Assembly (NCBI GenBank): GCA_018883245.1 | Contig: VEQL01000017.1 | Coordinates: 1 to 54,004, forward strand | Source of the DNA: Chthoniobacterales bacterium | Lineage (GTDB): Bacteria > Verrucomicrobiota > Verrucomicrobiia > Chthoniobacterales > JACTMZ01 | DNA length: 54,004 nt | Reading direction: 5' to 3' | Shown: in pieces, positions 1-54,004 of the stretch | How positions within the stretch are numbered: the stretch's first letter is position 1 | How the letters are laid out: each line of letters begins with the position of its first letter | The notes under the pieces: generated by a model | Database searches by the model: none | The model's input: only the letters and a program-made list of their open reading frames with translations | What the model was told of the DNA's origin: nothing | Position numbers and translations under genes: made by a program

Positions 1-1
1 C

Positions 2-103
2 CGGCATATTCTCGAAACCGCGGCCCGCGCCGCGTGGCAGAACAACCTAGACGCAACGCCGCAAGAGGCAGGCACCGAGACCAGCCGCGGCCAAGGCCAG
101 TAA
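2..103 (+). CDS. 3' end of a second alpha/beta hydrolase gene (partial at window edge)
   Basis: The last 33 codons are identical at nucleotide level to the end of the complete hydrolase at 15607-16725. The reading frame is open to the left edge and stops at TAA 101-103. Whether the upstream part is intact cannot be seen. As in the complete copy, its 3' end overlaps the 3' end of a convergent beta-lactamase-like gene, here a truncated one. Confidence 0.7.
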   Translation, partial: RHILETAARAAWQNNLDATPQEAGTETSRGQGQ

Positions 104-498
104 CGAATACGTCGACGGCTCTGGCACAAGCAGGGGCCTGAGTTGCGAGGCCACCTCGTCGGGGAAGTGGTAGCCGTCGGTAGAATACGAATTGGCGAGG
201 ACGACCATCGTCTGGTCCAGCGCCGGATCATAAAGGCCAATGGTTTGGTAGCCGGGCGGATAGCTGCCGTTGTGCCCAACCCAACCCTCGGCATCCATGA
301 CACCAAAACCGTAGCCGAAGCCCTCGGCGAGCGGGACCAGATCAAGACGCTCGCTCTGGCTTTGGGCAGACACCAAGTCGCCGCGCCCCACCGCCTCGAT
401 CCAAACCCGCACGTCTTCCAAGGTCGAAACGATACCCCCTGCCCCGCCGAAAATGGACGGATGGTAGACCTCGGCTAAAGTTTGCGCGCCCGTGGCGT
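47..498 (-). pseudogene. 5'-truncated beta-lactamase-family serine hydrolase with PEP-CTERM tail
   Basis: The frame encodes about 150 residues matching the C-terminal 40% of the intact protein at 16669-17817, including the HNGSYPPG segment (equivalent to the KTG box) and the VPEPSTYS PEP-CTERM signal with its hydrophobic helix and basic end. The N-terminal half, with the SxxK nucleophile and YSN motif, is missing. Homology breaks at about 498, after which the frame runs into unrelated sequence for 15 codons. Without the catalytic serine and the signal peptide the fragment cannot be an active exported enzyme. The break point is the left border of the inserted 14.9 kb segment. Confidence 0.85.
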
Positions 499-578
499 GA
501 TTCCGCATTACGAGAGTGCGGCTTGGACAATCAATCAGCCCCAAAAGCCTCTCTCACCTTGGATCTGCTCTCACGAGG

Positions 579-3500
579 TCAGCGGTTGAGATGCAATTTT
601 AGCCGCCAGAATTGCTTCTTTGGATCTGACGGCAGGCCGAGGGGCAACTCGTTGTCGTCGCCGGCGGTTGTGATGAGATCCGCGGGAGCAACCGCCCCGA
701 AGGTGTTCGTCAAATTTAGCGTGCTTTGCAATTCGTAGCTGAAGGCTTCCGCGTAGGCGCCGGGGAACCGCCAGCGCATGGTGTAACTGCCATTTGTCTC
801 CCGGTTGACGCGCACGTTGCGCGGGAACAGGTCGGCCACGGGCGTGCTTGAACCGAGCATCGGATCGGCTCCGTCGAGGTAAAGTTGCACGAGCGATTTG
901 CCGCCGGCGCCCGTGGCCTGCGGATTCTGTCCTTTCGCCCCGTAGAACGCCTGCTCCCAGGCGTCCGCCAGCAGATTGCCGTCGGCATCGGCGCCTAATT
1001 GCGTGGGCAAAGCGAGGAGAGCCACGGACTTCACCTCGATGGCCTGTCCGTAAGAACCGGCGGGCGCCGTGACATCGGTGTATCCCGTGACCACGATGCG
1101 CGTCCCCGGACGCAGCGAAATGCTGCCATTGAAATTGTAGGTTGCGCCGCTGGCATCGAGCAGATGGTAGGGAGTCGCCATGAAACTCGGGGGCTCGGCC
1201 GGTATTTCAAACACGCCACCGTGCCCGAGGGTCAGGGTCAGAATGCTCTCCGGACGCGGCACGGACGAAGCAAGCAACTGGGCTACAGCGTTGAAAGCGT
1301 TGGTCCTGGTGGAGCCCGTGATGCCGGTGACATTGGTCGACAGGGTCCCGGTGCGGATGAATGTGCGCAGGGTGTCGATCGGCATCGGCACAGCCGGCGG
1401 AACATTGGTCGGCACGGTGTTGGAGAGAACCTGGGCGATTTGGTCCGCCGTTAAAGCCGTGGCATCCGCCGGCTTCGTGCGGCTGCTGGATTCGTAAACC
1501 GCGTCCGCCAGTTGCAGCAGGGCCAGTGTGTTCGTTGTCTTCGAGTTGGTGGCAGCCAACGTGTCGCGGATAGGATCACGCAGGCCTGCGAACGTGTAGG
1601 CCGGAACGCCCGCGATACCGCCCGACTTGAGGGCGGTCAGATTGGTGTCGTTCAAGGGAACACGCGACTCGTCCCCGGCCCGCCCCGGCAGCAGGGTGAG
1701 ACTGGTTTCACCCAGCAGGGACTCCAGCTTCCGCTCGACGAGCAGGGCTGTGAGCGTTTCAGGGACTGAATTCGTGGCATAGACATGCTCCGTTCCCGGC
1801 GTGAACACGATTTCGAAGATGAGCGGCTTGCCGGTGTCGGCCCGCTGCTTCTCGCCGAGCGCCACGACCGTCCTCGGCTCGAGATCGGAATTGGCCTGCG
1901 TGTAACCCAAGCCGGTATTCGTCGGGGCATTCTGGCTGACCACGAAACGGGGCATCGACCCGGTCACGGTGACCGGTCCGCGGCTCATCCAGCCGGCGCC
2001 GCCGTGCGTCGCATTCAGCGCGGCCTGCAGAGCCGCGGCCGTGACGTTGAAAGCGTTGGTCACCGAAGCACCGCCAGCCATGCCCTCGCTGAGAACGAAC
2101 GTCCCGTTGGTCGGAAGATAATTCGCGCGCAGCATGGAAACCCAATTCGTCGCCGCGGAGGAGATATCGCCGCCACCGAAATAGGATTCGGGCAGGATCG
2201 AGGAAAGTTGCGGTGAGTCCACCAGCACGACCATTTCACGCCCCGGGGTCGGGTAATTCGTGCTGGCCTTCACGTTGAACTTGAAATTCTGCGGAGTGAA
2301 CGCCGCGAGATACGGCGTGGTCGGACCGGCCACCACGTTCCTGACATCGGCCAAGGCGTTGGAAGTCGTGGCGGTGATGTGGGTCGGGGCACTCCCGAGC
2401 AACGAACCGACCGGCGACTTCACGGAGACCACCACATTGCTGGCGGCCGCGCGATTGGTCGCCGAGGCGCCGGTGCCATCGCGCCCGTTGACATAAACGC
2501 GCAGCATGAACGACGGATCGTTGAGTGTGCCGATTTTCGATCCATCGCTGCCACGCGCAATGTAGTCGTCAGGGTCGGACGGATCGGTGCCCGCGGCGAT
2601 TTCCGCCAGATCAGAATCGCCGTCGCCGTCGGTGTCGGCCCCTGCGGTCGGATCGAGCCCGTAAGCCTGTTCGACATAATCCGGCACGCCATCGCCATCG
2701 CTGTCCATGGCGGACCCCGAAGATTCGAAGGTGAACTCCGCCGCACCCATCGGACTGCGGAGGCCCGTCGCGGTCGTAGAATAGAAAAGCAGGGTGCCAT
2801 TTTGGATGAGCACAGGGGGTTTCGATGCGTTGTAAACGGCCCATGTTCCCTCGCTCGAGTTGGCATCGAAGCGGTAGTAGATGGCGCGATCCGGCGCGGA
2901 TCCGGCACCGACCAAACGGGCATTCTCCGCGGAGGTGAGTTCGATTTCGGTGGCGGAGGAGAAATGCCCGCCGGCCGGGCTCGCCGTGACGGTGTCAGTG
3001 ACCGGACCCGAGGCCGCGCCGTAGTTGAAGTAGGAAACATCGTCGGCGAATTGGCTGCCCAGCGCATGGGTCGCGCCGGCAGGGGTGCTCCCCGCACTGA
3101 CGACGGAAGCCGAACCAAGCCCGGCGGCCGCTCCGAGGAAGAGTTCCTTGGTCACGTTGTTCGGCGATGGAAGGGGCGAGTTGGTCGAAACGCCGCTGCT
3201 CCAGTCGCCTGCGTTGACGGCGCCGACGATGCGGGCGAAGGGATCAGCCAGCGGCTTGCCGTTGAAGAAAATCACATTGCCGCGCGAAGCGAGGGGCGAA
3301 CCGGACGGGAGCGCCGTCGAGGCGACAAACTTGCCGTCTTTGTCATAGCGTCCGAGCGAGGACGAAGCACCATCCTCGGTCGCTCCCTCGAGCAGGACGA
3401 ATTCGCCATTGGCCAAGGCCACCGCTCCAGTGAAGGTCGATGCCGCGCTTGGCGACAAGGCCTTCGCGAGGGTGAGAGGAGAACCGGGCGTGTAATCATA

Positions 3501-4475
3501 CAACGCGGCCCGCGGCGTGCCGTAAGTGAAACGAAGGAGCAATCGGTCGGGGGCAGCCCCCTGCCCCGGCACGACCGTGACGCTCGCCACCGTGTTGCCC
3601 GGGTTCACGATCTGCGGCGAGTAATCCGGCGCCGCATTGGCCACTCCCGCGACAATGGCCAATGGCGAGGGCACGACTTTGTAGGCGTAGAGCATGCCGT
3701 CCTTGAGCACGATGAGGCGCGGTTGCAGCGCGGGGCCAAAGAACCCGCTGGCCACGGAGTAGTTTCCGTCCATGGCCAAAGTCGCGTCCGGAGTGGCCAC
3801 ATTCATCGACCCATCGCTGGCGTCGTGAAGTTGCAGTGTGCTGGCGCCGTAGGTTGATCCCACGCTGATGGCCACCAAAGCATTTGTCGATCCGCGGGCG
3901 GTCAAGACAGGGAGCATGCGGTTGACCGTCATCGAATTGGTCGGACTCCCATTGGCCACCGGTGATTTCAGATTGCCGGCCGCATTGCGCAGGGTCTCCA
4001 CCTTTGTGCCGTCCGGGGCATTGTTCAGCACAGTGGACAGCACCGCATCCTCGTAGCCGGTAGCGTTGGTCAGGCGTGCCAGCAAACCCTTCGATGGACC
4101 AATACCCATGGGGTGGAAGGGAGTGACGGAAAACGCATTGGTGCCGGAAAGTCTGACTGCGGAAAGGCCGCTCTGGGGTTCGAGCAGGAGCGCATCAACG
4201 CGGTTGGTCGCGAAAATGCGCCCCACGGTCAGCCCGCTGATCTTCGGAAAAATGACCTGCGGGCCGGACACGGCAAAAGCTCCTCCGGCCTGACCGAGCG
4301 CCACGCGAACCTGGCCGTTGTCTTTGTCGGCAATGACCACGTCCGGTTCGCCGTCGTTGTTGAAATCCGCGGAGGCGACCAACTCGCGGCCGTTTTCCTC
4401 GGTCGGCGCGGCAGACCGGACGAACGCGGGAAACGCGAGGATGGCGGCGGTTAGGGTGAGGGTGAGACGTTTCAT
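579..4475 (-). CDS. Giant exported protein with FG-GAP-like and thrombospondin type 3 repeats
   Basis: A 1298-residue protein with a clear signal peptide (MKRLTLTLTAAILAFPAFV, cleavage near residue 22). An FG-GAP/VCBS-like calcium loop (ADFNNDGEPD) follows at about residues 36-45. Around residues 588-635 there are two or three aspartate-rich thrombospondin type 3 units (DSDGDGVPD, DTDGDGDSD), which in this family bind calcium. A further such loop (DADGNLLADAWEQ) sits near residue 1190. The rest is Thr/Ser/Asn/Ala-rich and beta-predicted, as expected for a cell-surface or extracellular protein. It is the last gene of a three-gene operon; its ATG overlaps the stop of the preceding gene by four bases. 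No enzyme domain is recognised. A structural or adhesive role is inference. Confidence 0.85.
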   Translation of the reverse strand: MKRLTLTLTAAILAFPAFVRSAAPTEENGRELVASADFNNDGEPDVVIADKDNGQVRVALGQAGGAFAVSGPQVIFPKISGLTVGRIFATNRVDALLLEPQSGLSAVRLSGTNAFSVTPFHPMGIGPSKGLLARLTNATGYEDAVLSTVLNNAPDGTKVETLRNAAGNLKSPVANGSPTNSMTVNRMLPVLTARGSTNALVAISVGSTYGASTLQLHDASDGSMNVATPDATLAMDGNYSVASGFFGPALQPRLIVLKDGMLYAYKVVPSPLAIVAGVANAAPDYSPQIVNPGNTVASVTVVPGQGAAPDRLLLRFTYGTPRAALYDYTPGSPLTLAKALSPSAASTFTGAVALANGEFVLLEGATEDGASSSLGRYDKDGKFVASTALPSGSPLASRGNVIFFNGKPLADPFARIVGAVNAGDWSSGVSTNSPLPSPNNVTKELFLGAAAGLGSASVVSAGSTPAGATHALGSQFADDVSYFNYGAASGPVTDTVTASPAGGHFSSATEIELTSAENARLVGAGSAPDRAIYYRFDANSSEGTWAVYNASKPPVLIQNGTLLFYSTTATGLRSPMGAAEFTFESSGSAMDSDGDGVPDYVEQAYGLDPTAGADTDGDGDSDLAEIAAGTDPSDPDDYIARGSDGSKIGTLNDPSFMLRVYVNGRDGTGASATNRAAASNVVVSVKSPVGSLLGSAPTHITATTSNALADVRNVVAGPTTPYLAAFTPQNFKFNVKASTNYPTPGREMVVLVDSPQLSSILPESYFGGGDISSAATNWVSMLRANYLPTNGTFVLSEGMAGGASVTNAFNVTAAALQAALNATHGGAGWMSRGPVTVTGSMPRFVVSQNAPTNTGLGYTQANSDLEPRTVVALGEKQRADTGKPLIFEIVFTPGTEHVYATNSVPETLTALLVERKLESLLGETSLTLLPGRAGDESRVPLNDTNLTALKSGGIAGVPAYTFAGLRDPIRDTLAATNSKTTNTLALLQLADAVYESSSRTKPADATALTADQIAQVLSNTVPTNVPPAVPMPIDTLRTFIRTGTLSTNVTGITGSTRTNAFNAVAQLLASSVPRPESILTLTLGHGGVFEIPAEPPSFMATPYHLLDASGATYNFNGSISLRPGTRIVVTGYTDVTAPAGSYGQAIEVKSVALLALPTQLGADADGNLLADAWEQAFYGAKGQNPQATGAGGKSLVQLYLDGADPMLGSSTPVADLFPRNVRVNRETNGSYTMRWRFPGAYAEAFSYELQSTLNLTNTFGAVAPADLITTAGDDNELPLGLPSDPKKQFWRLKLHLNR

Positions 4476-7400
4476 GGCACCGTGACGGAGTTGAGGACCG
4501 GGATGACATGCTTGGGTTCCTTCGACACGGAATCAAAGCGGACGAGCAGGTAGCGGTAAGTCGCACCGCTTACCACCGGCAGCGTGTCGGTGAGATACAT
4601 TTTGTAGATCAACTTTCCGTCGGAAGTAATTTCGCCGGCCGTATTGCTCAGCCGGATGAAACGGTCGTAGATCCGCGTCCAAGCACCGTTGGGATTGGAA
4701 ACGTTGCCCTGCGCATCGACAAATCCGTAGGCGATGCTTTCCATCAATGGCGTCACCTGCACCAGATCCTGTTTGATCCCGGTATCGCCGAAAGGATCCG
4801 CCACGCGGTAGCGGTAGAGTGCACAGGGGAAGAGGCTGTTCTTGGCATCATCCTCTCTGGCGACACGGAAAACCGCCTTGTTCGGATCGACGCGCCGGTT
4901 TTGCAGTGTTGTCAGACCATTGTCGTTCTTGTCGGGAGCCGAAGGTAGATCGATGCGCCCGATGCTCACACCGATGCCGTCGAAATTCCCCGTTTCGAAA
5001 GTCGTGAGGACCTTCGGCGCGATATTGAGGACGGCAGGCAATTCAAACCCCGATCCTGCATCCGAAGCGCCGAGGTAAATCTTCTCGGGCTGGAACTTCG
5101 GCGGCACCGGCCGCTGCGGCCAGGGGACATGCGCCTCCGAGACGACGGGGGTCTCCCACGAACCCGATTGCACATTGCTCGGGCCACCCAAGGTTGAGGT
5201 CGCGCTCACCGCCTGCACCAGCACCGTGTAGGTCGACCCGCTTTCCGCCGGCAGCGCGATGCTGAACTCCGCGGGCGGCTCCGGCAAAGTGGTCGCATTG
5301 GCTTCCCCGGAGAAGCGACCCGCCACGCGCGACGTGCGGTAGAGACCGAATTTTTTGTCACCCTCCGGCCCGTAAAGCTGGCCGTCACCGGGCGCGATAT
5401 TGTCGCCAAGTTCCGCCACTCCCAAGCTCGACGGGGGCATATGGCCGCCTTGGGAAATCCAGACGAGGAAATGATCCACGCCTTGCGGCGGACACGTCCA
5501 CGAGACATTGAGCGTACGGCTCGATCCGGCCGCGGGGTTAGCCGTGATGCGCTCAAGATAAGGCACCGGAACTTTCAGCGCGGGGAATTCGCGGCATCCG
5601 CACCGGTAATAAGCCCCAGCATTGCCGTCCACGTCATAAGCCTGCGCGTAATAACAGACACGGCCGCCGTTCATCGGCGGGGGATTGCGATCGGTGAACG
5701 TTACTACGGTCATGGCCACCGGCGGTTCGTCGAACTCGATACGGTCGATGAACGTCATAGGACCGTCGTTGACGCGACGATAAATCTTCACTTCGCGGGT
5801 CAGCGGCTCGACCTCCGCCGTGCCGGAAGACGGCACGACATCTCCGGTGCCGGCATCCACCGGACCCGGATCGCCGCCATCGGGGCACTGGGCCGTGGCC
5901 GGGACCATTTCGATCGTCGTGTCGGCCTCGAAAGGCAATTCGCCGCTGATCACTCCGTTGTCATTGATGCCGGCCGTGAGGGGCGCGACTTTCGGCGACA
6001 CGGCACCGTTGGCCGTGCCCGCGCGGCAGCGCAGGTTGGCGACATTGGCCGAGGATTGTCCGAACGTGGCGGCATCATACGTCACGACATATTCGGCCAC
6101 GTTGTTCCCGGGGCCGTAAGCAATCGTCGCCAGCACCGTGTCCGGCGCAGTTCCACCGTTCTTGTAGGAAAACTCGACCCACGCGATGGCCGGATCGGTG
6201 CGCGTGCATTTCAGCATGAAGGGAATGCGTCCGCCGACTTCCGTGTTGGTGCCCTTCACCGTCACGGGGGCTTTTGGCGTGACCGTGGGACGCTGGCACG
6301 GCACATCGACGCCGCCCCCGACCACCTGCGGGCCTTCGCGATCACGGATCACACCGAAAACCGGCGCACTGTGACCACTGCGGAAGGTCTGCGTGCCGTA
6401 GGTGCCGGCGTTGACCGTCCGCACGGACCGCACCGTATACCAGAATGTCTTGCCGGCATCCGATTCGTCCGGGCTTCCGGCGATGTCATCGGTGAAATAA
6501 GTCGTGGCTATGTTGGTGGCCACGGGGTCGGCACCGACCGAACGCCGCGCTCCGTCGTAGGTATCCCAGCGATACACTTCGTAGCGGATGGTTCCCGCTT
6601 CCGGTCCGGCATCGACGGCGTCCCATGTGATTTTGAAACGTTGCCGGTCGCCGGCCGCTGCCGACCAATTGAAATCGTTGCGCACCTCGACCCCGCGCAC
6701 GGTCGGCGGCGGCATGCGGTTGAAGATGGCGACTTTCGTTCCGGGGGAGACAGCACCGTCGCGCCCGAGCACATCCAGAGCGGTAACGAAATAGGAATAC
6801 TCTTTGTAGCCACCGGACAACGTCACGCTGTTGGTGATCTCGTCGGTGTAGAACACAGTCGCGGTATTGTTCGTGTCCGCCGCCTGCACCGCGCTGAGAT
6901 CGTCCGCATTGACCACCGGCAGCGTGTTCACTTTGACCACGCCGGACCTGTTCATGAGATCTTGGAAAGTCGGACCATTGGTGCCCCCCACCCACGCAGG
7001 CGGCGTGTTGGTGCCGTCCAACCGGTAGATATTGTAACCGTTCTGCAGCACGGACCGCTGCCGCAAATCGTCTGGCGTGGCCCAGCGCAGGCGCACGGCG
7101 CGATTGACCCTCTGGCCCTGCAGTTGCGTGACGAACTGGTTGAAACCCGCGGTTGCCTTCACATCGTTCGTGCTGCTCGCACCGCGATAGGACGCGAAGA
7201 GCGTGGGCTTGGCGGAAATAGCCGGCAAGGTGACCGGCGTCACATCCACCCCGGCATTCACGGGCGCGCCGGGCCGCGGCAATTTGGCCGGCGCCACACT
7301 CGGATCGATCGTCACGCGTCCCACCACAGCCATGTCCGCCCCGGTGGATGGGTCCATCAAGCGCACTTCGAAGGTGGAAGGTCCCGCGGTCGGCACCGGA

Positions 7401-7960
7401 CCGGCCCACGCGGAGCCGAGGCAGAGATTCACGCCCGGAAAGGTTTTGCCGAGCAATTCGAGGTCGGTGCGGTATTCCTCGTCGGCCATGGCCGCGGCGA
7501 CCACGTTGGCCAATTTGGTCGAAACATCCTGACCCTGCGCCGAGGCAGCCAGGCTGCCGAACATCTGGTCGAGCTTGGCGGAGAGTTCCTCTTCCTGCGT
7601 CGCGGCGGGGACACTCGACGAGCGCAGCGACCACGAGCGCTGCAGCAAAGCCTTCACCGTGCCCGGATCCACCGCCGCGCGCATCGTGCCCACGGCGGAA
7701 TACGTGCCCGCCGCGGAAGCCACGCCGTCCTTGCGATACACCGTGTAAACCGGATCCGCACCCGCTGCGGGCGAATGTCCCCCGGCGAGTTGGCTGACGA
7801 GATAAGCCGTGGCGTTGGTTCCATCGGTGACAAACGTCGCGCCCGTGACCAGCGAACGGTTCGAGTTGTCGCAATCCGGACACACCGGAATAGGCGGCGC
7901 GAAAAGCGTCGCCGCCACCGCAAGCAGCGCGGTCGAACCGGTGATGACAGTCTTTCTCAT
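4472..7960 (-). CDS. Large exported protein with fibronectin type III-like domains
   Basis: An 1162-residue protein beginning with a signal peptide (MRKTVITGSTALLAVAATLF). Several segments have the tryptophan/tyrosine pattern of fibronectin III strands, for example the stretches ending in YNIYRLDG (~residue 310), YSYFVTALD (~390), YEVYRWD (~460) and, after CYYAQAYD, further Ig-like modules towards residue 900. Cysteine pairs such as CPDCD near the N-terminus and CGC in the middle suggest oxidised disulphides outside the cytoplasm. It is the middle gene of the operon: one base separates it from the upstream 1800-residue gene and its stop overlaps the next ATG (ATGA). No catalytic motif is seen. 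It probably works with its two neighbours, but the function is unknown. Confidence 0.8.
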   Translation of the reverse strand: MRKTVITGSTALLAVAATLFAPPIPVCPDCDNSNRSLVTGATFVTDGTNATAYLVSQLAGGHSPAAGADPVYTVYRKDGVASAAGTYSAVGTMRAAVDPGTVKALLQRSWSLRSSSVPAATQEEELSAKLDQMFGSLAASAQGQDVSTKLANVVAAAMADEEYRTDLELLGKTFPGVNLCLGSAWAGPVPTAGPSTFEVRLMDPSTGADMAVVGRVTIDPSVAPAKLPRPGAPVNAGVDVTPVTLPAISAKPTLFASYRGASSTNDVKATAGFNQFVTQLQGQRVNRAVRLRWATPDDLRQRSVLQNGYNIYRLDGTNTPPAWVGGTNGPTFQDLMNRSGVVKVNTLPVVNADDLSAVQAADTNNTATVFYTDEITNSVTLSGGYKEYSYFVTALDVLGRDGAVSPGTKVAIFNRMPPPTVRGVEVRNDFNWSAAAGDRQRFKITWDAVDAGPEAGTIRYEVYRWDTYDGARRSVGADPVATNIATTYFTDDIAGSPDESDAGKTFWYTVRSVRTVNAGTYGTQTFRSGHSAPVFGVIRDREGPQVVGGGVDVPCQRPTVTPKAPVTVKGTNTEVGGRIPFMLKCTRTDPAIAWVEFSYKNGGTAPDTVLATIAYGPGNNVAEYVVTYDAATFGQSSANVANLRCRAGTANGAVSPKVAPLTAGINDNGVISGELPFEADTTIEMVPATAQCPDGGDPGPVDAGTGDVVPSSGTAEVEPLTREVKIYRRVNDGPMTFIDRIEFDEPPVAMTVVTFTDRNPPPMNGGRVCYYAQAYDVDGNAGAYYRCGCREFPALKVPVPYLERITANPAAGSSRTLNVSWTCPPQGVDHFLVWISQGGHMPPSSLGVAELGDNIAPGDGQLYGPEGDKKFGLYRTSRVAGRFSGEANATTLPEPPAEFSIALPAESGSTYTVLVQAVSATSTLGGPSNVQSGSWETPVVSEAHVPWPQRPVPPKFQPEKIYLGASDAGSGFELPAVLNIAPKVLTTFETGNFDGIGVSIGRIDLPSAPDKNDNGLTTLQNRRVDPNKAVFRVAREDDAKNSLFPCALYRYRVADPFGDTGIKQDLVQVTPLMESIAYGFVDAQGNVSNPNGAWTRIYDRFIRLSNTAGEITSDGKLIYKMYLTDTLPVVSGATYRYLLVRFDSVSKEPKHVIPVLNSVTVP

Positions 7961-7961
7961 G

Positions 7962-10900
7962 TCAGTAGCTGATATCCGGCGAACTGATGTCGCCGCCGGA
8001 GACGTTGAATTTGATCCCCACGCTCTTCTTGAATCTCACGCAGAACGGGCACGCGCCCGCCTTGCCTTTGAGCGTGCCCTTGCCGGCGAAGCGCATCGGG
8101 CCGGTGAGGTCGAGCCCCTGCTTGGACCCGACCAAAGACATCCGCCCGCTGATCGACACCAGGCACAGCGCCTCGCCGCTGACTTCACCGACGAGTTTGC
8201 CGCCGAACGTCGGGCCCTCGGCGAAGTAGAACACCCCGTTGCCGGCGCCGATGCCGATATGCAGCATGCAGGAGGAAGGAATGCCGATGAGTTCGTTCAC
8301 CGGCAATCGCGCTTCGCCGTAAAGATAGGCGCCGGTGAAAGGAGGATTACCCAGCACACCGGCCACTTCGGGATCGATCAGCGCGATCGGATCGAGCGAG
8401 CAAGAACGACCGAAGAAGACGCCGCCGGCCATCCCCCAACTCTCGATCTGCAAATCGGCACTGGCCGCGAGATAATTTTCCGCCGCCCACGGATCGCCGT
8501 CGATCGCACCGAAGGCGAGCGCGGCATTCATGTCGTTGATGGTGAAAGCCTCGAACGTCAGCGGTCCGCCGGTCATGTCGAAGAATCCGCCCAAACCGAT
8601 CGGATCGCCGTCCATCAGGGTGAATTTCACGCCGACGTTCGCTTTCAGATTCGGGGAGATCCACTCCAGCGGCACTCGCTCGGCACCGATGAGCACCTCA
8701 TTGGCCGTCTGTCCCGCTGGCACGCAGCCGCCGGCATTGTCCGAGGTGAGTTGCTTGATCTGCAGGTAGGCGCTGAGATCGAGATCGTCGGGCACCTTGA
8801 AGCGGAACCGCCCGTCGACCCGCAACAACGTCAGGGAGTCGCCGGTGATGTGCGCGTAGCCACTGAGCCGGCCCGTGCCAAGCATGTCGGACATCGGACC
8901 GAGGATGGAGCCGTTGATCGACTGGTCCACCTCGGCCAACCGCGTGGCAATAACATCGCGCAGCGTGCCATTCACCTGCTGCATGCCGCTGTCGATCTGT
9001 GTGGTGCAGGCGGTCACCGCATCCTGCACGTATTGCCGGACCTGCGTTTGCAGCGCGCCGGCTGTCTCACTCGAGACCAACCGGTCGGCGATGATGCTGC
9101 GGATGCGTGCGCGTAATTCCGCGCGCGGAACCTCGGCCATGTCGATATTCCCGGCGCTGGCAAAACGCGCCAACTCCTCGTCGACGGCATCGGCGATGGA
9201 ATCCGAAAGCGAGACAATTTCCGCGCTCATCTTCGCATTCAGTTGGGCTTTGAGTCCGGTCGTCGGATTGACGACTTTGTCGCCGATTTCCGCGAGCAAG
9301 GTGTTCACACCGCCCAGGGAACTGCGGATTTCGTCCAAGGCCGGCGTATTGACCACGTCATCAAGCGCGGCTCCGGCCAATTCGCCGGCGACGAGGCTGA
9401 CAAATTGCGGCGCCTCGCGCGCTACGAGCGAGCTGACCAATTTCTTGATTCCCGCGGTCTGGAACAGGCCGTTGGATGCCGTGAGTTTTTCCACACCGCC
9501 GCGGATATCCGTGAGGCTTGAATTGACCACCCCGACGGCGGTGCCTGTTCCATTTACGTCGCCGACCGTGGTGAAGGCCGTGTTGATCGCCGCGCGAACA
9601 GCTCCGGGATTGCGGATGGCGCTGTTGACCGCGGCCGTTGCGTTCGCCACGGAAATCTCGGCAGCGGGCTCGCCGGGAGCACCGCCGTAAAGACTGTCCA
9701 GCAACGTGTCCACCTCGGACATCACCGGCCCGTCGATGACCGGCGCCATCAGGTCCTCAATTTCGTTCGAGAGCAAAGTCTTCCCGGCATCGAGGCCGCC
9801 GAGCAAAGCTCCCGCGGCCACGTCGCCCATCGCATCGATGAGGTTCTGCGTGTAACCCACGCCGGAATCCAGCGCGCTGTCGGCCAATCCAGAGAGATTG
9901 ACCTGCGGGAGACCGTCATAGCTGAGTCCGAAGGTCAGCTCGGCCGTGTCGGGGCAGAGGTATTTCGCGCGGTGGCTCAGGCTGACGACGAAGAAATCCT
10001 TCGTCACATCTTCCGAGGAGAAGGCGCGGCCGCCTTGGTTCCATTGCAGGTCGTAATGGAACGCATCGGTGATCCCGAGCCAGTCCTGCCGAGCAGTGAC
10101 GGCGTAAGTGCCACCGTCACGCAAGGATTGACGGTAAGCTTCGGCCGATGCCCCACCGAAGCCCTTGTTCTCGGCGTCGAAAAAGATGTTGCTGAAAAAG
10201 GTGTCGCCTGCCGATTCCCATCCGCCGGCCACTTCATAGAGCCCGGGAACAAGCCCCTCGGTATAGTCCGCGCCAGACTGCACATGCCACTTGAGATCCT
10301 CGAAGAACGGCACATCGACGGTGCCGGCCAAATTCAGGTAACCGGTGTCCGCCGCACCGTCGGCATCGGCGGCGTTGAAATAAGCATCCTGACTCGGCGT
10401 GAACGTGTAAGTCTTCGACGCGGGGCCGGGCAGACCGACGGACGGAACCTTCAGGCGCGAGTCGAACGGCGGAACACCGTTCGCAGCCACCTGCGGATCC
10501 GCGCGCGCGGCGATCTGCCCCGACCCGCGGAATCCAAGTTCGCCGCTCAACAACTTGTCAAACAACTCGCACTCGGCCTGCACGCCCATGACGAGCACGG
10601 CCGGACCCGCCGGCGAACAACCGTCGGCCGTGTGGAAACGCAACGAGAGCGGCGTGATCGGCGCATCGCCCCAATACTTGAGGAGCAGCGGAACCGACGA
10701 ATCCACCTGCGCCTCGTTGAGTCCGCCGGGGCAAGTGAGCGTGAGCCGGCTGAAATCCACCGTGAAGTCCGAGGGCTCGGGCAACGTGATGCTGCCGTCC
10801 GTGCGGGAGTCTTCGTTGAAATTGTCGAGGTAGGAGAATTTGAACGTCGTAAATTTGACCGGGTAGCCGACCGGTGCCGCGCCATAGAGCTGGAGCAGAC

Positions 10901-13364
10901 GGTCGAAATCCGCCGCCTCGTGGATGCCGCTCACGCCGGCATTGCGGGTGTAGTATTGCGAGCGCGCAGTGAGCGCGTAAGCCGCAGGTGCCCCGCCGGC
11001 GAGGATGCTGCTGGCATTCGCCGTGCCGAAATCCGTCGTGCGGAAGTTGATGCCCGGATAGTCCGCGATGTGCGCGTCGGACTCGACGTAAGCCGCCGTG
11101 CCGGGGCGTGCCACATTGTCGTCGGCCACGCCGGCGCGATCGACGCCGCTGTAGAGGATGGCACCCGCCCCGAGCCACGCGCTGCTCGAAGCTTCCGGGG
11201 CTGTTGAGGCTGTTGCCGCCACGCCGCCGGGCAAGGACGAACCCGCCATGAGGTAGGCTCCCTCGTCGAACGAAGTCGTGATGGTGTGCGCATACTTGGT
11301 GATATCGCCCGGGTTCTGACCCCACATGAGATAGAGCGGACCAACCGCCCCGCCATCACTCTCCCGCGCTTGGCCATTGGCCTGCAGTCCGCCGTCCCGC
11401 GTGACCCGCAAGACGGCACCGTCGGGTGTGAATTGCATCAGTCCAGTATCCGGCGCGTTGTCGCAGGCTGGTGAGACATCTCCTCTGTCGGCACATGCCC
11501 GATTGTAGGGAACAAGGAAAGCCCCCACCCCTGTCATCGAACTGGCCGCGGGCACAATCTTGTCAGCCGCGATGGTGATCGTGCCACCGCCGTAGTTGAT
11601 GTCCTGACTGAGATCCGTCGGCGCAGCATACGGCAAATGCGGATGGAATTTGTATCCGCCAAGCGTCAACTGGGCCGTCACGGTGCCATTGCCGTTGCCG
11701 TCACGGGCGATGGTCAAAGTTCCCCCGCTCACATTGTTGGCCCCGAGGTAAAGATGGTCGTTGGCCGCCTTCTTGGCCGCGGAGGGATTGATGAGTTTTG
11801 CGCTATCAGCCTCGAGCGACTCCACCTCGGCCAAACGCACTGGCGTGACGCTGGTGACAGCGGCCGTCATCTGCCCCGTCGATCCCGTCCAGTCGATGCC
11901 GCTGACCGCATACTCAACCGGTTTCGACTCCTCGGTCAGGCGGCCGGCGGGCAGACTGACCACACCGGACGGGTCGAGCGCTTGCGTCAAACCGACATTC
12001 GTCGTGCTGAGCGTCGAACCGAAGCGCATGGTATTCGCATTCGTCGTGCAGCTGACACCGGGCGGCAGAGTGACCGACATGGTTCCCGCCGCCAACCCGG
12101 AGGTGCTGAGTTGAAGATTCGCGCGCTCGAAGCCGATACCCTTCAATGAGTCCGTGTCGGACGCCGGACCAGTGACGTTGACCGTCGGGCTGCCGGCGAG
12201 CAGATAAGCGATGCCGTTCGTGGCAAGGGCCACGTTCAACGGGCCGCCGCCAAACGTGTAAGCATCCCCCTGCCCGACGATGCGCCCTGTTCCCGCAGCG
12301 AGCGTAAGCGTCGTGGACCGACGGGTGCCACTGATTCCGCCCGCCGACGGCGTGTTCGAAATGTCCGTGAACGTGGTCTGGATCGTGTTGAACCGCAGTT
12401 CCCCGTTGAAGTCGAGCAGCGTGGCGGCGCCCGTTGCGGCTCCATTGTAAACACTGATGTAGGTCTCGGAGCCGGGCACATCCATGAAAGCCACCGTGAC
12501 CGTCGCAGTGTAGGTGCGATTGACCGCATCAAGCTGGCCGGTCGGACGGATCTCGAGGTCGCCCAACGCCGAAGTCTTGGAATAAGGATCATCGGCAAAC
12601 AAAGCCTTGGCCAGCACATCGGCAACCGAACGATCGAAAGTCGAAGTCGCGAGAGGAATGACCGCATTGAGGTCGTCGCGCAGGACCACTGAGACCCGCA
12701 GGCTGACCGAGGCGGTGGCAGCACCGGGATCGTAGCGGTAGAGCTTCACCGTCGGCGTGATCTTGAAAGCGGATTCGGGCGCGGCGGCGTCGGCCGAGGA
12801 GACGCGGAAAGTTTGCGAGTAGGCACCGGTTTGCATGAGGGCCGAGACGCGCAGGGATGCGGCAGCGGTGTTCGCAAAATGAATGTAGCTGTTCCCGGTC
12901 GCTTGGGTGCCGGACTCACTCAGATCCGCGTGAATGGCATCGGTCACATCCCAGACCGAAAGCACCTTGAATTTGTAAACACGCGACGGATCGAGACGAT
13001 CGTAGGGCACGATGTCGGCATCGACGGTGACGCCCGCGGGCGTGCTTTTGACAAAAGCCTGCGTGACATCAACCGAGACGGTCTCGTTGGCTTTGGCCGT
13101 GCCGCCATCGAGGTAGATCCCGACGGGCGCCGGAAACGCCGAGTCATCGACCAATTGAAATGTCACCCGCAACGTGCGATTTCCCGTGATCGGCGAAGCA
13201 TAGGCAAATTGCGCTCTGGACCTGACCGAGCGCCTCGTCGCATCGCCCGCAATGACGTGGCCGGGGACGGTGTAATTCGGCGTGGTGACTGTCACCGCGG
13301 CACAGGCGCCGCAAATAAGGAGAGCGTTGAACGCTACGGTCGCGACGTTTTTTACGCTCGGCAT
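7962..13364 (-). CDS. Giant exported protein of unknown function, first gene of the operon
   Basis: An 1800-residue protein. I chose the ATG at 13364 because it opens a good signal peptide (MPSVKNVATVAFNALLICG, cleavage after ACA). An in-frame GTG at 13406 would add 14 charged residues in front. The N-terminal ~1100 residues are Gly/Ser/Thr/Ala-rich and beta-predicted. Residues ~1200-1520 are rich in Ala, Glu and Leu and look alpha-helical, possibly a coiled rod. The last ~280 residues alternate hydrophobic and polar residues with many glycines, like a large beta sheet or barrel, and contain a CPFC motif near the end. No known enzyme domain is recognised. The order beta / helical rod / beta suggests a surface or secretion-related structure. 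That is inference. Confidence 0.8.
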   Translation of the reverse strand: MPSVKNVATVAFNALLICGACAAVTVTTPNYTVPGHVIAGDATRRSVRSRAQFAYASPITGNRTLRVTFQLVDDSAFPAPVGIYLDGGTAKANETVSVDVTQAFVKSTPAGVTVDADIVPYDRLDPSRVYKFKVLSVWDVTDAIHADLSESGTQATGNSYIHFANTAAASLRVSALMQTGAYSQTFRVSSADAAAPESAFKITPTVKLYRYDPGAATASVSLRVSVVLRDDLNAVIPLATSTFDRSVADVLAKALFADDPYSKTSALGDLEIRPTGQLDAVNRTYTATVTVAFMDVPGSETYISVYNGAATGAATLLDFNGELRFNTIQTTFTDISNTPSAGGISGTRRSTTLTLAAGTGRIVGQGDAYTFGGGPLNVALATNGIAYLLAGSPTVNVTGPASDTDSLKGIGFERANLQLSTSGLAAGTMSVTLPPGVSCTTNANTMRFGSTLSTTNVGLTQALDPSGVVSLPAGRLTEESKPVEYAVSGIDWTGSTGQMTAAVTSVTPVRLAEVESLEADSAKLINPSAAKKAANDHLYLGANNVSGGTLTIARDGNGNGTVTAQLTLGGYKFHPHLPYAAPTDLSQDINYGGGTITIAADKIVPAASSMTGVGAFLVPYNRACADRGDVSPACDNAPDTGLMQFTPDGAVLRVTRDGGLQANGQARESDGGAVGPLYLMWGQNPGDITKYAHTITTSFDEGAYLMAGSSLPGGVAATASTAPEASSSAWLGAGAILYSGVDRAGVADDNVARPGTAAYVESDAHIADYPGINFRTTDFGTANASSILAGGAPAAYALTARSQYYTRNAGVSGIHEAADFDRLLQLYGAAPVGYPVKFTTFKFSYLDNFNEDSRTDGSITLPEPSDFTVDFSRLTLTCPGGLNEAQVDSSVPLLLKYWGDAPITPLSLRFHTADGCSPAGPAVLVMGVQAECELFDKLLSGELGFRGSGQIAARADPQVAANGVPPFDSRLKVPSVGLPGPASKTYTFTPSQDAYFNAADADGAADTGYLNLAGTVDVPFFEDLKWHVQSGADYTEGLVPGLYEVAGGWESAGDTFFSNIFFDAENKGFGGASAEAYRQSLRDGGTYAVTARQDWLGITDAFHYDLQWNQGGRAFSSEDVTKDFFVVSLSHRAKYLCPDTAELTFGLSYDGLPQVNLSGLADSALDSGVGYTQNLIDAMGDVAAGALLGGLDAGKTLLSNEIEDLMAPVIDGPVMSEVDTLLDSLYGGAPGEPAAEISVANATAAVNSAIRNPGAVRAAINTAFTTVGDVNGTGTAVGVVNSSLTDIRGGVEKLTASNGLFQTAGIKKLVSSLVAREAPQFVSLVAGELAGAALDDVVNTPALDEIRSSLGGVNTLLAEIGDKVVNPTTGLKAQLNAKMSAEIVSLSDSIADAVDEELARFASAGNIDMAEVPRAELRARIRSIIADRLVSSETAGALQTQVRQYVQDAVTACTTQIDSGMQQVNGTLRDVIATRLAEVDQSINGSILGPMSDMLGTGRLSGYAHITGDSLTLLRVDGRFRFKVPDDLDLSAYLQIKQLTSDNAGGCVPAGQTANEVLIGAERVPLEWISPNLKANVGVKFTLMDGDPIGLGGFFDMTGGPLTFEAFTINDMNAALAFGAIDGDPWAAENYLAASADLQIESWGMAGGVFFGRSCSLDPIALIDPEVAGVLGNPPFTGAYLYGEARLPVNELIGIPSSCMLHIGIGAGNGVFYFAEGPTFGGKLVGEVSGEALCLVSISGRMSLVGSKQGLDLTGPMRFAGKGTLKGKAGACPFCVRFKKSVGIKFNVSGGDISSPDISY

Positions 13365-13501
13365 AAGGGGGAAAGTGCGTTTCGGGGCGCGTCTCACCCG
13401 AAACACAAGGCCGACGACAATTGATAAATACGCAGCTAATGTGAATGCGCAACAAGTTTTTTGCGGTCAACAGGATATTGGTATAGCGTGTCGCTCGGGC
13501 C
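13365..13501. promoter_or_regulatory. Divergent promoter region between giant-protein operon and DUF1573 gene
   Basis: This 137-base gap separates two divergent signal-peptide genes and is clearly more A+T-rich (especially 13430-13490) than its surroundings. Rightward, a TTGCGG-like box at 13461 and TATAGC at 13482-13487 could form a weak promoter with a very short leader before the ATG at 13502. Leftward boxes are less clear. No Shine-Dalgarno sequence precedes either start. Boxes were judged by eye only. Confidence 0.4.
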
Positions 13502-14143
13502 ATGAGATCTACTGCTGCACTCGTCCTGATCTTGTCGCCAGTTGCGCCGTTATTTGCCCTGACGTGGGACCAGACCACCATCGAGCGTGACACCATGGGC
13601 GAGAAAGTAAACGCCGAGTTTCATTTTACCAACAAAGCAGCCGTTCCCGTCCGGATCCAAGCCGTGCAAACCTCCTGCGGTTGCACCGTGGCCGCCCCGC
13701 AGAAACGTGAATATGCCCCGGGCGAAAGCGGCACACTCCCCGTGACCCACGATCCGGAAGGACGCACCGGCGTCCGCGCCTACCGCATCACCGTCCGGAC
13801 CGACGAAGACGGCGCGAAGCCCGACGAACTCATCCTCAAAGTCAACATCGCCCGCCAAATCGAGGCCGGGGTGCGCGTGGCCGTGTGGGAGCAAGGCGAG
13901 GAACGCGCGGCCAAGAGTATCCCTTTCAAGATCGATGCGCGCTCACCGGTTGCGGTCACCGGCGCGCAACCGGAAAAAGACCTGGTGTCCGCCGAGGTCG
14001 TCGATGGCCCCGCGCCTGGCGAGGAATTTCTCAAGATCACTCCCAAGGAAGATGTCGCACCCGGTCAAACGCGCATTCGTCTCGTCACCGAACCTCCGTT
14101 GCATGATTCAGTGAGCGGACTCTTCTTCGCGGTCCTGCGCTGA
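13502..14143 (+). CDS. DUF1573 family exported protein
   Basis: A 213-residue protein with a signal peptide (MRSTAALVLILSPVAPLFA). The mature part carries the DUF1573 hallmark: an Ig-like/ASH-type beta domain with the sequence QTSCGCTVA (Cys59 and Cys61), preceded by the typical phrase on replacing strands (FHFTNKAAVPVRI). A second beta region fills residues ~115-210. DUF1573 proteins are common in Bacteroidetes, Planctomycetes and Verrucomicrobia, are exported, and have no established function. The gene converges on a membrane-anchored rhodanese and overlaps its 3' end by 36 bases, a pairing that suggests a shared link to periplasmic sulfur or thiol chemistry (inference). Confidence 0.9.
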   Translation: MRSTAALVLILSPVAPLFALTWDQTTIERDTMGEKVNAEFHFTNKAAVPVRIQAVQTSCGCTVAAPQKREYAPGESGTLPVTHDPEGRTGVRAYRITVRTDEDGAKPDELILKVNIARQIEAGVRVAVWEQGEERAAKSIPFKIDARSPVAVTGAQPEKDLVSAEVVDGPAPGEEFLKITPKEDVAPGQTRIRLVTEPPLHDSVSGLFFAVLR

Positions 14144-14590
14144 ACGCGTTCCCGCATCCCGCCCCGTCTGGTAGAGGTCTTTGAAGTAGTTTCCCGTAAG
14201 GACGCGCACGCCCTCCAGCCCGGCCTCCTCGCGCAGCCGCGTTGCCAGCTCCGCCGCGAGACTGCACGAAGGCGAACCGCAATAGGCAACCACAACGCTA
14301 TCCGGGGGCCATTCTTCCACGGCGAATCGCAGGTACTCCGAAGGAGCGTCCGCCGGCAGGGAATACGCCTTGGGAAGGTGGCCGTTAGCGAACCTTTTCT
14401 CGCTCCGCGCATCAACAAGCACCCATTCACCGGCCGTTACGCGAGGCTTTGTCTCCTCCCACTCGACAGTCTCAATTTCGCCTATAATCGAATGATTAGG
14501 AACAGACCAGTGCTTCCAGGCCAATCCAGCGCCAAGCGTAAGCAGGGCGAGCAGCAGAATGACGGGAGACCGGATTTTACGAGAAAACAT
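14108..14590 (-). CDS. Membrane-anchored rhodanese-like sulfurtransferase
   Basis: A 160-residue protein. Residues ~9-25 form one hydrophobic helix, an uncleaved anchor or signal peptide, so the rest should lie in the periplasm. Residues ~53-140 are a single rhodanese domain: WVLVDARSEKRFANGHLPKA is the conserved first half, and the active-site loop is YCGSPSCSLA with the likely catalytic cysteine at 104. Rhodaneses of this type move sulfane sulfur or act as persulfide carriers. The extra cysteine at 109 in the loop is notable. The gene faces the DUF1573 gene and their ends overlap by 36 bases. Confidence 0.9.
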   Translation of the reverse strand: MFSRKIRSPVILLLALLTLGAGLAWKHWSVPNHSIIGEIETVEWEETKPRVTAGEWVLVDARSEKRFANGHLPKAYSLPADAPSEYLRFAVEEWPPDSVVVAYCGSPSCSLAAELATRLREEAGLEGVRVLTGNYFKDLYQTGRDAGTRSAQDREEESAH

Positions 14591-14691
14591 AGAATGCTAG
14601 ACTCTTTTCCCCTGTTCGCACCCAACGAATGCTGAGGCAACACAAAAACGGACCAACCCTCCCGGATTGGCCCGTTGATTGAGCAGCAGTC

Positions 14692-14985
14692 TCAATCCTC
14701 GTAACTCCCGCCCCGCCCGAGCTTGGTCTTCACGCTCGCGCTCACCGGCACAACCTTGTCGATCTCAAGGTTTTGCTCGGCTGTGAACAGCGTGTGACGC
14801 GCCGTGTGGAAGTCCTTGGTGGGCTTGAACACGGCCTTGGCGGAGAGCGCGGCCCCTGCCCCGTGGCGGGCGAATAGGTCCTGCAACTCGCCGATAATCG
14901 ACTCCACGGCCGACTCCGGAATCATGTCGCCCTTGATCTTCAGCTCAAAGGACTGCCTGAAGAACTGCGCGCCTTTCTCCCCCAC
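14692..14985 (-). CDS. Conserved small protein, 97 residues, GTG start
   Basis: Not recognised. The frame starts at a GTG (14985); no in-frame ATG lies just upstream. The product is mixed alpha/beta: residues ~10-20 (SFELKIKG) and ~66-90 (LEIDKVVPVSASVKTKLG) look like strands around two helices (ESIIGELQDLFARHG). It has no signal peptide or membrane segment. Evidence that it is a real gene is the decayed homologue at 53260-53460, where the same C-terminal sequence (IDKVVPVS..VRTKL..GG.YE) is still readable although a stop codon interrupts it. A GATTGAG/CTCAATC inverted repeat covers its stop codon. Confidence 0.65.
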   Translation of the reverse strand: MGEKGAQFFRQSFELKIKGDMIPESAVESIIGELQDLFARHGAGAALSAKAVFKPTKDFHTARHTLFTAEQNLEIDKVVPVSASVKTKLGRGGSYED

Positions 14986-15289
14986 GGCCCGAAGAATCGG
15001 CGCGTCGTGACTAGTGCTTTGTGGGTGTTGTTTTTCATCATGAAACGGATTGCAATCAAGTTGCTAGCGGGGGCCGCCCCATAACTTCCTGATTGTCAAA
15101 AATACGGGCTTCCCTTCGAATCCCGTGCGCGCTGCCACCCCTCCGCCGGACCGACCCGCCTGCGAACCCGCATAAATACTGGCTTCGCGGGCTTTTTCGT
15201 TTTTGGACCGAGTTGACATGAGTTGAAATTCGTTATGTCCCGTTTGTTGCAAACCGTTGCAAAAATTCAAAGAAATTTCGGGGGTGCAT

Positions 15290-15318
15290 CGGTGCACGTA
15301 GCTATTTCCCGTGCACCG
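15290..15318. repeat. Perfect 9-base inverted repeat
   Basis: The arms CGGTGCACG and CGTGCACCG are separated by 11 bases. A third GGTGCA copy lies just upstream (15284-15289), giving GGTGCA-TC-GGTGCA. It sits in non-coding DNA about 300 bases before the hydrolase start. It could be a repressor site or an RNA hairpin. There is no T-run, so it is not a classical terminator. Confidence 0.55.
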
Positions 15319-15414
15319 CGGCGTCGTCGCTTTTGCAACAATTCACCAGAGTAAACGCGTCCTCAGGAACTCCTGCGTGCATTTAGCGCCGCACGTTCGC
15401 TACAGCAGGGTCCT

Positions 15415-15541
15415 AAACCAAGGCGGAATCGTATTTGCTGCAGAGCCTGCTTACACCGCGCCGACCCCGGCACCACCAACACCCCTGCCCCGCCCCGACC
15501 GGCGTTCTGAGAGGTCGTAAAGCCGCTGCCAAGGCCTGCGA
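15415..15541 (-). pseudogene. Fragment of the 19-residue-repeat protein gene (3' end only)
   Basis: Translated leftward, the segment reads GSGFTTSQNAGRGGAGVLVV and PGSARC, nearly identical to the C-terminus of the intact protein encoded at 17893-18387 (SGFTTSQSSGRGGAGVLVV, PGSVRC). The original stop codon is lost, and the rest of the gene upstream is absent. Similarity continues 3' into the spacer that lies between the intact repeat gene and the beta-lactamase-like gene. It is the right-hand remnant of the older copy of the duplicated block. Confidence 0.85.
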
Positions 15542-15606
15542 TCGTCGCCGCGGCATGAGAAGACAAGAACTTGCCTTCGCGCTCGCCTTGCGAAACAAGC
15601 ACCCAG

Positions 15607-16725
15607 ATGCATGCCCTGCTTTTGCGCCCTTTGATCCACGTGGCCATGTCGACCGCGGTGGCTTGCGTGATGATTGGTTGCGAGCAAAAGGACAGTGCCC
15701 GACGCGTCGGTCCTGAGGAGGGTTTTGTCCGCGTCGCGGAAAACGTGGATTTGCACTACCGCGACTGGGGCGGCGACGGTCCGCCGATTGTGCTGCTGAG
15801 CGGCCTGGGCAATACGGCAGCGATTTTCGACGATCTGGCACCGCAGCTGACGAATGCTCACCGGGTCATCGGACTGACCCGCCGCGGGTACGGCGGTTCA
15901 ACCGTGACGGCAGAAGGCTACGATGTTGCTTCGCGCGTGGCGGATGATGCGGCAGCCATGCAGGCTCTCGGCATCAGGCGGGCACTGTTGGTTGGACACT
16001 CGATCGCGGGAGATGAGTTGACCGGTATCGTGCAGGCGCGACCCGATCTGGTTGCGGGTTTGGTTTACCTTGATGCGGCTTTCGACCGCACCGACCAGGC
16101 GGCCGATGCAACATTCGCTGGAGTGGTGCCACTTTTGCCGCAGCCAGAAGAAGTCGTCCGCTTCTCCAGCGACGAAGCGGAGGTGGCATCAGGAGAATTG
16201 AAGCTGAAAAGCTTCGCTGCCGCCCGACGCTTGATCGAAGCAGAGCAGGGAGCGCCGGTGCCCGCCAGCGAGCTGCGCGCACAACTGTCGGTCGATCGGA
16301 ACGGCGTTTACCATTTCAAGGACACCTCCGCTCAAGAGAGGGCGATCCGCACCGGTTCCAGTCGCGTCAAGGCCGACTACCGGGGCATCGTCGTGCCGGT
16401 CACCGCGCTTTATGCCGATTGGGGCGACCCGGCGGCGGCGTTTCCCATCACAGCCTTGGCAGGAGCGGAAGCGCGGGAGACCTTGCGCCACCATGCGACC
16501 AAGATGGCTACATGGGCCGAGCAAGCTGGCCTAAAACAAGTGCGCAGCCAAGTGCCAGCCATTGTGGAAGTCGTCCCCGGGGCACCACACTACATCTTCC
16601 TCAAAGAACCGGCATTGGTCAGCCGGCATATTCTCGAAACCGCGGCCCGCGCCGCGTGGCAGAACAACCTAGACGCAACGCCGCAAGAGGCAGGCACCGA
16701 GACCAGCCGCGGCCAAGGCCAGTAA
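15607..16725 (+). CDS. Alpha/beta-hydrolase fold lipoprotein
   Basis: A 372-residue protein. I chose the ATG at 15607 because it opens a lipoprotein-like signal (RPLIHVAMSTAVACVMIGC, Cys25). A longer frame from 15571 would place charged residues in front of it. The alpha/beta hydrolase core follows: an oxyanion-region LLSGLGNT (~64-70), RRGYGGST (~92-99), and the nucleophile elbow VGHSIAG with Ser132. A late histidine (GAPHYIF, ~residue 340) fits the triad. Substrate unknown. The gene converges on the beta-lactamase-like gene and the two coding regions overlap by 57 bases. A partial second copy lies at the left edge of the window. Confidence 0.85.
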   Translation: MHALLLRPLIHVAMSTAVACVMIGCEQKDSARRVGPEEGFVRVAENVDLHYRDWGGDGPPIVLLSGLGNTAAIFDDLAPQLTNAHRVIGLTRRGYGGSTVTAEGYDVASRVADDAAAMQALGIRRALLVGHSIAGDELTGIVQARPDLVAGLVYLDAAFDRTDQAADATFAGVVPLLPQPEEVVRFSSDEAEVASGELKLKSFAAARRLIEAEQGAPVPASELRAQLSVDRNGVYHFKDTSAQERAIRTGSSRVKADYRGIVVPVTALYADWGDPAAAFPITALAGAEARETLRHHATKMATWAEQAGLKQVRSQVPAIVEVVPGAPHYIFLKEPALVSRHILETAARAAWQNNLDATPQEAGTETSRGQGQ

Positions 16726-17120
16726 CGAATACGTCGACGGCTCTGGCACGAGCAGGGGCCTGATTTGCGAGGCCACCTCGTCGGGGAAGTGATAGCCGTC
16801 GGTAGAATACGAATTGGCGAGGACGACCATCGTCTGGTCCAGCGCCGGATCATAAAGGGCAATCGTTTGGTAGCCGGGCGGATAGCTGCCGTTGTGCCCA
16901 ACCCAACCCTCGGCATCCATGACACCAAAACCGTAGCCGAAGCCCTCGGCGAGCGGGACCAGATCAAGACGCTCGCTCTGACTTTGGGCAGACACCAAGT
17001 CGCCGCGTCCCACCGCCTCGATCCAAACCCGCACGTCCTCCAAGGTTGAAACGATGCCCCCCGCCCCGCCGAAGATGGACGGGTGGCCGACTTCGGCTAA
17101 GGTTTGCGCTCCCGTGGCGG
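16623..17120. repeat. Right copy of the ~0.5 kb direct repeat (partner 1-498)
   Basis: It is the complete-context partner of the sequence at the left edge, in direct orientation about 16.6 kb away. It spans the last codons of the hydrolase gene and the C-terminal coding part of the serine hydrolase. Homologous recombination between the two copies would delete, or tandemly duplicate, the intervening 16.6 kb. Confidence 0.9.
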
Positions 17121-17817
17121 AATCAACCAGGTAACCGCGCGCGTAGGGATCCGGCAGGTCCGCGGTCGCAGGGTAAGCGGTCTGAGTCAGGGACAGCGGT
17201 GTGGTGAACGCCGTCTGGAATTCCTGAGACAGACTGTTGCCCGTCACCTGCTCGATGACCATTTGCAGCAGCACGGTGTGCGTGTTCGAATACTCCCAGG
17301 TTGCTCCCGGGGCGAAATTGGGTCCCTTCTCATTGGCCCGTTCCACCAACTCCAAGGGGCTCCAGACCCTGAGGGGAGCGGCCGTGACCGCCGCAATGAA
17401 GTCGGGGTCGCGGGAGTAATCGAAAAATCCCGCGGTCATGTTGCCGAGCTGTCGCAGGGTCGCCGTGCCGTTAAGCAAACCCGAGCCTGGCAGATTCACG
17501 TAAGCGCTGATCGGATCGTCGAGCGAGAGCCGCCCAGAATCCGCCAATTGAAGCACCCGTGTCGTGGTAAACGTCTTGGTGATGCTCGCGATGCGAAAAT
17601 GGTCTGCGACCGTCATCGGCACACCGCCCCCGATGTCGGAGAAACCGCGCGCAAACACCGTAACCGGTTGACCTCCGCGCCAAACTCCGACAACGGCACC
17701 CGCCACGCTATTGGCTGCCATCTCCGCCTCGACGATGGACTGGATGTCGGAGGCCAGGTCCGCGCGGATCGGAGTTAAGGCAACGATAAGGGCCAGTAAT
17801 ACGAAGACTGCTTTCAT
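16669..17817 (-). CDS. Beta-lactamase family (class C/PBP-like) serine hydrolase with PEP-CTERM anchor
   Basis: A 382-residue protein. The ATG at 17817 begins a standard signal peptide (MKAVFVLLALIVALTPIRA); a longer frame from 17868 exists. Beta-lactamase/D-alanyl-D-alanine carboxypeptidase motifs are present: SITK (Ser78, Lys81), YSN (176-178) and a HNG segment replacing the KTG box (~293). The last ~26 residues form a PEP-CTERM sorting signal (VPEPSTYS, hydrophobic helix, RRCV), which in exosortase-bearing bacteria is cleaved at the outer surface. Class C-like families include esterases and peptidases as well as true beta-lactamases, so resistance should not be assumed. A truncated copy lies at 47-498. 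Confidence 0.9.
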   Translation of the reverse strand: MKAVFVLLALIVALTPIRADLASDIQSIVEAEMAANSVAGAVVGVWRGGQPVTVFARGFSDIGGGVPMTVADHFRIASITKTFTTTRVLQLADSGRLSLDDPISAYVNLPGSGLLNGTATLRQLGNMTAGFFDYSRDPDFIAAVTAAPLRVWSPLELVERANEKGPNFAPGATWEYSNTHTVLLQMVIEQVTGNSLSQEFQTAFTTPLSLTQTAYPATADLPDPYARGYLVDSATGAQTLAEVGHPSIFGGAGGIVSTLEDVRVWIEAVGRGDLVSAQSQSERLDLVPLAEGFGYGFGVMDAEGWVGHNGSYPPGYQTIALYDPALDQTMVVLANSYSTDGYHFPDEVASQIRPLLVPEPSTYSLLALAAAGLGACLLRRCV

Positions 17818-17892
17818 CAAGGCTAAGCGGCTGGCGCGAAAACTACGTTCGGCAGTGTGCTTTGCCAAGGCGGGACCAACTGCGGGCAGAGC

Positions 17893-18387
17893 TTATCGAC
17901 ACCGCACCGATCCCGGCACCACCAACACACCTGCCCCGCCGCGCCCACTGCTCTGCGAGGTCGTAAAGCCGCTGCCAAAGCGCGAGGTCGTAGCCGAGGC
18001 ACCCGAGCTGGTACGGCTGATCGTGCCGTCGCCAAAGCGCTGGGTCGTCGTTGTGGCACCGTCCGAGGAGCGGCTGATCGTGCCGCTGCCAAAACGGCTG
18101 GTGGTCACCGTCTGGCCGTCGCGCCCGCGCGTGATGGCCCCATCGCCAAACTTGCTTGTGGTGAAGTTCTGGCCATCTGACCCACGGGTGATCCAACCGC
18201 TGCCGAAGCGCGAGGTCGTGTAGCTTTTGCCGTCCGAGGTGCGGGTGATGTAGCCATCCCCGAACTTGCTGGTCGTGGCGTTGCCCCGGACGCCAGGAAT
18301 GACCACCGGGGCGGTGCACCTGTCCTGCCCGAAAGACGGACCAACCAAGACCAGATAGATGCAGAGGCCAAAGCCAAGGCTTCTCAT
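17893..18387 (-). CDS. Small exported protein with six 19-residue tandem repeats
   Basis: A 164-residue protein. The ATG at 18387 gives a signal peptide (MRSLGFGLCIYLVLVGPSFG); a longer frame starts at 18405. Residues ~35-145 are six head-to-tail units of 19 residues with the pattern TTS(K/R)FG(D/S)G.I(T/S)R.SDG, that is 57 bases each. The glycine/threonine-rich unit suggests a beta-solenoid or extended surface repeat. The C-terminus (RGGAGVLVVPGSVRC) contains one of a pair of cysteines that could bridge to the N-terminal DRC. Not recognised as a named family. A gene-end fragment of a second copy is at 15415-15541. The gene lies 87 bases beyond the stop codon of brxL and reads in the same direction. 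Confidence 0.8.
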   Translation of the reverse strand: MRSLGFGLCIYLVLVGPSFGQDRCTAPVVIPGVRGNATTSKFGDGYITRTSDGKSYTTSRFGSGWITRGSDGQNFTTSKFGDGAITRGRDGQTVTTSRFGSGTISRSSDGATTTTQRFGDGTISRTSSGASATTSRFGSGFTTSQSSGRGGAGVLVVPGSVRCR

Positions 18388-18473
18388 ATTCCTATTCAGC
18401 CACATTTCAGGCCGCCTGCAAGCCGTAGGCGCTTATGACACATAAACTGGTTGCGTTCACAGCTAAGCCTCAT

Positions 18474-20585
18474 TCAAGCCTTTAAATAGGTTACTTCCAC
18501 GCCACGCGTCAGCCTGGCCTCTTGCATCGCTTGCTCTAGAGAAAATGGGCCGCTTTCAAACTTTTGGAAAATGTCCAAACCACGATCCATGGTGATTTTC
18601 CACCCGCTGTCGGTGGTGATATTGCGGGCATGGAAACTGGGGTTCGCATCAAGCTCCCAACTGAACGCCACGCGCGAACCTGTGAACGCTTCGACGATCT
18701 GGTTGAGGTTCTCCTCCTGTTTGACGCAGGAGACATCATCAGACTGGGTCACCAAATGAACGGAAGCTTCATCGCCCTCCGGGACAAGTTCGTGGACCAT
18801 TTGAAGGAATTCCATGAGGTTCCGCACTTGAAAAAACAACCTCACGTAGGGGTCATGGATGGTGATTCGTTGAGCTCCAATCAGGTGCTTGGCAAAAAGG
18901 CGCCGGTAACTCCAACCCGTGGTGTTCTCGGGGACGACCAGATGACCTGGTTGCGGTGCTTCGACAGCTGCGGCGGCCAATGAAGATGCCGGAATGGCAG
19001 AGTCCGCGGCTACTTCGACCGCTGGCGTTTCCTCGCCGACCGGTCGGGGCGCGGCAAACAAGGGATACTGTTGCTCCTCGGGAGTTGTTACCGAGACCGG
19101 CTCCCCGTCCAGAGGCTTGAAAACGAAATCATGCCTCTGGAATGTGTCGTCGATGCGAAGGATGTGCTCGCGCACTCTTCGCCGGCATTCCATGGCGAAG
19201 TGCAGGAGTTCTTGGATCTCCGCTGAGGTAGCTCCACCTGCGGGGTAAATAATTTTCATGAGCCCAGAAAAGGTCTTCTCGAACCCGGTCTGATCGCGGG
19301 TCGAAACTTCGGAGACCACCTCACAGTGTTCTTTGTAAGCGCCGGTGAAATCCTCCGTCCGCTGGTGTTTGAGGATCTCTGCAATGTAGTCGACAATGAA
19401 GCCGTAGCCGCTGGTAAAGAGTTCGGCCCGAACTACTGGCACCTCCCATCCGGGGCTGAAAGCGTGCAAACGATCGAGGAAGGCGGAATCGATGTATTTG
19501 TCGGGCAACTGGTCAAAAAAATGTGAGTGCTTGAGCATGTAGGCCACGGACTTCTTCGTGTTGCCCATGAAGACCATCGAAGCCTCCGCGGTCAGCTGCT
19601 CGATGCCACGAGAGAAAGAACGGTTCGCCATGTAGTTCTTCATGATATCCACCAGCGCCTTGTCCACTTTCTTGTCTTTTCCGGCGAACTCATCGAAGCA
19701 AATGGCATCCCAGAACCCCACCAGCCCGATCTTTCCGGAGGAGTTGTTGACGAAAAGTTTAGCAACGCTGATTTCGGCTCCTGAGATGAGAATTCCGTGT
19801 GGGGAAAACTCGGCATAGACATGGGACTTTCCCGTGCCTTTCGGACCGAGTTCGATGAGGTTGTAGTTCCGTTCGCAGTAAGGCACCAAACGAAGCAGGG
19901 CAAGGAGCTTGCCCCGGCGGGTGAACATCTCCGGATTGAAACCGATGCTCTGCATCAGCACGTCGATCCATTCCTCGGAAGTGAATTTCGACCGGGCCGC
20001 CAGGAACTCCTCGTAGTCCACCTTGGCCACTTGGATTGGTTTGAGGGTGTCGATGGTCCAAGGACTGCGCTTGGTGTCGTCGGCCACTTCGTAGGCGACA
20101 TCCACGATGCACCAGATGCCGCCAACCAAAAGCTTGGGGAACCGGCGAACGAAGTCGTCGGACACAGGCACCTTCTTGAGTCCGAGGTTGGTAAACTCCG
20201 CCTCATAGAATCCACCCTTCTCGTTGAGTTCGACAGTCAGTTTATCGATGACCTTGTGGCGCCCCTTCTCCTTGATCGTAGATTTAACCAACTCAGCCAA
20301 GTTGCGCTGGACGTAGTGCTTGGCAAGGATTCGCTGCACGGATTCCAAGCCGGTCTTGAGCACAACCGGGTCGTCGGTCGCGCAGTGTTGCCCGAGCAGG
20401 AATTCCAGCACGTAGGTCGGCACCACGGCATTTTGTTTGAGGCCTTTGGTGAGATCCTTCCGGACAACCAGTCCGGGGAACGCGTCGATGAGTTTACGGT
20501 CCAAATCGCGAAGCGGCGGGGAATCGAGAAGCAGTGCTTCGGTCACGTCCTGTGGAGGGGTGTTCTGATCGGATTCAGGATTCAT
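18474..20585 (-). CDS. brxL: BREX type 1 AAA+ protein BrxL
   Basis: A 703-residue protein, within the usual size of the family. The ATG at 20585 was chosen; it overlaps the pglZ stop by 11 bases, and the longer open frame upstream lies inside pglZ. The central ATPase has a Walker A LGPKGTGKS (~246-254) and Walker B region FWDAICFDEFAG (~288-300). The N-terminal ~200 residues are the DUF4357/Lon-like part of BrxL. The C-terminal ~140 residues (after GWSYRRLFAKHLIGA) resemble the MITD1-like phospholipase-D-fold domain often fused to BrxL. In BREX, BrxL forms ring-shaped ATPase assemblies on DNA and is needed for phage exclusion but not for host methylation. It is the last gene of the operon. 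Confidence 0.93.
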   Translation of the reverse strand: MNPESDQNTPPQDVTEALLLDSPPLRDLDRKLIDAFPGLVVRKDLTKGLKQNAVVPTYVLEFLLGQHCATDDPVVLKTGLESVQRILAKHYVQRNLAELVKSTIKEKGRHKVIDKLTVELNEKGGFYEAEFTNLGLKKVPVSDDFVRRFPKLLVGGIWCIVDVAYEVADDTKRSPWTIDTLKPIQVAKVDYEEFLAARSKFTSEEWIDVLMQSIGFNPEMFTRRGKLLALLRLVPYCERNYNLIELGPKGTGKSHVYAEFSPHGILISGAEISVAKLFVNNSSGKIGLVGFWDAICFDEFAGKDKKVDKALVDIMKNYMANRSFSRGIEQLTAEASMVFMGNTKKSVAYMLKHSHFFDQLPDKYIDSAFLDRLHAFSPGWEVPVVRAELFTSGYGFIVDYIAEILKHQRTEDFTGAYKEHCEVVSEVSTRDQTGFEKTFSGLMKIIYPAGGATSAEIQELLHFAMECRRRVREHILRIDDTFQRHDFVFKPLDGEPVSVTTPEEQQYPLFAAPRPVGEETPAVEVAADSAIPASSLAAAAVEAPQPGHLVVPENTTGWSYRRLFAKHLIGAQRITIHDPYVRLFFQVRNLMEFLQMVHELVPEGDEASVHLVTQSDDVSCVKQEENLNQIVEAFTGSRVAFSWELDANPSFHARNITTDSGWKITMDRGLDIFQKFESGPFSLEQAMQEARLTRGVEVTYLKA

Positions 20586-23067
20586 CGAAGTCGCTGGTGA
20601 ATGGTTTCTGGATTTTGATGGGATGTGATTTGTAGGTGACCGTCTGGGCTGTTCCGGGAAGCGTCTCCTCCAGCCGGATCTCCGCCTCGGTATTATTGTG
20701 GGAATCTGCTGTCCGTGAAAGCACGAGCACGAGGTTGAACTCACGCTTTCGCGGATCCTCGTCGTCGATATCCGCCTGCACGACTTTGACCTCGGAGAGG
20801 ACGGCACCGTCCTTTGCATAGAGACCGACCCGCAGAGTTCTCGGAAGTAACTTTGTTGTGACTGCCTTCTCTTGATAAAGGGACAGAGCTACCTGACCGG
20901 TTGTGATCTTTGAAGGGACGCGCATGAACTCTACCTCAACCCGCCCAGTGTCGTCGGTGCGAGCCTTGTGGATGTGGATCACCGGCACGACAGTTTCCTG
21001 CAGCGTGAACCCTCCGTGAACGTAACGCTTGCCAGATCCTTGGATGGGAAAACGGCCGAGTGATTTGGGAAATGCACAGTGCCATGTCCCAGGAAGATCG
21101 AGTTGGTCCGCGCTAAAGGTGATGACACCGGTGTGATCGCCCACGCTTTCAGTAATGGCGAAGCGCCGGTTGCGCATCAGCCAAGCCGCGCCCGCAGGGA
21201 ACTGGGTGTCATCGTCTTCCGAAAGAGGGTCCTGCTGGAAAAGAAAGCCATGGTCGGACACGAGAAGCATGTTGTTGCCGTTCACGTTGGCTACCTTCTT
21301 GGTTATCTGCAGCAGTTCCTCGAAAGCATGCTCCACAGCTTCGAACGTCTTGGCCTCCGTAGCCAAAGCATCCCCGGTTTTGTCGATCGTGTTGTGGTAG
21401 ATGTAGATCACGTCGTGCTCCCGCATGAGCGTCCTGCCTTCGGTCTTGGTGTTCAGTTCAAGGAAACGCTCGGCTTGGATCGCGGCACCCCGCCCCCCAG
21501 TTGCTGCGCGCAGGATTTCGCCCCGGTTTTCCGTTCCTGTGGCACTACGACCATCGACCGCAACCTGACCGCTGGCGGGGTCCAACTCCAACTTGGAGCC
21601 CGGCAGCAGCGCCGCCATGCCTAGCTGCGTGAAGGAAGGGAGTGAACTTAAGACGGCATCCACCTCCGCCGTGAAACGGTTCTCAGTGTTGATGCGCTCG
21701 GCGAGGGAGGCTGCGGCCTCGTAACGGAGGGCATCGGACACAATGACGAACACCTTCTGCCCCTTCTCCAAGTAGGGCGCGACGAAGGTTTCGTAGAAGC
21801 GTTGTTGAGGCGTCAACGAGGTGCACGCCCATTTCTCCAAGGCACCAACCCTGTCGCCCCAGCGATCCGCCAGCGGAAGGAGGAAGTTGTTCACGTAGGT
21901 CTTGCCGAGCCACCCCGCCAGCCGCTCCATCACGTTGACTTGCCCGTAGCGGCGTAGGTGCAGACAAGCCTCACGGTAAGCGCGGTCGATTTTCCACCAA
22001 CTCTTGCGGTAACGCTCGACGCCCGCCTCGACGGAATCCACCGTCAACTCGGCTGAGGCGATCAACTCTCGCAAAGTGACGGCCTGCTGGATGGCTCCGT
22101 AGCCGTGTTGGTGCTCAGGGAACCAGAAGGAATTCCGTCGTGCTTGGATCCTCTGCTGGACGTCCTCAGCGCGGGCCCCGTCTTCAAAAGCCCGGCAAAG
22201 CTGGTGGATAGTGAACTTCTCGAAAACCTCAAACGTGTCCGCCCCACCAAGGACTAGTTTGCCCCCTGCTGCCTCTAACTGCGATGCCACACGAAAATCC
22301 TGTTCGAGGGCCGATGCCCATGCCCGGAAGGATTCCCGGTGCGACTGACTGTCCTTCCACCGTTGGAGGAACACGACCGCATGCGCTGACTGCGAGACAG
22401 CGGAGTCGAGCGGATTCGCACCACGGAACAACGTCACCGCGAAATCCCGCAGGGACGGAGTCTCTGGCGAATAGCCAAACAGTCTGCCGACCTCCTTCCA
22501 GAACGGTTCCAGCAAGTTGAACTCGCCCAAGGCCGCCTCGGCTGGGTCGAACATCTCCTGTCTGGAAGCACGCTTGAGAAACTCCAGCAGAATCAAATCA
22601 ATCTCCGCAGGGCAGCCGGCCATGATCGCCATCATTTTCAGACGCAGCTCGGGAACTCCATCATGCTTGGAGATGGCCTCTTTGAAGGCCTGCGCCCGTT
22701 TGGGGTCTTTGAAGAACTCGACATGTTCTTCGGCCAAGGATCGAAACTCGTAGGGCAGCCCCACCTCTTGCACGGCCAGCGAAGCACGGTCGGCTTTGAA
22801 CTCGTGCCCCTGCAGCAGAAGATCCAGCAGCCAGTTGTCCGCATCCGGGGGACGGGCTGACGGCGAGTAAACCAAGAAGCGCGCCCGAACGTCCCCGCCA
22901 AGGATTTTGACTTTCAGACCGAAATCATTTCGATCCAGAACGAGCTTTTCCACCCCCTCTACGGCGAAGGCATCGAAGACCTTCCGCCACTCGCCCTGGG
23001 TGTCATACCAGAAAACCAGACGGTGCCGTTGGAAAGTCTGTTGCAGGCTCTCGTGGATGCGTTTCAT
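20575..23067 (-). CDS. pglZ: BREX type 1 alkaline-phosphatase-superfamily protein PglZ
   Basis: An 830-residue protein of the PglZ type A family. The N-terminus (MKRIHESLQQTFQRHRLVFWYD) and the segment PPDADNWLLDLLLQG are typical. The alkaline-phosphatase core shows the metal/nucleophile region VFVIVSDALRYEAA in the middle and NNMLLVSDHGFLFQ further on. PglZ is one of the two signature BREX proteins with PglX and is required both for methylation and for defence, though its substrate remains unsettled. It starts three bases after the KAP NTPase stop and overlaps brxL at its end, so it is tightly coupled. Confidence 0.95.
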   Translation of the reverse strand: MKRIHESLQQTFQRHRLVFWYDTQGEWRKVFDAFAVEGVEKLVLDRNDFGLKVKILGGDVRARFLVYSPSARPPDADNWLLDLLLQGHEFKADRASLAVQEVGLPYEFRSLAEEHVEFFKDPKRAQAFKEAISKHDGVPELRLKMMAIMAGCPAEIDLILLEFLKRASRQEMFDPAEAALGEFNLLEPFWKEVGRLFGYSPETPSLRDFAVTLFRGANPLDSAVSQSAHAVVFLQRWKDSQSHRESFRAWASALEQDFRVASQLEAAGGKLVLGGADTFEVFEKFTIHQLCRAFEDGARAEDVQQRIQARRNSFWFPEHQHGYGAIQQAVTLRELIASAELTVDSVEAGVERYRKSWWKIDRAYREACLHLRRYGQVNVMERLAGWLGKTYVNNFLLPLADRWGDRVGALEKWACTSLTPQQRFYETFVAPYLEKGQKVFVIVSDALRYEAAASLAERINTENRFTAEVDAVLSSLPSFTQLGMAALLPGSKLELDPASGQVAVDGRSATGTENRGEILRAATGGRGAAIQAERFLELNTKTEGRTLMREHDVIYIYHNTIDKTGDALATEAKTFEAVEHAFEELLQITKKVANVNGNNMLLVSDHGFLFQQDPLSEDDDTQFPAGAAWLMRNRRFAITESVGDHTGVITFSADQLDLPGTWHCAFPKSLGRFPIQGSGKRYVHGGFTLQETVVPVIHIHKARTDDTGRVEVEFMRVPSKITTGQVALSLYQEKAVTTKLLPRTLRVGLYAKDGAVLSEVKVVQADIDDEDPRKREFNLVLVLSRTADSHNNTEAEIRLEETLPGTAQTVTYKSHPIKIQKPFTSDFDES

Positions 23068-23070
23068 GCG

Positions 23071-24477
23071 CTATTTCCCAAAACTTTCGACTTCTTGAAT
23101 CCTTCTAGCCAAGTCGCCCAAGGAGGACCAACTGCCTAGATCTGGGGTGAAACGTGCGAAATCTTTCTGAAACTGCTCAACAGAGATTTCGCTCGCAGCA
23201 AAACCGTGTTTGACGAAAGCCGCATGGATGTCTTCGATTTTTAGATTGCCACAATTGTCCACGCTTAACGTGAGCACGCTCGCCCACCATTCTCGATGTT
23301 TCGAAATTGGCAGCGCGGATATTATCTCCAGCAGCCTAGCTAGGGACACCTTTCCTGATTGGAATTCGTGAAACTTCTCTGGCTTCAGAAAACTCAGAAA
23401 GACAAGAAAGATCACTGCATTCGCGATGTGGTAATAAAGGTCCCCGCTCTTCTTTTCGCGCACCGACGTCATGTGGCCGAGGATTCTGAATCCCTCCAGA
23501 ATCTGACGCGGTGTCAGGCGAAAGTCGTAGGGCAGTTCCGTTAGCGCGCGGCGCGTGTTATTTAAATTAAGCAGCGATTTACGACGGGGAGTTTCTGGGG
23601 CTGAGTCGTCGAGATAGCGGTCGGTGTATTTGTTGACAAGATTCCGAATGCCGGCTTCATCCGGGATGGGGAGACGAATGTTCCGGTGGGCGAATTTGCG
23701 AAAATACTCCGGGAAATTCAGACCATCTCCAAACATTGCCCGTGCCGAGTTCTCCAATTGCTTCAGATCAACCCCGATCACAAAAACGAAGCCCTCGATA
23801 TCGAAGATATGCTTGATCGTCTCAAGATATTGGATGGCAAAGTCTGGCCGGCATCTGTCGAGTTCATCCACAAGGATAAACACCGCCTGCTTGCGCTCCT
23901 GGAAGAGAGACCGTAGAGCAACTTTCAAGCGCCCAAGAGCCTTCTTCCGCGACTGAAAAAGATTGAGAATATCGGGCGCCACTGGTTTCTGGCTGCGTTT
24001 GGCATTTTTAACCTCAGCTAATTCCCCAGCTGCAACGGCATCAATCCCCGTCCAATGACTGACTGCCGAATTTGCCATCCCGACCATGAACCAACCGAGG
24101 TTTCGGGTCGCTTCCTTGACGGAATTAAGACGGCTGACAGTCTTTGGGTCTTGTATGCGCTCAGAAAGCTCTCTGTCGATAGCGTCCACGAGGGACAGCA
24201 GCGGGTCGCCACAATAATCGTCCTCCCACGCATTCAACTGAATGCACAGGGGAACATCGGCGTTAGTCCCGCGGCAAGAGTCCAAATGGTTTTTCCACAT
24301 CTGAAAAAACGTAGTTTTACCACTTCCAAAAGGTGCACTGAGACTGACAACCAAACTGCCCTCGACGAATTCCCTCTCGCCTAACAAAAAGCCTTCCAGC
24401 TTAGTAGCAAAGCCGTTCCAGCCGAACGCGTCCGTTGTTTCAAAACGGCAATCGGATGCTTGAAGTGTGGGGGACAT
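23071..24477 (-). CDS. KAP-family P-loop NTPase inserted in the BREX operon
   Basis: A 468-residue protein. The ATG at 24477 overlaps the pglX stop as TAATG, supporting this start over a longer frame that lies inside pglX. KAP NTPase features: a Walker A SAPFGSGKTTFF (48-58), the phrase CIQLNAWEDDY (~78-88) typical of the family, and a Walker B AVFILVDELDRCRPDFA (~198-214). Hydrophobic stretches (NLGWFMVGMA ~126-135 and ANAVIFLVFLSFL ~360-372) fit the membrane-associated insert common in KAP proteins. KAP NTPases are found in several phage-defence contexts, but this gene is not part of the six-gene BREX type 1 core. Its place between pglX and pglZ implies co-expression. Confidence 0.85.
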   Translation of the reverse strand: MSPTLQASDCRFETTDAFGWNGFATKLEGFLLGEREFVEGSLVVSLSAPFGSGKTTFFQMWKNHLDSCRGTNADVPLCIQLNAWEDDYCGDPLLSLVDAIDRELSERIQDPKTVSRLNSVKEATRNLGWFMVGMANSAVSHWTGIDAVAAGELAEVKNAKRSQKPVAPDILNLFQSRKKALGRLKVALRSLFQERKQAVFILVDELDRCRPDFAIQYLETIKHIFDIEGFVFVIGVDLKQLENSARAMFGDGLNFPEYFRKFAHRNIRLPIPDEAGIRNLVNKYTDRYLDDSAPETPRRKSLLNLNNTRRALTELPYDFRLTPRQILEGFRILGHMTSVREKKSGDLYYHIANAVIFLVFLSFLKPEKFHEFQSGKVSLARLLEIISALPISKHREWWASVLTLSVDNCGNLKIEDIHAAFVKHGFAASEISVEQFQKDFARFTPDLGSWSSLGDLARRIQEVESFGK

Positions 24478-27400
24478 TATTCCTCCTTCTTCTCCAAGCC
24501 CGCAATCTTCGCCAACAGTCCGGGGAACTTCTGGTAGTTCACCTTTACGCCGTCGTCGAGGTCTAGCTCGATGCGTTGCTGGGCGAGCGGAAGGACGACG
24601 TCCCGCTCCCAGTCTTGGCATTCTTTGAGGGATTTGCGGAGTTTGTCGGCTTCCTTGCGGGCGGCGGTTTTTTCGCGGGTGCTTGTGGTGGTGGCTTCGA
24701 CATTGGCCAGGTGGTTGAGGCGGGCGTCGAGTTTGTGGATGAATTCGCGCAGATATCTGTTCAGGAGAGTGTTGACGGTGTCCCTCGTGTAGCGGTGCAG
24801 GTAAAGGAGCGCTTGGAAGCTGCCGTTGGGACTGGTGAGGAGCCAGTAGATGGGGCGCTTCTTGTAGCCGTAGGCGCGCTCGTTGCTGAGGTGGTTTTTG
24901 TAGAAGTCGCGGAGGAAATACTTCCGCAGGTCTTTGCCCAAGGCTTGCTCCAGCCAGGCCATGTTTTCATCGAGGTGCGCCGCGCCCCAGGCGGCTTTGA
25001 GGAACTCACGGGTGCGGGCGACCACGTCGTCCGGGAACCACTCGCCGTCGAGCACGGGGATGATGCCGTCTTCGTCGGGGGCGAAGGTAGCCTTTGGCAC
25101 TTTGGAGAGGTAATCCTCCACGGTCGCGCCGGCATCGGCGAGGATGAGGCCGGGCTGGTCGAGCGAGTAGCGGCCCATCATGCAGCCGACGGCGTAGGAG
25201 AGGAGCGCGGCGGCGTCCTTGGTCTGGTCGGCGCGCGCGAGGGTGATTTGCTCCTCGGGCACTTCGGGCTGCAACTCGCCGTCGAGCCCATAGGCGGCGA
25301 TGAAGAGTCGGTTGTTCTCCGTCTCCAACTCCTGCATCCGGCGGATGGCGGCGGTGCTCTGCGCCTGCCAATTCCGCCAGCTCGCCTCCAGAGTCGCGCC
25401 CTTCAGCCCCGGCCGCAGTAACGGCTGGTCACGGAAGTCCCACGAGCTCTCGAAGTTGTCCCAGTCGTCCTTTGCAATGGAAATCGACGGCGATACAAGT
25501 TCCTGAACCAATTGTCGATTGAGGTCGTTGGGGAGCGGAACGTTCCGAACATCTTTGACCTGAATGTCGATTGACGGATTTAGAAGATCCAAAACTGTCT
25601 GCGCAAGCGGGCTATTCAGTAGTCCCAGCAATAGATACTTGTCGTCATCGCTCTTGAGAAACACCGAGGAGCCCACTTTGTCGAAGGTAGTGTTCTCCGG
25701 AAGCAGTCGAAATCCAGCGAGCGCAGTGCCGACACGACTCCACGTGATTCCTTGCCGATACCAGAGATACTCAGGAATGATGCGAGCGCTGCCGTCTCTC
25801 CGGTAGTGAGCGCGAGCTTCTGGCGACCAGTCGACTACTGCTTCTAAATTCCCATACCACCGTCGAAATGGGCCGCCCTTTGCATAGAGCAACCACTTCT
25901 CGCCTTTACCAATGGTCGTAGATCCGACTTCCCAGTGATTGCGAACAAACCGTTCGTTGTCGGCGGTAATGTTTTGTCCGTCAGAAATTGTCAGGTCGAA
26001 CACATGTTGGTTCTTGAACGCAGCTCTTACTTGATCGCCGATCCAATAGGCGACCGGACTGCCCGGAATTGCCGCGAACTCCTTTTGCGAAACATGGCTG
26101 TAGCAGTTTCTCCGCTCGCGGAGTGCCTCGTCTTTGATTGTCTCGTTGCCATCGACCAACCGGAAGAAGGTGGAGTTGTAGCCATCAAGATACCGATTTG
26201 CGCAGCAGAAGGCGGCAACCGTAACAATTTCGCCCGAGATTGTGTCAAAGGCTCTCGCGCCCAAGTGCGCCAGCGAAAGAATCGTTTTGGTGGAAAGCAC
26301 CTCAATGCGAAACGCCTCAAAGCTGTGTAGAAACATCCAACTCTGCATGGTAACCATCGCGCAGTAGCCGTTGTTCTTTGCTAAGGAAAAACCACGTTCC
26401 ATGAACATGGCGTAGAGATCCGTTTTCGAATTCGGAAAGTGTGATTTGGCGAAGTCCTTCAAACTTGCGCCCATCTGCTTCGGGCCGAAATACGGCGGGT
26501 TCGCCACGGCGACGTGATAGCGTTGGGTGAGCGCCTCGGCTTGTTCAAGCACAAGCAAGACTTTGCGGTGCGTCTCGCGCAGGAACAACTGGTCGCCCAA
26601 CTCCTTCGCCTCGATAGCTCGGCGAATATCGGAGATGGCCCGTTCGTCGAGGCACGGCTGGATAAGTGAGCCGAAGCTTTTTGCCTCCTCGAATTGATGC
26701 AGCATCTTGAGCACCGGCTGATCGAAGAGATCGCCCAGTCCGAGCGCGCGGACGTAGTCGTGCAGCTCGTTTTCCTCGAAGCGCACTTCCTCCAGGCACA
26801 GCACCTTCGGCGCGACGGCTCGGCGGAAGGCCGAACGGGAAACTTCGCGGGCTTTGCAGAGGAGCGCGAACTGCGCGAGCTGGGCGGCGCGCGGGCAGAT
26901 GTCGAGTCCGTGGAGATTGTGGGTGAGGATGAGTTCCGCGATCTGGCTCGGGGGATATCCTTCCTCCTCGTAAATCTTCACCAGCAAATCGAAGGCGTAG
27001 GTGAGCATGTGCGCCGAGCCGGCGGCGGGGTCGAGGAGCCGGATGTCTTCGGGCTGGGCGATTTTCAGGAAGTCGGTCTCGGGCTCACCCTTAATGTAGT
27101 AGGGCATGTGCTCGCGCAACCGGGACTGGGGCCGGTTCAGCAGCCAAAGGCGGCCGAGGGAGTTTTCGACGAGGTAGCGGACGATCCAGTGCGGGGTGAA
27201 GAGCTGGGTGACGGCGGGGATGTCCTCCTTCGGCACGGCGGCGTTGCGCGCCATGACGTTGTCTTTTTTCTCCGAGATGTAGAACTGGTAGAGCCAGCCA
27301 AGGATTTCGACATCCTTGCAATCGTCGTCGCTGATCTCGGTGCGGAAGCCCTCGGCGACCGATGTGGCAGTGAGGAGGTCGTCGGGCAGGAGGAGTTCGG

Positions 27401-27908
27401 TCTCGTCGTTGAGCTGCTCGAAAAGAAAGGGCAGCGTGGCGTGGTAGAACCGGCACACGGCGAGCACGAGATGGCGGTAAACCTCGCCCTGCGGATCGGC
27501 CCCAGCGATGGCGGTGGGCAGGCGGCCATCGAGCAGGTCATTGAGCCGGTCGGGATCGGTGTGCGGGCTGAGTTCCGCCGGCAGCGAGCCGGCACGGACG
27601 AGCTTGAGCAGTTCTGGCTGGGTTTCCTCCGCCGTGGCTGGCGTGAGAACGCGAGCATGAAAAGGATGCCATCCGCGGGCATCGAGGAACCGGATGGCAG
27701 CGAGACGATTGAACCAAGTGTAGGCGACGCGCTCGATGAGCGTTGTGCGGTCGCGGTCGGCCTCTTTGCGCAGCGACTTCACCTGCTCGGCCGCGGCACG
27801 AAGATCAGGCGTATCCCCGGTAAGCACGTAGTCGAGCTTCCGCGTGACCGCCTCCATGAGTTGGCGGCGCACAGCGGGCGCGAAGGATTTGAGCGCGGAG
27901 GTGTTCAT
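24477..27908 (-). CDS. pglX: BREX type 1 adenine-specific DNA methyltransferase PglX
   Basis: A 1143-residue protein, about the family length. The ATG at 27908 overlaps the nucleotidyltransferase stop (ATGA). The methyltransferase domain shows the SAM-binding motif I variant LDPAAGSAHML (~residue 295) and the catalytic motif IV VANPPYFGPKQMG (~475), typical of gamma-class N6-adenine enzymes. The remaining half is the large C-terminal target-recognition and BREX-specific region. PglX methylates a non-palindromic site on host DNA and marks self. Recognition specificity cannot be read from sequence. No frameshift or phase-variation tract is seen. Confidence 0.95.
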   Translation of the reverse strand: MNTSALKSFAPAVRRQLMEAVTRKLDYVLTGDTPDLRAAAEQVKSLRKEADRDRTTLIERVAYTWFNRLAAIRFLDARGWHPFHARVLTPATAEETQPELLKLVRAGSLPAELSPHTDPDRLNDLLDGRLPTAIAGADPQGEVYRHLVLAVCRFYHATLPFLFEQLNDETELLLPDDLLTATSVAEGFRTEISDDDCKDVEILGWLYQFYISEKKDNVMARNAAVPKEDIPAVTQLFTPHWIVRYLVENSLGRLWLLNRPQSRLREHMPYYIKGEPETDFLKIAQPEDIRLLDPAAGSAHMLTYAFDLLVKIYEEEGYPPSQIAELILTHNLHGLDICPRAAQLAQFALLCKAREVSRSAFRRAVAPKVLCLEEVRFEENELHDYVRALGLGDLFDQPVLKMLHQFEEAKSFGSLIQPCLDERAISDIRRAIEAKELGDQLFLRETHRKVLLVLEQAEALTQRYHVAVANPPYFGPKQMGASLKDFAKSHFPNSKTDLYAMFMERGFSLAKNNGYCAMVTMQSWMFLHSFEAFRIEVLSTKTILSLAHLGARAFDTISGEIVTVAAFCCANRYLDGYNSTFFRLVDGNETIKDEALRERRNCYSHVSQKEFAAIPGSPVAYWIGDQVRAAFKNQHVFDLTISDGQNITADNERFVRNHWEVGSTTIGKGEKWLLYAKGGPFRRWYGNLEAVVDWSPEARAHYRRDGSARIIPEYLWYRQGITWSRVGTALAGFRLLPENTTFDKVGSSVFLKSDDDKYLLLGLLNSPLAQTVLDLLNPSIDIQVKDVRNVPLPNDLNRQLVQELVSPSISIAKDDWDNFESSWDFRDQPLLRPGLKGATLEASWRNWQAQSTAAIRRMQELETENNRLFIAAYGLDGELQPEVPEEQITLARADQTKDAAALLSYAVGCMMGRYSLDQPGLILADAGATVEDYLSKVPKATFAPDEDGIIPVLDGEWFPDDVVARTREFLKAAWGAAHLDENMAWLEQALGKDLRKYFLRDFYKNHLSNERAYGYKKRPIYWLLTSPNGSFQALLYLHRYTRDTVNTLLNRYLREFIHKLDARLNHLANVEATTTSTREKTAARKEADKLRKSLKECQDWERDVVLPLAQQRIELDLDDGVKVNYQKFPGLLAKIAGLEKKEE

Positions 27909-28690
27909 GCTGAGGGAAGGCGGAAGTAGGTTTGGATCGCCGAGCGTAGTGCGGCGGGCTTGAGACCGGCCGCGACGGTGTTTTTCAAGGAGGCTTGGAT
28001 GCCAGCCCACTCGGGAGAGTCCTCGGGAAAATCAGAGATGAATTTTGCCAAGTCAGCGACGATGGAAACGGGCAGCTCTGGCCCGGGTTCTCCCGGAAGC
28101 GTCGCAGCCAGCCGGAAGACATCGTTGCGGTGTTTGGCGACGTCTTTGGAGTCGATGTCCTCGCCTGCTGCTTTCCGCTGGCTCAGGTCCGACCACGCGC
28201 GCGCTTTCAACGGGATGAGCGCGGTCGCGTTGGCAAACGGGAGACCAGCCTGCGTAATGCTCTGATTTCGGATCAGCGAATAATAGGTATCGTCGAGAAG
28301 AATGGCGGAGAGGCTGTGCTGGTCAGAACCAGCAGGGACCGGAACGATGACCTGCCCGTCGCCCATTTCGATCCCTTCGGGCTTGCGGCAAAACAGCTCC
28401 AGCATGAACGGGAATTCGGGGTTCTCCGGTTTGGCGAAACGATAGAGCACCGGCGCACCCTCGGACTTCTCTTGAATCGCATAGTTGCCCTCGGCGACGA
28501 AGGCCCGGAGCGCCGCAACGAAGGCCGGATCAACCATTTCTACAATGAGGACGATGTCCAGATCCTTGGTGGCGCGGAACGTAGCTCCCTGCCGGGCAAA
28601 CCATTCGTGGCAGGCGGCCCCGCCGATCAGGACGAAGGCGGCTTCAAATTCCCGGAAGCGTTCCCGGAAAACGTCGAGGCCTTTCACCAT
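27905..28690 (-). CDS. AbiEii-like nucleotidyltransferase (putative toxin of a type IV-like pair)
   Basis: A 261-residue protein with a minimal nucleotidyltransferase core: FVLIGGAACHEWF (~20-32) followed by RATKDLDIVLIV (~39-50), where the G[GS] and D.D motifs correspond to catalytic residues of the Pol beta-like fold. This arrangement resembles AbiEii/MenT-type toxins, which transfer nucleotides to RNA or protein targets. It overlaps the upstream HTH gene by seven bases and pglX by four. An HTH partner upstream is the order seen in AbiEi-AbiEii pairs. The toxin role is inference. The gene could instead be a BREX-specific accessory enzyme. Confidence 0.75.
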   Translation of the reverse strand: MVKGLDVFRERFREFEAAFVLIGGAACHEWFARQGATFRATKDLDIVLIVEMVDPAFVAALRAFVAEGNYAIQEKSEGAPVLYRFAKPENPEFPFMLELFCRKPEGIEMGDGQVIVPVPAGSDQHSLSAILLDDTYYSLIRNQSITQAGLPFANATALIPLKARAWSDLSQRKAAGEDIDSKDVAKHRNDVFRLAATLPGEPGPELPVSIVADLAKFISDFPEDSPEWAGIQASLKNTVAAGLKPAALRSAIQTYFRLPSA

Positions 28691-29673
28691 GGGAAAGCCT
28701 CCAAGAGTTTACCCACTTGCTGCTGGACCCGCTCGTCGGGAGAGTCCGCAAGGCTGAGGCAGAGAGAGAGGTCATCAACGCAGTCGCCATCGGACAGCAA
28801 GGTGGGGTCATAGGCCCAGCTCTCGATGCGGACATTGGCATCCTCCGGACCTCTGCAGCCGTGGAACACTCCTTTTTCAAGAAGTTGCTGATACCTCCGG
28901 CGGTCGAGGGCAAAAGTTGGTATGGAGTCCGGCGTGATAAGGGTCTTCTTGGCCAGAGCACTCATGCCGGCCAGGAGCGCCGGTGGCCCGGGCTGGTTCC
29001 ATTGAACCCAGTGTTGGTGCCGGTCGGGGGCGAAGAGGAAGGGACGAGACTTATCCCAGAGTTCCCTCCGCTCGTAAGCGAAATGCAGCACGACAACTCT
29101 CCCCTCTTTCACAACTTCGCAGAGCCCGCTGGCTACCAGTTCGCTTTTCACCTTGGTAATCATGATCGGCGAGTAGCCGATGGTTTTTGCGATGTCTTGG
29201 AGGGGTATTGCGTTCAGTGGCTTGCGCTGAAGGTGAAATAGAAGCAGACACTGGGCGGCCGGCGTAAATCTGCTGCGCTGCTTTGTGTGCATAGGCACAG
29301 GCTGCCGGTCTCTAAGGTCAATCCAGACGGAAGGCAGGAAGGTCTGGCTTTTCGGAACCACAAAAGGGATTCGGCGCTGGATCATTGCTGGCCGCGCATA
29401 CGACGGCAGCGAAGAAATAACGAAGACAACGCCCTCACCCAGCTTCTCCCTGAGGACCGATGCGTGCCGCTCGTATTCACCTGCGGAGAAACTCTCCGGA
29501 GGATCCTTCTCAAGCGCCATGACGAGTTCTTTGCCCAGCAACTTGGTTCCGTAAATCGCGTATCGTTCACGCAAATAGAGTGGGAGATTGGAATCCGGGC
29601 GGGGCGCGAGGAGTAACGGGTCTCCTGTGAGATCACTCCAGTATTCCGCCAACTTTGCCTTCAGGTTGCTCAT
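28684..29673 (-). CDS. Winged-helix regulator, putative AbiEi/antitoxin-like partner
   Basis: A 329-residue protein. I chose the ATG at 29673 (MSNLKAKLAEYW); the longer frame starts at a TTG inside the operator. The centre has a winged helix-turn-helix (IPLQDIAKTIGYSPIMITKVKS, MarR-like, ~residues 175-196, followed by a wing with KEGRVVVLHF). The N-terminal ~120 residues and C-terminal ~100 residues are not recognised. It precedes and overlaps the nucleotidyltransferase gene. Directly upstream is a symmetric array of four CTACACT-type half-sites, so autorepression as in AbiEi systems is likely. Confidence 0.75.
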   Translation of the reverse strand: MSNLKAKLAEYWSDLTGDPLLLAPRPDSNLPLYLRERYAIYGTKLLGKELVMALEKDPPESFSAGEYERHASVLREKLGEGVVFVISSLPSYARPAMIQRRIPFVVPKSQTFLPSVWIDLRDRQPVPMHTKQRSRFTPAAQCLLLFHLQRKPLNAIPLQDIAKTIGYSPIMITKVKSELVASGLCEVVKEGRVVVLHFAYERRELWDKSRPFLFAPDRHQHWVQWNQPGPPALLAGMSALAKKTLITPDSIPTFALDRRRYQQLLEKGVFHGCRGPEDANVRIESWAYDPTLLSDGDCVDDLSLCLSLADSPDERVQQQVGKLLEAFPW

Positions 29674-29743
29674 CTTGGCTACACTACTATGCAATACTAC
29701 ACTTGTAAAGTGTAGAGTCGCTTACCTGTGTAGAGTCTTTCCC
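29674..29743. promoter_or_regulatory. Four-half-site symmetric operator and internal promoter in the BREX operon
   Basis: This is the only real gap in the BREX operon. It holds the perfect inverted repeat CTACACTT-GTA-AAGTGTAG (29697-29715) flanked by outer half-sites CTACACT at 29679-29685 and TGTGTAG at 29727-29733. Each outer site is exactly 18 bases from the inner one, so the array is symmetric about 29706. On the leftward strand TTTACA overlaps the inner palindrome and could be a -35 box for the HTH gene, with a weak TAGTGT about 17 bases on. The site very likely binds the HTH protein encoded next door. Confidence 0.75.
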
Positions 29744-32700
29744 TCACAAGCTGATCCTGCTGCCCTTTTTGAGTTCTTTGATGGCTTCGGCACGGAGGGC
29801 GGCCAGCCATTGATCGAGATCGGCTTCGGATCCAATGAAGGGAAGACTGCAATCGGGCCGAAGTGCGGAGGCTGGGATGTAGGTCGGCACAGGCGTATCA
29901 GGTTTGGAAGACCCTCCCGCGCCAGGATCCTGTTTGCCCGAAGGCGCCGCCGCGAGGTGGGCCAAAAGCGCGAGCTGCGCCGGATAGTCCTGCGTGCGGT
30001 AGCGGTTGAGGCGATCCCGGATGGCAGTGACAAAGCGCGCAGACGCGATGGCAGCGCGCGCCTCACCGGTCGGGAGTAGCACGCGACCGGCATCGGCTTC
30101 GGTCAACTTGGCAAAGTCGGGAAGGCTCTGAAGTTTCGACTCATGTTCATCGAGAACCGTGGAGGCCGCGGCACCTTCCTCGCCAAGTAATGCCGCGATC
30201 TTCTTCCGCAGCTTGGCTACTGCGGCTTTGGCGGTAGGGACAACGTCGCCACGGAAAGGAGCCTCAGCCCCAGCCAAGTCACGCAAGGGCTTGATGTCCT
30301 CGGCAGGCAGGTCGGCAAAGTTGGCTTCTTCTTCGCGAAGGAAGGACACAGCTTCATCGTAAGCCTTGCGCTGAGGGCCGTGCATGAACGTCTTGATGGG
30401 ATCCAAGAGGTCATCTTTCGCTTCCAACAGGGAGGTTTCGAAATCGCCGAGGTGGTTGAGGAGATAAGCGTAGTCCTTACCCGCCATCGTGGAGATTTGG
30501 TCGCGGACCGGGCGCAGGCTCTCCAAGAACGGGTAGCGCGAGGCTTGATCCAGCAAAACACCAAGGTCGGCGGCTTCGCCCGAGAGTGCCTCGTTGGTGA
30601 TCTGGCCCGCGGATCGGGCGTCGGTGCCTTCGTTGGGCCGATCGAAAAACTCGTGGTGGAACCGTTTCAGGGCGTTGACTTTTGTGGCATCAAACTGTTC
30701 TTGCAGACGCACACGCACCACGCCGTGTTGGCGGGTGTTCTTCAGGTGCTCCAAAGCCGATCGGGCATCAAGGAGTTCGGAGGCGCGAAGCTCCAGCTTG
30801 CCCATGCGGAAAAGGCGTCCGATGAGAGTGCAGACAGCCAAGGCATGCCAGCCGTAGGGTCGGCGGGCGAAGTGGCGCACCATCGCTTCCACGGACGTCC
30901 GTTCGCCCTCGTTTTGGTTGCGTTGGACGTAGGTGAGGATTTCTTGCTCGGCCTCGGAGACAGGCATCTGGCCGCTCGCCAGCAGGTCGTCCGGTTCAAG
31001 GAGAGTCTTGCTGAGAGTAGTTTCGTCGTAGCTTCCTTTGAGCATCCGGAGGTTGGGAAAGGCGAAGCCGATCAACTCCTGCGCGGACTTGTGGAAGCGC
31101 ATCTTGGGCTCTCCATAACCAACGGTGTCGAGTTTGGAGCCGTTGAGGTAGATGGGCGCTTTGCTGAAAAGGTCGGCGCAGAGTTCTTGGAGCGCCGTGC
31201 GGCGGCGGGCGTTTTGCTGACCGCGCTCGATGAGAATGGCGCGCCGCGTTTCGTCATTGCTGCCTCCAGTGTTTTGCTGGATGAACTTTTGAGTCCTTAG
31301 GAAGTGCCGAGCTTCGTCGATGAGACGAAGATTCGGCGGAAGGACCAGCAGTAGTTCGGACTTGCCGGTGTTCTGCGCGGCAAGGACAGCCGGTTCGGCG
31401 TGATTCGGGTGGTCCGGCGTAATGATGTTCAGGGCAACCTCGGCGTCCTTGCCGACGAGTTGGTCATCGAGCTTCCGGGCGTAGGGATAGTCCTGACCGT
31501 TGGCCTCGAAGCGGATCTTGGGATCACGGAGGAGGTCCACAAAGAGGACCTCGGCGAGTAGCTTCGTGACTTGGGAGTCCTCGATTTCCGTATTCTTGAT
31601 CTCGACCTCGACGTCTTTCTCCGTGTCCGTGAGGAACTCGTAGAGGTCGCCGTTGCGCTGCAAATAAGACTGGCCGGCGAGCAGTTCCAAGGCGTCCTTG
31701 ACGGCCTTCTCGTGGGCGGCGATATCCACCGTAGGGCGATCAATGAGGAGGATGGCAATGTTGCGCGGGGTGGCCTTGAACGCCTTCTCCCACTTGAGGA
31801 GGAAAAGCGCCTTGAGCACGCGGATGGCAAAGGGAGAGTGAATGGTGGCCGGTGCCTGTAAGATGGGCGTGATCTTGTCCGGTCGGAGAGCAGCCTCAAT
31901 GCCCTCGTAGAGGCGATCAAAGGTCGCCAGTTCGCCCGGCTTCTCAGATCGCATCCGCTTCAGAACCTCTTGAAACACGGCCAGAAGGGAGCGCTGGCCC
32001 ACGGACGTGTGCCGCCCGGCAAAGATCTCGTGCTTGGAAAGCTGCTCCACGCAGCGCTGGAACAAGTGAAAGTGGAACGGGGCGAAGGGATAAAGGGCGC
32101 AGAATTCATCGCTACCCCGCCAAGGCTTGAATTGCAGGGACTCGTCACCGAAGCGGAACAACGTGGCGAGATTCTCCTTCTCGGCGTCGTAAATCTCCGT
32201 CAAGCATGCCGGCTCTTCCTCCGTCTTGGCCAAGAGCCGTTTCCCGATCACCTCAACGACGTCCGCCGCTGTGAGGTTCACTCTTGTCTTGAACCGTGCT
32301 TCAATCCTGGAGAATTGGTCCGCCTGCGTCTTCTCAAACTCTCCGATGATGCCACGCAGGTCGGCCTGAGATGTGACAAACACCCATGCACGGCCGTCGC
32401 ATACGGTGGCAAGCGTCTCCGCGACCGTCTGCAGGTTGAGCATAGACTTGGAGTTCTGGCCAATGAACTGTCCGACCTCATCGACGAAAAAGTTGAGCCG
32501 GAATTCTTTCCCTTGGGCATCAATGTAATCACGCACCTGCTCGGCGAAGGTCTCGATGTCGAGGCGGTAGTCGTCGCGAAGCTTAGTCAACACGTCCAAG
32601 CCCTCGGCCTCGGACATCTTGAAATGCTCGGCGTAAGCAGCGGCGAAGGCCTTTCTCCGGGCTGTGCTGATCACGTCGCGGTCGGTTTCCCACGAGCGGC

Positions 32701-33253
32701 CATTGACTTGCTGGTAGGTTTTCTTGAAGGAAGCCAGTTGGTCGGCACGATCGAGATCGTGTTCGAATTTGGCGATATGACCCTGCTTGCCGTGATAGCC
32801 GCGCAGGTCGTTCAGGACTTTAACAAAGACCTCCAAGATCGGCGCCATGCCATCGCCACCGATGTGGTCGGCCTTCTGGTCGATGTTGAAAAGGACGCTT
32901 TGGGCGGGGATGCGCGCGGCCTTGATCAGGTTGTCTTTAAGAATCTCATCTTCGACTCGAGGAAGCATGATATCCTTGGCATGTCGACCGTCTGCCAAAG
33001 GTCGGTGGTCCAGCAACAGGGAGAGAATTTTGAGTAGATGGGATTTGCCAGACCCAAAGAACCCGGAGATCCATACACCGTTTGCTGTTGTCTCATTGAG
33101 GTAGCGCTCGACAAATTGGTCCAAGCCCTTGCCAACCTCGCGTGTGATGACAAACTCCTCGACTTCGGTGACAAGGTGGCGTTGGTCGTCGGCTTTGATG
33201 ACTCCTTCAATTGGGCGGTCAACGGGCTTGAGAAAAAGGTCCTGGATTTTCAT
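29744..33253 (-). CDS. brxC: BREX type 1 ATPase BrxC
   Basis: An 1169-residue protein of the BrxC/PglY family. The N-terminus (MKIQDLFLKPVDRPIEGVIK) is characteristic. A Walker A GFFGSGKSHLLK lies at residues 64-75. The region around LRLNFFVDEVGQFIGQ (~residue 250) is the Walker B/sensor part of this AAA-like ATPase. The C-terminal half is mostly helical. BrxC is a core BREX protein needed for both methylation and phage blocking, probably as part of a complex with BrxB, PglX and PglZ. Its ATG overlaps the brxB stop (ATGA). Confidence 0.95.
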   Translation of the reverse strand: MKIQDLFLKPVDRPIEGVIKADDQRHLVTEVEEFVITREVGKGLDQFVERYLNETTANGVWISGFFGSGKSHLLKILSLLLDHRPLADGRHAKDIMLPRVEDEILKDNLIKAARIPAQSVLFNIDQKADHIGGDGMAPILEVFVKVLNDLRGYHGKQGHIAKFEHDLDRADQLASFKKTYQQVNGRSWETDRDVISTARRKAFAAAYAEHFKMSEAEGLDVLTKLRDDYRLDIETFAEQVRDYIDAQGKEFRLNFFVDEVGQFIGQNSKSMLNLQTVAETLATVCDGRAWVFVTSQADLRGIIGEFEKTQADQFSRIEARFKTRVNLTAADVVEVIGKRLLAKTEEEPACLTEIYDAEKENLATLFRFGDESLQFKPWRGSDEFCALYPFAPFHFHLFQRCVEQLSKHEIFAGRHTSVGQRSLLAVFQEVLKRMRSEKPGELATFDRLYEGIEAALRPDKITPILQAPATIHSPFAIRVLKALFLLKWEKAFKATPRNIAILLIDRPTVDIAAHEKAVKDALELLAGQSYLQRNGDLYEFLTDTEKDVEVEIKNTEIEDSQVTKLLAEVLFVDLLRDPKIRFEANGQDYPYARKLDDQLVGKDAEVALNIITPDHPNHAEPAVLAAQNTGKSELLLVLPPNLRLIDEARHFLRTQKFIQQNTGGSNDETRRAILIERGQQNARRRTALQELCADLFSKAPIYLNGSKLDTVGYGEPKMRFHKSAQELIGFAFPNLRMLKGSYDETTLSKTLLEPDDLLASGQMPVSEAEQEILTYVQRNQNEGERTSVEAMVRHFARRPYGWHALAVCTLIGRLFRMGKLELRASELLDARSALEHLKNTRQHGVVRVRLQEQFDATKVNALKRFHHEFFDRPNEGTDARSAGQITNEALSGEAADLGVLLDQASRYPFLESLRPVRDQISTMAGKDYAYLLNHLGDFETSLLEAKDDLLDPIKTFMHGPQRKAYDEAVSFLREEEANFADLPAEDIKPLRDLAGAEAPFRGDVVPTAKAAVAKLRKKIAALLGEEGAAASTVLDEHESKLQSLPDFAKLTEADAGRVLLPTGEARAAIASARFVTAIRDRLNRYRTQDYPAQLALLAHLAAAPSGKQDPGAGGSSKPDTPVPTYIPASALRPDCSLPFIGSEADLDQWLAALRAEAIKELKKGSRISL

Positions 33254-33837
33254 ACGGCTGGCAGTCGGTAGTGTTCGAGATTGAATGCCCGGTAGTAACC
33301 TTCGCCGGGGAGCGTTCCGAACAGACGCAGCTGGAAGCCCTTGCTGGAATCTTGAACATATTCACCGGGGAAAAAGAGCACCACGGGATGCCTGAGCATG
33401 GCGGGTTGGATGGCGTTGAGAAGGATGTGCGTTCGCAATGCAGGGTAAAGATGACCAATGCCGGATAGCAAAGTAAGACGGGCATTGGTCTCCTGCATGA
33501 TGCCGGTCATGCGCGGAACTAAGCGCGTGGGGGCAGCGAAGTTTTGCCATGTCTCGCGTAGGTCCCGCCGGTCGTAATCCGCTTCGTCGGCGATGAGTTC
33601 ATCGAGCAGATCCGCTTCCTTTAGTCCTTGGAGAAACAGTTTGAAGAGGTCCACCTCGGCGGTCTGGATTCCGGCATTGCGAAGACGCGCAGCAAGGGCG
33701 CCGATCATCGATGCCACCCGATCTTCTTCTGTAACATCGTAGGCGTGGATGAAAATCGGCACCTCGTTGGCCAAACCTTGCATGGAGAGAAATCGTTCGC
33801 TTGAAAGAATGCCATAGAGCCGGTCGGTGTGATTCAT
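33250..33837 (-). CDS. brxB: BREX protein BrxB (DUF1788)
   Basis: A 195-residue protein matching the DUF1788/BrxB family in size and sequence: the N-terminal LYGILSSERFLSMQGLANEVPIF and the C-terminal HPVVLFFPGEYV ending in YYRAFNL are typical. It has no catalytic motif; BrxB is thought to bridge BrxC and PglZ. It overlaps brxA and brxC by four bases each (ATGA on both sides), so translation of the three is coupled. Confidence 0.93.
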   Translation of the reverse strand: MNHTDRLYGILSSERFLSMQGLANEVPIFIHAYDVTEEDRVASMIGALAARLRNAGIQTAEVDLFKLFLQGLKEADLLDELIADEADYDRRDLRETWQNFAAPTRLVPRMTGIMQETNARLTLLSGIGHLYPALRTHILLNAIQPAMLRHPVVLFFPGEYVQDSSKGFQLRLFGTLPGEGYYRAFNLEHYRLPAV

Positions 33838-34469
33838 TGCTCAACACCTCCGATTCTTTGAATCTCGCTTTCGGGAACGAGAAAGGCAGCAAGCCAACGA
33901 GGATCATCTCGAGCTATTGCGGCAGAAAGAGCCGGCGACAACACTGGACGACGGATCAGGCCAAGTTCGGGTCCCGGCTCAAGAAGTCCTGCCTCTTTGA
34001 GCATGAGCAAGAGCACACGACGGATCTTGGCGTAAGTTGATTCGGCCAACTTGCCAAGCTCGGGGTGCAACGGAAGTTTCTCCGCGACGAAACACTCGTA
34101 ATCAGACAACCGCAGGGTTGTATCTTGTAGCCCGAGTTTCGTCCGCAGGCACTCCGCCGCAAAATCATAAACGAAGGCTGAGTGCTTGGCTGCGGCCAAC
34201 CAGCCGACGGCCTTGAGAAGGTCGGAAGTGGCCCCCGGCAGAAGTCGAAGTTGCTCGCTGGTGAGATTCTGGAGGCGCTGACGTATCTCGCGCTCCATTC
34301 GAATCGAGCTGGCTACGGATCGTGCTTGCAGAGCATTCGCTGTGAGCACGGCCGTTTTCGCGCTATCCCAAGAACCTGTAGGGACAAACCGATCGGCGAT
34401 TGCTCCCACCATCTCAGGCCGCACGGAAGCGGCTGTGAAGCTAAAGGTGTAGGGACGCTGACGAAACAT
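33834..34469 (-). CDS. brxA: BREX protein BrxA (DUF1819)
   Basis: A 211-residue, mainly helical protein of the DUF1819/BrxA family. Characteristic segments are the N-terminal YTFSFTAASVRPEM and the central KTAVLTANALQARS with the later IRRVLLLMLKEAGLL. BrxA structures resemble a DNA-binding helical fold (winged-helix-like). It is the first gene of the operon. The ATG has no Shine-Dalgarno sequence, so a short or leaderless mRNA is possible. Confidence 0.92.
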   Translation of the reverse strand: MFRQRPYTFSFTAASVRPEMVGAIADRFVPTGSWDSAKTAVLTANALQARSVASSIRMEREIRQRLQNLTSEQLRLLPGATSDLLKAVGWLAAAKHSAFVYDFAAECLRTKLGLQDTTLRLSDYECFVAEKLPLHPELGKLAESTYAKIRRVLLLMLKEAGLLEPGPELGLIRRPVLSPALSAAIARDDPRWLAAFLVPESEIQRIGGVEQ

Positions 34470-34603
34470 GGCGGCTAACGGGCGTTACGGTATTAGACCA
34501 TCAGGAGTAGACAGATAGGGGGCATTTTTAGGGGCATGTCTCTGTAGGCTTAGAGAACCGAGAGACGATTGGCGAGCCGCTTCACAGAACTTTGTGGGTC
34601 ATA
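34470..34603 (-). promoter_or_regulatory. Region upstream of brxA, probable BREX promoter
   Basis: The only non-coding DNA before the BREX operon. A leftward TAATAC box (34490-34495) would give a leader of about ten bases. The corresponding -35 is poor, so activation or a different sigma factor is possible. Two direct GGGGCAT repeats 12 bases apart (34519 and 34531) lie between ACAGA and TCTGT and could be a regulator site. No WYL-type BrxR regulator gene is seen adjacent. Confidence 0.3.
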
Positions 34604-34636
34604 AACTCAGCAGACCCTCCTTGGGGCCTGCTTGAG
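34604..34636 (-). terminator. Possible terminator hairpin after the zinc-ribbon gene
   Basis: Read leftward, AGCAGGCCC-CAAGGA-GGGTCTGCT forms a 9-pair stem (one G-U pair) that can be extended by CTCA/TGAG on the outside. It lies 17 bases past the stop of the leftward gene at 34653. Only a short TTT follows, so intrinsic termination would be weak. It separates that gene from the BREX promoter region. Confidence 0.4.
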
Positions 34637-34652
34637 CTGACCGTAAAGACAC

Positions 34653-35003
34653 TTACCCTGCCGAGTTCGGTGCAAAGCCCGCGTAAAGTTGCCAGAGTGG
34701 GTCCCGATTGCAGATTTTGACTGCGCCGGGAAGTGAAACGCGTGACGTTAGCTCGTCAACACTGACATCCTCACTGCTCGGCTCCGGGTCTTGGTCGTCG
34801 GGGAAATTCATGTGGCTATTGAACACCGAAGACCTGTATTCAAAGCCACCCTCTGAGGTCGCCACAAAGAGCGTGTGCTCGCAAACGTCACCCATGTCGA
34901 ACGACCAGTCTGATTCATCTGCGACTTCCTCCGAGGGGATGATCTCTTTTCCGCAAAACGGGCATGCCATCGAGCCATCTGTTGTGTCTTTTTCGGTGAT
35001 CAT
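34653..35003 (-). CDS. Small zinc-ribbon-like protein of unknown function
   Basis: A 116-residue acidic protein with no signal peptide. Near the N-terminus CPFCGKEI (residues 14-21) is half of a zinc ribbon; a later CEH (~41) and C.. near residue 98 might complete a metal site, but a standard second CxxC pair is missing. The rest is rich in Asp, Glu and Ser. Not recognised as a named family. It lies between the BREX promoter region and a membrane protein gene and reads in the same direction. Confidence 0.55.
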   Translation of the reverse strand: MITEKDTTDGSMACPFCGKEIIPSEEVADESDWSFDMGDVCEHTLFVATSEGGFEYRSSVFNSHMNFPDDQDPEPSSEDVSVDELTSRVSLPGAVKICNRDPLWQLYAGFAPNSAG

Positions 35004-35071
35004 TGTGAAAGTTTCGGAATCTTGGAGGCGGTCGTCAAAGCGCCAGTTGTAAGCAATTAACCAAGCGCCGC

Positions 35072-35452
35072 TTAGCCATTCAGAAAGTAGGCGAAATAGA
35101 CAGCCCCGGTAACAATGATCGAGATGGCCGCGCCTGCCTGCTGACTGAGAGGAAAGACTTTCGCGCTAAAGACGTCCGACAGAATGTGCGCAGCAACGAG
35201 GACGAAAATAAGCCACCCGTAGCAAATCCCGAACAGGCTCAAAACGACGCACGCAGCGGCAAGCGCCAGCGGGAACGCTGCGACCGAGCCGAGAAATTGC
35301 CTAAGGATTCGTAAACGCAACTCGGTCGCTCCGTCTTGAGCTTTTGCGGCGAAGTAGGTCAGCGGCAGGAAGAGCCAAAACCCAATGACGTTAGCCACCG
35401 CCGAGGCGATGAGGGCGAGGATGTAGGCGAGGATCGTGATCAGGAGGTCCAT
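35072..35452 (-). CDS. Small integral membrane protein, about four helices
   Basis: A 126-residue protein with hydrophobic segments at ~3-35 (one long or two helices), ~55-95 (two) and ~108-124, and a charged cytoplasmic loop (KAQDGATELRLRILRQF) between. No signature of a transporter family is seen. It begins 16 bases past the stop of the repeat-protein gene at 35469 and may be the last gene of the MerR/vWA operon. Function unknown. Confidence 0.6.
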   Translation of the reverse strand: MDLLITILAYILALIASAVANVIGFWLFLPLTYFAAKAQDGATELRLRILRQFLGSVAAFPLALAAACVVLSLFGICYGWLIFVLVAAHILSDVFSAKVFPLSQQAGAAISIIVTGAVYFAYFLNG

Positions 35453-35468
35453 GGGGGTATTAGAGCGG

Positions 35469-36239
35469 TCATTCGTCGATGCGGAAGCCTCCTCCGCCTC
35501 GAGGGCGCACGGTCATGGTGTCCAGAGGGTCGTAGTCATTCTCCAGCGTGTATCCTCCAAGCGCTCGGGGCTTGAGGGTGTAGGACTTGCTGTAGTCGTA
35601 GTCGTGTTCGACGCGGAAGCGTCCGTTGTAGGTAGGTCTGACCGTGAACGTGTCCATGGCGTCATAGTCGTTTTCAATACGCCCGCGACCGGCATAGGTA
35701 GGGCGGTAGGTGTAGGACTTGCTGTAATCGTAGTCGTTCTGGATACGCATGCGCCCGGCGTAAGTGCGACGGGCTGTCCATGCATTGAGCGCGTCGTAAT
35801 CGCTCTCGATGTCAATGGAGGCGGGTTTGTCGTCAGGGCAGAAGCTGGGTGCAACTGGTGTCACTGGGCGATAGTAGTAGCCGGGAGCCGGGGTGACTCT
35901 TGGCACCGGATAGAGGCGAGCCGGTGTAGTGTAGGTGCCGTAGCCGAAGCGGAATCGTTGTGCATTGTTTCGTGCCTCAGCTTGTCTCTTCTCCCACGCT
36001 TCCCGGCGCTCGCGTTGGATTCGTTCCTGTTCTTGCCGATATTCCTCAGCCAGACGCTGACGGATGTGCTCGCCGCGTTCGCGCATTTCCCTAATACGGC
36101 GCTCGTGATCTTCGCCGGTAGTGCTGTTGGTCCTGCGCCAGGACTCTTGGGCAAACAGTTGCCCTGAACCGAGGAAAGCCAAGGCAATCAAGCTGGCAAA
36201 CAGGCGCAGAGGCTTCATGTGTTGAGGCGTGAGGGTCAT
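35469..36239 (-). CDS. Exported protein with five exact 22-residue alternating repeats
   Basis: A 256-residue protein. The first ATG (36239) overlaps the preceding stop as ATGA. A second ATG at 36218 opens the same signal peptide (MKPLRLFASLIALAFLGSG). After the signal, residues ~38-75 are highly charged (Arg/Glu-rich, coiled-coil-like). Residues ~140-253 are five 22-residue units with the frame I.NDYD......T.RP..G..R. Units 1, 3 and 5 (DALNAWT, DAMDTFT, DPLDTMT) alternate with units 2 and 4 (DYSKSYT, DYSKSYT). Such perfect spacing suggests a beta solenoid or tandem blades. Not a named family to my knowledge. Probably periplasmic or surface located. Confidence 0.75.
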   Translation of the reverse strand: MTLTPQHMKPLRLFASLIALAFLGSGQLFAQESWRRTNSTTGEDHERRIREMRERGEHIRQRLAEEYRQEQERIQRERREAWEKRQAEARNNAQRFRFGYGTYTTPARLYPVPRVTPAPGYYYRPVTPVAPSFCPDDKPASIDIESDYDALNAWTARRTYAGRMRIQNDYDYSKSYTYRPTYAGRGRIENDYDAMDTFTVRPTYNGRFRVEHDYDYSKSYTLKPRALGGYTLENDYDPLDTMTVRPRGGGGFRIDE

Positions 36240-36985
36240 TCAATGATCTGCTCATCGATCGGGTCGCCTATGGGCATGCCGTAGCGATCGGTGCGGTAGA
36301 CTTCTTGGCGGCCGAGGCGGTCGGTTTTGATTACCTTGCTAGGAGTGTCCTCGGGCATGCCGTAGCGATCCGTCTCGTAGACTTTGTATTCGCCGTCGTA
36401 GACGCCTTCTTTGATGACGAGGTGCGGTTCGTCTACGGCCATGCCGTAGCGGTCGGTTTTGTAGACCTCGTAACTGCCACGAAGCCCGTGCTTGATGACG
36501 GCTTTGGGCTCCTCCACTGCCAGACCATCCCGGTCCGTTTCGTAGACCTCGTAGCGGTCGTAAACGGAGGGCTCGATGATGAGGTCCGGGTAGAGCTCGC
36601 GGTCCCCGCGGTTGTCGACGTCGTAGACTTTGCGCGTCGGGCGCTGGTCGATGATGTCGTCCGGATTTCGCTTTGGCAGGAGAGGATCCTTGGAAAGCGG
36701 AGACGTGAAGGCTGAGACCGGAGTGGAAGTGGCAAACGGGTCGGACTCGGACTCGTCAGTCCAGAGACTGCGGTAGGTGTCGGTCGTGGTCGTATCCGTC
36801 ACCTTGGTTTCGTCTTCCGCGTGTGTCGTGGTCGCTGAAAGCGTGAGCATGATCGTGAGAGCCAATCGAACCAAGCCGGGCCACGGATTGACGCGGATCG
36901 GCGCGGATAATTGCCTGCCGTCTGACAACGGCAGGCAACAAATGACCCTGGGGAAACAGTTGGAGAGAAATGCCAGTTTGTTCAT
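36236..36985 (-). CDS. Exported protein with 27-28-residue TDRYG repeats
   Basis: A 249-residue protein. Residues ~40-57 (LALTIMLTLSATTTHA) are the hydrophobic part of a signal peptide, unusually far from the start because the first ~38 codons include a palindromic DNA repeat (36884-36938). A later start is therefore possible. Residues ~115-249 hold four clear units, (Y/Q).VY.TDR(Y/D)G(M/L)....P..VIK, spaced 27-28 residues, plus a degenerate one before them (KVYDVDNRG). It overlaps the 49-residue membrane protein gene upstream and the 22-residue-repeat gene downstream by four bases each. Function unknown. The spacing hints at an extended surface or linker repeat. Confidence 0.75.
   Translation of the reverse strand: MNKLAFLSNCFPRVICCLPLSDGRQLSAPIRVNPWPGLVRLALTIMLTLSATTTHAEDETKVTDTTTTDTYRSLWTDESESDPFATSTPVSAFTSPLSKDPLLPKRNPDDIIDQRPTRKVYDVDNRGDRELYPDLIIEPSVYDRYEVYETDRDGLAVEEPKAVIKHGLRGSYEVYKTDRYGMAVDEPHLVIKEGVYDGEYKVYETDRYGMPEDTPSKVIKTDRLGRQEVYRTDRYGMPIGDPIDEQIIE
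36884..36938. repeat. Palindromic / decamer element inside a signal-peptide coding region
   Basis: CGGAT occurs three times at exactly 10-base spacing (36884, 36894, 36904; consensus ACGCGGATTG). Immediately after comes a perfect 11-base inverted repeat TTGCCTGCCGT-CTGACA-ACGGCAGGCAA (36911-36938). The element lies within codons ~16-34 of the leftward TDRYG-repeat gene and stays in frame. It has the look of a dispersed palindromic repeat that inserted into a coding region. Confidence 0.6.
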
Positions 36986-37131
36986 GGCTTCTGGCGGTTT
37001 CGCTCCGCCTCCCGAAGGCGCTTCCTCGCGCTCCTGATCTCGGTGATGTTGTAGTAGATCATGTAACCGAAAACGAAGACGATCAGCCCGATGAAGAAGA
37101 CATCGATGATTGAGGTGCCAAGGGGGAACAT
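36982..37131 (-). CDS. 49-residue single-pass membrane protein
   Basis: A short gene: ATG at 37129-37131, stop TGA overlapping the next ATG (ATGA at 36982-36985). The product starts MFPLGTSIIDVFFIGLIVFV, gives one membrane helix (~residues 8-27), then a strongly basic cytoplasmic tail (EIRSARKRLREAERNRQKP). It begins nine bases after the stop of the PEP-CTERM gene. The operon position, coupling by overlap and clean membrane topology support it as a real gene. The form resembles small membrane regulators or assembly factors; no homology is recognised. Confidence 0.7.
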   Translation of the reverse strand: MFPLGTSIIDVFFIGLIVFVFGYMIYYNITEIRSARKRLREAERNRQKP

Positions 37132-37140
37132 GGCGGCGTT

Positions 37141-37809
37141 CTAGGGGCGAAGGCCAAGGGCTCGCGCCAATCGGCGACGCAAGTTGATGCGCCGATGGAT
37201 CACGATCGCAATTCCCGCGGCGACGACGAGAGCCAACGTCGAGGGCTCGGGGACGACGGTGTAACCCATGTTAGGACCGACAATAGCTTGGCCAGAAAAT
37301 GGCACGGTTCCAGGATAGGTAAAGTTCCCCTGCTGGTTGTTTCGCACCGCGCCGACGAGGTTCACGTTGGGGGAGATGGGGTCATTTACGAAGCCCGATG
37401 CCCGCATGTCCAAGTTTGCTTGCACGCCTAAGCGGTAGGTGGTGTTGGCATCGAGGAGGACCGGAGTGGTCAAGTCGAACCACCGGAAGCCGGACTCCAA
37501 TGGCGCGGATCTTCCCGAGGGCAGAATGGCAGTGGCCAGTAAACTCCCTCCCTCACGCCAGAGGCCAATAATGTTCATGCTGTCGAGTCCATCACCGCCG
37601 ATATCGTTGACTCCCAAGCGATGGACGCTGAGGGGGTCTTGCTTCACCGTGAAAGCGTATCCAACCGTATCGTAAAAAAGGCTGGTGGAGCCGGAGGAGA
37701 CTTGGAAGGTCAGAATTTGAGCCCGAGCAGACGCAACGAGGGACAGAAGAAGGACGAGTCTCACGACGACCCGGTGCAGGGAACGAATGGTGCAGGATGT
37801 GATTTTCAT
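37141..37809 (-). CDS. PEP-CTERM-anchored exported protein (DUF4082-like)
   Basis: A 222-residue protein. Signal peptide 1-30 (VVVRLVLLLSLVASARA). The body (YAFTVKQDPLSVHRLGVNDI, then GLWREGGSLLATA) follows the DUF4082-like pattern common in PEP-CTERM proteins, a beta-sandwich often seen on the cell surface. Residues 186-208 are the sorting signal: VPEPS, a hydrophobic helix and HRR, followed by an unusually long arginine-rich tail (INLRRRLARAL). Its ATG overlaps the stop of the VIT/vWA gene (ATGA). The exosortase needed for processing is not in the window. Confidence 0.85.
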   Translation of the reverse strand: MKITSCTIRSLHRVVVRLVLLLSLVASARAQILTFQVSSGSTSLFYDTVGYAFTVKQDPLSVHRLGVNDIGGDGLDSMNIIGLWREGGSLLATAILPSGRSAPLESGFRWFDLTTPVLLDANTTYRLGVQANLDMRASGFVNDPISPNVNLVGAVRNNQQGNFTYPGTVPFSGQAIVGPNMGYTVVPEPSTLALVVAAGIAIVIHRRINLRRRLARALGLRP

Positions 37810-40058
37810 GGATGGACGGTGGTTGGTTTTGATTGGAAGAGGTGAAGTGCTTCCTCGGCGCGGCGGTTGAGACCGGCCATGAGGCGCAACTTCCGCAGGA
37901 GGCTGTGTTCTTGGCTCCGGATCTCTTGGAGTTCCTTGACGAGGGCTTCCAGGAGCACGGCTACGCGCTCGGCGAAGTCGGGCTCTTCGGACGCTCCCAA
38001 GAGGGCTTTGAGTTCATCGAAGATGTCTTGCAGGCGTGCGGGGATCGGTTGCGGATCCCAGAAGCGTTGCAGGTCTTCGTGCAGGCGGACGAGGTAGGCA
38101 ACGAGTTGCTCTTCGGACTTTTCGGCCGGTGATTTTTTGGGGGCTTTTTCGGCGCGTTTTTTCGGCGCTCTTGAGGAACCACCGCGTAGAATTCGATCTT
38201 CGGGCGGCTCGGGAGGAGGCGCGGAGCAGTAATCGGCGGGATCGCGTAGGCTGTAGCGGACATTCATGTCTTCGGCTACGGCCATGGCGGGCTGGAAGAG
38301 TTCAGTCTGGGCGACGGGGACTTTCTCGGCTTCGTCCCAGGCGACGAAGGCGGACTTCTCGGAAAGGATGTTGAACTCCTTGGCAATGGCGAGGGAGTCG
38401 GACCAGCGGTGCTTGAAGTCGAGGTGACGGACGCGGGCGCGTGCCCACGCGAGGCCGGCGCCGGGTAGCACGTGCTCTTCGGGCACGAGCTTGAGCATGC
38501 CATCGGAGGTATCCTGCGCGGCGACGAAGAGTGGCGGGGCATCCGCACTGGCGCTGAGGGGGATGATGACGTCGTCGCCGTCGACGAGGTTGCGCAATTT
38601 CTCGCCGTCCGCGGTGGTCCATCCAGCAGGGAGGGCGAGATCGGTGAGCACAGGTGCACGGAGGACGGGAGCGAAGCGCTCAATGGCAGAAGGAATGTCT
38701 TGTCCGGGAGAGAGGAAGACGGAGCGACCACCGGTGGCGGTGGAAACGGCGCCTAGGGCGTCGTTCATCGTCATGGCAACGCCGACGATGTGGAGAGGAC
38801 ATCCGAGGCTGCGGGCATCCTTGATGACCTGACTCTCGTTGCCGACTTGTCCATCGGTGATGAGGAGGACGGCGGTGTCTCGTTCCGTGCTGTGCTGGCG
38901 GATTTTTTCGCCGAGGTGACGCAGGGCGGGAACCAACTCGGTGCCACCGCGGGTGCCGAAGTTGCAGATTTTTTCACCGTTGGGACCGAGGTCGAGTTCG
39001 GCGGCGCGGACGAGTCTGCTGTCGTGGTCGTGGACCTTGCTCTCGAAGAGCGTGATCCAGACACGGGCGTCGGGACCGAGGCGGGGCAGGAAGGAGGCCA
39101 GGGCTTTGCAGGCGCCTTCCCAATTGGAGCCCTCCATGCTGCCGGAGCAGTCGAGGAGAAAATACACGTCGAGCGGAGGCGAGAATTTGGAGGCGCTGTC
39201 GGAGGGCGAGGCCGGAAGGCGTATTTCGAGGACTCCGCGGCGGTTGGCGTCGAGCCAGGCGCGGGTGACAGGACTTTGCGGCTTGGGTTCGTTCCAGGAG
39301 ATGACGAAGTCGCGGTCGGGCATGTTGTGGTTCACGGCCAAGGAGGCGGTGAGGTCGCTCTTCTCGCCGCGGACGGCGATCATGTGGGAGGGCGACGAGA
39401 CGGAGTCGGCGATGCCGTTTTCCCCGCGCAAACGGACTTGGACGCTGAGACCGGCGGCATCGGGATGGTCGTTGTCGATGCGGGGAGGCGTGATGCGCGA
39501 GGCGTCGGGAACTTCAGAGGTGTCGTCGGCGGCTCCGGGTCCTTCGTTGCCGCGCAGGAGCGGTTCGCCGGGGATGTAGCGGACGCCGGGATTGACGGGA
39601 ATGCGGACGGTGCGCTGTTCGCGCAGGCGCTGGACGGGTTGCAGGTAGGCGAAGCGCATGAGGATGCTGTCGCCGGGTTGCAGGTTGCCGAGTTGCAGGG
39701 TGAAGAGGTTCTCGCGCTCGGATTCGGCCAGGGCGGCGCGGTGGCCGGCGGCTTTGGCTTTCTTGTAGAGTTTGCGGGCAGTGGAGGCTTCCTCGACTTT
39801 GGCGAGGATCATGCGTCCGTTGACGTGCATCTCGCAGCGGTAAGCCGCGGCGTCGGCGGGCAACGGGAAGACGAAGCGGCAATCGAGGGGGTTTTCGTTC
39901 GATTGCTCGAAGAGTTGGTCGATCTCGACGGTGGCGAGGCCGGCGGCGACGTCGGCGTTGACCGAGATGGAGCGGAGCGGGAGGAGGATGCGGGTGGATT
40001 CGAGCCAGCCTTCGAGACCAAAGGGTTCGTTGGAGTTTTCGTCGAGACGGTTGTTCAT
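37806..40058 (-). CDS. VIT and von Willebrand factor A domain protein
   Basis: A 750-residue protein. I chose the ATG that overlaps the stop of the MerR-like gene (ATGA near 40055-40058). Residues ~15-140 are a VIT domain (inter-alpha-trypsin inhibitor N-terminal type; CRFVFPLPADAAAYRCEM, KKAKAAGHRAAL). Residues ~300-470 are a vWA domain with a complete MIDAS: DCSGS (~303-307), a middle threonine in GTRGGTE and TDGQVG (~400). The C-terminal third is Lys/Ala/Pro-rich and then helical (ALVKELQEIRSQEHSLLRKL). There is no signal peptide, so it is probably cytoplasmic. Bacterial VIT-vWA proteins are poorly characterised. It is coupled to a PEP-CTERM gene downstream. Confidence 0.88.
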   Translation of the reverse strand: MNNRLDENSNEPFGLEGWLESTRILLPLRSISVNADVAAGLATVEIDQLFEQSNENPLDCRFVFPLPADAAAYRCEMHVNGRMILAKVEEASTARKLYKKAKAAGHRAALAESERENLFTLQLGNLQPGDSILMRFAYLQPVQRLREQRTVRIPVNPGVRYIPGEPLLRGNEGPGAADDTSEVPDASRITPPRIDNDHPDAAGLSVQVRLRGENGIADSVSSPSHMIAVRGEKSDLTASLAVNHNMPDRDFVISWNEPKPQSPVTRAWLDANRRGVLEIRLPASPSDSASKFSPPLDVYFLLDCSGSMEGSNWEGACKALASFLPRLGPDARVWITLFESKVHDHDSRLVRAAELDLGPNGEKICNFGTRGGTELVPALRHLGEKIRQHSTERDTAVLLITDGQVGNESQVIKDARSLGCPLHIVGVAMTMNDALGAVSTATGGRSVFLSPGQDIPSAIERFAPVLRAPVLTDLALPAGWTTADGEKLRNLVDGDDVIIPLSASADAPPLFVAAQDTSDGMLKLVPEEHVLPGAGLAWARARVRHLDFKHRWSDSLAIAKEFNILSEKSAFVAWDEAEKVPVAQTELFQPAMAVAEDMNVRYSLRDPADYCSAPPPEPPEDRILRGGSSRAPKKRAEKAPKKSPAEKSEEQLVAYLVRLHEDLQRFWDPQPIPARLQDIFDELKALLGASEEPDFAERVAVLLEALVKELQEIRSQEHSLLRKLRLMAGLNRRAEEALHLFQSKPTTVHP

Positions 40059-40540
40059 TTGGTGACGGGGGTTTTCTTTTGCAGGATGCGGTTGATGGCG
40101 GCGACTTGGGCGGCGGTGGGGCGCGCGCCGTCGCGTCCGATCAAGGCGAAGGAGCCTTCGAGCGGGACGACGTTCCAAGTCTCGGCGGAAAATGGAGGAA
40201 GAGTGACCGCGGGGCGGTGCTCCTGGCGGGCGCGGGTGAGGAGCTCACGCAGGTTGGCGTTGTCGCGTCCGTAGAGAAGCTCCTGGATGCGGCGCAGGGG
40301 CATGCCGCGGGATTGCAGGGCGCGAATGGAGGCGAGCTGGAGGAAGTGGCGTTCGCCGTAGGTCCCTTCGCCGGCTTTTGGTCCGTCGAGAAGCCCGAGG
40401 GTGCGGTAGTAGCGCAGGCTACGCTGGGAGAGGTTTTCGGCGGCTTGTCCGCTGGCGGGAGAGAAGCCCCTTTCGGAGCACCAGTCGTTCACAGCGTCGG
40501 CGAGCTTCTGCAGGTTGTCGTAGGTAGATGAGCGGTTCAT
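40055..40540 (-). CDS. MerR-family transcriptional regulator
   Basis: A 161-residue protein starting at the ATG at 40540; a longer frame from 40609 would run through the operator. The winged HTH is near the N-terminus: LSQRSLRYYRTLGLLDGP (~38-54) and YGERHFLQLASIRALQSRGM (~61-80) followed by PLRRIQELLYG. These are the helix-turn-helix and wing of MerR proteins. No metal-binding cysteines are seen in the effector part. It is the first gene of the operon running to at least 35469, and is preceded by a TTGACAG inverted repeat. Confidence 0.88.
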   Translation of the reverse strand: MNRSSTYDNLQKLADAVNDWCSERGFSPASGQAAENLSQRSLRYYRTLGLLDGPKAGEGTYGERHFLQLASIRALQSRGMPLRRIQELLYGRDNANLRELLTRARQEHRPAVTLPPFSAETWNVVPLEGSFALIGRDGARPTAAQVAAINRILQKKTPVTK

Positions 40541-40549
40541 GCGGCCACT

Positions 40550-40575
40550 CTGACAGTTGACAGTGTTGCTGTCAA
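40550..40575 (-). promoter_or_regulatory. MerR operator with consensus -35 box
   Basis: A perfect inverted repeat TTGACAG-TGTTG-CTGTCAA (40557-40575) with an extra tandem half-site CTGACAG at 40550-40556. Read leftward, TTGACA is an exact -35 consensus. The predicted -10 (CAGAGT after 17 bases) is poor, as expected of an activator-dependent promoter. The spacing puts the transcription start at or near the A of the MerR ATG, so the mRNA may be leaderless. Confidence 0.7.
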
Positions 40576-40612
40576 TACGAAATTTTCGGACTCTGTTTTG
40601 GGCAGTCATGGA

Positions 40613-41239
40613 TCACCAACCCCGAATCTCGATGGCGAGGTTTTCGCCGATTTCGTTGAGGCGATTTTGGAGGCAGGCCAGGGTGGCCAGATCGGGTGCC
40701 TCGACATAGGTGAGGTTCGATCCGGGGCGATCACCTTGGATGAAGCTCAACTCTCCAAGCAGGTTCCCCTCCCCGACGCCACGATCATCGTCCAGCGGAA
40801 CATCGCGCAGGTAGTGGAAAGCGCTGGCCGCAGGGCCTTCAATGAGTTCTTGGTGCGTCTCGTAGCGCTCCAGAGCCACGCCGTCGATTTCCTCGTCGGC
40901 TTGGATCGTGACCGGATCGTCCTCGGGATCTCCAACCTGCTCGCGCCACCATTCCTCAACCGCGGCTTTGTCGTTGATGTCGATGCCCTCGTAATCGTCA
41001 AAGTATTCTCGCCACGTCGGAATCTTTGCTTCTTCGGAGGGATCACCAAGGTGGAGCATGAAATCCGTGGCACCGTCCGTGCTCAGCGCGTAGAGCGTGC
41101 TCTTTGGGTTCCGCGGCAGCACAAGATAGGGCTGGCGGGCCAGCACGCAGGTTTCGCGGATGACTCTCGCCACGGCGTCAGGCACAAGGCACGACCCCGC
41201 GGCGAGTCCGCAAAGCGACAGGAATTCGCGGCGACGCAT
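40613..41239 (-). CDS. Tat-exported protein of unknown function
   Basis: A 208-residue protein. The ATG at 41239 is supported by GGAGG six bases upstream, one of the few clear Shine-Dalgarno sites here, and by a twin-arginine signal (MRRREFLSLCGLAAGSCL). The mature part is acidic (many Asp/Glu, such as DPEDDPVTIQADEEIDG) and ends in IEIRGW. Not recognised. Tat export suggests folding or cofactor loading before transport. It lies just upstream of the MerR-led operon, in the same orientation, but 72 bases away with that operon's own promoter between. Confidence 0.75.
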   Translation of the reverse strand: MRRREFLSLCGLAAGSCLVPDAVARVIRETCVLARQPYLVLPRNPKSTLYALSTDGATDFMLHLGDPSEEAKIPTWREYFDDYEGIDINDKAAVEEWWREQVGDPEDDPVTIQADEEIDGVALERYETHQELIEGPAASAFHYLRDVPLDDDRGVGEGNLLGELSFIQGDRPGSNLTYVEAPDLATLACLQNRLNEIGENLAIEIRGW

Positions 41240-41307
41240 ATCGCCTCCGAATGGTAGGCACGAAAGCGTCATTGCAAACAACCGTATGTGTCATAAGGCG
41301 ATTTTTT

Positions 41308-41760
41308 TCAGCACCTGTCAGTCGCCATCTCCTCCTCGAAGGTCCGCACCCGGAACTCCATGGCCCTAAGCCGTTCGCGCGGAGTGCGTTTTGCATCGGA
41401 GAAAAGCTCCAAGGCCGCATTGTACAGGGCCGGATGGTCGATCTCCTGCACCCGCTGCCACACCGCCCCGAACCGGCTGAGGGCGTTTTCTTCGGCCCAC
41501 TTCCAGCACCGATCCCTCGCCACCGGGATCGCCCTGTCCATCAGCTCTGCCAGTTGGGCATTGAGGCTGCCCCGGGCCGCCTCGCTTACTTGGTATTCCG
41601 GGCACTCCGGCGGCAGCGAGAGCCCCCGCTCGGTGATGTGGGCAACCACGGCCTCAACCAGAACGGTCGACTCCGGCTTTTCCTCGTTCTTGGTGATGTG
41701 AACAAGAGCCTTTTTGACCGGCTCGCTCACCCTAAGTGACACGTTTTCAGTTCTTTTCAT
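41308..41760 (-). CDS. Ribbon-helix-helix-like protein at the edge of the phage-type island
   Basis: A 150-residue protein. The N-terminus (ENVSLRVSEPVKKALVHITK, then STVLVEAVVAHITERG) has the strand-helix-helix pattern of CopG/Arc-type DNA-binding domains. Residues ~60-150 are helical with no known domain. It is transcribed away from the replication genes, separated from the first (41837) by 76 bases. That is the usual layout of a phage repressor and early gene, so it may control the island. The assignment is moderate. Confidence 0.6.
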   Translation of the reverse strand: MKRTENVSLRVSEPVKKALVHITKNEEKPESTVLVEAVVAHITERGLSLPPECPEYQVSEAARGSLNAQLAELMDRAIPVARDRCWKWAEENALSRFGAVWQRVQEIDHPALYNAALELFSDAKRTPRERLRAMEFRVRTFEEEMATDRC

Positions 41761-41836
41761 TGTAAGACAAAGTTTACGGGGCAGTTCTGGAAAATTTTTG
41801 CAGCGCTATCAGACTCTCCTCCCCCTTTAAAGCACC
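41761..41836. promoter_or_regulatory. Divergent control region of the phage-type island
   Basis: A short gap between the leftward RHH-like gene and the rightward HTH gene, with A/T-rich patches (AAATTTTT around 41793, TTTAAAG before 41832). No strong consensus boxes or perfect operator is visible. Its role is inferred from layout. Confidence 0.3.
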
Positions 41837-42043
41837 ATGCCTGCCGCCGCCCCAATGCCGCCGGCCCACGTCTACAAGCTCTACACGGCTCGTGAGGCGG
41901 CCGATGCACTGCAAGTGACCGAGAACTGGATCACTGCGGCGCGAAGAGCAGGTGCTCCGTTTCCGGGCGGCCGCACCCGTCCCGAGTGGGTGCTTGATTG
42001 GCTGCACGAGCATCCCGACTTCACGCTCAAGCAGCACCAGTAA
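41837..42043 (+). CDS. Small helix-turn-helix (excisionase-like) DNA-binding protein
   Basis: A 68-residue protein. After a proline/alanine-rich start, residues ~15-55 read YTAREAADALQVTENWITAA and RRAGAPFPGG, the MerR/Xis-like winged helix used by excisionases and small phage regulators. It is the first rightward gene of the island. The array of decamer repeats starts 38 bases after its stop and is a candidate binding site. Confidence 0.65.
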   Translation: MPAAAPMPPAHVYKLYTAREAADALQVTENWITAARRAGAPFPGGRTRPEWVLDWLHEHPDFTLKQHQ

Positions 42044-42080
42044 GCGCTGGCTCTCCGCGAGCACCGTCAAATTTTTTGCG

Positions 42081-42150
42081 CGGGAAAATCCGTGACTCAG
42101 CGGGACTGAGGAGGACCCAGGAGGACTGAGCGGGATTTCGCGGGATCGCG
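42081..42150. repeat. Tandem array of seven degenerate 10-base repeats
   Basis: Read in steps of ten from 42081, the sequence gives CGGGAAAATC, CGTGACTCAG, CGGGACTGAG, GAGGACCCAG, GAGGACTGAG, CGGGATTTCG and CGGGATCGCG, all variants of (C/G)GGGACTGAG. The period is exactly 10, about one helical turn. A run of eight A follows (42160). It lies between the HTH gene and the ATPase gene. It could be iterons of a replication origin or operator sites. Confidence 0.65.
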
Positions 42151-42280
42151 CAACCGGCCAAAAAAAATCGGGGTGTATGGCTCTTGCGTGCGCCGAACCA
42201 GCGGTGTCACGGCCCCGCGGATGACAAGCCGCGATCGTCGGCGGGGCCCGCCAACAACGCAGCGGCAGCCGAACCCCGAT

Positions 42281-43228
42281 ATGAAAAATTCCAACCTCAC
42301 GCTGTCGCGCGGCAAGATCGCACGGCCGCAAAAGGCCGTGATCTACGGCCCCGAGGGCGTGGGCAAGTCCACGCTCGCCAGCCACCTCCCCTCGCCCGTC
42401 TTCCTCGACACCGAAGGCGGAACGCACCACCTCGACGTTGTCCGCTTCCCCGATGCACGCACGTGGGACGACGTCACCTCCGCCGCCGCGCAACTCGCCC
42501 GCGGCGACCATGAGTTCAAGAGCTTCGTCATCGACACGGCCGACTGGCTCGAGAAACGACTGGCCGAGCACCTCTGCCGCAAGGCCAGCAAGGAGTCGAT
42601 CGAGGACTTCGGCTACGGCAAGGGCTACGTGCTGGTCGCCGAGGAGTTCGCCAAGTTCCTGGCCTCCCTCGACACGCTGCTCCACGGCGGCATGCACATC
42701 GTCTTTCTCGCGCATTCCACCGTGCGCAGATTCGAGTCGCCCGATCAGGTAGGCAGCTACGACCGCTACGAGCTGAAGCTCTCCAAGCAGGTGGCTCCGC
42801 TTCTCAAGGAGTGGGCCGATCTCATCCTCTTCACCAACTACGTGACCAAGGTGGCCGAGAGCGACTCCGGCCGCCGCCGCGGCATCGGCGGGCGCGAGCG
42901 CGTCATCATGACCACGCACTGCGCGGCCTACGACGCCAAGAATCGCCACGGCCTCGAGGAGAAGCTCCCCTTTTCCTACGACGCGATCGCTCCGGTGTTC
43001 GCCTCCAACATGGCGCCTGCCGCACGCGCGAAATCCCAAGGCGAGCGTCTGGCAGAAATCCTCGGCGACCGCGTCAACGACGGGCGCGAGTTCTTGATCG
43101 ACCGCGGCCAACTCACCAAGGACGGATCGCTCAACGATGTGGACGCCGACTACGCCGCGCGCATCTTCGCCGATCCCGACAAGTTCTTGGCGGCCGTGGA
43201 GAGCTTCAACTCGGGGGCCGCGCAGTGA
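42281..43228 (+). CDS. Phage RecA-like ATPase (Sak4-type nucleotide-binding protein)
   Basis: A 315-residue protein starting at the ATG at 42281; the longer frame upstream is unlikely. A Walker A YGPEGVGKST lies at residues 22-31, a DTEGG motif at ~39-43, and a Walker B FKSFVIDTADW at ~80. The pattern (GPEGVGKST, LDTEGGT, HLDV) is that of phage AAA/RecA-fold proteins of the Sak4 group, which act in single-strand annealing recombination with an SSB. An SSB-like gene is two genes downstream. Its stop overlaps the GTG of the nuclease gene. Confidence 0.85.
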   Translation: MKNSNLTLSRGKIARPQKAVIYGPEGVGKSTLASHLPSPVFLDTEGGTHHLDVVRFPDARTWDDVTSAAAQLARGDHEFKSFVIDTADWLEKRLAEHLCRKASKESIEDFGYGKGYVLVAEEFAKFLASLDTLLHGGMHIVFLAHSTVRRFESPDQVGSYDRYELKLSKQVAPLLKEWADLILFTNYVTKVAESDSGRRRGIGGRERVIMTTHCAAYDAKNRHGLEEKLPFSYDAIAPVFASNMAPAARAKSQGERLAEILGDRVNDGREFLIDRGQLTKDGSLNDVDADYAARIFADPDKFLAAVESFNSGAAQ

Positions 43229-44244
43229 GTCTTCGTCCCTCCGCGCTGCCCAAGCTCGCGCTCTGCCCCTGCTACGAGTCGGATCCAAGTCCCGGTCCGG
43301 CCGCCGAGCGCGGCACGCGCATGGACGCGGTCTTCCGCGCCCGCGTCGAGTCAAAGCCGGCCCCGAACTTCGAGAATCTCACCGAGGCCGACCTCGAGGC
43401 GGTCGAGTGGGCCGTGAGCGCGCTGCGCGCCATGGCCGGCGGCGAGCGGCAAATCGTTGACGAGGAGGCCTGTCGTGTGGCGGTGCCCGGATTCGAAGCC
43501 CCGGGCACGGCCGATGCGATCGTGCCGACCAAATTCTTCCACGCCGACCTCAAAACCGGGGCCAAGCGCAACTACCGCGAGCAAATGGCGGCCTACGCCC
43601 TCGGACTCATGGAGCAGCACTTCGCCCCGACTTGGACCGCGCACCTGCTCTTTTGCGACAGCCGCGAGGTGGTGACGCACAGTTTCACGCACCGCGAGGC
43701 GCGCGAAATCGTGGAGCGGGTCGTGGCCTCCTACCGCGACGAGCACAGGAAGCCCGTGCTCTGCGAATACTGCTCATGGTGCGCCAAGGCGATGTCCTGC
43801 CCGGCGCGCATGGAGCTGGCCAACTCGGTGATCGCGCCCGGCGCCGGCTTCGACTTCGCCGCGGTGTTGGCCGATCCCGAACGCCTCGGGCTTTTTCTCA
43901 CCGCCTGCTCGGTGCTCGATGACTTCCGCGAGAAAGCGCAGGAGACGGCCAAAACGCTTCTGTCTGAAGGCAAGACCGTGCCCGGCTGGAAACTCTCCAA
44001 GCGCTCCGCGCGCGAGTTCGTCGACCACGTGGACGTCGGCCGCCACATCACCGCGCTCGGCTTCGGCGAAGTGCTCGCCGCCTACGGAAACCTGTCGGCC
44101 AAGAAATTCCGCGCGCTCTGGGAGTCGAGGCTCCCGTCCCGTCCATTTCCCGAGGAGGTCATCCGCCAAGGCAAGCCCGTCGCGGCTCTCCTGGCCGACA
44201 AGACCGCCTCGCTTCCAACAACCACCACAACAACCAACCCATAG
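43225..44244 (+). CDS. Cas4/DUF2800-like PD-(D/E)XK nuclease, GTG start
   Basis: A 339-residue protein. The GTG at 43225 overlaps the previous stop (GTGA) and gives the natural N-terminus MSLRPSALPKLALCPCYESD. A longer open frame exists upstream but lies over the ATPase gene. Nuclease motifs: Asp97 in GTADAI, the D-x-K pair in HADLKTG (108-110) and QMAAYALG (~120-127). Cysteines in CPCYE at the N-terminus and CEYCSWCAKAMSC (~185-197) fit the iron-sulfur cluster of Cas4/AddB-like nucleases. In phage replication modules such enzymes resect DNA for annealing recombination. Confidence 0.85.
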   Translation: MSLRPSALPKLALCPCYESDPSPGPAAERGTRMDAVFRARVESKPAPNFENLTEADLEAVEWAVSALRAMAGGERQIVDEEACRVAVPGFEAPGTADAIVPTKFFHADLKTGAKRNYREQMAAYALGLMEQHFAPTWTAHLLFCDSREVVTHSFTHREAREIVERVVASYRDEHRKPVLCEYCSWCAKAMSCPARMELANSVIAPGAGFDFAAVLADPERLGLFLTACSVLDDFREKAQETAKTLLSEGKTVPGWKLSKRSAREFVDHVDVGRHITALGFGEVLAAYGNLSAKKFRALWESRLPSRPFPEEVIRQGKPVAALLADKTASLPTTTTTTNP

Positions 44245-44250
44245 ACCAAC

Positions 44251-44643
44251 ATGCCAAGTTACAAAGCAAGCGAACCGTCCGTTGCTCCAGAGGCCGTCAA
44301 GCCCGGCGAGTACCACTGCGAAATCATCAACGCCGAGGAGGGCAAGTCCCAAAGCGGCGGCAACCCGATCATCTCCCTCAAGTTGCGGCTGGAGAACGAG
44401 GCCGTCCTCTACGACCGCCTGGTCTTCACGCCCTCGGCGTTCTGGAAAATCGACAGCTTCCGCGCCGCCATCGGCCAGAAGGTCGTGCCCGACGAGGAAG
44501 TGAACATCGAGGCCGACGAACTCGTCGGCAAAACCGCGCGCATCCGCGTCGTCAACGAAACCTACGAGGGGCGCCAGCGCAGCAAAGTGGCCGCCTGGCT
44601 CATGCCCGCCAAGCCGGAGAAGCGCGATGGACTCCCCTTCTAG
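44251..44643 (+). CDS. DUF669 phage single-stranded DNA-binding-like protein
   Basis: A 130-residue protein beginning six bases after the nuclease gene. The body (GEYHCEIINAEEGKSQSGGN, then LKLRLENEAVLYDRL) matches the DUF669 pattern, a phage OB-fold SSB-like family often found beside Sak4 and DEAD-box genes. It ends in KRDGLPF, reminiscent of the acidic-hydrophobic tip by which SSBs recruit partners, although less acidic. It overlaps the helicase gene by 17 bases. Confidence 0.85.
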   Translation: MPSYKASEPSVAPEAVKPGEYHCEIINAEEGKSQSGGNPIISLKLRLENEAVLYDRLVFTPSAFWKIDSFRAAIGQKVVPDEEVNIEADELVGKTARIRVVNETYEGRQRSKVAAWLMPAKPEKRDGLPF

Positions 44644-46162
44644 CTCCCTGCGGGGCTACCAGCTGGCGGCGGCCGACTCGATCATGTCGGGCTTCGGCGA
44701 ATTCCGCCGCCAGCTCCTGGTGGCCGCCACCGGGGCAGGCAAGACCCAGATCTTCTGCGAGGTGGTGCGGCGCATCATGCCCGAGCGTTCGCTCATCCTC
44801 TGCCACCGCGAAGAGCTGATCGATCAGGCCGCCCGACGGCTTGAGTCTTTCGGCATCGCGGCCGAGGTGGAGATGGCCGACCGCAAAGCGTCGCTCGATG
44901 CGCCCGCGGTTGTCGGCAGCGTGCAGACCCTCATGCGCGACAACCGCCTCAAGCGCTGGCCGCGCGGACATTTCGGGCTGGTTGTGGCTGACGAGGCCCA
45001 TCACGCCACCAGCGACTCTTGGCAAAAAGTGCTGTGGTATTTCGACACGCGCACCCTGGGCGCCAGCGCCACTCCGGAGCGGTCCGACAAGCGCGAACTC
45101 GGAAAGTATTTCGAGAACATCGCCTACGAGGTGGGCCTGCTCGACTTGGTCAGGCAGGGCTGGCTCTCCCCGATCCGCGTTCGCACGATTCCTCTCGGTC
45201 TCGATCTGCGCGGCGCGCGCACCGTGGCCGGCGACTACAACGCCGAGGACCTGGGCGAAATCATCGCCCCGCAGCTCGGCAAAATCGTCGAGGTGCTGGC
45301 CAAGGAGTACCGCCACCGCAAGACGATCGTCTTCCTGCCGCTGGTCAGCCTCTCACAGCTTTTCGCCCGCATGTGCCAAGCGGCCAGTTTGCCCTCCTGG
45401 CATGTGGACGGAACGACCAAGGACCGTGCTGAAATATTGTCGGAGTTTTCGTCAGCGCGCACCGGCGTCATGTCCAACGCCATGCTCCTGACCGAGGGTT
45501 ACGACGAGCCATCCATCGACTGCGTCGTTTGTCTCCGGCCGACCAAGGTCAGAAGTCTCTACTGCCAAATCGTGGGCCGCGGCACACGTGTTTACCCGAA
45601 CAAGGACCACCTGCTGCTCCTGGATTTCCTTTGGCTCACCAACGACCACTCGCTCATCAAGCCCGCGCACTTGGTGGCAAAGGACGAGAAGGAGGCCGAG
45701 GAGGTGGCCGAGATGCTGCAGCAGGAAGAGGATCTTGAAGCCGCTGCGGGCAATGCTGTCGAAGAGCGCACGCGCAAGCTCTCGGAGCGACTCGACTTTA
45801 ACCGCACCCGACGCGCGCGCTTCTTCGACCCGCTGGAATACGCCGTTTCGCTCGGCGACATCGACTTGGCCGAGTTCGAGCCGACCATGCATTGGCACAC
45901 CGATGCGGCCACGCCCCGACAACTTCAAGTCCTGAGCCGCTTCGGCTTCGACTCAAAGCAAGTCACCTGCAAGGGCCACGCCGCGGCGATCCTTGATCGT
46001 GTCTTCATGCGCGGCCAACTCAAGCTGGCCACGCCAAAGCAACTTCGCTGGCTCACCAAGCTCGGGCACCCAGAGCCGCAGTTGGCCACCTTCGAGGAGG
46101 CCAAGCAGTTCTTGGACGAGAAGTTTGGCAAACGTTCGCCCGCCACCGCCGTCGCAGCATGA
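44627..46162 (+). CDS. SF2 DEAH-box helicase (phage type)
   Basis: A 511-residue protein with a full superfamily 2 motif set: Q-like RGYQLAAADSI (9-19), Walker A AATGAGKT (33-40), motif Ia LCHREELIDQA, DEAH in VVADEAHH (119-126), SAT in GASATPER, and motif VI QIVGRGTRV (~312-320). The C-terminal ~130 residues are an extra region (LQVLSRFGFDSKQVTCKG, LRWLTKLGHPEP) that resembles small repeated helical modules found in phage helicases. It probably unwinds DNA or branched intermediates during island replication. Its stop overlaps the primase ATG (ATGA). Confidence 0.9.
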   Translation: MDSPSSSLRGYQLAAADSIMSGFGEFRRQLLVAATGAGKTQIFCEVVRRIMPERSLILCHREELIDQAARRLESFGIAAEVEMADRKASLDAPAVVGSVQTLMRDNRLKRWPRGHFGLVVADEAHHATSDSWQKVLWYFDTRTLGASATPERSDKRELGKYFENIAYEVGLLDLVRQGWLSPIRVRTIPLGLDLRGARTVAGDYNAEDLGEIIAPQLGKIVEVLAKEYRHRKTIVFLPLVSLSQLFARMCQAASLPSWHVDGTTKDRAEILSEFSSARTGVMSNAMLLTEGYDEPSIDCVVCLRPTKVRSLYCQIVGRGTRVYPNKDHLLLLDFLWLTNDHSLIKPAHLVAKDEKEAEEVAEMLQQEEDLEAAAGNAVEERTRKLSERLDFNRTRRARFFDPLEYAVSLGDIDLAEFEPTMHWHTDAATPRQLQVLSRFGFDSKQVTCKGHAAAILDRVFMRGQLKLATPKQLRWLTKLGHPEPQLATFEEAKQFLDEKFGKRSPATAVAA

Positions 46163-48159
46163 AGTATCGCGCCACCAGCGGCGGCCGTCTTCCGTGCCGC
46201 ACCCGCGAGTATCTCGAACGCGGCGCTCCCGAAGGCTCGCGCAACCGCGAGCTGTTCGAGGCCGCTTGCCAGTTCCGCGATGCCATGATCGAGGCGGCCG
46301 AGGCCGAGCAGGCGCTCATCGCCCGCGCCCTGGCCGACGGCCTGAGCGAACACGAGGCCCGTCACACCGTGCACAGCGCCTACTCCGGTGCCGTGCGCTC
46401 GCCCGCCACGGGCGCGGCAGCAAGTGGCTCCAACGGATCCAACGGAAAAAACGGCGACCACCGCGAGAACCACGAACCGCTGCCCGCACTTCCGACCCCG
46501 CTCGACCATGGATGGCGCACGCTCCTTGAAACCTGCTTCATGCCCGACGAGTTCGTCGCCATTGCCGTAGCCGGCGAGGGCAAGGACGGAGCGGCCGTGC
46601 CCAAGCGCGGCAAGACGCGCACCGCAGCTCAGTGGATCCGCCACATCGAGGCCAAGGGCGGCATCGAGGAGGTCTTCCCCGCCAAGCTCGGTCTCTACGT
46701 GCGCATCAACCCGATGCGCGACGGCGGGGCGCGAAACCAGGACGTGGCCGCCTTCCGCCACGTGCTCGTGGAATTCGACTGCGATGCCGCGGGCCAGCCG
46801 ATCCCCAAGGAGAAGCAACTGGCCGCCATTGTCACTAGCGGCCTTCCGGTCTCGGCCTTGATCGATTCGGGCAACAAGAGCCTGCACGCCTGGATCCGCG
46901 TCGACGCGCCCGACGAGGCCCAATACCGCCTGCGCGTCGATGCGGTCTACGAGAAGTTCAAGCACCTCAACCTCGATCGCCAGAACCGAAACCCCTCGCG
47001 CCTCTCCCGCTGTCCCGACGGCTTCCGCCAGGTCGGCTCCGAACTGCGTCGTCAGCGCCTGCTGGCCACAGGGCTGGGCGCCGCGTCGTGGATCGAGTGG
47101 GAAGCCCGCCAGATCGACGACGAACTCGAGCCGATGCCGGTGTCGTCGCTGTCGGTGTATGACATTTCCAACGATCCAAACTCCGTGCTCGGCAACCGCT
47201 GGCTCTGCCGGGGCGGGTCGCTCGTCATCGTCGGCCAATCGGGCATCGGCAAGTCCTCGCTCTGCATGCAGCTCATGATCCTGTGGGCGCTCGGCCGCGA
47301 GGCCTTCGGTATCGCCCCAACCCGCGGCAAGCCCCTCAAGTCGCTGCTCATCCAGGCCGAGAACGACATCGGCGATCTGGCCGAAATGTATCAGGGCGTG
47401 CGCCAAGGCATGGGCCTCACGCCCGAGGAGGAACGACTGCTCGATTCCCGCATCATCATCTACCGCAACACCACGCACACCGGACCCGGCTTCGTGCAGA
47501 TGACCTCGAAGCTCATCGACCGCCACAAGCCCGACATCGTCTGGGTCGATCCCCTGCTCAACTTCATCGGAGATGACATCAGCGACCAGAAGGTGATCTC
47601 CGAGTTCTGCTGCAATCAGCTCAACGCCATCTCCCACCGCACCGGCGTCATCTGGGCTCTCCTGCACCACACGGGAAAGCCGTCAAAGGATCCCAAGGCG
47701 GGTTCCCATTGGACCGCCTCGGACTTGGCCTACAGCGGCCTCGGCAGTTCGGCCCTCACCAACTGGGCGCGCGAGATGGCCGTCATCCTTCGCGTACCGA
47801 TGCCCGAGGGCGCACCCCCGACCTTTCAGTTTTCCATGACCAAGCGCCGCAAGCGCGCGGGCCTGCGCGACATGGATGAGAACCCCACCGACACCATCTT
47901 TGTCCGCCATTCCTCTGGCCCCGGCATCTGCTGGGAGCAGTGCGCACAGCCGCCGAAACCATCGAAGGGAGCAGCCTCCTACTCCACGGGCAAACGGGGT
48001 CGTCCGAGCAAGTTTGAGGAGGCCGCTTTTCGCGCCGCTTTGAGCGAATTCGGCGGCTCTTTGACCCGTCAAAACCAAAACGAGGTCGCTGAAAAATTAG
48101 CCGTGTCGATCCGCACAATTTGGAACTGGCACAAGCTCCTGCAAACCAACCCTTCGTGA
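46159..48159 (+). CDS. Primase-helicase fusion (archaeo-eukaryotic-type primase plus RepA-like ATPase)
   Basis: A 666-residue protein. Residues ~100-310 look like a divergent primase-polymerase region: HVLVEFDCDA (~197-206) supplies the acidic pair, and DSGNKSLHAWIRVDA (~235-249) is the conserved SGxxxHxW-like block. Residues ~330-590 are a RecA-fold hexameric helicase of the RepA/DnaB-like kind, with Walker A VGQSGIGKSS (~358-367) and Walker B DIVWVDPLLNFIGDD. The C-terminus has an HTH-like VAEKLAVSIRTIWNWHKL. This is the likely replication initiator/primase of the island. The N-terminal ~60 residues are not recognised. Confidence 0.85.
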   Translation: MKYRATSGGRLPCRTREYLERGAPEGSRNRELFEAACQFRDAMIEAAEAEQALIARALADGLSEHEARHTVHSAYSGAVRSPATGAAASGSNGSNGKNGDHRENHEPLPALPTPLDHGWRTLLETCFMPDEFVAIAVAGEGKDGAAVPKRGKTRTAAQWIRHIEAKGGIEEVFPAKLGLYVRINPMRDGGARNQDVAAFRHVLVEFDCDAAGQPIPKEKQLAAIVTSGLPVSALIDSGNKSLHAWIRVDAPDEAQYRLRVDAVYEKFKHLNLDRQNRNPSRLSRCPDGFRQVGSELRRQRLLATGLGAASWIEWEARQIDDELEPMPVSSLSVYDISNDPNSVLGNRWLCRGGSLVIVGQSGIGKSSLCMQLMILWALGREAFGIAPTRGKPLKSLLIQAENDIGDLAEMYQGVRQGMGLTPEEERLLDSRIIIYRNTTHTGPGFVQMTSKLIDRHKPDIVWVDPLLNFIGDDISDQKVISEFCCNQLNAISHRTGVIWALLHHTGKPSKDPKAGSHWTASDLAYSGLGSSALTNWAREMAVILRVPMPEGAPPTFQFSMTKRRKRAGLRDMDENPTDTIFVRHSSGPGICWEQCAQPPKPSKGAASYSTGKRGRPSKFEEAAFRAALSEFGGSLTRQNQNEVAEKLAVSIRTIWNWHKLLQTNPS

Positions 48160-48171
48160 CTTGCTGCAAAA

Positions 48172-48963
48172 ATGCCGAAAAAAGTGATGCAAAAAACTAA
48201 AGCTGCAGCTGCTGCAAATAATACACATACCCACCCCCTAAAGGGGGGTGGTGTTGTATTTGCAGCTTGCAGCACGCGCGAGGAGGGAGGCCAAAAGACC
48301 AAAAATCTTGGACCACGCGACTCACGTAGCAAAGCAGGTAAGCCGGCAGATGCGGGGTCAGACCGCCAAACGCCAGCACCCCGCAATCGTGCGCAGAAGC
48401 CTCTCTCGCGCGTCGAAACCTCCGCCGAGGGTCAGCACACGCGAACGAACAAATACGTGCGTGCTTACGCGGAATGGACCGCAAGCTTGGGCGATGCCGA
48501 TCTGGCCAAGTTGGCGGCCCTCGGCTTGGACAAGCCTTTGGTCGATGACCACCACGCAACCGGCACCGGCCTTGACGGCGACATGGCCGATTCCAGCCTC
48601 GCGTCCTACACCCCCGACATCATGGCCCAAGTCGAACCCGAGACGCAGGCAAACGACCAAGGACCATTCGATTCAGAGGCGCTGTGGGATGCGCTGCGCC
48701 GAATGCTCGGAGAACTCCTCAACCAGAAGAACGCCAAGCTAACCCTCGAATGCTTCGCTCTTGTCAGCGGAGCAAGCTTTCTGGGCGATAGCATGACGGC
48801 CATCGCACGGAGGCACGGAATGACACGCGCGGCGGTCTCCAAGCGCTGCATTGACATCGCCCGCGAACTGAATCTTCCGCCGTCCCGCTCCATGCGGCCG
48901 GCCACAGCCCGCCAGTCCTACCGCCAAGCCCAATTGAAACACAACGCCAAGGCCAACCGATGA
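48172..48963 (+). CDS. Protein with C-terminal sigma-region-4-like HTH; start uncertain
   Basis: A 263-residue reading frame. The C-terminal third is convincing: ALVSGASFLGDSMTAIARRH and GMTRAAVSKRCIDIARELNL form a helix-turn-helix like sigma-70 region 4 or a phage terminase-small-subunit HTH. The first ~60 codons run through a long imperfect palindrome and low-complexity sequence (KAAAAANNTHTHP), so translation may begin further on. The stop overlaps the next ATG by four bases. The role may be late-gene regulation or packaging; this is inference. Confidence 0.6.
   Translation: MPKKVMQKTKAAAAANNTHTHPLKGGGVVFAACSTREEGGQKTKNLGPRDSRSKAGKPADAGSDRQTPAPRNRAQKPLSRVETSAEGQHTRTNKYVRAYAEWTASLGDADLAKLAALGLDKPLVDDHHATGTGLDGDMADSSLASYTPDIMAQVEPETQANDQGPFDSEALWDALRRMLGELLNQKNAKLTLECFALVSGASFLGDSMTAIARRHGMTRAAVSKRCIDIARELNLPPSRSMRPATARQSYRQAQLKHNAKANR
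48202..48272. repeat. Long imperfect palindrome with C-run/G-run core
   Basis: The left arm begins GCTGCAGCTGCTGCAAAT and runs through ATACA..CCACCCCCT; the right arm AGGGGGGTGG..TGTTGTATTTGCAGCTTGCAGC is its imperfect reverse complement. The axis is near 48240. Stem about 25-30 pairs with small bulges. Extra TGCAAA motifs lie just outside (48165, 48188). It directly follows the primase gene, a place where phage and plasmid origins are often found. Confidence 0.65.
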
Positions 48964-49868
48964 AACAACTCGCCATTCCAAGCAACGATCTCGCGATCAC
49001 CAACGATGATCTGACCATCAACAACGACAAGATCACCGTCACCGAAGTCGGGCTTCAGTTCCACACACGCCTCAACGACGACGAGTGGACCAGCCTCGGC
49101 CACCGCATTGGCCGCGTAACCAAAGCGTCCATGTTCATGATCGGCGATTGGCTGATCCATCGGGAGGAAGAACTAGGCGGCGGACTCAAATTCGGCCGTC
49201 GCAGAATGTCCGAAGAGATCAAAAGGCGCTACGAGATGGCGACCGAGATTACGGGCCTGAGCACCGAGACACTGGAAAAAGCTGCGAGCGTGTGCCGAAA
49301 TATCGCAAATGGGTTACGCCGGCGTAACCTATATTTTGAACACCATTACACGGTCGCCAAGCTCCCGCCGTCCGAGCAAGACAAGTGGCTCGCTCTGGCC
49401 GAGAAGCATGGCATGGGCAAGCGGCGCCTCGCCCGCTCCATCGAGGCCGGCCGGGTTCTCGCGCCACAGGAACTCGAGCCAGATCCGAACGACAAACCGA
49501 TCGAAACATTTTGCGTCTGGGTCAACCGAATCAGTGGACTTTACCGCCGCTTCCTTGATGCCGGCTACATAGCAGATGCGCCGCCCGAAAAGCGGGCCGC
49601 CATGCAGCGCGACCTGCGTCCGGTTCTCGACATCTACGAGAAATTGGCCCCAGGATCCGACGGTTTGACGCCAGCCGGGGAAAACAGCTCCCGGGCCGTC
49701 CAAGCAATCACAAATCTTTGCCTGTGGTGGCGGCAAAACGGTGGTCGCGACTGGTTGCGCACACTCTCCAAAGACCAGTTGCGCGATCTCCTTAAGGACT
49801 TCGAGGGCGTGGTCGCCATCGTCAAAGCCCTCCAATCCGAATACCAAATGCGCCCCGACGACCAATGA
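48960..49868 (+). CDS. Phage/plasmid-type protein of unknown function
   Basis: A 302-residue protein with no signal or membrane segment. After an N-terminal segment rich in Asn/Asp/Ile (NDDLTINNDKITVTE), the middle contains RVTKASMFMIGDWLIHREEE, LSTETLEKAASVCR, HHYTVAKLPPSEQDKWLALA and RRLARSIEAGRVL. The phrases resemble DNA-binding or partition-related proteins of plasmids and phages, with a helix-turn-helix-like stretch near 85-100, but I cannot name a family. An 18-base perfect palindrome lies within it (49312-49329). It is coupled by overlaps to its neighbours. Confidence 0.65.
   Translation: MKQLAIPSNDLAITNDDLTINNDKITVTEVGLQFHTRLNDDEWTSLGHRIGRVTKASMFMIGDWLIHREEELGGGLKFGRRRMSEEIKRRYEMATEITGLSTETLEKAASVCRNIANGLRRRNLYFEHHYTVAKLPPSEQDKWLALAEKHGMGKRRLARSIEAGRVLAPQELEPDPNDKPIETFCVWVNRISGLYRRFLDAGYIADAPPEKRAAMQRDLRPVLDIYEKLAPGSDGLTPAGENSSRAVQAITNLCLWWRQNGGRDWLRTLSKDQLRDLLKDFEGVVAIVKALQSEYQMRPDDQ
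49312..49329. repeat. 18-base perfect palindrome inside a coding region
   Basis: GGTTACGCCGGCGTAACC, two nine-base arms without spacer, at codons ~118-123 of the unknown phage-type gene (NGLRRRN). It is followed by an A/T-rich stretch. Its perfect dyad symmetry without loop is the form of a dimeric-regulator or partition-protein site. Confidence 0.55.
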
Positions 49869-50134
49869 CACCAGCCCAAACCGAAGCCCATCAAGCCGCC
49901 GCCCTCGAGGCGATCAAGGAACTTTTGGAAACCAACTTCCTAGAAGCCGAAAAATCCGCCGACGACGAAGGCCGCTTCGCCATCACCTTCCGCGTCACCT
50001 TCGACCGCTCCCACCCGCAGACCATGGTCAAGGTCACCTCCCGCGTCAGCCGCGCGTTCGTCGATGAGATCGAACTGCGTGTCGCCGATCCGAATCAGCC
50101 GGAGCTTGAACTCGCTCCCGAGCCGCACATCTAA
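49865..50134 (+). CDS. Small phage-type protein, 89 residues
   Basis: Not recognised. A helix (TEAHQAAALEAIKELLETNF) is followed by two or three strands (FAITFRVTFDRS, MVKVTSRVSR) and an acidic proline-rich tail. Its ATG overlaps the preceding stop (ATGA) and its TAA overlaps, tail to tail, the stop of the leftward lipoprotein gene. Likely cytoplasmic and last in the rightward replication operon. Confidence 0.65.
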   Translation: MTPAQTEAHQAAALEAIKELLETNFLEAEKSADDEGRFAITFRVTFDRSHPQTMVKVTSRVSRAFVDEIELRVADPNQPELELAPEPHI

Positions 50135-50469
50135 AACGTGAGTTGCGGCGGCAGATACGGGCGGATGTCCATCAGCATCTTCTCCGGCACCACCTCGCCC
50201 GGCATCAATACCTTGAAGACATACGAACCGGTCGGCCTGTCCGTTGCCGTGATCTTCACTCGGCGCTTGGGATAACCGCTTTCCGAAGTTCGCACGCGCA
50301 CGTGGATCGGCGCCACACCGATGTATTCGTTGTCCCTTTCAACGTAACCGCCGCGCGGAATCGTCTGCACCAACACCTCCCGCCAATGCTCCACGATCGG
50401 CTCAGGCTCGGGTTCGGGCCTCGTGGCGCAACCTGCAACAAACAAAACCAGAATCGCCGCCAGTTTCAT
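50131..50469 (-). CDS. Lipoprotein with PEGA-like domain
   Basis: A 112-residue protein. The ATG at 50469 overlaps the upstream stop (ATGA) and gives a lipoprotein signal MKLAAILVLFVAGC (lipobox FVAGC, Cys14). The mature part contains TIPRGGYVERDNEYIGVAPI, the pattern of a PEGA domain, a small beta fold of surface proteins. It is carried on the strand opposite the phage replication genes. In a phage this would be a moron-type gene such as a superinfection-exclusion lipoprotein (inference). Confidence 0.7.
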   Translation of the reverse strand: MKLAAILVLFVAGCATRPEPEPEPIVEHWREVLVQTIPRGGYVERDNEYIGVAPIHVRVRTSESGYPKRRVKITATDRPTGSYVFKVLMPGEVVPEKMLMDIRPYLPPQLTF

Positions 50470-50915
50470 CGGCATGCCTGCTCCTCGGGCGTGCGGGCCA
50501 GAATCATGGCCAAGCAGTCACGCAACCTCATCAGGCAGAGGGCAACCCGCGCATGCACCCAGATCTCACGGGTGAACTCGCGAAACACAGCCGTGTCTTC
50601 CGGCGACCAGGGCGCTTTGTCCGAGAGAACATCGTCCATCGTGTAGCCGGTTTCCATCGTCATGACCGGCACCCGCTGCTGATCGTTGATCTCGGCCATG
50701 GCCAGCTCGCTTGGCGGAAGATCCGGACGCTCCACGATTTCCACCACTTCGATGTGTCGGCGCACGTTGTGCTCGCGCCAAATCTCCAGCAACTCGGTCA
50801 CATCACCTGTGCGGTCGGCCTCGTTGACCGCTTCCCTCAAGCGCCAGCAGTCCAGTGCCACCCAGCGGCCGCTCGGCAGCTTGGGACACGCCCAGATCAT
50901 CTGAAGCTTCGTCAT
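50466..50915 (-). CDS. Unknown protein, 149 residues, leftward strand of the island
   Basis: The ATG at 50915 was chosen (MTKLQMIWACPKL); a longer frame begins at 50954. The product is soluble, acidic and largely helical, with a run VEIVERPDLPPSELAMAEIN in the middle and a C-terminal helix with two cysteines (RVALCLMRLRDCLAMI). Not recognised. It is coupled to the downstream PEGA-like lipoprotein gene by overlap. Confidence 0.5.
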   Translation of the reverse strand: MTKLQMIWACPKLPSGRWVALDCWRLREAVNEADRTGDVTELLEIWREHNVRRHIEVVEIVERPDLPPSELAMAEINDQQRVPVMTMETGYTMDDVLSDKAPWSPEDTAVFREFTREIWVHARVALCLMRLRDCLAMILARTPEEQACR

Positions 50916-50966
50916 CGCTCGACCAGCATCCGGCTCCCGCTCAGGCGGCAGCAAGGACTTTGCGCG

Positions 50967-51209
50967 TCATAAGCCCGCCGGCTCCAGAAACGCCAATGAC
51001 ACCTGCCTCATCGGCAGCCGGTCCTCGTCAAAGGCCACCCAGACCATGTCCATCTCCGGATTGTCGGGGTAGCAGAAGATGTCCTCGCTCACGCCATAGA
51101 CAATCGTGCCCGTCTTGCCCTTGAGCGATCGGCCAAGCTCACCAAGAAGACCGATCTCTCCTCCCGCAAAGCGGACTCGAACTCCCTTGGCGGCGTCATC
51201 GCGGATCAT
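50967..51209 (-). CDS. Small unknown protein, 80 residues
   Basis: A beta-rich, soluble product (KGVRVRFAGGEIGLLGELGR, then TGTIVYGVSE and MVWVAFDED), resembling a small SH3-like or KOW-like barrel. ATG at 51209. It heads the short leftward group of three genes in the island. No family recognised. Confidence 0.5.
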   Translation of the reverse strand: MIRDDAAKGVRVRFAGGEIGLLGELGRSLKGKTGTIVYGVSEDIFCYPDNPEMDMVWVAFDEDRLPMRQVSLAFLEPAGL

Positions 51210-51259
51210 CGCCGCATGGTTGCCCGGTCGCCACGACCTGTCTAGTTTCAGCGGTGGAA

Positions 51260-51379
51260 ATGGAACTCCTTCGCTCTTGGCTCAATCGCATCCTCGGCCT
51301 CTTCGGTCTCGGCTCATCAAAGCCGACCCCCGCCAAAAGCCTCGAGCAGCCATCGCTTTTCAAAGACGACCCGGATTGA
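51260..51379 (+). CDS. Candidate 39-residue protein with clamp-binding-like motif
   Basis: A short reading frame: ATG 51260, TGA 51377-51379. The first 18 residues (MELLRSWLNRILGLFGLG) form an amphipathic helix. The end reads EQPSLFKDDPD, in which QPSLF matches the QxxLF pattern of beta-sliding-clamp-binding peptides. GGTGGA precedes the ATG. It sits 16 bases before the endonuclease gene, in the same direction. The small size makes the call tentative. Confidence 0.4.
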   Translation: MELLRSWLNRILGLFGLGSSKPTPAKSLEQPSLFKDDPD

Positions 51380-51395
51380 CTTCGGCCCGTCGGGC

Positions 51396-51743
51396 ATGCC
51401 CCGGCGCCTGCGCTACCGCTCCAGCGGCTCAAAGCTCGAATCCAAGTTCGCCCTCTACTGGAAATCCCTCGGCGGTCCGCCCATCGAGCGCGAATATCGC
51501 TTCGACTTGAGCCGGCGCTGGCGGGCCGACTTTGCCCACCTCCCGAGCCAAACCCTCATCGAGATCGAGGGCGGCATCTGGATCCAGGGGCGCCACAATC
51601 GCGCGGCGGGCTTCGTCGCCGACATGGAGAAATACCTCGAGGCGACTCTCGCCGGTTGGACCGTGGTTCGGTTGGCCGACGTGCACATCACCGCGCCCAT
51701 GATCGAGCGGTTGGTGGAATTCACCGCCACTCGCGCGCGGTGA
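51396..51743 (+). CDS. VSR/DUF559-like PD-(D/E)XK endonuclease domain protein
   Basis: A 115-residue protein. The fold signature is clear: ESKFALYWKSLGG, RRWRADFAH (first Asp), LIEIEGGIW (E.E in the E-x-K position, here with Glu-Gly), then GRHNRAAGFVADMEKY and GWTVVRL. This is the layout of phage-borne VSR-like endonucleases that nick or cut DNA during replication, recombination or homing. The usual lysine after the catalytic Glu is replaced, as in many DUF559 members. It ends the rightward genes of the island. Confidence 0.82.
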   Translation: MPRRLRYRSSGSKLESKFALYWKSLGGPPIEREYRFDLSRRWRADFAHLPSQTLIEIEGGIWIQGRHNRAAGFVADMEKYLEATLAGWTVVRLADVHITAPMIERLVEFTATRAR

Positions 51744-51964
51744 GCCAAAATCCACCATTTTCCACCTTTTCCACTTCTTCCAAGTCACCCGTAAGCTGCC
51801 GCCTGTTTGAGCGTAGAAGCCTCGTTATCAGCGTTTTGCTACTTTCGGGTATGGGAGGGATGCCCCCGAAAAAAGTGTAAAGCTGAAAAACGTTTTCTCA
51901 TGGGATTTAACTGGGGGACGACCAACCCTTGGACGCCATCGGTCGCCATAAAAGATTGCTTACT
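51744..51964. other. Non-coding interval between convergent genes
   Basis: A 221-base gap between the endonuclease gene and the leftward GYF_2/TPR gene. It contains a TTTCGGG/CCCGAAA inverted repeat (51843-51849 and 51865-51871) around a G-rich loop. Neither strand has a proper T-run after it, so I do not call it a terminator. It may hold the right boundary of the phage-type island, but no attachment-site duplication is visible. Confidence 0.35.
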
Positions 51965-53131
51965 TCAAAACTCGAGCTTCTCCAAACGCCTTCTAGCCAA
52001 GTCAACATAGAACGTGTCGGAAGAATTGCTCTTTTCAATAATGGAGTTGAGCCACTCCTTCGAATTCTCCCAGTCCTTCTCCCCCCAGTAAGCTTGCGCA
52101 ATCTGGAAGCGAAACGCCGGCAAAGTTGCTGCGTCGGGAAACTCAGCCTCAAATTGCTTGAACGTCTCAACAAGCTTCGGGATGTAGGCTTGAGGAGATG
52201 CTTTTACACCATGCTTGTTTCCATATTGTCCGGGTTCCTCCCACCCGAGAAGAGTCTTCATCTTCTCTTCATAGGCGATACGGGCGGCCGTCGACTTCGG
52301 AAATTCAGCTATGGTCTTGTCGAACCATTTCACTGCCGCATCAACATTCGGTATCCAACTAGTATCCAACGAAAATACCTCGCTCTTCCCTCGAGACCAA
52401 AAGTCAGCGTGTCGTAGATAGGATTCGGCTACAGCATTGTTGAGACTTTCTTTCTGAGATTCGCCGACGATTTGGGCGAGGTCATTGATGCGTTCTTTGA
52501 CCAGTTTCGCTTCTTCGGATTCCGGATAAGTGGCCACGAGATTCTGCCAAGTCTCCAGCGCAAGAGGGATCTGATTCTGGTCGAATGCGATCATGCCTAG
52601 CAGGTAGACCGCCTTAGCCTTTAGGGCATCATCATCATCGGCAGTAAGGATTAGAATTAACTCACGCTTTGAATCCTCATTAAGGCCGTGTTGCCTAAAA
52701 AGCGCGGCCTTAGCAAACCGTGGGTCAGATTCGTCCACCACGACCTCAGGCGTTTTTGCGGCGATGGCTAACGTTGCTGGTAAAGGCTGAGATTCAGATG
52801 GCTCAACAGGTGCAGTGGCAACCGCACCAGATCGAGCAGGGCCGCAACTATTAAAAACCATTGCGATTAGACCAACAACTGCAACACCTCCAACGCCTAG
52901 CAGGATTCCCCGAGGCACATTAAGGGCTGACCGGCTAACTGTCGGTTCAACTTGTGAACGCTTCGGAACTGAGGCAGCAGAAACGATTTGGCCGACCGAT
53001 ACCCAGTCGGAGCTGTCTGCTAGTCGAACCATTTGGTCCAGACCTATTTCGCCCGCATTCAGCGAGTGCTGAAGTTCCTCAAGGGAATACGGTCCCTGTT
53101 CCTGCTCTCCGATCCATATGTAGTAACTCAT
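51965..53131 (-). CDS. Membrane protein with N-terminal GYF_2 domain and C-terminal TPR-like repeats
   Basis: A 388-residue protein from the ATG at 53131; the longer frame upstream overlaps non-coding sequence. Residues 1-50 are a GYF_2 (DUF4339) domain: YYIWIGEQEQGPYSLEELQ and the tail DWVSVGQI. Residues ~75-93 are one membrane helix (GILLGVGGVAVVGLIAMVF). Residues ~130-388 are helical pairs of the TPR/tol-pal YbgF kind (KAVYLLGMIAFDQNQIPLAL, ETWQNLVATYPESEEAKLV, FQIAQAYWGEKDWENSKEW). The GYF_2 part would be cytoplasmic and the TPR part periplasmic. Likely a protein-interaction scaffold of unknown partner. Confidence 0.82.
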   Translation of the reverse strand: MSYYIWIGEQEQGPYSLEELQHSLNAGEIGLDQMVRLADSSDWVSVGQIVSAASVPKRSQVEPTVSRSALNVPRGILLGVGGVAVVGLIAMVFNSCGPARSGAVATAPVEPSESQPLPATLAIAAKTPEVVVDESDPRFAKAALFRQHGLNEDSKRELILILTADDDDALKAKAVYLLGMIAFDQNQIPLALETWQNLVATYPESEEAKLVKERINDLAQIVGESQKESLNNAVAESYLRHADFWSRGKSEVFSLDTSWIPNVDAAVKWFDKTIAEFPKSTAARIAYEEKMKTLLGWEEPGQYGNKHGVKASPQAYIPKLVETFKQFEAEFPDAATLPAFRFQIAQAYWGEKDWENSKEWLNSIIEKSNSSDTFYVDLARRRLEKLEF

Positions 53132-53259
53132 GGCTGATTTGTGATTGTGCGATAGATGGAGAAACCATTCTGAAAGAGGCCACGGCAAGCGAGGATTTTG
53201 TGCGTCATAAACGAAACGGATCAGCCAATCAGGATCGGCTCGCTGATTGAGCAGCAGCC

Positions 53260-53460
53260 TCAGCCCTCGTATTGCCCGCCCCACCAGAGCTTGGTTCTCA
53301 CCCCAAGGCTCACGGGCACAACCTTATCGATTTGAAGGTGTTGCTAGGCTGGGAACGGGGCGTGCAGTTGTTTGAATACAGCCTTGGTGGGCAGCGCTGC
53401 CCAAATTCCGTGGCGTGCCAATGCCCGAGCTTTCTCAACCGCCACGTTGGTATTCCTTTG
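53260..53460 (-). pseudogene. Decayed copy of the 97-residue protein gene at 14692-14985
   Basis: The leftward translation reads ARALARHGIWAALPTKAVFK, then a stop (TAG at 53344-53346), then QHLQIDKVVPVSLGVRTKLW and WGGQYEG. This aligns with FARHGAGAALSAKAVFK and NLEIDKVVPVSASVKTKLGR, GGSYED of the intact protein, with a deletion of several codons before the stop. DNA similarity continues past the stop into GATTGAGCAGCAG. The gene is dead here. Two copies 38.5 kb apart in the same orientation suggest a mobile or commonly duplicated family. Confidence 0.85.
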
Positions 53461-54004
53461 CCAGCGATTCAAGGCCCTCCTCGGAGAAAACAGGCCCAGC
53501 CTTAAATGACAGCACTCCCGACGCCCCTGGTGGCCCAAGATACTGAAGCACCATGGTGCGAGCAGCTTCCTTCACACTAATGTAGGCAGGGACCGAAATA
53601 GCGCTGAGTCGCCAAAAATCATTCGTGCGTTCCCATAAACGAAACATGCGCGAGTCTTGAGAAGGTTCCTCTAGGTAGACGGCGTAGGATGTCGGATTGA
53701 AATCGTCCCAGATATCCGCCTCGAACAACAGGCGGGCGGACTTGGGTCCCTTCGCCTCTTTAGAGGCTTCAGCTTTCAACTTCTTCTTGTAGCGTTCGAT
53801 CGAGTCCCGATCCGTCCGGAGAATCTCAGACACTCTAGCCCTCATCTCTGCTTTGAGTGCACGCCGGCTGGTGGTTGTGACCACATGCCAGACGCCAGAG
53901 CGTCCGGGCATCCCGGCATCCCAATCTTTCTTCTCTATGGTGATATATTCGCAGTGCTCTGCGACATCCTTCGTAAAGTCGTAGAGGTCACCAAGGCTAT
54001 GGCG
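53435..54004 (-). CDS. Unknown protein, N-terminus beyond the right edge
   Basis: The frame is open from 53435 to the end of the window (about 189 residues seen). The visible part is soluble and mixed: a basic helical stretch (RRALKAEMRARVSEILRTDR, then IERYKKKLKAEASKEAKG), a region ARLLFEADIWDDFNPTSYAV and a C-terminal EEGLESLAKEYQRGG. An internal ATG at 53911 exists, but the sequence upstream (HCEYITIEKKDWDAG) continues in frame and looks coding. No family recognised. Confidence 0.6.
   Translation of the reverse strand, partial: RHSLGDLYDFTKDVAEHCEYITIEKKDWDAGMPGRSGVWHVVTTTSRRALKAEMRARVSEILRTDRDSIERYKKKLKAEASKEAKGPKSARLLFEADIWDDFNPTSYAVYLEEPSQDSRMFRLWERTNDFWRLSAISVPAYISVKEAARTMVLQYLGPPGASGVLSFKAGPVFSEEGLESLAKEYQRGG

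What the first reader, a model, noticed from the sequence alone, without database searches (positions are those of the whole stretch)
1..17985. A 14.9 kb segment inserted into one copy of a tandem duplication
The order hydrolase / serine hydrolase / 19-residue-repeat gene is intact at 15607-18387. Pieces of a second copy lie at 1-498 and about 15415-15541. Together these pieces match the same block with its middle (equivalent to 17121-17845) missing. The simplest history is tandem duplication, followed by replacement of the middle of the left copy by the segment carrying the giant-protein operon, DUF1573, rhodanese and 97-residue genes.
Basis: partly seen in the sequence, partly recalled or inferred. 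Interest (0 to 1): 0.58.

Follow-up and report, generated by a model that had tools for sequence, protein, structure and literature searches.

The report
Giant-protein gene cluster beside hydrolase duplicate
A Verrucomicrobia genome carries a five-gene cluster for giant proteins inside a patchwork of broken gene copies; related species keep the cluster at another place or lack it, so it behaves like an accessory block from elsewhere, while the apparent insertion into a tandem duplication is only partly provable because the assembled sequence ends there.

Summary
The repeats are real: 1-497 is 96% identical to 16623-17119, and 15440-15555 is 81% identical to 17886-18001. Three corrections change the story. 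(1) Position 1 is the end of an assembly contig, and exactly 127 bases are shared before the first mismatch, as at a de Bruijn-graph break. The left copy is unfinished sequence; a strain mixture or collapsed repeat cannot be excluded. (2) The 14.9 kb is not one segment. It holds a five-gene module (579-14590), a truncated gene that borders an integron integrase in a relative (14643-15006), a 23-bp tRNA-Glu 3' end with its downstream sequence (15115-15291), and a repeat-gene remnant. (3) In two congeners the module lies exactly between fumC and a peroxiredoxin gene; those genes are adjacent in 9 of 11 genomes, this one included. In the module this genome is much further from those two congeners than they are from each other, unlike in core genes. 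So this copy most likely came horizontally and landed in a damaged second copy of the hydrolase block. A duplication with disruption of one copy is supported; one clean replacement is not. The mechanism of entry remains open.

The parts
1..127 (.). Contig start; exact copy of 16623-16749, taken as an assembly-graph overlap
   Evidence: overlap rule from passages of PMC10914622
1..102 (+). 3' end of a second alpha/beta-hydrolase copy
   Evidence: identical to 16623-16724
47..497 (-). C-terminal 150 codons of a second serine-hydrolase copy (fragment)
   Evidence: 96% to 16669-17119; 14 synonymous and 4 non-synonymous changes
498..578 (.). Spacer without a convincing match in any held locus
579..4475 (-). 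Giant gene 1 (1298 aa; TSP3 and FG-GAP matches); module starts here
4472..7960 (-). Giant gene 2 (1162 aa, no Pfam match)
7962..13406 (-). Giant gene 3 (1814 aa, no Pfam match)
13502..14143 (+). DUF1573 protein, module gene 4
14108..14590 (-). Rhodanese, module gene 5
14643..15006 (-).
15115..15137 (+). Exact 3' end of tRNA-Glu(CTC), attachment-core-like
   Evidence: 0 expected by chance
15138..15291 (+). Sequence like that downstream of tRNA-Glu in G006
   Evidence: 74% over 15115-15291
15440..15555 (-). Remnant of a second 19-residue-repeat gene
   Evidence: 81% to 17886-18001; 6 synonymous and 16 non-synonymous changes
15571..16725 (+). Alpha/beta hydrolase (first frame start; true start may be later)
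16669..17868 (-). Intact serine hydrolase (beta-lactamase fold family) with PEP-CTERM
17893..18405 (-). Intact 19-residue-repeat gene

Best explanation
The region is an accessory-gene mosaic next to a BREX defence system. A second, homologous copy of the hydrolase block once lay directly to the left of the intact one (direct repeat; shown in part). A five-gene giant-protein module, foreign relative to congeners, now occupies the place of the middle of that copy (position shown; entry inferred). The rest of the 14.9 kb is debris of other events: a truncated gene of a kind that borders an integron integrase in G002, and an attachment-like tRNA-Glu 3' end. The most likely mechanism is horizontal entry of DNA carrying the module together with, or into, a diverged copy of the block, with homologous recombination at the hydrolase genes keeping one end nearly identical (inferred). 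Position 1 is an assembly break, not a biological junction.
For: Direct repeats. Module collinear in G002 and G003 between fumC and a peroxiredoxin gene; these genes adjacent in 9 of 11 genomes including G000. Four-fold-site identity of the three module genes tested is 0.35-0.47 between G000 and G002/G003 but 0.49-0.72 between those two, while core genes show no such gap; protein divergence ratios 1.38-3.17 for five module genes against 0.87-1.87 for seven chromosomal genes. Giant protein 3 in 6 of 213 genomes of the order. Mosaic pieces on the right. Remnant closest to its neighbour.
Against: No relative carries the undisturbed block. The left copy is incomplete because the contig ends. Divergence of the two repeat pieces differs strongly. 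The outgroup test puts more changes on the intact copy (11) than on the fragment (4), with 3 unresolved, which is not what a long-dead fragment would show. No recombinase or transposase lies in the segment among the ORFs tested. The rhodanese ratio (1.38) is within the chromosomal range.
Confidence: 0.55

Rival explanations
1. Assembly effect: the left end joins a strain variant or another locus to this contig through a shared 127-base word, so there is no second copy at this place in any one chromosome.
For: Exactly 127 bases shared at the contig start; assemblers break at branches with end sequences of the largest k, for repeats and strain variants alike (PMC10914622 passages). The fragment differs mainly by synonymous changes, as an allele of another strain would. 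No contig with the missing left flank was found (not all candidates scored).
Against: The repeat-gene remnant at 15440 is inside the contig and is an independent sign of a second block on the left. The switch from fragment to module at 498 lies inside the contig, well away from the break.
Confidence: 0.2
2. A circular or tandem element of about 16.6 kb: 1-16622 is one unit carrying the module, an attachment site at 15115 and a hydrolase copy, which entered by a single crossover in the resident hydrolase; the direct repeats are its flanks.
For: Topology identical to what is seen. The core at 15115 has element-like sequence on its right and no tRNA on its left. tRNA-Glu 3' ends are followed by differing sequences in relatives. 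Identity falls away from the putative crossover.
Against: No integrase, replication or transfer gene in 1-16622 among the ORFs tested. Giant protein 3 had no match in 72,556 plasmid records or in viral contigs.
Confidence: 0.12
3. One reading: tandem duplication in this lineage, then one replacement of the middle of the left copy by a single 14.9-kb segment.
For: Order and orientation of the pieces.
Against: The segment is a mosaic; the pieces have unequal divergence; no segment of this make-up was seen in the 11 genomes of the genus.
Confidence: 0.1

Closest known systems
Genomic islands at tRNA 3' ends (tyrosine-recombinase type)
   Same: Exact 23-bp tRNA-Glu 3' end and downstream sequence shared with G006
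   Different: No integrase found beside it; no second core in the window with up to 3 mismatches; the core has no tRNA on its left
Integron gene cassettes
   Same: A truncated gene at 14643-15006 borders an IntI gene in G002
   Different: The module is 14 kb with five genes; no integrase lies beside it and no attC was shown
Horizontally exchanged accessory gene clusters with empty sites in relatives
   Same: Discrete module, patchy distribution, empty fumC-peroxiredoxin sites
   Different: Module of giant proteins, two of which match no Pfam family; two unrelated sites in one genus; carrier unknown

Membership tests
Disrupted tandem duplication | Two direct copies of one block | tested here: met
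   left copy incomplete
Disrupted tandem duplication | A relative with the undisturbed state | tested here: not met
   none of the 11 genus genomes (G000 counted) has the block undisturbed; G006 has the two hydrolases on different contigs
Disrupted tandem duplication | Both copies in one molecule | not testable with these tools
   needs reads; contig break at position 1
Horizontally acquired module | Patchy distribution and empty sites | tested here: met
   3 of 11 in the genus, 6 of 213 in the order; fumC site empty in 9 of 11
Horizontally acquired module | Divergence out of line with core genes | tested here: met
   few core genes compared
tRNA-targeted integrative element | Attachment core from a tRNA 3' end | tested here: met
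tRNA-targeted integrative element | Integrase gene in the element and a core at its other end | tested here: not met
   not every ORF was tested and the left end is missing
Transposon or IS-borne unit | Transposase in the unit | tested here: not met
Transposon or IS-borne unit | Target duplication at the insert (fumC site of relatives) | tested here: inconclusive
   about 11 nt of the fumC end (CCGTCCTTRAC) recur at the right edge of the insert in G003; in G002 the right copy is clear and the left one diverged; nothing longer than 9 nt shared by the flanks in the window
Integron cassette | attC recombination site and single-gene size | not tested
   no attC search was made; the size speaks against it

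The most novel reading that the evidence does not exclude
The five-gene giant-protein module is a precisely inserted and precisely lost genomic unit without its own recombinase: at the fumC stop codon it is flanked by an 11-nt direct repeat whose recombination would restore the empty site seen in 9 of 11 genomes, and a distantly related version entered this genome separately, in a hydrolase / tRNA-Glu / integron-related mosaic.
Probability: 0.22. Interest if true: 0.55.

Novelty: new member of a known kind. Interest (0 to 1): 0.36.

Why it matters
It shows that a rare cluster encoding very large proteins of unknown function sits at unrelated loci in related Verrucomicrobia, with clean empty sites in their relatives, which makes its gain and loss testable. 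It also warns that the left end of this contig should not be read as a biological junction.

Tried and rejected
Tracing the far side of a tRNA-Glu island in G000 through its usual downstream genes led to a differently arranged locus on C37 with no core. The extension of the 15440 repeat to 15393 was not convincing. A hairpin near the left module junction is no stronger than in shuffles. AlphaFold of the C-terminal 335 residues of giant protein 3 failed (mean pLDDT 26), so no fold search was made. Solved structures gave only chance hits; no Rfam family in 1-20000. Giant protein 3 was not found in plasmids or viral contigs, nor the serine hydrolase in viral contigs. Plain relocation of the module from fumC within this genome was rejected because its divergence is far above that of core genes. 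Recent transfer of the module between G002 and G003 was considered and dropped because their four-fold-site identity in it (0.49-0.72) overlaps that of their core genes (0.36-0.66).

Full report
WHAT THE WINDOW IS. The window is all of contig C17 (54,004 bases) of a draft genome of 2.90 Mb in 84 contigs.

THE OBSERVATION. It is real. Bases 1-497 match 16623-17119 at 96.4%, and 15440-15555 match 17886-18001 at 81%. The first 127 bases are identical and the first mismatch is at 128. In successive blocks of 60 bases the matches are 60, 60, 57, 59, 59, 59, 58, 51 and then 26, which is random. The remnant at 15440 carries the C-terminal end of the 19-residue-repeat gene, and its best match among the loci then held, apart from itself, is the neighbour at 17886. 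The alignment of 15393-15439 with 17845-17885 is weak (8 of 500 shuffles reach it).

THE LEFT END IS PROBABLY AN ASSEMBLY BREAK. I checked nine contig ends of G000 against the stretches of G000 then held (parts of 10 contigs). Only the start of C17 recurred, inside C17 itself, with an exact run of 127. De Bruijn assemblers break where paths branch and leave end sequences of exactly the largest k (passages of PMC10914622; 127 is among the values used there). That this assembly used k = 127 is an inference. It would mean that upstream of 16623 the two copies are either identical and collapsed, or belong to different strains. No other contig of the genome carries the missing left flank (40 of 44 and 40 of 93 candidates were scored).

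THE MODULE. Genes 579-14590 (giant proteins of 1298, 1162 and 1814 aa, DUF1573, rhodanese) form a collinear block in G003 and, over two contigs, in G002. There it lies between fumC, 15 bases from the end of giant gene 1, and a peroxiredoxin gene (these two names come from my reading of the translations, not from a family search). In G006 the two genes are 76 bases apart. A scan of the 11 genomes of the genus shows fumC and peroxiredoxin adjacent in nine (G000, G001, G004-G010; G001 in two pieces 107 bases apart, G005 by its contig C156) and separated by the module in two. So G000 has the empty site on contig C30 and the module elsewhere. At the occupied site about 11 nt of the fumC end recur at the right edge; the bases beyond it look by eye like those of G006 in G003 and those of G001 in G002. 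On a fumC plus peroxiredoxin tree G003 groups with G006 (support 0.97) and G002 with G001, G005 and G010 (1.0), so shared descent of the two occupied sites would need several precise losses. That tree rests on two genes.

ORIGIN OF THE COPY IN THE WINDOW. Between G002 and G003, identity at four-fold sites is 0.72, 0.61 and 0.49 in giant 3, giant 2 and DUF1573, in or above the range of six core genes (0.36-0.66). Between G000 and either of them it is 0.35-0.47 in the three module genes. For fumC, peroxiredoxin, aldehyde dehydrogenase, deoC and a membrane protein, G000 is about as close to G002 and G003 as these are to each other. Protein divergence ratios agree: 1.38-3.17 for five module genes, 0.87-1.87 for seven chromosomal genes; the rhodanese alone (1.38) is within the chromosomal range, and giant 1 of G002 was compared over 494 residues only because its contig ends. 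The version in the window therefore most likely came from a more distant source. Relatives of giant protein 3 occur in 6 of 213 genomes of the order, this one included. G097:C46 also has DUF1573 and both other giant genes; G106 has DUF1573 and a rhodanese beside it, on a contig that ends inside the giant gene.

THE REST OF THE SEGMENT. 14643-15006 is a 5'-truncated copy of a 145-aa gene that in G002 lies 3' of an integron integrase (TIGR02249, 430 bits, cut-off 265). In G003 the same integrase has other genes there. 15115-15137 is the exact 3' end of tRNA-Glu(CTC), whose intact gene is on contig C18, and the next 150 bases resemble what follows tRNA-Glu in G006. A further core without its tRNA is in G003:C59. 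That such tRNA ends serve integrases is general knowledge. No integrase was seen among the window ORFs that I tested.

HISTORY. The serine-hydrolase fragment differs from the intact copy by 14 synonymous and 4 non-synonymous changes in 150 codons. With G006 as outgroup, 11 changes fall on the intact copy (9 synonymous, 2 not), 4 on the fragment (2 and 2), and 3 are unresolved. So most of the divergence shows selection, and the fragment is unlikely to have been dead for long; the numbers are small and I ran no test on them. The repeat-gene remnant shows 6 synonymous and 16 non-synonymous changes. I read this as a second block, either older or brought in with the module, that was disrupted fairly recently. 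What is shown: the repeats, the mosaic, the other locus in relatives, and the divergence. What is inferred: the order of events and the recombination step.

VERDICT. Paper searches (Verrucomicrobia with giant genes and MAGs; Chthoniobacterales with integron; DUF1573 with Verrucomicrobia; tRNA-Glu with genomic island, Verrucomicrobia and integrase) gave three, none, none and none; of the three I saw only the listing. I make no wider claim about what is in print.

Noticed in passing
window 18474-34469: BREX-type defence cluster: matches to BrxL, PglZ, PglX, BrxC, BrxB and BrxA, with a PDC-S20/QatA-like gene at 23071-24621 between PglZ and PglX.
   Followed up: partly
window 44627-51743: Phage-like genes: a helicase, a primase/AAA_25 protein and a phrog_503 protein; no integrase among the ORFs tested.
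   Followed up: no
L048 2512-3888 (G002), L148 2856-4235 (G003), L149 1-1308 (G000:C33): Integron integrase of 459 aa, 95-98% identical between species, with an extra N-terminal part of about 140 residues outside the TIGR02249 match; runs of small ORFs upstream in G003:C46 look like cassettes.
   Followed up: partly
G000:C42 (L150 10249-12009): A fragment of the integron integrase next to a transposase-like gene (my reading: IS256 family, no family search) near a contig end.
   Followed up: no
L092 (G008:C61) 8839-9399: A translated repeat with variable spacers, which looks like a CRISPR array.
   Followed up: no
L060 (G003) and L063 (G002), fumC 3' end: At the occupied site the fumC end can form a hairpin with the first bases of the insert in both genomes, with different bases in the stem; beyond shuffles only in G003 (3 of 200; G002 29 of 200).
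   Followed up: partly
window 53214-53364: A second, 77% identical piece of the 14646-14796 sequence near the right contig end, from the same gene family by protein match.
   Followed up: no
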